Source of the DNA: a virus
IMG/VR virus record: IMGVR_UViG_3300014720_000181
Location: 1-24,317 of that record
DNA: 24,317 nt
Reading direction: 5' to 3' (one strand)
Each line of letters starts with the position of its first letter. Position 1 is the stretch's first letter. The translations under genes were made by a program, and so were the position numbers. Positions 1-24,317 of this stretch are shown here, piece by piece. The notes beneath the pieces are model-generated. The model saw only the letters and a program-made list of their open reading frames with translations. It ran no database searches and was not told the DNA's origin.

Positions 1-1224
1 CTCTACGACAAGCTCCGCGCTCTCTGGCAGCAGGCTCAAGACACCGAAGCCGGCGACATCAACACGCTCATGGACATCGCACGACGCTGGGAAGCGTTGC
101 TCAAGGAGACCTCTGAGGAGCGTGGCGAAGACGACTGCGAAGATGGTCAGCCCGGCGATGGCAGCGGCAGCGGCAGCGGCGAAGGCGGCGAAGGCGATGG
201 CGATGGCAGCAGCTCGGGTCTCGGCAGCGAAGACTTTGAGAAGATGATGGAGGCACTCGAGGAGGCTGCTGAAGCTACCGCGGTCTCTGTCAATGACGAA
301 CTCGCCGATCAGCAAGAACAACAGGAATGGCGCGATGAAGCCAAGTCTCGTGCAGGCGCCGCTCGAGAGGCCAAGGAAGCCGCTGACACTGCGTCTGAAG
401 TATTCGGCAAAGGCACTGGTCCGGTCGCTAGCACGACTACTGGAAGCAGGCTGGTCGAAGAGCGTATGCCCACAGGTCCCGAGCGCTCGGCCGCTGTCAA
501 GGTCGCGCAGATGCTCGACAAGGCGAAGTACCGCGATCGTGACGAGAAGGAGATCCACTCGATCTTGCCTCCTGGTCGCTTGCGCACTCGAGTGATGGTG
601 CAGGGCGCCGCACTCAAGAGCAAGGGTGTCATGACGCAGGTCGAGCCGTGGCGCCGCACCGTCCGCAAGCACGTCGACGACCCGACCCTCTCGGTCGGCA
701 TGATGGTCGACATCAGCGGCTCGATGAGCGACGCGATGCAGCCGATGGCCATCTCAGCGTGGGTCATGTCTGAGGCAGTCCGCCGAGTGCAGGGCCGAGC
801 CGCGATGGTCTACTACGGTCAGGGCGTCTTCCCGACTCTCAAGCCCGGTCAGCACCTCGACAAGGTCCGCGTGTACAGCGCGCCTGATGGCACAGAGCGG
901 TTCGACACAGCGTTCAAAGCTCTCGATGGTGGTGTGCGGTTGCTCAGCGGCAGCGGAGCACGACTCCTAGTTGTCGCAAGCGATGGCTGCTACACATCCT
1001 CCGAGACCCGGGCCGCACGCAAGTGGGTGCAGGCGTGTGATCGCGCTGGCGTCGGAGTTCTGTGGCTGACCTTCGGTGGCCACCAAGCGTACGAAGCCAA
1101 CGCCATCTGCCAAGGCACCAAGGCGCAGGTCGTGACGTGCGGCGGAGACGTCGTCAGCGCGGCTCAGATGATCGGCGCGGCGGCGGCCAAGGCGTTGACC
1201 GCGGTAGGCGGAGCAGGAAAGTAA
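1..1224 (+). CDS. CobT-like VWA (von Willebrand A) domain protein, 5' partial
   Basis: The reading frame is open from base 1, so the gene begins upstream; the first ATG in the window (70) lies inside it. The N-terminal part has a very acidic Gly/Ser/Glu/Asp-rich linker (about nt 115-235), then a charged helical segment, then a VWA domain. The metal-ion-dependent adhesion motif DISGSMS starts at nt 709, with a later conserved Asp in VVASDG. An acidic linker before a C-terminal VWA domain is the layout of CobT-type chelatase subunits, which work with a MoxR/CobS-like AAA+ ATPase. Such pairs occur in actinophages, so an AAA+ gene is expected just outside the window. The phage role is unknown; metal chelation is not implied. 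Confidence 0.85.
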   Translation, partial: LYDKLRALWQQAQDTEAGDINTLMDIARRWEALLKETSEERGEDDCEDGQPGDGSGSGSGEGGEGDGDGSSSGLGSEDFEKMMEALEEAAEATAVSVNDELADQQEQQEWRDEAKSRAGAAREAKEAADTASEVFGKGTGPVASTTTGSRLVEERMPTGPERSAAVKVAQMLDKAKYRDRDEKEIHSILPPGRLRTRVMVQGAALKSKGVMTQVEPWRRTVRKHVDDPTLSVGMMVDISGSMSDAMQPMAISAWVMSEAVRRVQGRAAMVYYGQGVFPTLKPGQHLDKVRVYSAPDGTERFDTAFKALDGGVRLLSGSGARLLVVASDGCYTSSETRAARKWVQACDRAGVGVLWLTFGGHQAYEANAICQGTKAQVVTCGGDVVSAAQMIGAAAAKALTAVGGAGK

Positions 1225-1230
1225 AGATCG

Positions 1231-1275
1231 TGGTGCGGGCTTGATACCAGTCCCATGTCCGTCAGGCCCGCACCA
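1231..1275 (+). terminator. Hairpin after the VWA gene
   Basis: A perfect 10-bp inverted repeat (TGGTGCGGGC, 1231-1240, with GCCCGCACCA, 1266-1275) encloses a 25-nt loop. It starts 6 bp after the VWA stop. There is no T-tract, so this is a terminator-like or mRNA 3'-end structure of the GC-rich actinobacterial kind, not a textbook intrinsic terminator. Confidence 0.5.
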
Positions 1276-1307
1276 TTGCAATCAACTATGACCGACAGGA
1301 GGTCGTA

Positions 1308-1580
1308 ATGGAGAATGACAACATAACGGAGCCATCAGTCTCAGTCGAGATGTCGGCGTACGAACTCGATGTAGTGGTGACGGCCTGCATGAACAGGCTG
1401 CAACACTTGACGGTCTTACAAATGGGCAAGCCCACTCATCCAAGTGTCGGCGCACAGCTCGCTTGCTTGGACACGATAATTGAACGGATCAGCAGGCTGC
1501 AAGACACCCTTGAAGCGCGCGAAGCGTTGCCCAACGTCCTAGCCGGGATAGAGCAGATGCTACGAGAGTCCTATGAGTGA
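1308..1580 (+). CDS. Hypothetical protein, 90 aa
   Basis: ATG preceded by a strong AGGAGGT ribosome-binding site (about 1298-1304). The sequence looks soluble and mostly helical, with a Leu-rich C-terminal half (ISRLQDTLEAREALPNVLAG). No family is recognised. Its end overlaps the next gene by 8 bp (ATGAGTGA), so the two are probably translationally coupled. Confidence 0.75.
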   Translation: MENDNITEPSVSVEMSAYELDVVVTACMNRLQHLTVLQMGKPTHPSVGAQLACLDTIIERISRLQDTLEAREALPNVLAGIEQMLRESYE

Positions 1581-1920
1581 AGCTTCAGGCCCGGCCCGGA
1601 TGGATGAAGAATTGTTGACGGGTCAGGCCAGGGCAGGGTCTGAAACTGTTGACGGGTCAGCCTACGCGACTGTGTGCCCACGCTGTGAGTCGTCGTTCAT
1701 CCCGACAAACGAGAACCCGGGAGCGTACCCAGGCGCGTTGTCACGCACTGATGACAAGACTGAGATCTGCTCAGAATGTGGAACTGAAGAAGCGTCACCT
1801 TGGCGAAAATTTGAAACGCAAGACGAATGGCCGATCTTCCGCGAAACGAAGACACACGTGAGTGTGATCCCGGGAGGGACTTGGGTTCCGCTTCCCCCGC
1901 ATGTGGATGCTGGTCTGTAG
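1573..1920 (+). CDS. Zinc-ribbon protein, 115 aa
   Basis: A CPRC motif (Cys35, Cys38) and a CSEC motif (Cys66, Cys69) frame the segment GALSRTDDKTEICSECGTEE, a pattern seen in a widespread family of small actinophage and actinobacterial proteins of unknown function. The four cysteines should bind one zinc. The N-terminal 30 residues precede the ribbon and are coded by DNA with two copies of the 13-mer GTTGACGGGTCAG in different frames, suggesting a recently altered N-terminus. The gene overlaps its upstream neighbour by 8 bp. Protein or nucleic-acid binding is only inferred. Confidence 0.75.
   Translation: MSEASGPARMDEELLTGQARAGSETVDGSAYATVCPRCESSFIPTNENPGAYPGALSRTDDKTEICSECGTEEASPWRKFETQDEWPIFRETKTHVSVIPGGTWVPLPPHVDAGL
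1614..1660 (+). repeat. Direct repeat GTTGACGGGTCAG (two copies; a third at 3983-3995)
   Basis: The identical 13-mer occurs at 1614-1626, 1648-1660 and 3983-3995. It contains the dyad TGAC-GG-GTCA. All three copies lie inside coding sequence, read as LLTGQ in the first and as VDGS in the other two. Confidence 0.6.
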
Positions 1921-1936
1921 CAGAACCAGAGTCTTG

Positions 1937-1959
1937 AAACTAAAGTTGTTATAATGGAT
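1937..1959 (+). promoter_or_regulatory. Modular promoter copy 1
   Basis: AAACTAAAGTTGT followed by TATAAT (1950-1955) and GGAT. It has an extended -10 (TGT-TATAAT) and no -35 hexamer; the imperfect dyad AACTAAAGTT sits at about -24 to -15. It is the first of 21 copies and drives the gene at 1987. Confidence 0.85.
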
Positions 1960-1986
1960 CATACAACCTACAAAGAGGGGGAACAC

Positions 1987-2166
1987 ATGAAGAAAGTCAT
2001 GGTCATCGTGGATCAGCCGAATGGCCGATTCATCGGGGTCTACAAGAATCCGCGAGGCGGTCAGACGAAGATCGTCGGCCCGACGTTCGATGGATTCAAG
2101 ACTGCCGCAGAGGCGCGCAGGGTTGCGCGTGATCTCGGGTTTGAGCCTGTCGCCTGCGAATGGTGA
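1987..2166 (+). CDS. Hypothetical protein, 59 aa
   Basis: The start at 1987 is chosen because it follows the GAGGGGG ribosome-binding site; the upstream in-frame ATG at 1954 lies inside the promoter's -10 region and cannot be transcribed from it. This is a small basic protein (N-terminus MKKVMVIVDQPNGRF) with alternating hydrophobic residues suggesting a small beta-sheet fold. No family is recognised. A hairpin and promoter copy 2 follow it. Confidence 0.75.
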   Translation: MKKVMVIVDQPNGRFIGVYKNPRGGQTKIVGPTFDGFKTAAEARRVARDLGFEPVACEW

Positions 2167-2186
2167 CTCGGGTTCATTAGGCGTCT

Positions 2187-2212
2187 AGGTCCGGGCGGGA
2201 GGGCCCGGGCCT
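2187..2212 (+). terminator. GC-rich hairpin
   Basis: AGGTCCGGGC (2187-2196) pairs with GCCCGGGCCT (2203-2212), 10 bp with one G-T pair and loop GGGAGG. It ends 7 bp before promoter copy 2 and so insulates the next cassette. No T-tract is present. Confidence 0.6.
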
Positions 2213-2219
2213 GGCGTTG

Positions 2220-2242
2220 AAACTAAAGTTAGTATAATGGAA
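2220..2242 (+). promoter_or_regulatory. Modular promoter copy 2
   Basis: AAACTAAAGTTAG followed by TATAAT (2233-2238) and GGAA. This is the TAG variant, lacking the TGn extension. The predicted +1 coincides with an ATG at 2245. Confidence 0.85.
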
Positions 2243-2271
2243 TCATGACAACAACGACGAAGGGGACAACA

Positions 2272-2538
2272 ATGAATCTACAAGGACGAGTTGCGAAGTG
2301 CCAATGCGGTCGTACCGAGCCGTCGAGCGAGAAGCTGGCGTTCTTCGACTACCGCGGAGAGGGATCACAAGTCGCTCGAGAGCGATGCGGGACCTGCGCG
2401 TACCACGAGATCGCTCACACGCGAGCGAAGAATGATCCGACTGCGACGCACCTGCGTCACATCGCCGGGCACGACTTCCACGCGATCGGCGCTCTCGAGT
2501 ACGACATCTTCTACTGCGGTTGCAGAGGGTGGGACTGA
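2272..2538 (+). CDS. Cys/His-rich probable zinc-binding protein, 88 aa
   Basis: The start at 2272 follows CGAAGGGGACAACA, matching the shared leader of sister cassettes. An in-frame ATG at 2245 sits exactly at the predicted +1 and would give a 97-aa leaderless form whose extra residues are just translated leader. Cys/His pairs include CQCG near the N-terminus, CGTC followed by HEIAH mid-protein, and a closing YCGCRGWD motif seen in small actinophage proteins. Zinc binding is inferred; function is unknown. It is followed immediately (TGA then ATG) by the next gene. Confidence 0.75.
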   Translation: MNLQGRVAKCQCGRTEPSSEKLAFFDYRGEGSQVARERCGTCAYHEIAHTRAKNDPTATHLRHIAGHDFHAIGALEYDIFYCGCRGWD

Positions 2539-2796
2539 ATGAAGGTCTCACACGCAGACTTCAGCGCGCTTGTCGCGGCGCTGAGCGACATCGACACTCC
2601 AGAACTCCGCAGCCTGTATCGCATCGAGTTGGCGTGCGGGCGGGTGAAGGCCAAGGACCCGGAGAAGTTCTTCCGCTGGTACCTCTTCAATCGCGCGAGT
2701 GATCGCGGCTTCAAGTTCTCGACCCGGTACCGGGACGCTTGGATCGACACTGCCCTGCGCAACGCGGTCGACCCGGTGATGGATGAGGCCGGCTGA
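2539..2796 (+). CDS. Hypothetical protein, 85 aa
   Basis: The ATG abuts the previous stop (TGAATG), consistent with coupled translation. The protein is charged and helical, rich in Arg and aromatic residues (FFRWYLFNRASDRGFKF). No family is recognised. Its TGA supplies the first A of promoter copy 3. Confidence 0.7.
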   Translation: MKVSHADFSALVAALSDIDTPELRSLYRIELACGRVKAKDPEKFFRWYLFNRASDRGFKFSTRYRDAWIDTALRNAVDPVMDEAG

Positions 2797-2818
2797 AACT
2801 AAAGTTGTTATAATAGAT
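2796..2818 (+). promoter_or_regulatory. Modular promoter copy 3
   Basis: AAACTAAAGTTGT followed by TATAAT (2809-2814) and AGAT, fused to the TGA of the upstream gene. It drives 2846. Confidence 0.85.
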
Positions 2819-2845
2819 TACAGCCACAACGAAGGGACAAAAGAC

Positions 2846-3109
2846 ATGGCAACAAAGCAAGAACTGGAACTGAAGATCCTCGACTTGGAGAACGACGTCC
2901 GTCAACTCTCTCAAGTCCTCACCGAAGTGTACGTCTTGGCAAAGAGCGTCGACTTCAGCGAGTCATCTCCGATGGAGACCTGCCCGGCCTACCTGCTGGG
3001 TCGCATTGGATCATGCGCTCGCATGGCGTTCATGCGCTGCTTCACATTCGTCGGAGAGAGCTGGATCGAGAAGCTCGATCGAGCAGTCGAAGCAAAGGAT
3101 GCGGCATGA
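2846..3109 (+). CDS. Hypothetical coiled-coil protein, 87 aa
   Basis: The start at 2846 follows the standard leader (ACAACGAAGGGACAAAAGAC); an upstream in-frame ATG overlaps the promoter and is rejected. The N-terminal 30 residues form a heptad-like helix (LELKILDLENDVRQL), suggesting oligomerisation. The rest is helical with three Cys. Its stop overlaps the next start (ATGA). Confidence 0.7.
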   Translation: MATKQELELKILDLENDVRQLSQVLTEVYVLAKSVDFSESSPMETCPAYLLGRIGSCARMAFMRCFTFVGESWIEKLDRAVEAKDAA

Positions 3110-3399
3110 GCTTCATCGTCGACATCTACACGCGCAAGCGCGACATCGACACGTGGGACGTCTTTGCGAGGTACGCCCAAGATGATCCGATTCAACTCGG
3201 CATCATCACATTCAATGACAAGGGCTTCAACAAGCCGGACCCGTGGGTCCCGCGCGGACTCTACGATTCTCATCCGATGACGTGGTGCTCGACCAAGCGC
3301 GACGCGGTGCAGATGCTCTCGGCCAAGGTGCTTGAACACTTTGACTCGGCGTTGTGCCGCTACGGCAAACACACTTGGTCGTGGGTGAAAGTGCAATAA
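3106..3399 (+). CDS. Hypothetical protein, 97 aa
   Basis: The ATGA overlap with the upstream gene sets the start; earlier in-frame starts would lie far inside that gene. The protein is mixed alpha/beta with many aromatic residues (MSFIVDIYTRKRDIDTWDVF at the N-terminus). Two Cys are present but no clear zinc motif. Function unknown. Confidence 0.7.
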   Translation: MSFIVDIYTRKRDIDTWDVFARYAQDDPIQLGIITFNDKGFNKPDPWVPRGLYDSHPMTWCSTKRDAVQMLSAKVLEHFDSALCRYGKHTWSWVKVQ

Positions 3400-3400
3400 C

Positions 3401-3757
3401 TTGCCTGCGGTCTGCGACGCGTGCGGCTTGCCGCAAGAGCCCACGATGTCTGGTGACAAGTACCTAGACAATGGGATCACGCTTCCGTTCAGAGCGTGCG
3501 GGCACTACAACGGCTTCACCGACAACGAGCCGTGGGAGGAGATCGAAGATGATGAGGTGTGGTCGCTATGCCATGACTGCGTCCTTCTATTCTTGCGGAC
3601 ATTCCCTCGCCTTGCGGCTAAACTGCCGCCAGGCCTGCATCCGTGTGCTGATGAAGTGCCGTGCTGTGAGTACGCGTGGAAGGCTCATCCCAGTGAGTCA
3701 GGCGTGCTGGTAGGTCGAAAAGATAAGACGGGTCGCCTTGTGTGGTCTGCTGAGTGA
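3401..3757 (+). CDS. Cys-rich zinc-binding protein, 118 aa, TTG start
   Basis: The frame has a stop at 3386, so the only early start is TTG at 3401, one base after the upstream stop. Using it keeps the N-terminal CDAC motif (Cys5, Cys8) that pairs with the later CHDC (Cys57, Cys60); an ATG at 3446 would lose it. Further Cys and His (RACGHYNG, VPCCEYAW) suggest one or two zinc sites. Function unknown; start moderately certain. Confidence 0.65.
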   Translation: MPAVCDACGLPQEPTMSGDKYLDNGITLPFRACGHYNGFTDNEPWEEIEDDEVWSLCHDCVLLFLRTFPRLAAKLPPGLHPCADEVPCCEYAWKAHPSESGVLVGRKDKTGRLVWSAE

Positions 3758-3759
3758 TG

Positions 3760-3782
3760 AAACTAAAGTTAGTATAATGGAT
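3760..3782 (+). promoter_or_regulatory. Modular promoter copy 4
   Basis: AAACTAAAGTTAG followed by TATAAT (3773-3778) and GGAT, starting 3 bp after the upstream TGA. It drives 3803. Confidence 0.85.
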
Positions 3783-3802
3783 TACGAAAGGAGAACAACA
3801 TA

Positions 3803-4003
3803 ATGCTTTACTACTTCGCCAAAGACGGATCGTACGGTGATGCTGAAGACATCATCATCACAGACGTACCGGGCTTCACCGAAGACGAGTGGGACATCGT
3901 CGCGCAAACGCCCGACATGGAGAGGCATAACGTCGTCGCGCAGCTTCTGCGCAAGACTTCAGGCCAGGACACACTTCCATTCGTTGACGGGTCAGACTCT
4001 TAG
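3803..4003 (+). CDS. Hypothetical acidic protein, 66 aa
   Basis: ATG follows CGAAAGGAGAACAACATA. The protein is acidic (GYGDAED-type N-terminus, many Asp/Glu). No family is recognised. Its last codons contain the third GTTGACGGGTCAG 13-mer, and its TAG overlaps the GTG of the next gene by one base. Confidence 0.7.
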   Translation: MLYYFAKDGSYGDAEDIIITDVPGFTEDEWDIVAQTPDMERHNVVAQLLRKTSGQDTLPFVDGSDS

Positions 4004-4170
4004 TGGGTCTGTTCTCGGCCTACGTCGCTTACCGGATCGGCAAAAATGCCGGCCGAAAGCGGCTCAGGGAAGAGATCGCTCGTGAAGAGAAAAGACTTTC
4101 CGAAGTCTGCAAACACTGCGGCTTCGAAAGACGATTCCACGCGAACGACTGGATCAAGTCGTGCCCTTGA
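4003..4170 (+). CDS. Small zinc-ribbon protein with hydrophobic N-terminus, 55 aa, GTG start
   Basis: An open frame from GTG (4003, sharing the G of TAG) to TGA at 4168-4170. The N-terminus (VGLFSAYVAYRIGKNAGRKR) is a short amphipathic or hydrophobic segment followed by a basic charged helix, then CKHCGFERRF with a later Cys (WIKSC). This N-terminal anchor plus Zn knuckle layout recurs in small actinophage proteins. The stop is fused to promoter copy 5, which supports the gene's reality. Confidence 0.65.
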   Translation: MGLFSAYVAYRIGKNAGRKRLREEIAREEKRLSEVCKHCGFERRFHANDWIKSCP

Positions 4171-4192
4171 AACTAAAGTTGTTATAATAGAC
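4170..4192 (+). promoter_or_regulatory. Modular promoter copy 5
   Basis: AAACTAAAGTTGT followed by TATAAT (4183-4188) and AGAC, fused to the upstream TGA. It drives 4215. Confidence 0.85.
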
Positions 4193-4214
4193 TATACCAA
4201 CGAAAGGACAATTC

Positions 4215-4427
4215 ATGAAATACAAGTCAATCATCAATCCTGATTATCCGTTTCAAGTCACTGTTTCCGGTTTTGAGTTCAACTCGATTCCGGCGGTCTT
4301 GATCGAGAGCGATTCGTATCAAGCACTTCTTGATCTTTTGAATCCTGAACAACGAGAGACTCTGTACAACCTGGCGACTAGCAACAAGTTCGTCGGCTTC
4401 AGTGTGCGAGTGAACAACGCGTCATGA
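4215..4427 (+). CDS. Hypothetical protein, 70 aa
   Basis: ATG follows CCAACGAAAGGACAATTC. It is a small soluble protein without Cys motifs. Codon use is slightly more AT-rich than its neighbours. ATGA overlap with the next gene shows coupling. Confidence 0.7.
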   Translation: MKYKSIINPDYPFQVTVSGFEFNSIPAVLIESDSYQALLDLLNPEQRETLYNLATSNKFVGFSVRVNNAS

Positions 4428-4852
4428 CCACCTACAACCACATGCTTGAAGTCATTCAGACTCCAGGCCTCAGCACCTCTCAAAAGCTCCACGAGCTGTT
4501 CAAAGGCGCAAAGTCAAAGCCGCTTGACGAGTGCTACGACCACGAGCAGGATCACATGATCCCCGCGTTCCTCCATGAGAAGAATGCTGAGTGTGTTCAC
4601 ACAGATAACTACGGCCAGACTCTGACCTTCCGACTCAACGACGACACCTATGTCATGGTCGATTCCGGTACCTTCAATGAGGAGGGCACAGAGTTTGCGG
4701 TGTTCCCCTACGACGGGGTCGATGAAGATGGCATGTGGGAGTACTTCATGAGCGGAGACGACGTCCCGCTCGCGTTCTATCAGGGAGGCTTTATCGACGC
4801 CGACTTCGAGAAGTCGTTCCTAGCCTCATTCCCAGAGCAGAGTGTAAACTAA
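4424..4852 (+). CDS. Hypothetical acidic protein, 142 aa
   Basis: Starts in an ATGA overlap. The sequence is strongly acidic, with a central beta-rich stretch (TLTFRLNDDTYVMVDSGTF) and aromatic C-terminus. No family is recognised. The TAA stop lies inside promoter copy 6 (GTGTAAACTAAAG). Confidence 0.75.
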   Translation: MTTYNHMLEVIQTPGLSTSQKLHELFKGAKSKPLDECYDHEQDHMIPAFLHEKNAECVHTDNYGQTLTFRLNDDTYVMVDSGTFNEEGTEFAVFPYDGVDEDGMWEYFMSGDDVPLAFYQGGFIDADFEKSFLASFPEQSVN

Positions 4853-4868
4853 AGTTGTTATAATAGAA
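4846..4868 (+). promoter_or_regulatory. Modular promoter copy 6
   Basis: TAAACTAAAGTTGT followed by TATAAT (4859-4864) and AGAA. If the last T is -7, +1 is 4871, the A of the next gene's ATG. Confidence 0.85.
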
Positions 4869-4870
4869 TC

Positions 4871-5050
4871 ATGACAATCATCACAATGGCACAACTTGCC
4901 GCAGACATAATGGAAGACCTGGCCAACGACTACCCGGACTTTGACTCCGAGCACATCGAAGAGATGATCCGGAATGTCATCTGCTGCGAAGGCCTTACCA
5001 GGGCGCAGCAGAGAGAGCTCAGGGAAGAGATCGCCGAGCTCGGTTTCTAG
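4871..5050 (+). CDS. Leaderless small acidic protein, 59 aa
   Basis: ATG at the predicted +1 of promoter copy 6; no Shine-Dalgarno exists upstream of this or the next ATG (4886), so the mRNA is predicted to be leaderless. The product is acidic and helical (MTIITMAQLAADIMEDLAND; EEMIRN; REEIAELGF). No family is recognised. The TAG abuts promoter copy 7. Confidence 0.7.
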   Translation: MTIITMAQLAADIMEDLANDYPDFDSEHIEEMIRNVICCEGLTRAQQRELREEIAELGF

Positions 5051-5073
5051 AAACTAAAGTTAGTATAATGGAT
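5051..5073 (+). promoter_or_regulatory. Modular promoter copy 7
   Basis: AAACTAAAGTTAG followed by TATAAT (5064-5069) and GGAT, immediately after the upstream TAG. It drives 5103. Confidence 0.85.
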
Positions 5074-5102
5074 CTTACAGTTCACAACGAAAGGACAAAC
5101 TG

Positions 5103-5579
5103 ATGAACAAGACAGCAACAACCCGAGCGCCGTGGGGCTTCACGACGACACGCGAAGAGGTGCCAGGCTTCGGCATGATCACCTTCTGCGTGGTAGACAA
5201 CAGAGAGCCAGAGCGTCTGCCCTGGTACAAGAACGCGAGCAAGATCCCCGCGGACATGCTCGCTGAAGCCGAAGCGGTCGCCCGCGAGATGTCGGAAGAC
5301 GACAAGGACTTCGAGTTCTTGATGCTCAACTGGCGAGGCGCGATGGTCGGCTACAGCTACGCGGTCCGTCTCTACATGCCGTGGTTCATGATGAGCCCGC
5401 GACAGGCGATCGCCTGGATGCGGAGCCTTTGCAACCACAAGTGGGGCGAGCGCCGTGAACACACAGCGCACAGCAACTACCACCTCGGGACATACGACAC
5501 CGGGTACAAGCACAACTGCTTGCGGTGCGGCAAGGAAGAGTACGTGACCACCGCGTTCAACAACTACTCGGGTGACTGA
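5103..5579 (+). CDS. Hypothetical protein with C-terminal zinc-like motif, 158 aa
   Basis: ATG follows CACAACGAAAGGACAAACTG. The N-terminal two thirds is mixed alpha/beta with no known motif. The C-terminus has Cys110-Asn-His112 and Cys139-x2-Cys142 (CNHKW...NCLRCGKEE), a likely zinc knuckle. Function unknown. The downstream gene begins one base after its stop. Confidence 0.75.
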   Translation: MNKTATTRAPWGFTTTREEVPGFGMITFCVVDNREPERLPWYKNASKIPADMLAEAEAVAREMSEDDKDFEFLMLNWRGAMVGYSYAVRLYMPWFMMSPRQAIAWMRSLCNHKWGERREHTAHSNYHLGTYDTGYKHNCLRCGKEEYVTTAFNNYSGD

Positions 5580-5580
5580 C

Positions 5581-5793
5581 ATGAGCGACCCGATCATTGG
5601 AGCGACAGTCGTCGAGATCCGTCCCATGACTGCGGACGAGATGAAGGCAGAAGGCTGGATGAAGCGTGAGGTGCCGGCGTGCGTCGTGCTCTCAACAGGT
5701 GTGATCCTGTACCCGTCGATGGACACCGAAGGCAATGATGCGGGTGCGCTGTTTGGAATCGACAACGCCGGCTCGACATTCTGTCTCGCTTGA
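5581..5793 (+). CDS. Hypothetical conserved actinophage protein, 70 aa
   Basis: ATG one base after the upstream TGA; an in-frame GTG at 5572 could extend it by 3 residues. The pattern PMTADEMKAEGW followed by VVLSTGVILYPSMD and EGNDAGALFG resembles a small beta-rich family common in actinophages, function unknown. Its TGA is fused to promoter copy 8. Confidence 0.7.
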   Translation: MSDPIIGATVVEIRPMTADEMKAEGWMKREVPACVVLSTGVILYPSMDTEGNDAGALFGIDNAGSTFCLA

Positions 5794-5815
5794 AACTAAA
5801 GATAGTATAATGGAT
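5793..5815 (+). promoter_or_regulatory. Modular promoter copy 8
   Basis: AAACTAAAGATAG followed by TATAAT (5806-5811) and GGAT, fused to the upstream TGA. The GATAG variant disrupts the dyad. The next ATG lies at +2. Confidence 0.8.
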
Positions 5816-5818
5816 ACT

Positions 5819-5959
5819 ATGAAGAAGCCGATCAACAAGTGGAGCGATGCAGATCGCAGAGCATTCCAAGCCGGAGTGCGGCTGCGAGCGCAGACGATGC
5901 CTAACAAGCGTCGCGAGGCGAGCCGCAAGGCGTGCCGCGGGAACGACTGGGTTGCATGA
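5819..5959 (+). CDS. Small basic protein, 46 aa, near-leaderless
   Basis: The ATG lies one base after the predicted +1 and no ribosome-binding site precedes it. The protein is Arg/Lys-rich (AQTMPNKRREASRKACRGND), suggesting nucleic-acid or acidic-partner binding, but no family is recognised. ATGA overlap with the next gene. Confidence 0.65.
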   Translation: MKKPINKWSDADRRAFQAGVRLRAQTMPNKRREASRKACRGNDWVA

Positions 5960-6162
5960 CGCGCCCGCCTCTCTCTACAGACGAGACAGCCCGGATGATG
6001 GAGATACTTGGCACGATGCGGGTTCCGCCGTTCCGGTTAGATCCGATCGACAGCGGGTGGCTTCTCCGCAACATCGCGGTCGAGAACTTTGGTCGCCCAG
6101 AACTCGCAGAGGTCATTGGACTATTGCGCAGGGTGCCCCGTCTAGGAGGAGTGTCACGATGA
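5956..6162 (+). CDS. Hypothetical protein, 68 aa
   Basis: Start fixed by the ATGA overlap. Mixed helical sequence rich in Pro and Arg (MTRPPLSTDETARMMEILGT). No family is recognised. The end (CACGATGA) overlaps the next start. Confidence 0.65.
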   Translation: MTRPPLSTDETARMMEILGTMRVPPFRLDPIDSGWLLRNIAVENFGRPELAEVIGLLRRVPRLGGVSR

Positions 6163-6350
6163 ACGTGTGGCTAAGTCCTACGAAGGGAGTGCGGAAGAGC
6201 GTGAGGCAGACTCTGCACGACCACGGCCTGCGGTATGCGCTGGCCGGTCATCCGCACGACGACATTCTCTACGTGCGGTCGTTGGAAGATGGCTGGTACG
6301 GCTGGTTCAACAGAGAGGACGTTGAGGTTTCTTACGACTTCGTGTCGTAG
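6159..6350 (+). CDS. Hypothetical protein, 63 aa
   Basis: ATG after TAGGAGGAGTGTCACG, a strong ribosome-binding site, with ATGA coupling. The sequence is beta-rich (DDILYVRSLEDGWYGWF) and may be a small SH3-like barrel, though this is only a guess. Its TAG stop forms the start of a TAGAAT -10-like box preceding galU. Confidence 0.7.
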   Translation: MNVWLSPTKGVRKSVRQTLHDHGLRYALAGHPHDDILYVRSLEDGWYGWFNREDVEVSYDFVS

Positions 6351-6353
6351 AAT
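6348..6353 (+). promoter_or_regulatory. Possible -10 box for galU (second promoter type)
   Basis: TAGAAT, whose TAG is also the upstream stop codon. No -35 at normal spacing (TTGAGG is 20 bp away). A similar GTAGAATA occurs at 12392-12399 before another gene. Confidence 0.35.
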
Positions 6354-6366
6354 AAAGATCGAGATC

Positions 6367-6413
6367 GCGTCCTGGTGGGGATTGAGTTTCCTTTCCTCTC
6401 CCCATCAGGACGC
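6367..6413 (+). promoter_or_regulatory. Long hairpin in the galU leader
   Basis: GCGTCCTGGTGGGG (6367-6380) pairs with CCCCATCAGGACGC (6400-6413): 14 bp with one G-T pair and a pyrimidine-rich 19-nt loop. It ends about 10 bases before the AGGAGAGAG ribosome-binding site of galU. It could be an attenuator, an RNase processing site or a terminator of the previous cassette. Confidence 0.6.
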
Positions 6414-6436
6414 TTCCACGACAGGAGAGAGACAAA

Positions 6437-7234
6437 ATGAATACAGCGACATCGACATCAGTACGCACCGCGGTCATTCCAGTCGCAGGCGTAGGTTCTA
6501 GGTTTGCTCCAGTAAGTTATTACGTACCAAAAGAGTTGCTACCGATCTACAACATACCTGCTCTTCAGTACGTCATCAGCGAAGCGCTCAGCGCGGGGAT
6601 AGAGCGGATTATTCTCGTGTCAAGTGATAGCAAGCCAGCGATCAACACGTTTGCTGAAACTTTGTGGTGCTCGTCGCAGATCGAGGTTGTCTATCAAGAA
6701 GAGCCGCTAGGGCTCGGACATGCGGTCCTGTGCGCGCGTCACGCGGTGGCTGGCGAGTCATTTGCGGTCTTGCTGCCAGACGAGATCATGAGTTCGTGGG
6801 AGCCTCTTCAGCAAATGATCAAAGAGCACACAAGAACAGGTAACTGCGTTGTCATGCTTCAACAAGTCCCGCAATCAGAAATAAGTAGGTACGGAATCGC
6901 GGACATGCACAGCGACTCGATGATCTCCCGGGTCGTCGAAAAGCCGACGCCCGAGAATGCACCAAGCAACCTTGCAATTGTCGGAAGGTACGTCCTGTGC
7001 TTTGAGATTATGAACTACCTGATGGACTGCCCTCCAGGAGCCCTAGGAGAGGTCCAGCTGACAGATGCCCTTCAGGTTGCTGCAGATGCGGGCTTCCTGC
7101 GTGGACACACCTCTGGAGTCCTCCGGTGGGACACTGGCAATCCGATGGGCATGTTCTTGGCCAACTACGACCACGTGGTCAAAGACCCCAGCCTGCGCAA
7201 TCGTCTGGTCGAACACCAGTCCTGGGGGCAGTGA
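6437..7234 (+). CDS. galU: UTP--glucose-1-phosphate uridylyltransferase (UDP-glucose pyrophosphorylase)
   Basis: Makes UDP-glucose from UTP and glucose-1-phosphate. The 265-aa product keeps the family signatures in order: nucleotide-binding AGVGSRFAPVS (17-27), VPKELLP (30-36), EEPLGLGHAV (88-97), LLPDEI (112-117), RYGIAD (151-156), VEKP (167-170), GRYVL (183-187), GEVQLTDAL (204-212) and the metal-binding WDTGNPMG (231-238). It is slightly shorter than host enzymes (about 290-300 aa). Start ATG follows AGGAGAGAGACAAA. It is alone between short unknown genes; no glycosyltransferase was recognised nearby, so the user of UDP-glucose (DNA modification, cell-wall change or host metabolism) is unknown. 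The TGA is fused to promoter copy 9. Confidence 0.92.
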   Translation: MNTATSTSVRTAVIPVAGVGSRFAPVSYYVPKELLPIYNIPALQYVISEALSAGIERIILVSSDSKPAINTFAETLWCSSQIEVVYQEEPLGLGHAVLCARHAVAGESFAVLLPDEIMSSWEPLQQMIKEHTRTGNCVVMLQQVPQSEISRYGIADMHSDSMISRVVEKPTPENAPSNLAIVGRYVLCFEIMNYLMDCPPGALGEVQLTDALQVAADAGFLRGHTSGVLRWDTGNPMGMFLANYDHVVKDPSLRNRLVEHQSWGQ

Positions 7235-7256
7235 AACTAAAGTTGTTATAATGGAT
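7234..7256 (+). promoter_or_regulatory. Modular promoter copy 9
   Basis: AAACTAAAGTTGT followed by TATAAT (7247-7252) and GGAT, fused to the galU stop. It drives the WGR-like gene at 7297. Confidence 0.85.
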
Positions 7257-7263
7257 GTTACCA

Positions 7264-7275
7264 GGCCGAAAGGCC
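7264..7275 (+). promoter_or_regulatory. GNRA-tetraloop hairpin in leader
   Basis: GGCC-GAAA-GGCC between promoter copy 9 and the ribosome-binding site, in the 5' UTR of the first WGR-like gene. The second WGR-like gene has an analogous leader hairpin (16999-17010). Confidence 0.5.
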
Positions 7276-7296
7276 CCAACGAAAGGACAAAAGGAC

Positions 7297-7548
7297 ATGG
7301 ACAAAAAGATGGCACTTCTCAAGGCGAGTGACATCGGCCCGATGGGTCGAGGCCAAGCCGGGAAGAAGAAGGTGTACGAGATCCAGGTAACTGGTCGCGT
7401 CGTCACCTTCGCGTGGGGAATGGCTGAGAAGATTCAGCGCAAGACCCAAACCATCGTGTGCGGCAGCAATCAGGCGGCACTCGCGATGGCGAGCAACAAG
7501 AAGTGGGAGAAGCTCTCGAGCGGGTACACACTCGCCTACGAGGTCTAA
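7297..7548 (+). CDS. WGR-like domain protein, paralogue A, 83 aa
   Basis: Start follows CAACGAAAGGACAAAAGGAC. The central KKKVYEIQV, AWGMAEKIQRKTQ and a terminal GY (76-77) follow the pattern of WGR domains (a nucleic-acid-binding module of PARP-type and MolR-type proteins), with WGM replacing WGR. It is a stand-alone domain with a conserved N-terminal extension. About 47 of 83 residues are identical, without gaps, to the protein at 17031. Both genes have GNRA leader hairpins, GAAA-loop hairpins after them, and a small membrane-protein gene next. DNA binding is inferred from the family only. Confidence 0.75.
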   Translation: MDKKMALLKASDIGPMGRGQAGKKKVYEIQVTGRVVTFAWGMAEKIQRKTQTIVCGSNQAALAMASNKKWEKLSSGYTLAYEV

Positions 7549-7564
7549 ACCCTCTCAAGGATCT

Positions 7565-7588
7565 GGCTCGGGGGGAAACCCCCGGGCC
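7565..7588 (+). terminator. GAAA-tetraloop hairpin
   Basis: GGCTCGGGGG (7565-7574), loop GAAA, CCCCCGGGCC (7579-7588): 10 bp with one T-G pair, 16 bp after the WGR-like gene. Terminator or mRNA-stabilising hairpin; no T-tract. Confidence 0.6.
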
Positions 7589-7627
7589 GACTCCTTGTCT
7601 TATCAACCAAACAACAGGAGAACAACA

Positions 7628-7744
7628 ATGGAGATCCAACTGGAGTTCACCAACACCGCAGTCGGCGTTGCGTGGGCAATCGCAATGTTCTTGATCGTGG
7701 GACTCATCGTGTCACGCAACAAGAGCGGAAAGAAGCCGTGGTGA
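7628..7744 (+). CDS. Single-span small membrane protein, 38 aa
   Basis: ATG follows CAACAGGAGAACAACA. Residues 10-29 form one membrane span (TAVGVAWAIAMFLIVGLIVS) followed by a basic tail (RNKSGKKPW), predicting N-out/C-in topology. The stop overlaps the GTG of a signal-peptide protein (GTGA), so the two are probably coupled. Holin-like or regulatory membrane roles are possible but unproven. Confidence 0.7.
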   Translation: MEIQLEFTNTAVGVAWAIAMFLIVGLIVSRNKSGKKPW

Positions 7745-7929
7745 AGAAGTCAATCATCGCGGCAGCGATCGCACTCGGATCGCTTGCTTCATTCCCGCAG
7801 AGCGCGGGTGCGGTGAGTGACCCACTTCCGCCAGCGGAGTGGAGAATGCCGCAGGGCACACGTTACATCGGTTACAACAGGATCAATCAACAGTGCTGGA
7901 AGTACTGGAAGATCGTGAAGTGCCGCTGA
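7741..7929 (+). CDS. Small secreted protein, 62 aa, GTG start
   Basis: The GTG at 7741 overlaps the upstream TGA; starting there places a clean signal peptide at the N-terminus (VKKSIIAAAIALGSL, then SAGA just before a probable cleavage at Ala/Val 24-25). The mature part of about 38 residues is aromatic and has two Cys (QQCWKYWKIVKCR), which could form a disulfide outside the cell. An earlier in-frame ATG at 7672 lies inside the previous gene. No family is recognised. A strong terminator follows. Confidence 0.7.
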   Translation: MKKSIIAAAIALGSLASFPQSAGAVSDPLPPAEWRMPQGTRYIGYNRINQQCWKYWKIVKCR

Positions 7930-7966
7930 CGTAAGTCGCTACTACTACAGGAAGAGTGTAGTGAGC

Positions 7967-8013
7967 AACCCCCGTCGATAAGTCGTTCAGAGAGGCGACT
8001 CGGCGGGGGTTTG
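7967..8013 (+). terminator. Rho-independent-like terminator
   Basis: AACCCCCG (7967-7974) pairs with CGGGGGTT (8004-8011), followed by TG; inside, AGTCG pairs with CGACT. The outer stem closes with A-A/T-T pairs and a short T run, the best intrinsic-terminator match in the window. It ends the membrane/secreted pair. Confidence 0.75.
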
Positions 8014-8064
8014 TAGCGCACAAAAAACTCAACATACCCTTCTTACCAAATCGCTAACGCAATA

Positions 8065-8089
8065 CGGCGCCGCCTAAAAAACGGCGCCG
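8065..8089 (+). terminator. CGGCGCCG hairpin
   Basis: Two copies of the self-complementary octamer CGGCGCCG (8065-8072 and 8082-8089) enclose CCTAAAAAA, flanked by AAT and ATT that can extend the stem. It lies between the terminator at 7967 and promoter copy 10. It may terminate either strand. Confidence 0.5.
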
Positions 8090-8105
8090 CATTACGACTT
8101 CTTCA

Positions 8106-8128
8106 AAACTAAAGTTGTTATAATGGAA
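8106..8128 (+). promoter_or_regulatory. Modular promoter copy 10
   Basis: AAACTAAAGTTGT followed by TATAAT (8119-8124) and GGAA. Two hairpins insulate it from the upstream gene. It drives 8173. Confidence 0.85.
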
Positions 8129-8172
8129 TACAGGAATACCAAACCACTACAAAAGAAAAGGACAACAAAGCA

Positions 8173-8406
8173 ATGTCAACAACCATCTACAGCCACGGAG
8201 GCAGCGACCAGAAGTCAGAAGCGCCGACGATCACCATCTCAGTGTGGTCCGACTACGTCGTCGTCAAGTTCATGCGCTCCGACTTCGAGACCTCATTCTT
8301 CGTCAAGCCAGAAGCTGACGAGTCGATGGACGCGCTCGTCGGCCGAGTCACTCGTTCGGTGACTCCGACCATCGAGTTCGTCAGCAACGGGGCGGTAGCG
8401 TCTTGA
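8173..8406 (+). CDS. Hypothetical protein, 77 aa
   Basis: ATG follows AAGAAAAGGACAACAAAGCA. Beta-rich sequence (TITISVWSDYVVVKFM), no Cys motifs, no family recognised. TTGA overlap with the next gene. Confidence 0.7.
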   Translation: MSTTIYSHGGSDQKSEAPTITISVWSDYVVVKFMRSDFETSFFVKPEADESMDALVGRVTRSVTPTIEFVSNGAVAS

Positions 8407-8612
8407 AGCACAAGGTAGTGCTCCGATTCCCTGCGGAGGCCGTGATGACGTTCGTCGTCACGTCCTCCAGCGAGGAAGAGCTCAAGTCACGCGTGAACTC
8501 ACTCGTGACGTTCGCGGACTCAGAAGGCGCCGACCTCATTCATCGCTTTGACGAGTGCACAGGCGGAGACGCCGAGGTTTCCGTCATTGAAGAGCTCAAG
8601 GAAGAAAACTAA
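8403..8612 (+). CDS. Hypothetical protein, 69 aa, TTG start
   Basis: TTG overlapping the upstream TGA (TTGA) is the only sensible early start. Alternating beta and helix (TTG, then KHKVVLRFPAE; SEEELKSRVNSL). The TAA stop is the TAA inside AACTAAAG of promoter copy 11. No family recognised. Confidence 0.65.
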   Translation: MKHKVVLRFPAEAVMTFVVTSSSEEELKSRVNSLVTFADSEGADLIHRFDECTGGDAEVSVIEELKEEN

Positions 8613-8628
8613 AGTTGTTATAATAGAC
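8606..8628 (+). promoter_or_regulatory. Modular promoter copy 11
   Basis: AAACTAAAGTTGT followed by TATAAT (8619-8624) and AGAC; contains the upstream stop codon. It drives 8661. Confidence 0.85.
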
Positions 8629-8660
8629 ACTAGGGAAACAACGAAAGGACCCAAAGACAC

Positions 8661-8909
8661 ATGAAGACAGAAGAGATCAAGAGCACCGTAATGGTGCCAG
8701 GCACCTTGTTCGCAAAGGTTGAGTACGGAAGAATAGTGGGCTTCACATTCTCACCTGCAGCAGCCGATGCGGGCTACTTCGGAGATGAGATCACCGTCTA
8801 CGACGGGGACGACATTGAAGCGGACAAGTTCTTTGACCTGGTGAGCAACATGCTCAGCATCACACAGGACAAGCAGTCAGCAGTCTTTGCCTGCGAGTGG
8901 CAGTCTTGA
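8661..8909 (+). CDS. Hypothetical acidic protein, 82 aa
   Basis: ATG follows CAACGAAAGGACCCAAAGACAC. Acidic, beta-rich N-terminal half and helical C-terminal half. No family recognised. The TGA is fused to promoter copy 12. Confidence 0.7.
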   Translation: MKTEEIKSTVMVPGTLFAKVEYGRIVGFTFSPAAADAGYFGDEITVYDGDDIEADKFFDLVSNMLSITQDKQSAVFACEWQS

Positions 8910-8931
8910 AACTAAAGTTGTTATAATAGAA
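8909..8931 (+). promoter_or_regulatory. Modular promoter copy 12
   Basis: AAACTAAAGTTGT followed by TATAAT (8922-8927) and AGAA. Predicted +1 is 8934, the A of the next ATG. Confidence 0.85.
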
Positions 8932-8933
8932 TC

Positions 8934-9044
8934 ATGATCTACCACATCCTCAAGGCACGAAAGGTTTACAGGTTCGCTAGAGGCGCAACCCGCAGAACCC
9001 GCAGGCGTTCACGCCGATACCGTCGTCGCCGACCGGTTTGGTAG
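8934..9044 (+). CDS. Leaderless arginine-rich micro-protein, 36 aa
   Basis: ATG exactly at the predicted +1, in the same ATCATG context as the gene at 4871. The product has a short helical N-terminus (MIYHILKARKVYRFARG) and then an Arg-dense tail (14 of the last 18 or so residues are Arg or aromatic/polar partners). This resembles arginine-rich RNA- or DNA-binding peptides such as phage antiterminators or protamines, but that is inference. No ribosome-binding site. Confidence 0.6.
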   Translation: MIYHILKARKVYRFARGATRRTRRRSRRYRRRRPVW

Positions 9045-9086
9045 ATCTATCAACCAAACAACCAAGAAAAGGAGGATGAACCCAAC

Positions 9087-9407
9087 ATGTCAACATTGAT
9101 TGACGAGATCAACGCAGGAAAGCACGATGCGGATCTTGAAGAGCTGGAGAAAATTGTAAAGTTTCGACTTCGCTCAGTCCGGTCTTCGCGCTCGCCAGGC
9201 GAGTACTTGATCGGCGACAAGATCAAATTCAACGACTTTTGCGGCACTAAGTACATTCAAGGCCACACTGGCGTTGTCGTCGGAAAGAAAAAGACGAAGG
9301 TCGTTGTGCAACTTGACAGGCCTGTTGGCCGCTTTGCCATTACTAAGAATGGTAAAGTCGAGTCAGCAAGCATCACCGTACCGGTGAGCATTATCGACAA
9401 GGTGTGA
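9087..9407 (+). CDS. Hypothetical protein with SH3/KOW-like segment, 106 aa
   Basis: ATG after AAAAGGAGGATGAACCCAAC. An N-terminal acidic helix is followed by a basic beta-rich part (GEYLIGDKIKF; GHTGVVVGKKKTKVVVQLD) whose turn-and-strand pattern resembles KOW/SH3-like barrels that bind RNA or protein. This is suggestive only. The next gene, the proteasome-like protease, starts 5 bp after its stop, so the two are probably co-expressed. Confidence 0.7.
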   Translation: MSTLIDEINAGKHDADLEELEKIVKFRLRSVRSSRSPGEYLIGDKIKFNDFCGTKYIQGHTGVVVGKKKTKVVVQLDRPVGRFAITKNGKVESASITVPVSIIDKV

Positions 9408-9411
9408 AGTA

Positions 9412-10086
9412 GTGACAACAATTCTTGCGGTTCAAGGCAAAGGCTGGGCTGTTGTCGGGTTTGACTCGCGCATCTCAACTGACGACACGAACAGAGTGTC
9501 GACGCTTGGTCGTGGAGTTGAAAAGGTCGCAAAGAACGGAGATTACTTGATCGGCGCCGCGGGCGACGTCAGAGCGATCAACATTCTTTCGTACTCATTC
9601 AACCCTCCAAAGCCAGACGACAACATTGGTCTCAAACTTGATCGCTTCATGACTACGCGGTTCATTCCCGCGCTGCGGAAGTGTTTCGAAGATCAAGGCT
9701 ACGCGGTCAAAAGCGCAGACTCAGAAGAAGGCACGGCGATCCACGGTTCTACAATTCTTGTTGTTGTCAACGGAGTAATCTACGAGATCGACTCTGACTA
9801 CGCCTGGGCTCGCGACACGTACGGCTTGTACGGTGCGGGCAGCGGAGGAGACTATGCGCTTGGTGCTCTGCACGGACTATTCGGCAAAAAGAGCCAGTTG
9901 AATGTTGAAGAAACAAAGATAGAAGTCCGTAAAGCACTCGAAGTAGGCGCAAAACTTGACGCCGCTTCAGGTGCGCCGTTTCACATCTTGTTTCAAGCGG
10001 GGCCGGCCGAACGAAAGCGACGAACAGCAAAAAAGAAGAAAGCAGTAAAGAAACACCGCACGCGGAAGAAACTAAAGAAGTTATAA
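9412..10086 (+). CDS. HslV/proteasome-beta-like Ntn-hydrolase (threonine protease), 224 aa
   Basis: GTG start; after Met removal the N-terminus is TTILAV, as in HslV (TTI...). Family residues match: catalytic Thr2 (mature Thr1), Asp18 in VGFDSR (mature Asp17), Lys38 in GVEKV (the HslV Lys33 equivalent), GSGGDYALGAL (143-153) and DAASG (183-187), the proteasome DxxSG motif. Residues 200-224 are an extra Lys/Arg-rich tail not found in HslV or bacterial proteasome subunits. No HslU-like ATPase is in the window. The last codons and TAA overlap promoter copy 13. It probably assembles as a ring peptidase; target and ATPase partner are unknown. Confidence 0.8.
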   Translation: MTTILAVQGKGWAVVGFDSRISTDDTNRVSTLGRGVEKVAKNGDYLIGAAGDVRAINILSYSFNPPKPDDNIGLKLDRFMTTRFIPALRKCFEDQGYAVKSADSEEGTAIHGSTILVVVNGVIYEIDSDYAWARDTYGLYGAGSGGDYALGALHGLFGKKSQLNVEETKIEVRKALEVGAKLDAASGAPFHILFQAGPAERKRRTAKKKKAVKKHRTRKKLKKL

Positions 10087-10091
10087 TAAAT
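10069..10091 (+). promoter_or_regulatory. Modular promoter copy 13 (divergent), inside a coding tail
   Basis: AAACTAAAGAAGT followed by TATAAT (10082-10087) and AAAT. It lies over the C-terminal codons of the protease gene (KKLKKL-stop); the TAA stop is in the -10 box. GAAGT replaces GTTGT, widening the AACT/AGTT dyad. It drives whiB. Confidence 0.7.
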
Positions 10092-10137
10092 AAGCAGAGC
10101 AAAGCAACCCTAGTGACACTTTTGGAAGGACAAAACT

Positions 10138-10422
10138 ATGGTCAAACGAAAAACTTGGTCGGACGACGCGACATACCCAGATCGACCTGAATGGCACGGC
10201 CGCGGAGCATGCCGCGGACAAGGCAAATTGTTCTTTGACGACAAGAAAAAGTCAAATGTAGCAAAGGCTAAAGCGCTTTGCGGGATCTGCGTCGTGAAAG
10301 ACCTGTGCTTGAAGTACGCGATGGAAAACGACGACTTCGGAGTCTGGGGTGGACTTACTCTAAACGAGCGCCGAGTCATGCGAAGAAAAGCGCGGAAGTC
10401 CGCAATGAGGCTTGCGAAATGA
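10138..10422 (+). CDS. whiB: WhiB-family transcriptional regulator, 94 aa
   Basis: WhiB-like proteins hold a [4Fe-4S] cluster and bind region 4 of the principal sigma factor. Cluster ligands are Cys25, Cys48, Cys51 and Cys57 (C-x22-C-x2-C-x5-C), followed by the diagnostic turn GVWGG (68-72) and a basic C-terminal helix (ERRVMRRKARKSAMR). Start follows TTTTGGAAGGACAAAACT. Phage WhiB proteins, such as that of mycobacteriophage TM4, are known to down-regulate host WhiB2 and alter cell division. Here it may also affect the modular promoters, which lack a -35. Its own promoter is the most divergent copy. Confidence 0.93.
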   Translation: MVKRKTWSDDATYPDRPEWHGRGACRGQGKLFFDDKKKSNVAKAKALCGICVVKDLCLKYAMENDDFGVWGGLTLNERRVMRRKARKSAMRLAK

Positions 10423-10437
10423 TACTGTCGAAAGCTT

Positions 10438-10584
10438 ATGAAAGAGAAAAAGTCAAAAATAGCCAAAAAGTTCAAGTGCCCGAAGTGTGACAACTTCATA
10501 GTCGTTCATGTGCGGCTGTCAGCGCCGCCAACGTGCAGCCGCCACTCGCCGAGCGCAATTGAGATGGTATCCGCAAGCAACTAA
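10438..10584 (+). CDS. Zinc-finger micro-protein, 48 aa
   Basis: ATG after GTCGAAAGCTT (weak ribosome-binding site). After a Lys-rich N-terminus come Cys14-x2-Cys17 (KCPKCDNF) and Cys33-x2-His36 (TCSRH), one compact zinc ribbon. The TAA touches promoter copy 14, the same stop-promoter fusion seen at accepted genes, which supports it. Function unknown. Confidence 0.65.
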   Translation: MKEKKSKIAKKFKCPKCDNFIVVHVRLSAPPTCSRHSPSAIEMVSASN

Positions 10585-10606
10585 AACTAAAGTTGTTATA
10601 ATGGAT
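10584..10606 (+). promoter_or_regulatory. Modular promoter copy 14
   Basis: AAACTAAAGTTGT followed by TATAAT (10597-10602) and GGAT, sharing one base with the upstream TAA. It drives 10630. Confidence 0.85.
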
Positions 10607-10629
10607 ACTACCAACACGAAGGGACGCAC

Positions 10630-10845
10630 ATGGGACTGCAAGACGCGATAGAAGAGCGAGTGATCTCAACGTACGGCTGGGCGATGCGGATCGGCATCAA
10701 CCAGGTTGCGGACAAGTCTGGCGTCACGCTACGCAAGATCAAGTCGATGCTGACTGACCCGCTGCGGATGAAGAACTCGGACTACGACAAGGTCCTGAAG
10801 GCGTGTCACACGCTGGATCCGGACTTCAAGGCCCGGGACAACTAA
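10630..10845 (+). CDS. Probable helix-turn-helix protein, 71 aa
   Basis: ATG follows CAACACGAAGGGACGCAC. The segment GINQVADKSGVTLRKIKSML reads as helix-turn-helix with the second helix contacting DNA, as in small XRE/Cro-type phage regulators, though shorter. It could be a repressor of the dyad-containing promoters, but that is speculation. The TAA stop lies inside AACTAAAG of promoter copy 15. Confidence 0.65.
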   Translation: MGLQDAIEERVISTYGWAMRIGINQVADKSGVTLRKIKSMLTDPLRMKNSDYDKVLKACHTLDPDFKARDN

Positions 10846-10861
10846 AGTTAGTATAATTGAA
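10839..10861 (+). promoter_or_regulatory. Modular promoter copy 15
   Basis: CAACTAAAGTTAG followed by TATAAT (10852-10857) and TGAA; the first A is lost. Contains the upstream TAA. It drives 10891. Confidence 0.8.
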
Positions 10862-10890
10862 TCAACCAATCAAAGACGAAGGAGACAACG

Positions 10891-11409
10891 ATGGGAATGG
10901 ACGTAATGGGGAAGAACCCCACTGATGATGCGGGTGAGTACTTCCGCAACAACGTTTGGTGGTGGCACCCGCTTTGGAACTACTGTTGTGAGGTTCTGCC
11001 GGAAGTTTGCAATAAGGTCGAAGAAGGCCACAGCAACTCGGGAGATGGACTTGACGCAGATGACTCGATCCTTCTTGCGGACGCACTCGAACAGGCGATC
11101 CGCTCAGGGCACACAAAAGAATACGAGACTTCGTACCGCGCGATGCTCGCTTCTTTAGATCGCGAAACCTGTAGCCTGTGCAATGGCACCGGAATACGCG
11201 CAGACGAAGTCGGTATACTTTACGGCTATCACGACAAGAAGCTGACGCCAGAGCAGGCTGCTTTGTACGGACGCGACTTCGGTTGGTGCAATGGCTGTGA
11301 TGGCCACGGATCAACAGACAACTTCGCAACGAACTATCCGTTTGACGTTTCTAATGTCGACGAGTTCATGATCTTCCTGCGGCACTGCGGCGGATTCCAG
11401 ATCTTCTGA
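10891..11409 (+). CDS. Conserved phage protein with DnaJ-like zinc motifs, 172 aa
   Basis: The N-terminus MGMDVMGKNP, GEYFRNNVWWWHPLW, is a signature of a widespread phage and bacterial protein family of unknown function. The C-terminal part has two CxxCxGxG-type repeats, CSLCNGTG (94-101) and CNGCDGHG (133-140), the zinc motif of DnaJ. Start follows CAAAGACGAAGGAGACAACG. It overlaps the next gene (TGATG). A protein-folding role is not implied; only the zinc module is shared. Confidence 0.8.
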   Translation: MGMDVMGKNPTDDAGEYFRNNVWWWHPLWNYCCEVLPEVCNKVEEGHSNSGDGLDADDSILLADALEQAIRSGHTKEYETSYRAMLASLDRETCSLCNGTGIRADEVGILYGYHDKKLTPEQAALYGRDFGWCNGCDGHGSTDNFATNYPFDVSNVDEFMIFLRHCGGFQIF

Positions 11410-11963
11410 TGAGGACGAGCGCCGTTTCACTTGTGTCGAACGTTGGCAATGGGCTCGTTGAGTTCGACTACTCGTTTCCAGTCGAAGAGACTCAACTAAA
11501 CACCTTGCTCGCCGGGACATCGTTGCTTCACTTTGAACTTGAAAAAGGCCTGAACGTGTGGTATGAACCGTGCGAGTATCGGATCTGCAAGATGTATGAA
11601 ACGACCGGTCGAGCTGATCTAAAAGAAGTGAATGCGCTTTGTGCTTCAATCATGCTCGGGTTCGGTTGGGACTGGGGCAAGAACAAGTGGATCCCGGTCA
11701 ACACCGCGGTGTTCGCGGGTGAGCGGAAGACAGGTGGCAAGTGGAGAGTTTCTAGTTTCTACAGACCACACGATCACTACGGACTTTCAGAAGACCACAT
11801 CGCGAAGATCACGATGATCAACAACCTTCTCATAGCGGAGCAAAAAGAACGCGGAATCAGCATGAAAGACTACAAGGCTTGGGAAGACTGGAATCCGTAC
11901 GCGTCGTTTCCAGACCTGGGTCGACTGGTCGAGCAGGGGCTCAACCATCGATTACAAAACTAA
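11409..11963 (+). CDS. Hypothetical protein, 184 aa
   Basis: Starts one base into the upstream TGA (TGATG). Long mixed alpha/beta protein with many Trp (WDWGKNKWIPV, KAWEDWNPY), no recognised motif. Often such a protein follows the MGMD-type family in phages, suggesting joint function. Its TAA lies inside promoter copy 16. Confidence 0.75.
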   Translation: MRTSAVSLVSNVGNGLVEFDYSFPVEETQLNTLLAGTSLLHFELEKGLNVWYEPCEYRICKMYETTGRADLKEVNALCASIMLGFGWDWGKNKWIPVNTAVFAGERKTGGKWRVSSFYRPHDHYGLSEDHIAKITMINNLLIAEQKERGISMKDYKAWEDWNPYASFPDLGRLVEQGLNHRLQN

Positions 11964-11979
11964 AGTTGTTATAATGGAT
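11957..11979 (+). promoter_or_regulatory. Modular promoter copy 16
   Basis: AAACTAAAGTTGT followed by TATAAT (11970-11975) and GGAT; contains the upstream stop. It drives 12019. Confidence 0.85.
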
Positions 11980-11989
11980 ACTATCAACC

Positions 11990-12001
11990 GGGCGCAAGCC
12001 C
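11990..12001 (+). promoter_or_regulatory. GNRA-tetraloop hairpin in leader
   Basis: GGGC-GCAA-GCCC between promoter copy 16 and the AGAGAGGAA ribosome-binding site of the gene at 12019. Confidence 0.5.
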
Positions 12002-12018
12002 AGAGAGGAATAAAGAAA

Positions 12019-12216
12019 GTGGCAATCAAGAACAAGCACATCAAAACACTCGAGAGCGTGTTGTCGCGGATCAGCGTCCTCACGTTCGAAATTGAAGAGA
12101 GGAAGACAGAGCTGTCAGAGTTGGCAGAGCACCTTGCTCAGTTTCAATTCTCGCTCGACGTGAGCATTCGCGATCTTGCTCGTGAACACGGCATCAAGGC
12201 GAAGCCGGTTCTCTAA
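12019..12216 (+). CDS. Coiled-coil protein, 65 aa, GTG start
   Basis: GTG at 12019 is chosen because it follows AGAGAGGAA; the in-frame ATG at 11974 overlaps the -10 box and the transcription start. Heptad-like leucines run through most of the protein (LESVLSRISVLTFEIEERK; LSELAEHLAQ). Probably oligomeric; function unknown. Confidence 0.65.
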   Translation: MAIKNKHIKTLESVLSRISVLTFEIEERKTELSELAEHLAQFQFSLDVSIRDLAREHGIKAKPVL

Positions 12217-12231
12217 AGATCAAAGTCGCAA

Positions 12232-12247
12232 TGAGGAGCAATCCTCA
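12232..12247 (+). terminator. Short GCAA-tetraloop hairpin
   Basis: TGAGGA-GCAA-TCCTCA, 16 bp after the coiled-coil gene. Small; a 3'-end hairpin rather than a strong terminator. Confidence 0.4.
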
Positions 12248-12256
12248 ACGCGGGAG

Positions 12257-12333
12257 TGGGTGGTGCGGGTGCAGCCCAGCACAATAGTGAATGCTACGGC
12301 AATCACTTAGCACAGCGGCTGGCCGGCCACCCA
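12257..12333 (+). other. Nested inverted repeats in a 210-bp gene-free gap (possible structured RNA)
   Basis: The gap 12217-12426 holds no gene. TGGGTGG (12257-12263) pairs with CCACCCA (12327-12333); inside, CAGCC (12272-12276) pairs with GGCTG (12317-12321); innermost, AGTGA-A-TGC, loop TACG, GCA-A-TCACT (12286-12307). The 7-bp outer stem and 77-nt span recall a tRNA, but no T-loop (TTC) or D-arm is present. Could be a phage non-coding RNA or a terminator. Confidence 0.4.
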
Positions 12334-12392
12334 TCTTCCACGACTGAAGTCAAAGATCTTCTCGATGATCACAAAAAATGATCTTCGCGTGG

Positions 12393-12398
12393 TAGAAT
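12393..12398 (+). promoter_or_regulatory. Possible -10 box for the gene at 12427
   Basis: TAGAAT in GGTAGAATAGATCAAC, similar to the box before galU. No -35 recognised; a GATCA...TGATC inverted repeat lies just upstream (12367-12384). Confidence 0.35.
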
Positions 12399-12426
12399 AG
12401 ATCAACAACAACAAAAGGACAGAACT

Positions 12427-12825
12427 ATGGTCATAGAAGAAAACACAACGTACCTGATGCACAGAATCAAACGTCTTGAGCGGCGCGCGCGATGGAACAA
12501 AGCTTCGGTTGCGCTATACGTAGTTGGAGCATTCGCTCTCGCGACAGCAAACATCATCGTCACTGGAACAAACGATGGACTATCAACAAACGACGCGGTA
12601 TCACTTGCGGTTTGGAATGCATTCATCATCGGAATGATCTTGTTCGCTGGCTACGTGCTCAAGTCAATAGTTCTTGATGACACCGTGAAAGAGCTCGAAC
12701 ACCTCTATGAAAAAGTTCGCTGGTCGCCGACGCCGCTTCTCGGTGTGGTGCGGCCGCCGGACGATGAAGAAGTAGAGGAGTTCTTCAGAAACTGGGAAAA
12801 GCAAACCAAAAATGATCGCAAGTAG
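12427..12825 (+). CDS. Two-span membrane protein, 132 aa
   Basis: ATG after CAAAAGGACAGAACT. Basic N-terminus (HRIKRLERRARWNK), span 1 at about 26-46 (SVALYVVGAFALATANIIV), a short loop, span 2 at about 60-80 (LAVWNAFIIGMILFAGYVL), then an acidic C-terminal tail. Both ends are predicted cytoplasmic. Holins can look like this, but no endolysin is adjacent (the transglycosylase is 2 kb away). Overlaps the next frame by 14 bp. Confidence 0.75.
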   Translation: MVIEENTTYLMHRIKRLERRARWNKASVALYVVGAFALATANIIVTGTNDGLSTNDAVSLAVWNAFIIGMILFAGYVLKSIVLDDTVKELEHLYEKVRWSPTPLLGVVRPPDDEEVEEFFRNWEKQTKNDRK

Positions 12826-13144
12826 CAACACGCTACTGAACGAAGCACGTGAGATAATGGTGCGATCACGTGACTGGCTGGCGAATCAACCAGCGGATAC
12901 AGCACCCGTCAACAACAACCAACAGGAGAGTGAACCAAAGATGGACACTGTAGAAACAAAAGCCGAGTTGACGCCGCAAGCAGCGGCTCAGCTCTATTCA
13001 GCAGGGAAAACTGTTTACGAGGTCGCCGTCATGAACGGCATCACGTACTCAAAGGCCCGCAAGCTGATCGTCGCGAGCGGCACGCCGATTCGCAACGCAT
13101 CCGACCGCCTCAAGGGTCGCACCCGCAAGAAGGGCGATGCCTAA
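12812..13144 (+). CDS. HTH-like protein, 110 aa (alternative start 12941)
   Basis: The C-terminal half (LTPQAAAQLYSAGKTVYEVA, then NGITYSKARKLIV) is a helix-turn-helix of the homeodomain-like or resolvase-tail type. ATG at 12812 overlaps the upstream gene; ATG at 12941 has a better leader (CAACAGGAGAGTGAACCAAAG) and would give 67 aa with the whole HTH. The 43 extra residues look like real protein (LNEAREIMVRSRDWLANQ), so both are possible. Its end overlaps the next gene by 8 bp. Confidence 0.65.
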   Translation: MIASSNTLLNEAREIMVRSRDWLANQPADTAPVNNNQQESEPKMDTVETKAELTPQAAAQLYSAGKTVYEVAVMNGITYSKARKLIVASGTPIRNASDRLKGRTRKKGDA

Positions 13145-13289
13145 TAACGTCGTCTGGTCCGCGGTAGCGGCTGCGGTACTGGCGGCAGCGTCAGTCACTA
13201 CAGCCGTTATCGCGGCCGGTGGATCCACGGCGGCGATCTGCCTTGGTCTGGCTGGTCTGACCCTGGCTGTCCTTACCCCAAGGGGGTAA
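13137..13289 (+). CDS. Small Ala-rich membrane protein, 50 aa
   Basis: ATG at 13137 follows AAGAAGGGCG and overlaps the upstream stop. Nearly the whole protein is hydrophobic: span 1 at about 5-27 (VVWSAVAAAVLAAASV) and span 2 at about 32-47 (AAICLGLAGLTLAVL), separated by Gly-Gly-Ser. The TAA is fused to promoter copy 17. Could act with the two-span protein just upstream; function unknown. Confidence 0.6.
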   Translation: MPNNVVWSAVAAAVLAAASVTTAVIAAGGSTAAICLGLAGLTLAVLTPRG

Positions 13290-13311
13290 AACTAAAGTTG
13301 GTATAATGGAT
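13289..13311 (+). promoter_or_regulatory. Modular promoter copy 17
   Basis: AAACTAAAGTTGG followed by TATAAT (13302-13307) and GGAT, fused to the upstream TAA. It drives 13335. Confidence 0.85.
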
Positions 13312-13334
13312 ACTACCAACCTGAAAGGACAGCA

Positions 13335-13916
13335 ATGGAAACCATGAATCTCATCCCGGCGACCCAGAAGCAGGTAGACTACCTGCGGTCTCTGATCGCC
13401 AACAAGCAAGTCACCGAGACCGAGCGCGCCGACTGGTTCGACCGCCTCAACCGCGGGTACTTCGACAAAACCGGCGCAAGCAAACTCATCGACGAGTTGG
13501 TCAAGCGCCCGTACAAGCCGTACGAGCCGACCGCGAAGCCGAAGGCGAACCCGGTCATCCAAGAGTTGCTCGCGACGATTCCAAAGTCGCGGTACGCTCT
13601 CAAGGTCGCGGACTTCACCATCGCAGGGATCGACCACACGTTCACCGGTGACTTGGTGTTCATCCAAGTCAAAGAGTACATGGGCACTCTCTACATGCGG
13701 CAGCTGCTCGGATCGTTCGGCGGATTCACTCGCAAGAAGATGACCACCGAGCAGATCAAGTTGGCCGTCGCTCTCGTCAAGGCAGACCCGTACGCCGCGA
13801 CCAAGCGATTCGGCGAGCACTACTCGTGCTGCGGATGCTGCGGAGCGGAACTCACCGACGAGCGCAGCCGCGAACTTCAACTCGGACCAGAATGCAGAAA
13901 AAAGTTCGGGTTCTAA
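13335..13916 (+). CDS. Two-module protein with C-terminal DUF6011-like zinc motif, 193 aa
   Basis: Start follows CCAACCTGAAAGGACAGCA. The N-terminal module (ATQKQVDYLRSLIANKQV) resembles the short helical repeat found alone in the gene at 16699. The C-terminus (CCGCCGAELT...LGPECRKKFGF) matches the pattern of DUF6011 (CxxCgrxLtd...GPxC), likely zinc-binding. The middle is beta-rich (TFTGDLVFIQVKEYMG). These domain pairs occur in actinophages; function unknown. A large hairpin follows the stop. Confidence 0.78.
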   Translation: METMNLIPATQKQVDYLRSLIANKQVTETERADWFDRLNRGYFDKTGASKLIDELVKRPYKPYEPTAKPKANPVIQELLATIPKSRYALKVADFTIAGIDHTFTGDLVFIQVKEYMGTLYMRQLLGSFGGFTRKKMTTEQIKLAVALVKADPYAATKRFGEHYSCCGCCGAELTDERSRELQLGPECRKKFGF

Positions 13917-13921
13917 AGATT

Positions 13922-13967
13922 CTGCTCGCCGCGAGGGGAGGCAACCCCCTAACCCTTGCGGCGGCAG
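13922..13967 (+). terminator. Long imperfect hairpin
   Basis: CTGC (13922-13925) and CGCCGC (13927-13932) pair with GCGGCG (13958-13963) and GCAG (13964-13967), one bulged T; an inner AGGGG/CCCCT stem can form. Five bases after the DUF6011-like gene. Probable terminator without a T-tract. Confidence 0.55.
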
Positions 13968-13993
13968 ATCATCAAGCAGATCAACCGACTGCC

Positions 13994-14002
13994 TGTTATA
14001 AT
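13994..14002 (+). promoter_or_regulatory. Core-only relative of the modular promoter
   Basis: TGT-TATAAT (extended -10) followed by G, identical to the core of the modular promoter but lacking the upstream AACTAAAG element. Predicted +1 is 14009, 19 bases before the ATG at 14028. Confidence 0.5.
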
Positions 14003-14027
14003 GTAGTAGGCCCTGAGGAGGTTGCAA

Positions 14028-14216
14028 ATGCCAGAAAATGAAGTCTACAAAGTCGTCGTGACAGACGCCGAAGGCAACGTCATGACCGGCTACATCCGAG
14101 CCGAAGGCCTGCACGTCTATGCTCGCGCAATGCGGGAAGAGTACGGCGCAGAAAATGTGAAGGTCGAACCCGTTCAAGAGAAAGATCTTCCAGAAGGAAT
14201 TGAATTGCCAGCGTAA
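14028..14216 (+). CDS. Hypothetical protein, 62 aa
   Basis: ATG after CTGAGGAGGTTGCAA (strong ribosome-binding site); an in-frame TTG at 14022 is less likely. Small beta-alpha-beta pattern (YKVVVTDAEGNVMTGYI; ARAMREEYGAENVKVEPV), resembling short repeat-barrel or ferredoxin-like folds. No family recognised. Confidence 0.72.
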   Translation: MPENEVYKVVVTDAEGNVMTGYIRAEGLHVYARAMREEYGAENVKVEPVQEKDLPEGIELPA

Positions 14217-14270
14217 GTAAGCAACACCACAACCAAACCAAAGACGAAACGACAAAAGGAGAGAAACACA

Positions 14271-14657
14271 ATGTGGGTATTCAGCCAGTACGGATTCATT
14301 AGCGTCGTGCGACACGACACACAAAAAGATTGCTATCTTGTCAGATCTCGAGATCTAAAGTCTCTTGAAATGATTCAGACACTTTCTGAGCTTGCCATCG
14401 AGCACTCGCCGGACGCGGATTATCCGTACCGCATGATCGTGCCAGAAGAAGTCTTCAAGGACTTCATGCAAGTAGAGATTGAAGAGATCACGTATCCCAA
14501 CTTCAAGAACAGGGCGTACGCAACACGCGGCAACGACTACGGCCATCTTCTTACTTCCGTGTGGGGGACGATGCACGACTTAGAGGACGATCAAGCGCGA
14601 CGCAAGAATGTTGTTGTTGAACGACCAGAGCGAGGTCAGTTGACAGGAGGAAGGTAA
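14271..14657 (+). CDS. Conserved actinophage/actinobacterial protein, 128 aa
   Basis: ATG after GACAAAAGGAGAGAAACACA. N-terminal MWVFSQYGFISVV, then DYPYRMIVPEEVF and YPNFKNRA with a closing VWGTMHDLE match a small family common in actinophages and actinobacterial genomes, function unknown. Its TAA overlaps the gap by three bases before the ATG of the transglycosylase, so both probably share an mRNA. Confidence 0.8.
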   Translation: MWVFSQYGFISVVRHDTQKDCYLVRSRDLKSLEMIQTLSELAIEHSPDADYPYRMIVPEEVFKDFMQVEIEEITYPNFKNRAYATRGNDYGHLLTSVWGTMHDLEDDQARRKNVVVERPERGQLTGGR

Positions 14658-15188
14658 ATGTACTTCATCCGTCAAGCTATCGCGTCAGCCGTGATCGTTG
14701 CGGCTTCATGGTCGGCGTCGCTTTTTGCGAGCGACAGCGCTGACGTTGTTGATCCATCGACTACTACAAGTTCGCTCGAGATCAGTCAACGCTTGCCGTC
14801 AACTACCGCCGCGGTCAAGGTAGTGTCAACAACAGCAGCAACAACGCTAGTTCCTGAAGGCAACGTCAGCGCGGCAAACATCGAGCAGCGAAAGCGGTGC
14901 CCCGAGTGGGAAGACGCTTTTGAATCTGCTGGCTTGCCTGTCGACGTGTTCTCATTCATCGCGTGGCGCGAATCGCGCTGTCAACCGACCGCGTACAACT
15001 CAACGCTGAACAAAGATGGATCTAGAGATTACGGATTGCTGCAGATCAATTCCACTTGGAAGAAAGTCACGTCGCGGATCTGCGGTAGACCTTGGGGGCA
15101 ACTTGACATCTTGTTCGACGCCGGTTGCAACATCGCCGTCGCAAAGTATCTCTACGACAACGGCGGTCTCGGACACTGGTCCTTGTGA
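14658..15188 (+). CDS. Secreted/anchored lytic transglycosylase (SLT/lysozyme-like), 176 aa
   Basis: Cleaves peptidoglycan glycan strands. N-terminal hydrophobic segment (about 5-24, QAIASAVIVAASWSASLFAS) acts as signal peptide or anchor, followed by a Ser/Thr-rich linker (about 30-75) and an SLT domain (about 80-176). Catalytic Glu105 lies in AWRESRC; DYGLLQIN (124-131) is the conserved substrate-binding motif; four Cys may form disulfides. ATG follows AGGAGGAAGGTAA. It may serve in lysis or host entry; no holin gene is adjacent. GTGA overlap with the next gene. Confidence 0.88.
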   Translation: MYFIRQAIASAVIVAASWSASLFASDSADVVDPSTTTSSLEISQRLPSTTAAVKVVSTTAATTLVPEGNVSAANIEQRKRCPEWEDAFESAGLPVDVFSFIAWRESRCQPTAYNSTLNKDGSRDYGLLQINSTWKKVTSRICGRPWGQLDILFDAGCNIAVAKYLYDNGGLGHWSL

Positions 15189-15451
15189 GTAAGTCGAAAC
15201 TAAAGTACGACTGCCAAGTTTGCGGAGATCTGTTCGCAACGATCACCGATCACATGACTCACTTCGTCAAAGAGCACCCCGAGTACAACAGAGCCGCCGG
15301 GAGACGACTTCGTAGGAAGGTGACGTGCTGGCGGTGCGTCTCGGAGATTCCGGTGGGCGAGGACGGCCGCTACCGTTGCCAGTGCGGATTCGTGATGCCG
15401 AGAAAAGACCCTGAGGGTGGTTGGCTGCTAGAAGACGATTCAAGAAACTAA
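15185..15451 (+). CDS. C2H2-like zinc-finger protein, 88 aa, GTG start
   Basis: GTG overlaps the upstream TGA (TTGTGA). CQVCGDLFATITDHMTHF ending in KEH gives Cys-x2-Cys-x12-14-His-x-His spacing of a single C2H2 finger; a second module CWRC...CQCGF may bind another zinc. C2H2 fingers are uncommon in phage proteins. Basic linker (RRLRRK) suggests nucleic-acid binding. Its TAA lies inside promoter copy 18. A partial GAAACTAAAG at 15195 is coding here, not a promoter. Confidence 0.72.
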   Translation: MSKSKLKYDCQVCGDLFATITDHMTHFVKEHPEYNRAAGRRLRRKVTCWRCVSEIPVGEDGRYRCQCGFVMPRKDPEGGWLLEDDSRN

Positions 15452-15467
15452 AGTTGTTATAATGGAT
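15445..15467 (+). promoter_or_regulatory. Modular promoter copy 18
   Basis: AAACTAAAGTTGT followed by TATAAT (15458-15463) and GGAT; contains the upstream stop. It drives 15508. Confidence 0.85.
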
Positions 15468-15507
15468 CATGTACCTGGTCAAAAGGTCAGGACAGAAGGG
15501 ACACACA

Positions 15508-15717
15508 ATGGCAATGACAGATGAAGCTCTCTCGCTAGAGAGCATGAACAAGGGCGCGTACCGAGGCTACATGGTCTTCGGCAACGTCGTCGAACTCTGG
15601 TTCTCCAGCCCGACTGGAGACGAGAGCGACTCGCTCATCTTCAAGATGACTTGCCTCAGCCCGGCTCAGGCGACGGAGATCGCCCTGATGCACAACCGGG
15701 TCTGGGGTCGCATCTAA
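15508..15717 (+). CDS. Hypothetical protein, 69 aa
   Basis: ATG 15508 follows CAGAAGGGACACACA; an in-frame ATG at 15469 falls at -1/+1 of the promoter and is rejected. Leader ACCTGGTCAAA...TCAGG is shared with the gene at 15844. Beta-rich (YMVFGNVVELWFSSPTG). No family recognised. Hairpin follows. Confidence 0.7.
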   Translation: MAMTDEALSLESMNKGAYRGYMVFGNVVELWFSSPTGDESDSLIFKMTCLSPAQATEIALMHNRVWGRI

Positions 15718-15734
15718 GACACGGATCAAGCGGA

Positions 15735-15760
15735 CAGGCCCGGGCGCAAGCCCGGGCTTG
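15735..15760 (+). terminator. GCAA-tetraloop hairpin
   Basis: CAGGCCCGGGC (15735-15745), loop GCAA, GCCCGGGCTTG (15750-15760): 11 bp with one G-T pair, directly before promoter copy 19. Confidence 0.65.
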
Positions 15761-15777
15761 GCCATGCCCGGATCTTG

Positions 15778-15800
15778 AAACTAAAGTTGTTATAATGGTA
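15778..15800 (+). promoter_or_regulatory. Modular promoter copy 19
   Basis: AAACTAAAGTTGT followed by TATAAT (15791-15796) and GGTA, insulated from upstream by a hairpin. It drives 15844. Confidence 0.85.
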
Positions 15801-15843
15801 TTGTAACCTGGTCAAAGGGGTCAGGTACAGAGGGGAACCAACA

Positions 15844-16194
15844 ATGATTACCACGGTAGATAGGAAGGCGGAGGTCCGGGAAGCAATCTCCCGGCTCGTC
15901 GTCTGGATGAATGAAGCGCACGCCGCTCACATGGCCAAGCACTTCAAGACATTGGCACCGGAAACCTACGAGGTCGCCGGCGGTCGCAAGTACATCCGCA
16001 TCGCATCGGTCAGCCAGTACGGTGGCCGCTCGGTTCACTGCTTCGTTGACGCCGCGACAGGCGACGTCTACAAGGCCGGCGGGTGGAAGGCACCAGCGCT
16101 CAACGGCGCTCGCTACAACATCCTTGACGCGGGCTCGCTCGAGACGCTCAAGGCGAAGTGGGATCCATACACGTCCTACCTCTACAAGCGCTAA
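15844..16194 (+). CDS. Conserved phage protein, 116 aa
   Basis: ATG after CAGAGGGGAACCAACA. The C-terminal two thirds (GRKYIRIAS; GGRSVHCFVDAATGDVYKAG; WKAPALNGARYNI) matches a small family common in phages, function unknown. An N-terminal helix precedes it. A 12-bp hairpin follows. Confidence 0.8.
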   Translation: MITTVDRKAEVREAISRLVVWMNEAHAAHMAKHFKTLAPETYEVAGGRKYIRIASVSQYGGRSVHCFVDAATGDVYKAGGWKAPALNGARYNILDAGSLETLKAKWDPYTSYLYKR

Positions 16195-16202
16195 GCGGAT
16201 CG

Positions 16203-16230
16203 GCCGGCCAGCCCACTCGGGCTGGCCGGC
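16203..16230 (+). terminator. Perfect 12-bp hairpin
   Basis: GCCGGCCAGCCC (16203-16214), loop ACTC, GGGCTGGCCGGC (16219-16230). It begins 8 bp after the stop at 16194. No T-tract; strong GC terminator-like hairpin. Confidence 0.65.
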
Positions 16231-16278
16231 TGGCCACCGGCGAAATGAAAGTTTGAATCAGCGACGAAAGGAAGATTG

Positions 16279-16650
16279 ATGCTGAGGAAGTTGATCAGAG
16301 AGTTGCGGGAAGAGCGAGAGTACATTCGTGCGCTTCCGAAGTTGACGCGAAACGAGTTCAACTCGTGGCCGGATCCACGCGGAGAAGTTCGCGGATCGAA
16401 GAGCGAGAAGCCGAAGCCGAAGCAGAAAGCGGTGATGGGAGATGTAGCGCCGAGGAAAGGACCGTACTTCGTGATCGTGCGTCACAGCGATCAAAAAGTT
16501 TGGTGTGGTCCGTGGAAGTACGACGGAGAACGCTTCTCAAGTGTGCCAAAGAACTGGTGCTTGTACCGCGAACGCGATGCGGCGCAAAGCGCGATTGATT
16601 GGAGCACGTGGGACTTTCGCGTCGACATCGAAGAGTTCGAGTCGCTCTGA
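16279..16650 (+). CDS. Hypothetical basic protein, 123 aa
   Basis: ATG follows GCGACGAAAGGAAGATTG, the same leader style though no modular promoter precedes it. N-terminal charged helix, a Lys/Pro-rich linker (SEKPKPKQKAV), then a beta-rich half (PYFVIVRHSDQKVWCGPWKY). No family recognised. Transcription may come from a promoter overlapping the hairpin region, not identified. Its TGA is fused to promoter copy 20. Confidence 0.72.
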   Translation: MLRKLIRELREEREYIRALPKLTRNEFNSWPDPRGEVRGSKSEKPKPKQKAVMGDVAPRKGPYFVIVRHSDQKVWCGPWKYDGERFSSVPKNWCLYRERDAAQSAIDWSTWDFRVDIEEFESL

Positions 16651-16672
16651 AACTAAAGTTGTTATAATGGAT
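16650..16672 (+). promoter_or_regulatory. Modular promoter copy 20
   Basis: AAACTAAAGTTGT followed by TATAAT (16663-16668) and GGAT, fused to the upstream TGA. It drives 16699. Confidence 0.85.
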
Positions 16673-16698
16673 CATACAACCTACTGAAAGGACCAGTA

Positions 16699-16902
16699 AT
16701 GACCGCATACGACATCTCCCGAATCGCCACCCAAGGCCAACTCGCGTACCTGGCTGACCTTGTGCGCACCCGCCAGTTCACCGCTGAACCCGGCACCTGG
16801 CTCGCGGAGTTCTTGGCCGGCCGCTGCCCCAGCAACTTCCTCCAGTGCTCCGCGGCGATTGACCGCCTGCGCAAGGCGCCACGCAAGGCGCCGCGCCGCT
16901 AA
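16699..16902 (+). CDS. Small protein sharing the N-terminal module of the 13335 gene, 67 aa
   Basis: ATG after CTACTGAAAGGACCAGTA. ATQGQLAYLADLVRTRQFTA resembles the N-terminal module of the DUF6011-like protein at 13335, here as a stand-alone unit with a basic C-terminal tail coded by a short duplication (CGCAAGGCGCC twice). Function unknown. Confidence 0.7.
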   Translation: MTAYDISRIATQGQLAYLADLVRTRQFTAEPGTWLAEFLAGRCPSNFLQCSAAIDRLRKAPRKAPRR

Positions 16903-16912
16903 CGCGGGCCCG

Positions 16913-16942
16913 CCGGGCTGGGGCCCTGATTCCCTGGCCCGG
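16913..16942 (+). terminator. 11-bp hairpin with wobble pairs
   Basis: CCGGGCTGGGG (16913-16923) pairs with CCCTGGCCCGG (16932-16942), two G-T pairs, 8-nt loop. It insulates promoter copy 21. Confidence 0.5.
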
Positions 16943-16958
16943 TATAGGTCCGTCTCTG

Positions 16959-16981
16959 AAACTAAAGTTGTTATAATGGAC
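16959..16981 (+). promoter_or_regulatory. Modular promoter copy 21 (last)
   Basis: AAACTAAAGTTGT followed by TATAAT (16972-16977) and GGAC. It drives the second WGR-like gene; no further copies occur downstream in the head module. Confidence 0.85.
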
Positions 16982-16998
16982 TCTAGGCATACCAAACC

Positions 16999-17010
16999 GG
17001 GGGAAACCCC
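16999..17010 (+). promoter_or_regulatory. GNRA-tetraloop hairpin in leader
   Basis: GGGG-GAAA-CCCC in the leader of the second WGR-like gene, parallel to the hairpin at 7264-7275. Confidence 0.5.
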
Positions 17011-17030
17011 ACGACGAAGGGACAAATCAA

Positions 17031-17282
17031 ATGAACAAGAAATGGGCACTCTTGAAGGGATCGGACTTCGGTCCGATGAATCGCGGACAGAGCGGCAAGA
17101 AGAAGGTGTACGAAGTCACCGTCACCGGAAACACGCTGATCTGCTCGTGGGGAATGGCTGAGAAAGTTCAGCGTCAAACCAGCACACAGACATTCAGCAC
17201 GTCACAGCGCGCACTCGCCGCGGCGTACGAGAAGGTCAACTCGAAGATCGACCGCGGCTACCAAGTCGCTTACTCGGTCTGA
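17031..17282 (+). CDS. WGR-like domain protein, paralogue B, 83 aa
   Basis: ATG follows CACGACGAAGGGACAAATCAA. Same length and layout as the protein at 7297 (KKKVYEVTV, SWGMAEKVQRQTS, RGY), about 47 of 83 residues identical by hand alignment. The WGM in place of WGR is conserved in both, and the most conserved parts are the N-terminal extension and WGMAEK. Followed by a GAAA hairpin and a membrane-anchored LysM gene. Confidence 0.75.
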   Translation: MNKKWALLKGSDFGPMNRGQSGKKKVYEVTVTGNTLICSWGMAEKVQRQTSTQTFSTSQRALAAAYEKVNSKIDRGYQVAYSV

Positions 17283-17299
17283 AGAATCCGAATCAGGGC

Positions 17300-17319
17300 G
17301 CTCCCGGGAAACCGGGAGC
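17300..17319 (+). terminator. GAAA-tetraloop hairpin
   Basis: GCTCCCGG-GAAA-CCGGGAGC, 17 bp after the second WGR-like gene, matching the hairpin after the first (7565-7588). Confidence 0.6.
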
Positions 17320-17388
17320 CCACCCTCAGAGTTCATCGCCGAGGTGATGGATTGTGAGGGCGGAGAACCCGAGCAAAGGAGAAACAAA

Positions 17389-17628
17389 ATGAAGAAGATG
17401 ATGATCGCGATTGCGGCAGTAGCCGCAGGCATCGCGCTCGCATTGTGGATGGATTCCGGCCGAATGCACTGCGACAACACTTCCGTCATCGTTGCGGAAG
17501 GCGACACGCTGTGGAGCATTGCGGAAAAGCATTGCACAGGTCAAGTTCAGAAAGCCGTCGACAACTTGTTCGCGACTTACGGCGCCGACATTCGTCCGCT
17601 TCAGGAGATTGATCTCCCGCAAGATTGA
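17389..17628 (+). CDS. Membrane-anchored LysM-domain protein, 79 aa
   Basis: ATG after GCAAAGGAGAAACAAA; an upstream in-frame start at 17344 lacks a ribosome-binding site. N-terminal hydrophobic segment (about 4-21, MMIAIAAVAAGIALALWM), then a LysM-like module (SVIVAEGDTLWSIAEKHC ... IRPLQEIDLP) that binds peptidoglycan N-acetylglucosamine. It lies just before the terminase. It may retain a phage factor at the cell wall, or take part in lysis. Confidence 0.8.
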   Translation: MKKMMIAIAAVAAGIALALWMDSGRMHCDNTSVIVAEGDTLWSIAEKHCTGQVQKAVDNLFATYGADIRPLQEIDLPQD

Positions 17629-17636
17629 GATACAAT
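17609..17636 (+). promoter_or_regulatory. Sigma70-like promoter of the terminase gene
   Basis: TTGATC (17609-17614), 16-bp spacer, TACAAT (17631-17636). Predicted +1 is 17643, one base before the terminase ATG. Unlike the modular promoters it has a -35-like box and no AACTAAAG element. Confidence 0.55.
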
Positions 17637-17643
17637 TGTCATC

Positions 17644-19056
17644 ATGGCAAAAAGCCTGATGGAGAAACTCGCTCAAATGAGCGATGAAGAGAAGCAGGCT
17701 GTACTTGCGGGTGTTGACATGGATCAACTCGTGTGGGACTGGAAAGCCTGGGCCCGACCCGAGCAGCAACCACCGCCGGGAGATGACTGGTCAATCTGGC
17801 TGTATCTCGCCGGTCGCGGTGCGGGTAAGACACGAAGCGCCGCCGAGTGGATCCGCGAGAAAGCCAAAGACACATCAAAAGGAAAGTTGCGTTTCGCGTT
17901 GGTCGCAAGAACTGCGGCTGACGTTCGCGACGTCATTGTTGAAGGAGAATCGGGGATCATCAACGTGTCGCCGCCGAGCGAGCGTCCGCTCTATGAACCA
18001 TCAAAGCGACGACTCACTTGGCCGAACGGCAACACCGCGACATGCTTCACCGCCGACGAACCGGACGGACTTCGTGGTCCGCAATTCCACTACGCGTGGG
18101 CGGACGAAATCGCCGCGTGGCGACAGACACCTGACGCCGCTGGAATGACATCATGGGACAACCTCAGAGTTGGCTGCCGACTCGGGGCATCGCCTCAAAT
18201 TCTTGCGACAACCACACCGAAACGAGTTCCAGTTCTTTACGGTCTCATCGCGGAGTCTGATCGCACCGGTCGCGTCATCATCAGCCGCGGGTCGACAATG
18301 GACAACGCGGGCAATCTTTCAAGCACCTATCTCGAAGCGATTACTGGAGTGTATGAAGGTACTCGCTTGGCCGCTCAAGAACTTTACGGAGAAATGTTGT
18401 CTGATGTTGAAGGAGCGTTGTGGGTTCTTGATCTCATCGAGAGATCTCGGCAAAACACAATCCCTCACGCCGCGCCTCTTCGCATCATCGGGGTCGACCC
18501 GTCCGTCGCCGAGAATCCGAGAGACGAATGCGGTATCGTCGTCTGCGCGTCGACCGGCGAACGCGACCTGTACAAGCGTCACGCTTGGGTTCTTGAGGAC
18601 GCATCAATTCTTGGGTCGCCCGACATGTGGGCCAATGCGGTTGTCGCGATGGCGAGAAAGTGGGGATGTCCTGTTGTCGCTGAAGTGAACCAAGGCGGAG
18701 CGCTGGTGCGAAACGCGATTCAAACGATTGATCCTACGGTGAAAGTTCTAGAAGTTCACTCGAAGTACGGCAAAGCTCTTCGCGCTGAACCGATCACCCT
18801 CGCATACGAACAAAACAGGATTCATCATTTGAACTACCTGTCTGATCTTGAGTCTCAAATGTGTTCATGGGTTCCAGGAGAGGGCAGGTCCCCGGACAGA
18901 GTTGACGCACTCGTTCACGCGCTGACCGCTCTTTTGATCAAGCCGCCTGAAGGATTCCTTGGAGGACGGATCACCGCTAAGTCATTTGCGGGTCGCCGCC
19001 TGCCGTCATTCCGCGGGGGACAGAACAAAGGTTCACGCGTGTTTGGCCCGCGCTGA
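17644..19056 (+). CDS. terL: Terminase large subunit (packaging ATPase-nuclease)
   Basis: Drives DNA into the prohead and cuts concatemers. The 470-aa product has Walker A GRGAGKT (57-63), Walker B with DE (154-155) in FHYAWADEIAAW, the coupling motif ATTTPK (188-193), and nuclease-domain acids Asp285 (IIGVDPS), Glu347 (VVAEVNQGG) and Asp421 (SPDRVDALVHA). Normal length for the family. No Shine-Dalgarno precedes the ATG, which lies at +2 of a promoter, so the mRNA is probably leaderless. No gene with clear small-terminase signature precedes it. Confidence 0.95.
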   Translation: MAKSLMEKLAQMSDEEKQAVLAGVDMDQLVWDWKAWARPEQQPPPGDDWSIWLYLAGRGAGKTRSAAEWIREKAKDTSKGKLRFALVARTAADVRDVIVEGESGIINVSPPSERPLYEPSKRRLTWPNGNTATCFTADEPDGLRGPQFHYAWADEIAAWRQTPDAAGMTSWDNLRVGCRLGASPQILATTTPKRVPVLYGLIAESDRTGRVIISRGSTMDNAGNLSSTYLEAITGVYEGTRLAAQELYGEMLSDVEGALWVLDLIERSRQNTIPHAAPLRIIGVDPSVAENPRDECGIVVCASTGERDLYKRHAWVLEDASILGSPDMWANAVVAMARKWGCPVVAEVNQGGALVRNAIQTIDPTVKVLEVHSKYGKALRAEPITLAYEQNRIHHLNYLSDLESQMCSWVPGEGRSPDRVDALVHALTALLIKPPEGFLGGRITAKSFAGRRLPSFRGGQNKGSRVFGPR

Positions 19057-19088
19057 TACAGTTGAATAGGTGACAGAACGGAGTGAAC

Positions 19089-19565
19089 ATGTCTGACGAA
19101 ACAAAAGATCTGCCTGAAGAAAAAGTGGGCATACCTGCTGAAAAGATTGCCGACCCTGTTGAGAAGGTTGATCAACCTGCGGTGAGTGTAGCCACACCTG
19201 ATGAGAAGGTTGATCCGCCTAATGAGAAGGTTGATCCGCCTGTTGTGAAAGCGAAGTCGCGCCCGGTACGCAGAGCGGAACACGCGGTGTCAGGTGCTCT
19301 CAAAGATAATGTCATCCTCTCAAAGTGCGTGTTCAAGAACCAATGGCAACGAAAGTCACTTACGGTTCATCACGTCCAGCGTCGCCTCGGCGAACTTGGA
19401 TTCACATCTGGGTTGGATGACAGGGACGGTTGGTATGGAGAACTTACTCAGAGCGCTGTCGCATCATTCCAGAAAAAGATGGGAATTGTTGGCGACGGAA
19501 TGATGGATGCGGCCACCTTCAAAGCGCTGTTTGACGGGGATGAGAACGTAATAGTCAACGTGTAG
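19089..19565 (+). CDS. Peptidoglycan-binding-domain protein with N-terminal EKVDPP repeats, 158 aa
   Basis: ATG after ACGGAGTGAAC; a GTG two codons earlier is possible. Residues 10-53 are imperfect repeats of a Pro/Glu/Lys motif (EKVGIPA, EKIADPV, EKVDQPA, DEKVDPP, NEKVDPP), a flexible linker. Residues about 90-148 form a PG_binding_1 domain (VHHVQRRLGELGF ... DGWYGELTQSAVASFQKKMG). No catalytic domain is present, so it may anchor or target another enzyme or be a virion protein. It is followed by the gene-free repeat region. Confidence 0.82.
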   Translation: MSDETKDLPEEKVGIPAEKIADPVEKVDQPAVSVATPDEKVDPPNEKVDPPVVKAKSRPVRRAEHAVSGALKDNVILSKCVFKNQWQRKSLTVHHVQRRLGELGFTSGLDDRDGWYGELTQSAVASFQKKMGIVGDGMMDAATFKALFDGDENVIVNV

Positions 19566-19576
19566 TCAACCAGTAC

Positions 19577-19950
19577 TACGCGGTGCTACTTTCGCTTCGA
19601 TAGCGCACGCCTGTACTATGCGGTACTACTTTCGCTCAAATAGTGCTATTCTCCTCCAATAGTGCTATTCTCCTCCAATAGCGCACCCATTGTGCTACTT
19701 TCACTCTCGGAGTGCACGCTAGATCTATGCGGTACTACTCTGGGCTCTACACCGCTACGCACCACTACGCACCGCTACGCACCACTGCGCCTGCACTACT
19801 CGCACGCTCGTAGCGCACGCTAGATCCATGCGGTACTACTGGCGCGCGCGTAGTACACGCTAGATCCTATGCGGCACTACTCGCACGCGCGTAGCACTAC
19901 TTTCGTCAGGTAGTGCACGCCAGATGCTATGCGGTACTCACTCTGCGGCT
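19577..19950 (+). repeat. Imperfect repeats of TATGCGGTACTACT with hairpin arms
   Basis: Six copies of TATGCGGTACTACT or close variants (19577, 19617, 19726, 19827, 19868, 19928); four are preceded by CACGCTAGATC or a near variant. Between copies, arms such as GTACTA...TAGTAC (19833-19856) and GCACTAC...GTAGTGC (19894-19916) can form hairpins. Spacing is irregular (41-109 bp). No gene is supported here. Confidence 0.75.
19639..19680 (+). repeat. Perfect 19-bp tandem duplication
   Basis: AATAGTGCTATTCTCCTCC occurs at 19639-19657 and 19658-19676, then a third partial AATAGCGC. Each starts with the dyad AATAG-TG-CTATT. Confidence 0.85.
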
Positions 19951-20250
19951 TCGTCACTACGCGCCACTACCCACGGCCACACGCAACCACGCAACACTAC
20001 GCAACACTACGCACCACTACACGTCACTACGCAACACTACGCACCACTACCCATCGCTACACGCCACTACGCATCGCTACACGCCACTACACGCCACTAC
20101 GCACCACTACACAACGCCACGCACCACTACACGCCACTACACGCCACTACACACGACTATTCTCCACTACACGCCACTATTCTCCACTACACATCACTAC
20201 ACGCCACTACGCACGACTACTCACGACTATTCTCCACTACACACCACTTC
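19951..20250 (+). repeat. Thirty tandem 10-bp units (consensus ACGCCACTAC)
   Basis: From 19951 to 20250 nearly every successive 10-bp block fits NNNNCACTAC or a one- or two-base variant (GCAACACTAC, ACGCCACTAC, TCTCCACTAC, GCACGACTAC) in constant phase. The strand is C/A-rich and G-poor. The period is close to one DNA turn. Because 10 is not a multiple of 3 and stop codons are absent from the units, long meaningless frames run through it. Confidence 0.85.
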
Positions 20251-20433
20251 TGATCTCCACGCACGCTCGACGCACGCACGCACACTCACACGCACACTCA
20301 CTCACACATCACATACAACTCAACACACACACTCACTCACACGCTCAACACACACTCACTCACTCACACTCACTCACGCACGCAACGCACGCTCACTCAC
20401 ACGCTCACTCACACATCACACACTCACTCTCAC
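20251..20433 (+). repeat. CACTCA/CACACA low-complexity tract
   Basis: About 180 bp of CACTCA, CACACA and CGCACG words with almost no G except in CG steps, strongly strand-asymmetric. Continues the C/A bias of the decamer array. Confidence 0.8.
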
Positions 20434-20436
20434 TCG

Positions 20437-20480
20437 AAAAAACTTTCAAAACGCGTGAGAAAAAAAGTTCAAAAAAAGTT
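20437..20480 (+). other. Phased A-tracts (predicted intrinsic bend)
   Basis: A-runs at 20437-20442, 20448-20451, 20460-20466 and 20471-20477 are spaced 11, 12 and 11 bp apart; the last two are in the repeated word AAAAAAAGTT. A-tracts phased with the helix are known to curve DNA. Confidence 0.6.
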
Positions 20481-20569
20481 TGGAAACACTCCGAGTGCGG
20501 CCGCAGATATACGACCTCGTTCTTGCAGGTCAAGTTCAGTTATCATAATGTACTATTCTTTGTCTCTGT

Positions 20570-20603
20570 ACAATACCGTTTTGGCCTCCCGAACAATACC
20601 GTT
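20570..20603 (+). repeat. Direct repeat ACAATACCGTT (2 copies, 23 bp apart)
   Basis: ACAATACCGTT at 20570-20580 and 20593-20603, both followed by two bases and GGC. They lie about 100 bp before the dual-HTH gene and could be its operator or a packaging-site element. The rest of 20481-20692 shows no convincing gene or promoter. Confidence 0.55.
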
Positions 20604-20702
20604 CCGGCGTTTCCGCAGATCGCGCGTAGAGCTCCAACGCTAAGGTACAAATGTACTCAAATGTTCAGGCGTCCCTATGAGTGCATGATACTATGAAGAC
20701 AC

Positions 20703-21281
20703 ATGCAAAGAGACAGGCGCCCAGCAAGGAGAGCAAGGCTTCCAAGAAGTGAGGTTCTTTTGTTGCGTAGCCTGTCGCGTGCCGATGTTCGCGCCCGCGC
20801 CCGAGATCTGTACCGTGTGGGCTGGTCGCTATCGAGCATCGCCGAGGCGTTTGATCCGCCCAAGGCCCGCACCTCTGTCCGCTCTTGGCTCACCACATCT
20901 CACCCCTCTCTTGAACATCCTCTTCCGTCTCCCGCCTCTTCCGCTTCCGATTCTTCGTCTTCATCTTCAACAATAGATACGGCTGAAAGTTTGACCTCGA
21001 CCTCGCAGCCTCCAGCTCCCGCCCGCGTTCCGCGCGACTACCGACAGGTCGACTCGGCGGCGTCCGTCATCTCATCGAGCGAAAGATCTCGCGTCGCCGA
21101 GCTCGCGCCGCTGGCCCGCCGCTACCGCGCAGGAACTCCGCGGCTTGGCCCGCTCGGCGTCGCGAACGACGAGCTCACCGCGCTTGCTCGAGAGCTCTAC
21201 GACCGAGGAGCTCCTGTAAGAGAGCTCGCCGAGGCGGCAGGAGTGACGTACCGCGCGATGGCCCGGAGACTTGGCCGATGA
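20703..21281 (+). CDS. Dual helix-turn-helix DNA-binding protein, 192 aa (candidate small terminase)
   Basis: Two similar HTH units: residues about 27-62 (ADVRARARDLYRVGWSLSSI, then AEAF...VRSWL) and about 155-192 (LTALARELYDRGAPVRELAE, then AGVTYRAMARRLGR), joined by a Ser/Pro-rich linker. A basic N-terminus precedes. The start is uncertain: ATG 20703 has no good ribosome-binding site, and TTG codons at 20760/20763 follow a GAGG. Position between terminase and portal, next to a repeat array, fits a small-terminase or packaging-site-binding role, but this is inference. ATGA overlap with the next gene. Confidence 0.7.
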   Translation: MQRDRRPARRARLPRSEVLLLRSLSRADVRARARDLYRVGWSLSSIAEAFDPPKARTSVRSWLTTSHPSLEHPLPSPASSASDSSSSSSTIDTAESLTSTSQPPAPARVPRDYRQVDSAASVISSSERSRVAELAPLARRYRAGTPRLGPLGVANDELTALARELYDRGAPVRELAEAAGVTYRAMARRLGR

Positions 21282-21631
21282 GCGCGAGCACTCCGAGGCA
21301 GGCTCGAGTTCTTCTTGACATGTTTCCCGCGGTTGTGACGGTCACGGCGGAAGGCGCCGAGCCGCGAACCATCTCAAGAACTAGGGTCGTTGTCACCGAG
21401 GACGCCGTCTTCGTCGCCGCAGACGCGCCCGCCGGCCCGATGCTGATCTTTCGAGAGAGGCACGCGACGGTCACGGTCGGAGCAAGAAAAGAAAAAGATC
21501 CTTCAAGTGTCACGACGGCGTCTGGTAAAGTTCTTGCCATCTCGAAGGACGACAACTGCGGCTGCGGTTCTCGGCTGCGGTCTTGGAGTCCCTACAACAC
21601 CGTCTATTCGAGCAACGACCCGGTGGAGTAG
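21278..21631 (+). CDS. Hypothetical head-module protein, 117 aa
   Basis: ATGA overlap sets the start. Beta-rich (VVTVTAEGAEP; RTRVVVTEDAVFVAAD), ending in a Cys-Gly-Cys-Gly motif (DDNCGCGSRLRSWSPYNTV). Position before the portal suggests a structural or assembly role; not recognised. Confidence 0.72.
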   Translation: MSASTPRQARVLLDMFPAVVTVTAEGAEPRTISRTRVVVTEDAVFVAADAPAGPMLIFRERHATVTVGARKEKDPSSVTTASGKVLAISKDDNCGCGSRLRSWSPYNTVYSSNDPVE

Positions 21632-21922
21632 ATGACAGCATCAGACCTTCTTATCTTCGTGATGATCAGCTTGGCCACGGCTCGGCTGACCCGCTTGATC
21701 ACAACCGACCAGATCCTGTCGCCCCTCCGCGACAGGGTCTGGAAGAAACATCCGCCGGAGTCGTCGAAGATCGGCTACTTGCTTACCTGCGACTGGTGCA
21801 CCAGCATATGGGTGTCATCAGCACTTGTTCTTATGAGTATTATTAGTACAACACTTGTTGTCGCTGTCGCGTCGATTCTTGCCGCGTCATTGATCGCAAG
21901 TGTCATAACCGCACGACTTTGA
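21632..21922 (+). CDS. DUF1360-like membrane protein, 96 aa
   Basis: ATG abuts the previous TAG. First span with ATARLTRLITTDQI, then a loop ending LTCDWCTSIW and a hydrophobic C-terminal half (SSALVLMSIISTTLVVAVAS): the layout of DUF1360, found in actinobacteria and their phages near head genes. Two Cys may bind metal. Function unknown. Confidence 0.75.
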   Translation: MTASDLLIFVMISLATARLTRLITTDQILSPLRDRVWKKHPPESSKIGYLLTCDWCTSIWVSSALVLMSIISTTLVVAVASILAASLIASVITARL

Positions 21923-21995
21923 TCTTTTGCAAAGATTGCAGATGATCATAAGACCGTTCCGTTATAACCAGACAGACAACGACTAAGGAGCACAT

Positions 21996-23708
21996 GTGGG
22001 TGTCTTTCGCCGCGAAGAGTCAATCAAGCCGCGGTCAAACGCTCTAGAGCTGACCTCGTACGGCCAGCAAGCCAGATCAGCTGCATTCAACACGCCTCGT
22101 CCGCTGACCGCCGCGGCAACGCAGCTCAGGATCGGAGACCGCGGAGAAGCAGATCGCTTCAAAAGCCGCCGCACTGCTGGCTCAAGCGCTTGGCAGTCAG
22201 AAGCCTGGGAATACTACGACGCCATCGGCGAGATCAAGTATGCTTTCAATCTAGTCGCGTCTGTCGTCTCACGAATTCGTCTTTACGCCGCTGTTGTTCA
22301 CAACCCGGCCGAGTCTCCAATTCCAGTAAGATCGTCTGACAGAGTTGACCAGCGTCTTGGCGCCGCCGCAGAACGCGCTCTTGCGCGGCTTGACTCGGCG
22401 TACGGCGGTCAAGCGGGACTTCTCAAGGACGCTGCACTGAACTTGGCAGTCTCTGGCGAATGCTATCTCGTCCAGATGCCAGCGCGAATTGGACACAACA
22501 TCCCAGAGTCGTGGGACATTCGCTCAGTTGACGAGCTCATGATGGACAGCAAGGGCAACTACACTGTCGCGTCACGTCGCGAGCTTGCTACAGCTGGAAA
22601 TGCTAGTCGTTCTGGTGGCTCAAACAACGGACTGGTAAAGCTCGGCGGATCGGCGTTTGTCGGTCGCATCTGGAGATCGCATCCTCGCTACAGCGACGAA
22701 GCAGACTCGTCGTTGCGCGGTCTGCTTGACATGTGCGCCGAGTTGTTACTTCTCAATCGCACGTTCCGTGCGACGGCGCGTTCTCGTTTGAACGCTGGTG
22801 CTCTCTATCTACCAGACGGTTTGAGCGTAGCAGCTAATCCAGACCCGGACTATCCATTCGACTCAACGGACATGGACCCTGCTCAGACTCCAGAGGAGTC
22901 GGCAGACGAATTCGAAGATCAGCTTATAGACGCGATGACAACGCCGATCAAGGACGAAGACAGCGCGTCTGCTGTCGTGCCTTTGATTATTCGCGGTCCT
23001 GCTGAGCTCGGCGACAAGATCAAGCAGTTCAAGTTCGAGCGGTCGTTTGACCCGGCGCTCGCGCAACGCGCCGACCGCGTGCTCGAGCGAATCTTGCAAG
23101 GCCTTGATGTCCCGAAGGACGTCGTCACCGGCCTCGCGAACGTCAAGTACTCAAACGCGCTTCAAATCGACGAGTCGCTATACAAGGCGCACATCGAGCC
23201 GTTGATGCTGCTCATCGCCGACGCGTTGACCGTCGTGTATTTCCGTCCGTACTTGATCGCTAACGGCTTTGACGAAACAGATGTTCATAACCTCTGCATT
23301 TGGTACGACCCGAGCCAGGTAGCCACACGCAACGACCGCGCGCAAGATGCAGACGCAGGCTACGATCGCATGGCTATTTCCGCTAGCACATGGCGCAGAA
23401 CGCACGGTTTTAGCGACTCAGACGCACCGAATTCTACAGAGATGGCGCTGCGCATGTTGTTTGAAAAGGGTGCGATCACGCCAGAACTCACAGAAGCTTT
23501 GCTTGGCGCAGTTGCGCCTGACGTGATGCAGGCGATGCGCGCAGCCTCTCAAGCTGCCAATCCAGCGCCGATTCCAACAGAAGTTCAACAAATTCTTGAA
23601 GGCGGCGACTCGCCTGCTGCAGAAGCTGCTCCTACTCCGACACCGTTGGCAGAAGACCAGACGCCGCCGTCTCCACCAAGCTTACTTGAAGACACTAAGA
23701 GTAGTTGA
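21996..23708 (+). CDS. Portal protein, 570 aa, GTG start
   Basis: Forms the dodecameric ring at the head vertex through which DNA enters. GTG 21996 follows TAAGGAGCACAT; the overlapping ATG 21994 is in another frame that stops after 17 codons. The length, the N-terminal WEYYDAIGEIKYAFNLVASV segment, the stem/wing-like region (VLERILQGLDVPKDVVTGLA, NVKYSNALQIDESLYKAHIE) and Pro-rich acidic tail match actinophage portals. Position after the terminase agrees. Confidence 0.9.
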   Translation: MGVFRREESIKPRSNALELTSYGQQARSAAFNTPRPLTAAATQLRIGDRGEADRFKSRRTAGSSAWQSEAWEYYDAIGEIKYAFNLVASVVSRIRLYAAVVHNPAESPIPVRSSDRVDQRLGAAAERALARLDSAYGGQAGLLKDAALNLAVSGECYLVQMPARIGHNIPESWDIRSVDELMMDSKGNYTVASRRELATAGNASRSGGSNNGLVKLGGSAFVGRIWRSHPRYSDEADSSLRGLLDMCAELLLLNRTFRATARSRLNAGALYLPDGLSVAANPDPDYPFDSTDMDPAQTPEESADEFEDQLIDAMTTPIKDEDSASAVVPLIIRGPAELGDKIKQFKFERSFDPALAQRADRVLERILQGLDVPKDVVTGLANVKYSNALQIDESLYKAHIEPLMLLIADALTVVYFRPYLIANGFDETDVHNLCIWYDPSQVATRNDRAQDADAGYDRMAISASTWRRTHGFSDSDAPNSTEMALRMLFEKGAITPELTEALLGAVAPDVMQAMRAASQAANPAPIPTEVQQILEGGDSPAAEAAPTPTPLAEDQTPPSPPSLLEDTKSS

Positions 23709-23711
23709 TCG

Positions 23712-24317
23712 ATGCCGACACTCGAACTTTCAATACCTAACGCGAATTGGCGCGCTGTAAAGGCGCGTGCGCAGCGTCGCGATCGCAGAGGGCGCTTCGC
23801 CGAGATGGGAGGCTTGTTTTCGTTTGACTTCAACCTACCTGACGGACGCACGAAAAAAGTTACAGGAACAGTCGTTAGGTTTTCTGGAACTCAAGACGTC
23901 GATGTCGAGATAAAGGGCGACCCAGACATTCCGGACGGGATATACACGACCCCGTCAAAGAGCGGCGAAAACGTCAAGGCGGTCATCGACCTCGACAAGC
24001 CGCCAGCACCAGAGCCAGCGCCAAAGGCAAGTGACGACGACAACTGGTGGGAACTTCCATCAGACAAGTCGTCGAAAGAAAAAGCGCCAGATGCTGAGCC
24101 AGAGACGCCTGCCGCAGAAAAGTCCGGGTACGACCGCGAAGGAGCGATGAAACCACTCGAACAGTATGGTGCGACAAGCGACATCGGCCTGGATGACGAG
24201 CTCATCGGCGCTGTTCTTGAGAAGGTTGACCTCAATGATCCTGCGCTAAGCCTGACAAGAATCGCTGATGACGGCACAGTTGTAGCCACCAGCTACGACA
24301 AGTTTGACCAAAAAGCA
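23712..24317 (+). CDS. Probable capsid-maturation/MuF-region protein, N-terminal part (3' partial)
   Basis: ATG 23712, three bases after the portal stop; the frame is open to the window end (202 codons). The N-terminus (RAVKARAQRRDRRGRFAEMG) has the RxxRGRFxEMG signature found at the start of phage proteins that follow the portal, often fused to MuF or protease domains. Then a beta-rich domain and a long acidic Pro/Glu/Lys-rich linker. The catalytic part, if any, lies beyond the window. No good ribosome-binding site; likely coupled to the portal. Confidence 0.7.
   Translation, partial: MPTLELSIPNANWRAVKARAQRRDRRGRFAEMGGLFSFDFNLPDGRTKKVTGTVVRFSGTQDVDVEIKGDPDIPDGIYTTPSKSGENVKAVIDLDKPPAPEPAPKASDDDNWWELPSDKSSKEKAPDAEPETPAAEKSGYDREGAMKPLEQYGATSDIGLDDELIGAVLEKVDLNDPALSLTRIADDGTVVATSYDKFDQKA

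Follow-up and report, generated by a model that had tools for sequence, protein, structure and literature searches.

Copies of a compact putative promoter bound shuffled accessory-gene cassettes in a relative of actinophages

Results

The window analysed here, an IMG/VR fragment of 24 kb (24,317 nucleotides), is related to the metagenome-assembled phage DSL-LC01 (OQ999401, Actinomycetia phage), the complete genome of which is 129 kb. With DSL-LC01 and IMG/VR relatives it shares the gene order CobT/VWA, small genes, HslV, WhiB, terminase and portal as well as an identical promoter class, whereas gene order inside the accessory region is extensively shuffled between them and, in DSL-LC01, the flanks of the promoter box have drifted, with ATTCTAAAG replacing AAACTAAAG. 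The window's relatives are actinophages, and its virus probably infects freshwater actinobacteria; no close T4-type match to the window was found.

A near-identical start signal of about 25 bases recurs in the window, each copy preceding one to a few small genes (Table 1). The pattern AAACTAAAG, four variable bases and TATAAT occurs 21 times between 1937 and 16977, always on the plus strand, while dinucleotide shuffles predict 0.11 occurrences; 20 copies are exact and one reads CAACTAAAG. This bears out the number and orientation given in a preliminary description of the window, but not its five-base spacer, which gave no match even with three mismatches. The four spacer bases are TTGT in 14 copies, TTAG in four, and ATAG, TTGG and AAGT in one each. 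TATAAT itself occurs 22 times, all on the plus strand, against 1.6 expected, and only the one at 13997 lies outside the copies and lacks a box. Open reading frames start 6–53 nt after TATAAT when start codons are picked by us from reading frames and Shine–Dalgarno-like sequences, in line with the 0–60 bp proposed earlier; the terminase–portal part is likewise devoid of copies, as had been said of the head module, and none lies beyond 16,977. A leader motif proposed to be common to the copies was recovered in part: GAAAGGACAA, which is the Shine–Dalgarno region, has 11 matches at up to one mismatch against 1.7 expected, 10 of them in these leaders.

Table 1. Promoter copies and candidate DNA-binding partners in the window. 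G003 to G006 are relatives used for comparison.
Feature	Position	Strand	Genes and remarks
Promoter copy 1 (CTAAAG box + N4 + TATAAT)	1937..1955	+	gene 1987-2166; seam: one extra cassette in G003/G005
Promoter copy 2	2220..2238	+	genes 2272-2538 (or in-frame ATG 2245, 6 nt after TATAAT), 2539-2796; GC hairpin just upstream
Promoter copy 3	2796..2814	+	genes 2846-3109, 3106-3399, 3401-3757
Promoter copy 4	3760..3778	+	genes 3803-4003, 4003-4170
Promoter copy 5	4170..4188	+	genes 4215-4427 (cassette X, relocated in G005), 4424-4852
Promoter copy 6	4846..4864	+	leaderless gene 4871-5050, ATG 6 nt after TATAAT
Promoter copy 7	5051..5069	+	genes 5103-5579, 5581-5793
Promoter copy 8	5793..5811	+	leaderless gene 5819-5959, then 5956-6162, 6159-6350, 6437-7234 (nucleotidyl transferase)
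Promoter copy 9	7234..7252	+	gene 7297-7548, paralogue of 17031-17282
Promoter copy 10	8106..8124	+	gene 8173-8406 (cassette W, relocated in G005 and G003); GC hairpin upstream
Promoter copy 11	8606..8624	+	gene 8661-8909
Promoter copy 12	8909..8927	+	leaderless ORF 8934-9044, genes 9087-9407, 9412-10086 (HslV-like)
Promoter copy 13 (spacer AAGT)	10069..10087	+	WhiB gene 10138-10422, 10438-10584
Promoter copy 14	10584..10602	+	gene 10630-10845
Promoter copy 15 (CAACTAAAG)	10839..10857	+	genes 10891-11409, 11409-11963
Promoter copy 16	11957..11975	+	gene 12019-12216, relocated with promoter and leader in G004/G006
Promoter copy 17	13289..13307	+	gene 13335-13916 (DUF6011) and following
Promoter copy 18	15445..15463	+	gene 15508-15717; in-frame ATG also at 15469
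Promoter copy 19	15778..15796	+	genes 15844-16194, 16279-16650; strong hairpin upstream
Promoter copy 20	16650..16668	+	gene 16699-16902
Promoter copy 21	16959..16977	+	genes 17031-17282, 17389-17628; strong hairpin upstream
WhiB-family regulator, candidate polymerase partner	10138..10422	+	Pfam PF02467, 8.9e-17
67-aa helix-turn-helix protein, second candidate DNA-binding partner	12941..13144	+	conserved through the family

With TATAAT placed at −12 to −7, an invariant box, CTAAAG, occupies −22 to −17, exactly 4 bp upstream, and this spacing holds in 156 of 158 cases. All 21 window copies have the box and a TATAAT-like −10, and 15 have TGn at −15 to −13, an element missing from the promoter types of several lineages. 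Across 17 orthologous pairs CTAAAG and TATAAT are each identical at 102 of 102 positions, compared with only 79% for −44 to −28; the bases next to CTAAAG and the N4 drift at these positions, and the box is retained in DSL-LC01 where AAA has become ATT. In five genomes, positions −47 to −28 carry zero information and no minus-strand copies were found. The signal is thus independent of a −35 element, since −44 to −28 drifts freely, and a scan of the window for classic −35/−10 pairs returned weak matches only, which do not use these TATAATs. Free-standing boxes are few, and some precede weak −10s. Among 162 promoters, the offset of ATG after TATAAT peaks at 6–7 nt with nearly none at 8–19 nt, which implies leaderless starts. 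The rigid spacing, a purifying selection that acts on just the two hexamers, and this start-codon register, which falls where the preliminary description had placed +1, point to promoters, as that description had suggested.

Usually the preceding gene's stop codon falls within the copy. Five of the 21 copies have a hairpin below −7 kcal/mol in the leader and four have an upstream hairpin with a z below −2, an Rfam search found no match in the window, and terminators are not in excess at the cassettes. Lacking terminator insulation, the cassettes may be read through, so that many genes may lie on overlapping transcripts; common control of the cassettes is plausible.

In DSL-LC01, scanned over its complete genome, about 30 copies all fall within a single 21-kb stretch that precedes the terminase; the paper on this phage says nothing of promoters. 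In 80 relatives the motif occurs 94 times on one strand and never on the other, and a control with reversed hexamers gave none. The preliminary description took absence of the motif from relatives with the same genes as counting against its reading; close relatives keep the motif, and distant ones have either another box sequence at the identical offset from TATAAT or, in one clade, the extended −10 C[CA]TGA-TATAAT alone, so that the layout can do without the box. The array was absent from the regions read of the cultured relatives Pumpernickel, A3Wally, Cece, GodonK and GMA2. Sixama, also cultured, has seven TGATATAAT on the minus strand. Among 50,697 phage records searched by blastn, with weak sensitivity for so short a query, only the DSL-LC01 array was recovered. 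Chance was taken to explain four single matches in a scan of genome contigs, all from Firmicutes, as well as the single exact matches to the 15-base pattern that many IMG/VR contigs show; in IMG/VR, contigs with multiple copies were followed up.

Comparison with relatives of about 80% identity revealed promoter-to-promoter units that are inserted, relocated or replaced, with the seams in the promoter. In G005, an inserted cassette is flanked by two promoters with the same rare spacer. The statistic for adjacency is modest (p = 0.03) and comes from non-independent pairs. These comparisons support the earlier proposal of promoter–gene cassettes that can be gained or swapped; the seams would arise by homologous recombination between copies.

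The clade without the box also lacks the HslV-adjacent WhiB gene and has a sigma-region-4-like helix-turn-helix protein instead; on the terminase tree this exchange happened once, which makes it a lead and not a correlation. In records of the WhiB lineage, no sigma-70 region 4 scored above the cut-off. Neither WhiB nor the 67-aa helix-turn-helix protein was retained as the specificity determinant, their alignments showing no visible tracking of box variants, and the latter is also found where no array was seen.

Discussion

We favor, with a probability of about 0.77, a single phage promoter class for a host sigma-A-type polymerase, consisting of a −10 and an obligatory CTAAAG box with no −35, in which recombination between copies shuffles cassettes. 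The host polymerase would read all 21 copies through the optimal −10 TATAAT, usually a TGn extension, a GGA(T) discriminator and CTAAAG. Transcription would start about 7 nt after TATAAT, leaving some genes leaderless and others with a 20–45-nt Shine–Dalgarno leader, and in the accessory region, which lies upstream of the terminase, every copy would drive between one and a few small genes. Since the conserved information lies entirely within about 25 bp, usually on the previous gene's stop codon, each promoter-to-promoter unit would be self-contained, and homologous recombination between copies could insert, replace or relocate single cassettes. That the copies are transcribed, by which polymerase and when in infection, we infer from these patterns.

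The copies might instead be ordinary host extended −10 promoters without a special −22 element, made near-identical by recent copying of cassettes through duplication or gene conversion. The evident mosaicism, the near-identity of copies 1 and 20 over promoter and leader, and the rare spacer shared around the G005 insertion would all fit; but CTAAAG stays perfectly conserved at orthologous positions, DSL-LC01 included, while its surroundings drift, and an extended −10 needs no such box, which is present even in the six copies that lack TGn. We consider this explanation unlikely, and we find it similarly improbable that the boxes are operators or stoperators at which a phage repressor bound to CTAAAG silences the promoters in lysogeny, with lineage-specific boxes defining immunity groups like those of cluster A mycobacteriophages. 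Variation of the box between lineages is indeed reminiscent of repressor sites, and DSL-LC01 carries a gene for a recombinase and, in the paper describing it, VIBRANT classed it as lysogenic. Stoperators, however, also occur away from promoters, including those of cluster A, whereas here the box is locked to its −10 and scarcely found without one; there is no second site per promoter, and an unsystematic look showed no repressor.

The length and near-identity of the copies also resemble T7-type promoters, which are 20–23 bp long. That a phage-encoded single-subunit or virion RNA polymerase reads them is nevertheless highly improbable, as TATAAT, TGn and the discriminator are features of bacterial sigma promoters and the clade that switched to CTGA-TATAAT still keeps its −10; PF00940 matched none of 16 records, including complete DSL-LC01, which counts for little as control genomes gave no match either.

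The closest precedents for the favored promoter class are found in T4-type phages, with different geometry and parts. According to the passages on them in PMC4503421, which cites Arbiol 2010 and Comeau 2014, promoter early stem-loops (PeSLs) are likewise repeated promoters among small accessory genes that mediate cassette shuffling between related phages. PeSLs combine the promoter with a stem-loop, whereas here hairpins accompany a minority of copies and terminators are not in excess; they also belong to another phage group and host phylum, and the present promoter has a −22 box and no −35. T4 middle promoters (MotA/AsiA; PMC2988021) similarly pair a stringent sigma −10, often with TGn, with a phage-specific box instead of a −35, but the MotA box, centered at −30 and separated from the −10 by 12 ± 1 bp, is tolerant of change, while the box here is invariant and lies 4 bp from its −10. 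T4 early promoters (PMC2988021) are comparable as numerous strong prereplicative promoters of one class with a consensus exceeding that of the host; theirs comprises UP, −35, TGn and −10, in contrast to the absence of −35 or upstream information here. The likeness to start-associated sequences (SAS) of cluster K mycobacteriophages noted in the preliminary description holds for location: SAS and ESAS, also known from cluster EF Microbacterium phages (PMC3203893, PMC7302621), are repeated, start-associated, in one orientation, in non-structural regions and variable between lineages. It does not extend further, as SAS is a 13-bp element at ribosome-binding sites and ESAS an inverted repeat, neither being a −10 promoter (PMC3203893, PMC7302621); the SAS consensus GGGATAGGAGCCC had three matches with three mismatches, below chance and none at these genes.

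The two-part design of the start signal is unusual. A candidate phage factor, for example WhiB, which is a lead only, perhaps reads the −22 box. We tentatively entertain, at well under even odds, a new bipartite promoter class in which a −22 box, one helical turn upstream of a sigma-A −10, would be read by a phage-encoded specificity factor together with host polymerase that makes no −35 contact, the box drifting between lineages at a kept position and the element serving as the recombination seam of the accessory genome. If WhiB or the sigma-region-4-like protein were this factor, the widespread and poorly understood phage WhiB proteins would gain a testable role, and the more than 150 natural copies with their lineage variants are a resource for finding it. 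The compact signature marks accessory regions of uncultured actinophages, and the observation extends to phages of another bacterial phylum, at single-gene resolution, the gene shuffling at repeated promoters that is known in T4-type phages.

Architecture of the probable promoter

The motif AAACTAAAG-N4-TATAAT occurs 21 times in the window, 20 times exactly, against an expectation of 0.11. The preliminary description gave it a five-base spacer; that pattern is absent from the window, and the actual spacer has four bases. With this correction its other features hold: all 21 copies lie on the + strand, each 6–53 nt before a gene (21/21, gene starts being our choice of ORF), and there are none in the terminase-portal part. 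TATAAT itself occurs 22 times, 21 of them within the motif.

Conserved information is limited to about −27 to −3, tgAAACTAAAGTTGTTATAATGGAt, where TATAAT is numbered −12 to −7. Positions −47 to −28 show nothing conserved in any of five genomes, which indicates that there is no −35 element. The load is borne by two hexamers, CTAAAG (−22 to −17, the −22 box) and TATAAT: against relatives about 80% identical, both match at 102/102 positions over 17 pairs of orthologous promoters, with 87% identity in N4, 79% at −44 to −28 and 81–87% in the remaining flanks. Among eleven sequences, their spacing is exactly 4 in 156 of 158 distinct cases, the minus strand holds no spaced copies, and free-standing boxes are few (L156 has three, each followed by a weaker −10). 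The box is more constant than the extended −10 TGn, which only 15/21 window copies carry. By gene and promoter coordinates, 16/21 copies overlap the upstream ORF's stop codon or lie ≤3 bp from it, which would place any −35 region within coding sequence; a promoter that draws on no base beyond −27 fits this placement on the end of the upstream gene.

Counting ATG frames that stay open for at least 30 codons, 28 of 162 distinct CTAAAG promoters have one starting 6 nt past TATAAT and 7 have one starting 7 nt past it; offsets of 8 to 19 nt are almost absent, and from 20 nt onward they are scattered. This pattern indirectly matches a transcription start about 7 nt after TATAAT, with leaderless and Shine-Dalgarno genes mixed. 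By the same offset, ORFs 4871, 5819 and 8934 of the window would be leaderless.

Features of the window and its relatives (window coordinates unless a relative is named)
Feature	Position	Observation
Promoter copies 1–21	1937 to 16977 (+)	
Block X (gene X, behind copy 5)	4170–4427	
Block W (cassette W, behind copy 10)	8106–8409	
Paralogous small proteins	7297–7548; 17031–17282	Both follow a promoter copy immediately and are found widely among relatives; not assigned to any known family
Arginine-rich peptide ORF	8934–9044	36 codons, very arginine-rich; ATG exactly 6 nt past a promoter copy; homologue in G005
WhiB gene	10138–10422	
Relocated gene	12019–12216	
67-aa HTH protein	12941–13144	No small ORF of the family is conserved more widely: 52 relatives, with 44–86% identity once near-identical L134 is set aside; Pfam and PHROG gave no match
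TATAAT without −22 box	13997–14002	CCTGT directly upstream
TACCTGT-TATAAT pair	DSL-LC01 ~84349, 99666	Precede thymidylate kinase and pyrimidine-dimer glycosylase genes
Repetitive tract	19586–20435	Flanked by the gene for the peptidoglycan-binding protein and the gene that precedes portal; several long overlapping open frames, because the repeat unit has no stops
10-bp repeat within tract	19955–20248	CACTACACAC, then CACT-rich repeats
Region-4-like HTH protein	L183 4005–4607	~200 aa; possible second HTH; relatives in L174, L185, L186, L188, L189, L194, L199, L204, L205

Distribution among relatives

Only one named phage, Actinomycetia phage DSL-LC01 (OQ999401), is closely related; its circular genome of 129,469 bp was metagenome-assembled from Dishui Lake, and its host is a prediction only (PMC10611076). 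The phage shares with the window the gene order CobT/VWA, small genes, HslV-like, WhiB, terminase, portal. Its complete genome carries about 30 copies within 22.6–43.3 kb on a single strand, and none in structural, replication or other modules. Two TATAATs outside this region are of a different kind; together with the one in the window that has no −22 box, they may represent another promoter class of plain extended −10 type.

Like most of its relatives, the window, an IMG/VR record of 24,317 bases, is a genome fragment. Seven other IMG/VR relatives, G001–G007, have 5–29 copies each, strand-pure except for one weak match in G001. In 80 terminase relatives, all 94 matches to CTAAAG-N4-TATA[AG]T lie on the same strand as the terminase, and a reversed-hexamer control gave 0 matches. 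Where CTAAAG is missing, several relatives place a different box at that offset: CTnnGG(ATTG) in L138, L139, L168 and L160, CCAGAG in L150 and L154, CTACAA in L161, and CTGAGC in L171. A well-supported clade (L174, L183, L188, L189, L199, L204, L205 and others) has C[CA]TGA-TATAAT only. Further distant relatives show no array within 10 kb upstream of terminase.

How the probable promoter may be read

TATAAT, TGn and a GGA discriminator are elements of promoters used by sigma-A-type polymerases, and their presence makes the host's polymerase of this type the likely user of the copies. The centres of CTAAAG and the −10 are 10 bp, one turn, apart. Either a phage protein at CTAAAG would compensate for the absent −35, by analogy with MotA at T4 middle promoters (PMC2988021), or the host polymerase itself would favour such a spacer. 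The 21-base form of the motif found no actinobacterial match among 84,980 species, which, for a motif of that length, argues against a common host promoter. Since WhiB-family proteins bind the principal sigma factor at its region 4, the WhiB gene is a natural candidate for reading CTAAAG. Differences between the boxes of relatives are not mirrored in either WhiB or the 67-aa HTH protein.

WhiB is absent from the searched records, which are fragments, of the C[CA]TGA-TATAAT clade. The same records encode a protein of 200 aa whose helix-turn-helix is of the sigma-70 region-4 kind (Pfam, 8.6e-9). By tblastn it has a match in no WhiB lineage, and it was found solely in the clade where WhiB and the −22 box are missing. 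On the terminase tree, the exchange between WhiB and the region-4 protein counts as one event.

Known systems and cassette rearrangement

We found no earlier description of a CTAAAG-N4-TATAAT promoter, and the word "promoter" does not occur in the DSL-LC01 paper (PMC10611076). By blastn of 50,697 phage records, with a short query of weak sensitivity, the array appears in none besides DSL-LC01. The likeness to start-associated sequences of cluster K, raised in the preliminary description, stands for placement but not for sequence or parts (SAS/ESAS; PMC3203893), and the same is true of the equivalents in Microbacterium cluster EF (PMC7302621). In shuffling at repeated promoters, the array resembles the PeSLs of T4-type phages, as cited in PMC4503421.

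Blocks X and W have swapped positions between the window and G005, and in G003 block W comes behind block X. In G004 and G006, the relocated gene is found together with its own promoter and leader, just ahead of the final promoter. At the site of copy 1, G003 and G005 have one extra unit; that of G005 consists of a promoter and a single 99-codon gene and ends at the following promoter, both flanking promoters having the rare spacer TTTG. Behind one shared upstream gene and promoter stands gene X in the window and G003 and an unrelated gene in G005, where gene X has the leader that copies 1 and 20 carry in the window. Neighbouring genes were parted in 16/46 cases with a promoter between them versus 14/80 without (15 comparisons with non-independent cases; Fisher p = 0.03). 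The units are not insulated: there is no excess of terminators, and hairpins accompany only a minority of copies.

These moved, inserted and replaced promoter-bounded units, with the counts of parted neighbours, show at the level of genome comparison that rearrangement seams fall at promoters, and we infer that homologous recombination between copies produced them. The proposal that promoter-gene cassettes are gained or swapped is thereby supported between relatives.

Follow-up and report, generated by a model that had tools for sequence, protein, structure and literature searches.

A close described counterpart of the locus considered here is lambda cos (cosQ-cosN-cosB), which it resembles in having a single conserved site beside packaging genes, with small-terminase-like genes adjacent. 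In phages of the lambda type, the cut is flanked on its left-end side by the R repeats and the IHF bend (PMC4856287). Cultured soil relatives, the Microbacterium phages Zooman, Big4, A3Wally, Pumpernickel and Cece, have homologues of both the large terminase subunit (TerL) and the two-HTH protein of this locus, a match to the putative terminus element described below, and a low-complexity right end of about 600 bp. The nearest GenBank genome is that of DSL-LC01 (129 kb), a phage assembly from Dishui Lake (PMC10611076). A further known system to be compared is the rut site of Rho-dependent termination, whose hallmarks are C in excess of G and a G-poor RNA that stays unstructured over at least 70-80 nt, with C at regular intervals; RhoTermPredict assumes a spacing of YC dinucleotides of 11-13 nt (PMC6407284).

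The window, that is, the whole stretch of DNA that was analysed, is a virus record of 24,317 bp from a lake-water phage of an actinobacteriophage group. Its relevant features are the following.

17644..19056, + strand: gene of the terminase large subunit, TerL (Pfam Terminase_6N 5.6e-20, Terminase_6C 1.3e-9; 84% identity with TerL of DSL-LC01)
19083..19565, + strand: peptidoglycan-binding (endolysin-like) gene, the last one before the spacer (Pfam PG_binding_1 3.4e-13)
19566..20480, no strand: non-coding low-complexity spacer of 915 bp, C-rich and G-poor (skew -0.46, C>G, for L001, which has the same sequence)
19566..19950, + strand: left part of the spacer, with 19- and 40-bp repeats (RNA fold z -2.9)
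19951..20250, + strand: decamer array, about 30 in-phase 10-bp units, consensus CACTACRCNC, C46/G10
20251..20440, + strand: CA/CT-rich simple sequence prolonging the C-rich, G-poor tract, CA-rich at 20251-20435
20481..20576, + strand: single-copy conserved element (nhmmer E 2.5e-19), putative cos-like genome terminus
20640..20694, + strand: second GTAC box TAAGGTACAAATGTAC and promoter-like TGATACTAT, in conserved alignment columns just 5' of the HTH gene
20703..21281, + strand: gene of a two-HTH DNA-binding protein (Pfam Terminase_5 5.2e-5, above the cut-off; phrog_7067, small terminase, 0.0012)
21996..23708, + strand: portal protein gene (phrog_776 8.4e-107)

The preliminary description had placed the array between terminase and portal. 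It does lie within the TerL-portal interval, its immediate neighbours being the peptidoglycan-binding gene, which precedes the spacer in most relatives, and the two-HTH gene. The array is a section of a longer repetitive tract that comprises the repeats at 19566-19950, the array itself and the simple sequence at 20251-20435. The left part of the spacer also contains perfect inverted repeats GTACTAC/GTAGTAC (19833-19856) and GCACTAC/GTAGTGC (19894-19916).

The two-HTH protein is a candidate small terminase or accessory packaging protein, given its terminase-type HTH (the Terminase_5 match) and the adjacency of its gene to TerL in relatives. Its AlphaFold model (pTM 0.41) consists of two HTH modules and a disordered linker with no evident oligomerisation domain, and a PDB fold search with this model produced no match at E<=0.001. 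The promoter-like TGATACTAT may serve as the promoter of this gene.

The array was described as about thirty in-phase units with a strong strand bias, and both statements hold. Tandem Repeats Finder (TRF) reports a 10-bp unit repeated 29.4 times over 19955-20248, with 72% matches and 0% indels. The TRF consensus CACTACACAC is a rotation of the unit ACGCCACTAC given previously. A higher-order unit of 30 bp is also observed (8.5 copies, 77%). The mean identity at lags 10, 20 and 30 equals 0.73, and 1,000 dinucleotide-preserving shuffles never come near this value (0.33 +/- 0.02, maximum 0.38). The composition is A30 C46 G10 T15. It had also been suggested that a bound protein would meet one face of the DNA along the array. 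However, the period is exactly 10.0 bp and a turn of B-DNA is about 10.5 bp, so that the contact would shift around the helix by about 15 bp, or 1.4 turns, in the course of 30 units, and one-face contact is feasible only along short runs, not along the whole array.

The conserved element starts directly 3' of the spacer, 230 bp downstream of the array. It was found in 119 of 166 loci, always on the + strand, and occurs once in DSL-LC01. The next gene encodes the two-HTH protein in the lineage of the window; in L104-like phages it encodes another HTH protein, and in L163 the next gene is that of TerL. Since the element precedes whichever packaging gene follows, it is tied to the start of the packaging operon rather than to one gene.

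The linear records of the Microbacterium phages end on the right with 570-652 bp of low-complexity non-coding DNA, and open 61-62 bp before gp1, a small-terminase-like gene (phrog_2538 6e-7). A profile of the joined ends was constructed from five phages of about 190 kb (Zooman, Pumpernickel, A3Wally, Cece, Big4). Plain HMM matches of the element to the Microbacterium ends are weak (best E 0.27), and plain nhmmer with the cultured-end profile was too weak alone; a register-aware score test was used instead, and only this pooled test is strong. Under the joined-ends profile, 43 distinct freshwater elements score above random windows with p=9e-14 and above shuffled elements with p=6e-8, and the best alignments mostly fall in one register. 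The right-end half alone gives p=2e-6 against shuffles, with 22 of the 43 elements in register (11% expected; p=5e-11). For the left-end half alone the respective values are p=0.013 and 18 of 43 (p=2e-7). As each half matches the cultured ends by itself and in register, the element is most simply read as a joined genome end. By this likeness it is probably a cos-like site, with a predicted cut at about 20512-20517, the two halves placing it some 4 nt apart.

Zooman and Pumpernickel appear to have unique ends: in neither genome was a repeat found that the first 6 kb shares with the last 6 kb. The element coincides with a genome end, as expected of cos, provided that the ends of the Microbacterium records are physical ends. 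The latter is presumably the case by the convention of the sequencing programme; no published account of the physical ends of Microbacterium phages was found in the literature. Of 62 contigs that contain the element's right half, not one begins at the predicted cut, although concatemers in the cell fraction would bridge it. No similar end was seen by eye in the Gordonia phages GodonK and Forza.

The right end of Big4 (L179, ON637770.1) is about 10 nt shorter than those of its relatives and does not contain AAATAAGGAT, present in Zooman. This is consistent with a trimmed overhang.

The overall reading, to which we assign a probability of roughly 55%, combines a cos-like terminus at the element, a satellite array in the right-end spacer, and insulation of the Rho type. 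The terminase would cut concatemers within the element at about 20512-20517. After the cut, the two-HTH gene would open the left end and the array-bearing spacer would close the right end, so that positions 19566-20480 would form the right-terminal spacer of a linear genome. The array would persist through replication slippage inside a spacer that tolerates any sequence. Finally, the C-rich, G-poor, unstructured spacer would stop transcription from the preceding genes. Such a Rho-type stop would shield the promoter of the packaging and structural operon as well as the packaging site, replacing the T-tailed terminator hairpins of many relatives.

In the window phage, the overhang, the cutting and the binding expected of a cos site are predictions. 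Joined ends of related linear genomes match the element, as they do for cos sites, and the GTAC boxes are situated to the right of the element, where lambda has the R sites. Unlike lambda, the window phage has on its right-end side a non-coding spacer that is both long and repetitive. The Microbacterium phages differ in that their TerL and two-HTH genes overlap (the two-HTH start overlaps the TerL stop, with no spacer between) and are separated from the end by over 20 kb, the end itself being occupied by gp1. The locus is read here as a putative cos-like terminus bearing an unusual, fast-evolving repetitive spacer. It offers, for a large set of freshwater actinobacteriophages not yet in culture, a candidate genome-end (packaging) site that can be tested, and the conserved signal is now separated from the conspicuous repeats beside it.

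For the spacer with its array, the likeliest specific job is that of a Rho-type tract keeping transcription out of the packaging site, although we consider this assignment tentative and well short of an even chance. Like rut sites, the tract is long, unstructured, C-rich and G-poor, and follows the last gene of a transcription unit. In the array, C46/G10 is combined with a fold worse than that of shuffles (z +1.24) and with regular YC dinucleotides, 21 of 37 being in one phase, that is, about every 10 nt. However, this spacing differs from the 11-13 nt of RhoTermPredict (PMC6407284), and termination here is a prediction. The tract accounts for 460 of the 540 + strand windows of 78 nt in which C exceeds G by at least 20. 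Nearly every freshwater spacer has more C than G on its coding strand, the exceptions being L055 (0.00) and L060 (+0.09), whereas the median skew in 35 other intergenic gaps of DSL-LC01 is 0.00.

Many relatives have a terminator hairpin just 3' of the preceding gene; no T-tailed hairpin was found on the + strand of the window spacer. The three most C-biased spacers, those of the window, L014 and L002, all have weak hairpins. The association is not firm. The first test of skew against T-tailed terminators produced no link (p=0.38), the rank correlation is not significant (p=0.17), and spacers without a strong hairpin are more C-biased only in a post-hoc split (one-sided p=0.028). Moreover, the right-end spacers of the cultured relatives have G in excess of C, opposite to the freshwater ones, which counts against the Rho role. 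These spacers open with terminator hairpins visible by eye.

The main competing possibility, doubtful but serious, is that the spacer and array are neutral: slippage-prone sequence would gather where insertions beside the genome end are harmless, and only distance would matter. We collected relatives from IMG/VR, 80 by TerL and 80 by the two-HTH protein, and retained 48 distinct spacers after removal of near-duplicates. Their position is constant, but the sequence is seldom common to any two of them, and turnover is nearly complete even in comparison with L002, despite a TerL identity of 93%. In most relatives there are different repeats or no repeats at all; the strongly periodic spacers include periods of 6, 8, 16 and 58-66 bp, with homopolymer-like runs elsewhere. 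An exact search of IMG/VR for the decamer found matches only in the contig of L001. In the overall reading given above, the array is a lineage-specific tandem satellite, presumably amplified by slippage. The turnover and the varied periods agree with neutrality. On the other hand, neutrality does not explain why C exceeds G in nearly all spacers when other intergenic DNA is balanced. Nor does it explain why most lineages, and likewise the cultured relatives, keep several hundred non-coding base pairs. Most spacers measure between about 90 bp (in L050 and L060) and 1.3 kb; a few reach 2.5-4.3 kb, and some of these perhaps contain genes. Why tight packers, both freshwater and cultured, should keep such a terminal spacer is a question of its own. 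As it turns over faster than the nearby genes, the spacer could serve as a strain-level marker.

No other tract of the 129-kb DSL-LC01 genome is as periodic as the interval equivalent to the spacer. In that genome the annotated coding regions WJZ48502 and WJZ48503 are drawn over the non-coding spacer and the element (L081 10176-11340, corresponding to OQ999401.1 46238-47402). The conserved two-HTH gene of this genome (L081 11000-11608) is unannotated in its own frame, and an annotated coding region overlaps it in another frame. L012, L023 and L027 seem to have a small gene on the minus strand, its ribosome site resembling GACGAAAGGACA, within the spacer, between the peptidoglycan-binding gene and the element.

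A rather unlikely alternative concerns the element: it could be only a promoter or operator of the packaging operon, its likeness to the Microbacterium ends reflecting a shared promoter, with the genome end elsewhere. Indeed, the GTAC...GTAC boxes are located just 5' of start codons in both the freshwater and the Microbacterium groups. However, the cultured right-end half comes from the record end opposite to the promoter, and still matches the left half of the element on its own and in register (22 of 43, p=5e-11).

We return to the proposed terminus with a satellite spacer and to the possible role of the array within it. Decamer phase is strong in five spacers, those of the window, L002 (as 20, 40 and 60 bp), L012, L013 and L014. 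They belong to four separate clades of the TerL tree (the window with L002, and each of the others) and stand beside sisters without decamers. Because other periods are also present among the strongly periodic spacers, the excess of decamers over other periods is suggestive, but not established. The units of the window and L002 share some vocabulary (CTATTCTC, CTACTTTCGCTC); those of the other clades look unrelated. The repeat units of pac or cosB R sites and of iterons would be conserved, and the units of the window, L012, L013 and L014 are not. As the units differ by lineage and many relatives have no array, we rejected the array as a conserved recognition or binding site. Thus the earlier proposal of a packaging (pac/cos) site pointed to the right neighbourhood, the element being 230 bp downstream, but not to the conserved site itself.

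It seems unlikely, too, that the array is an auxiliary packaging element, analogous to the repeated R sites of lambda cosB or to the cosQ side, in which the small terminase (the two-HTH protein or a gp1-like one) or a host DNA-bending protein would bind the phased units. The short distance to the putative cut, the adjoining terminase-like DNA-binding gene and the recurrence of decamer arrays at the same place in four clades speak for it. The lack of relationship between units, the sisters with other periods or no array, and the spacers of only about 90 bp in L050 and L060 speak against it. So does the exact 10.0-bp phase, which leaves one face, and the R sites of lambda lie on the opposite side of the cut (PMC4856287). 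The array of the window exceeds its shuffles in curvature (z -7.3); none of the other four decamer arrays does, and shared intrinsic curvature was rejected.

Decamer arrays might also re-evolve at the right end because helical periodicity, and not sequence, is what the packaging motor or a protein bound at the terminus reads, the spacer acting as a sequence-independent packaging-termination or ejection element; we regard this as improbable.

A replication site had also been proposed. An iteron origin or partition site, suggested by in-phase direct repeats adjoining an HTH gene, is very improbable: the cumulative GC skew of DSL-LC01, the closest complete genome, has only a local dip at the locus and no switch, the unit is not conserved, and it is absent in most relatives. 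Equally improbable is the formerly suggested long structural RNA, or a coding sequence: the 19566-19950 region does fold better than shuffles and all three + frames are open over the array, but the array itself does not fold better (z +0.36 on the - strand, the + strand value being given above), a search of Rfam with the array found no match, the open frames follow from a stop-free decamer read in three phases, and no conserved frame was seen among relatives.

Several further observations were made on the packaging genes. A homologue of Microbacterium gp1 is encoded in DSL-LC01 at OQ999401.1 20787-21461 (20.8 kb), where it is annotated as hypothetical; the coding region annotated as the terminase small subunit (127932-128171, - strand) is a different protein of 79 aa. 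The Microbacterium phages L083-L086 have extra genes annotated as terminase ATPase or nuclease domains between the two-HTH and portal genes, besides the full TerL. The TerL coding sequence of Microbacterium phages, of about 2.3 kb, matches the TerL of the window in two pieces, possibly because of an intein.

Finally, a 23-bp promoter-like repeat GAAACTAAAGTTGTTATAATGGA with a TATAAT core occurs at 20 sites on the + strand of the window between positions 1936 and 16980 (at most 3 mismatches; chance expectation 0), with none on the - strand and none beyond 16980. These repeats look like a phage-specific early or middle promoter regulon that ends before TerL.
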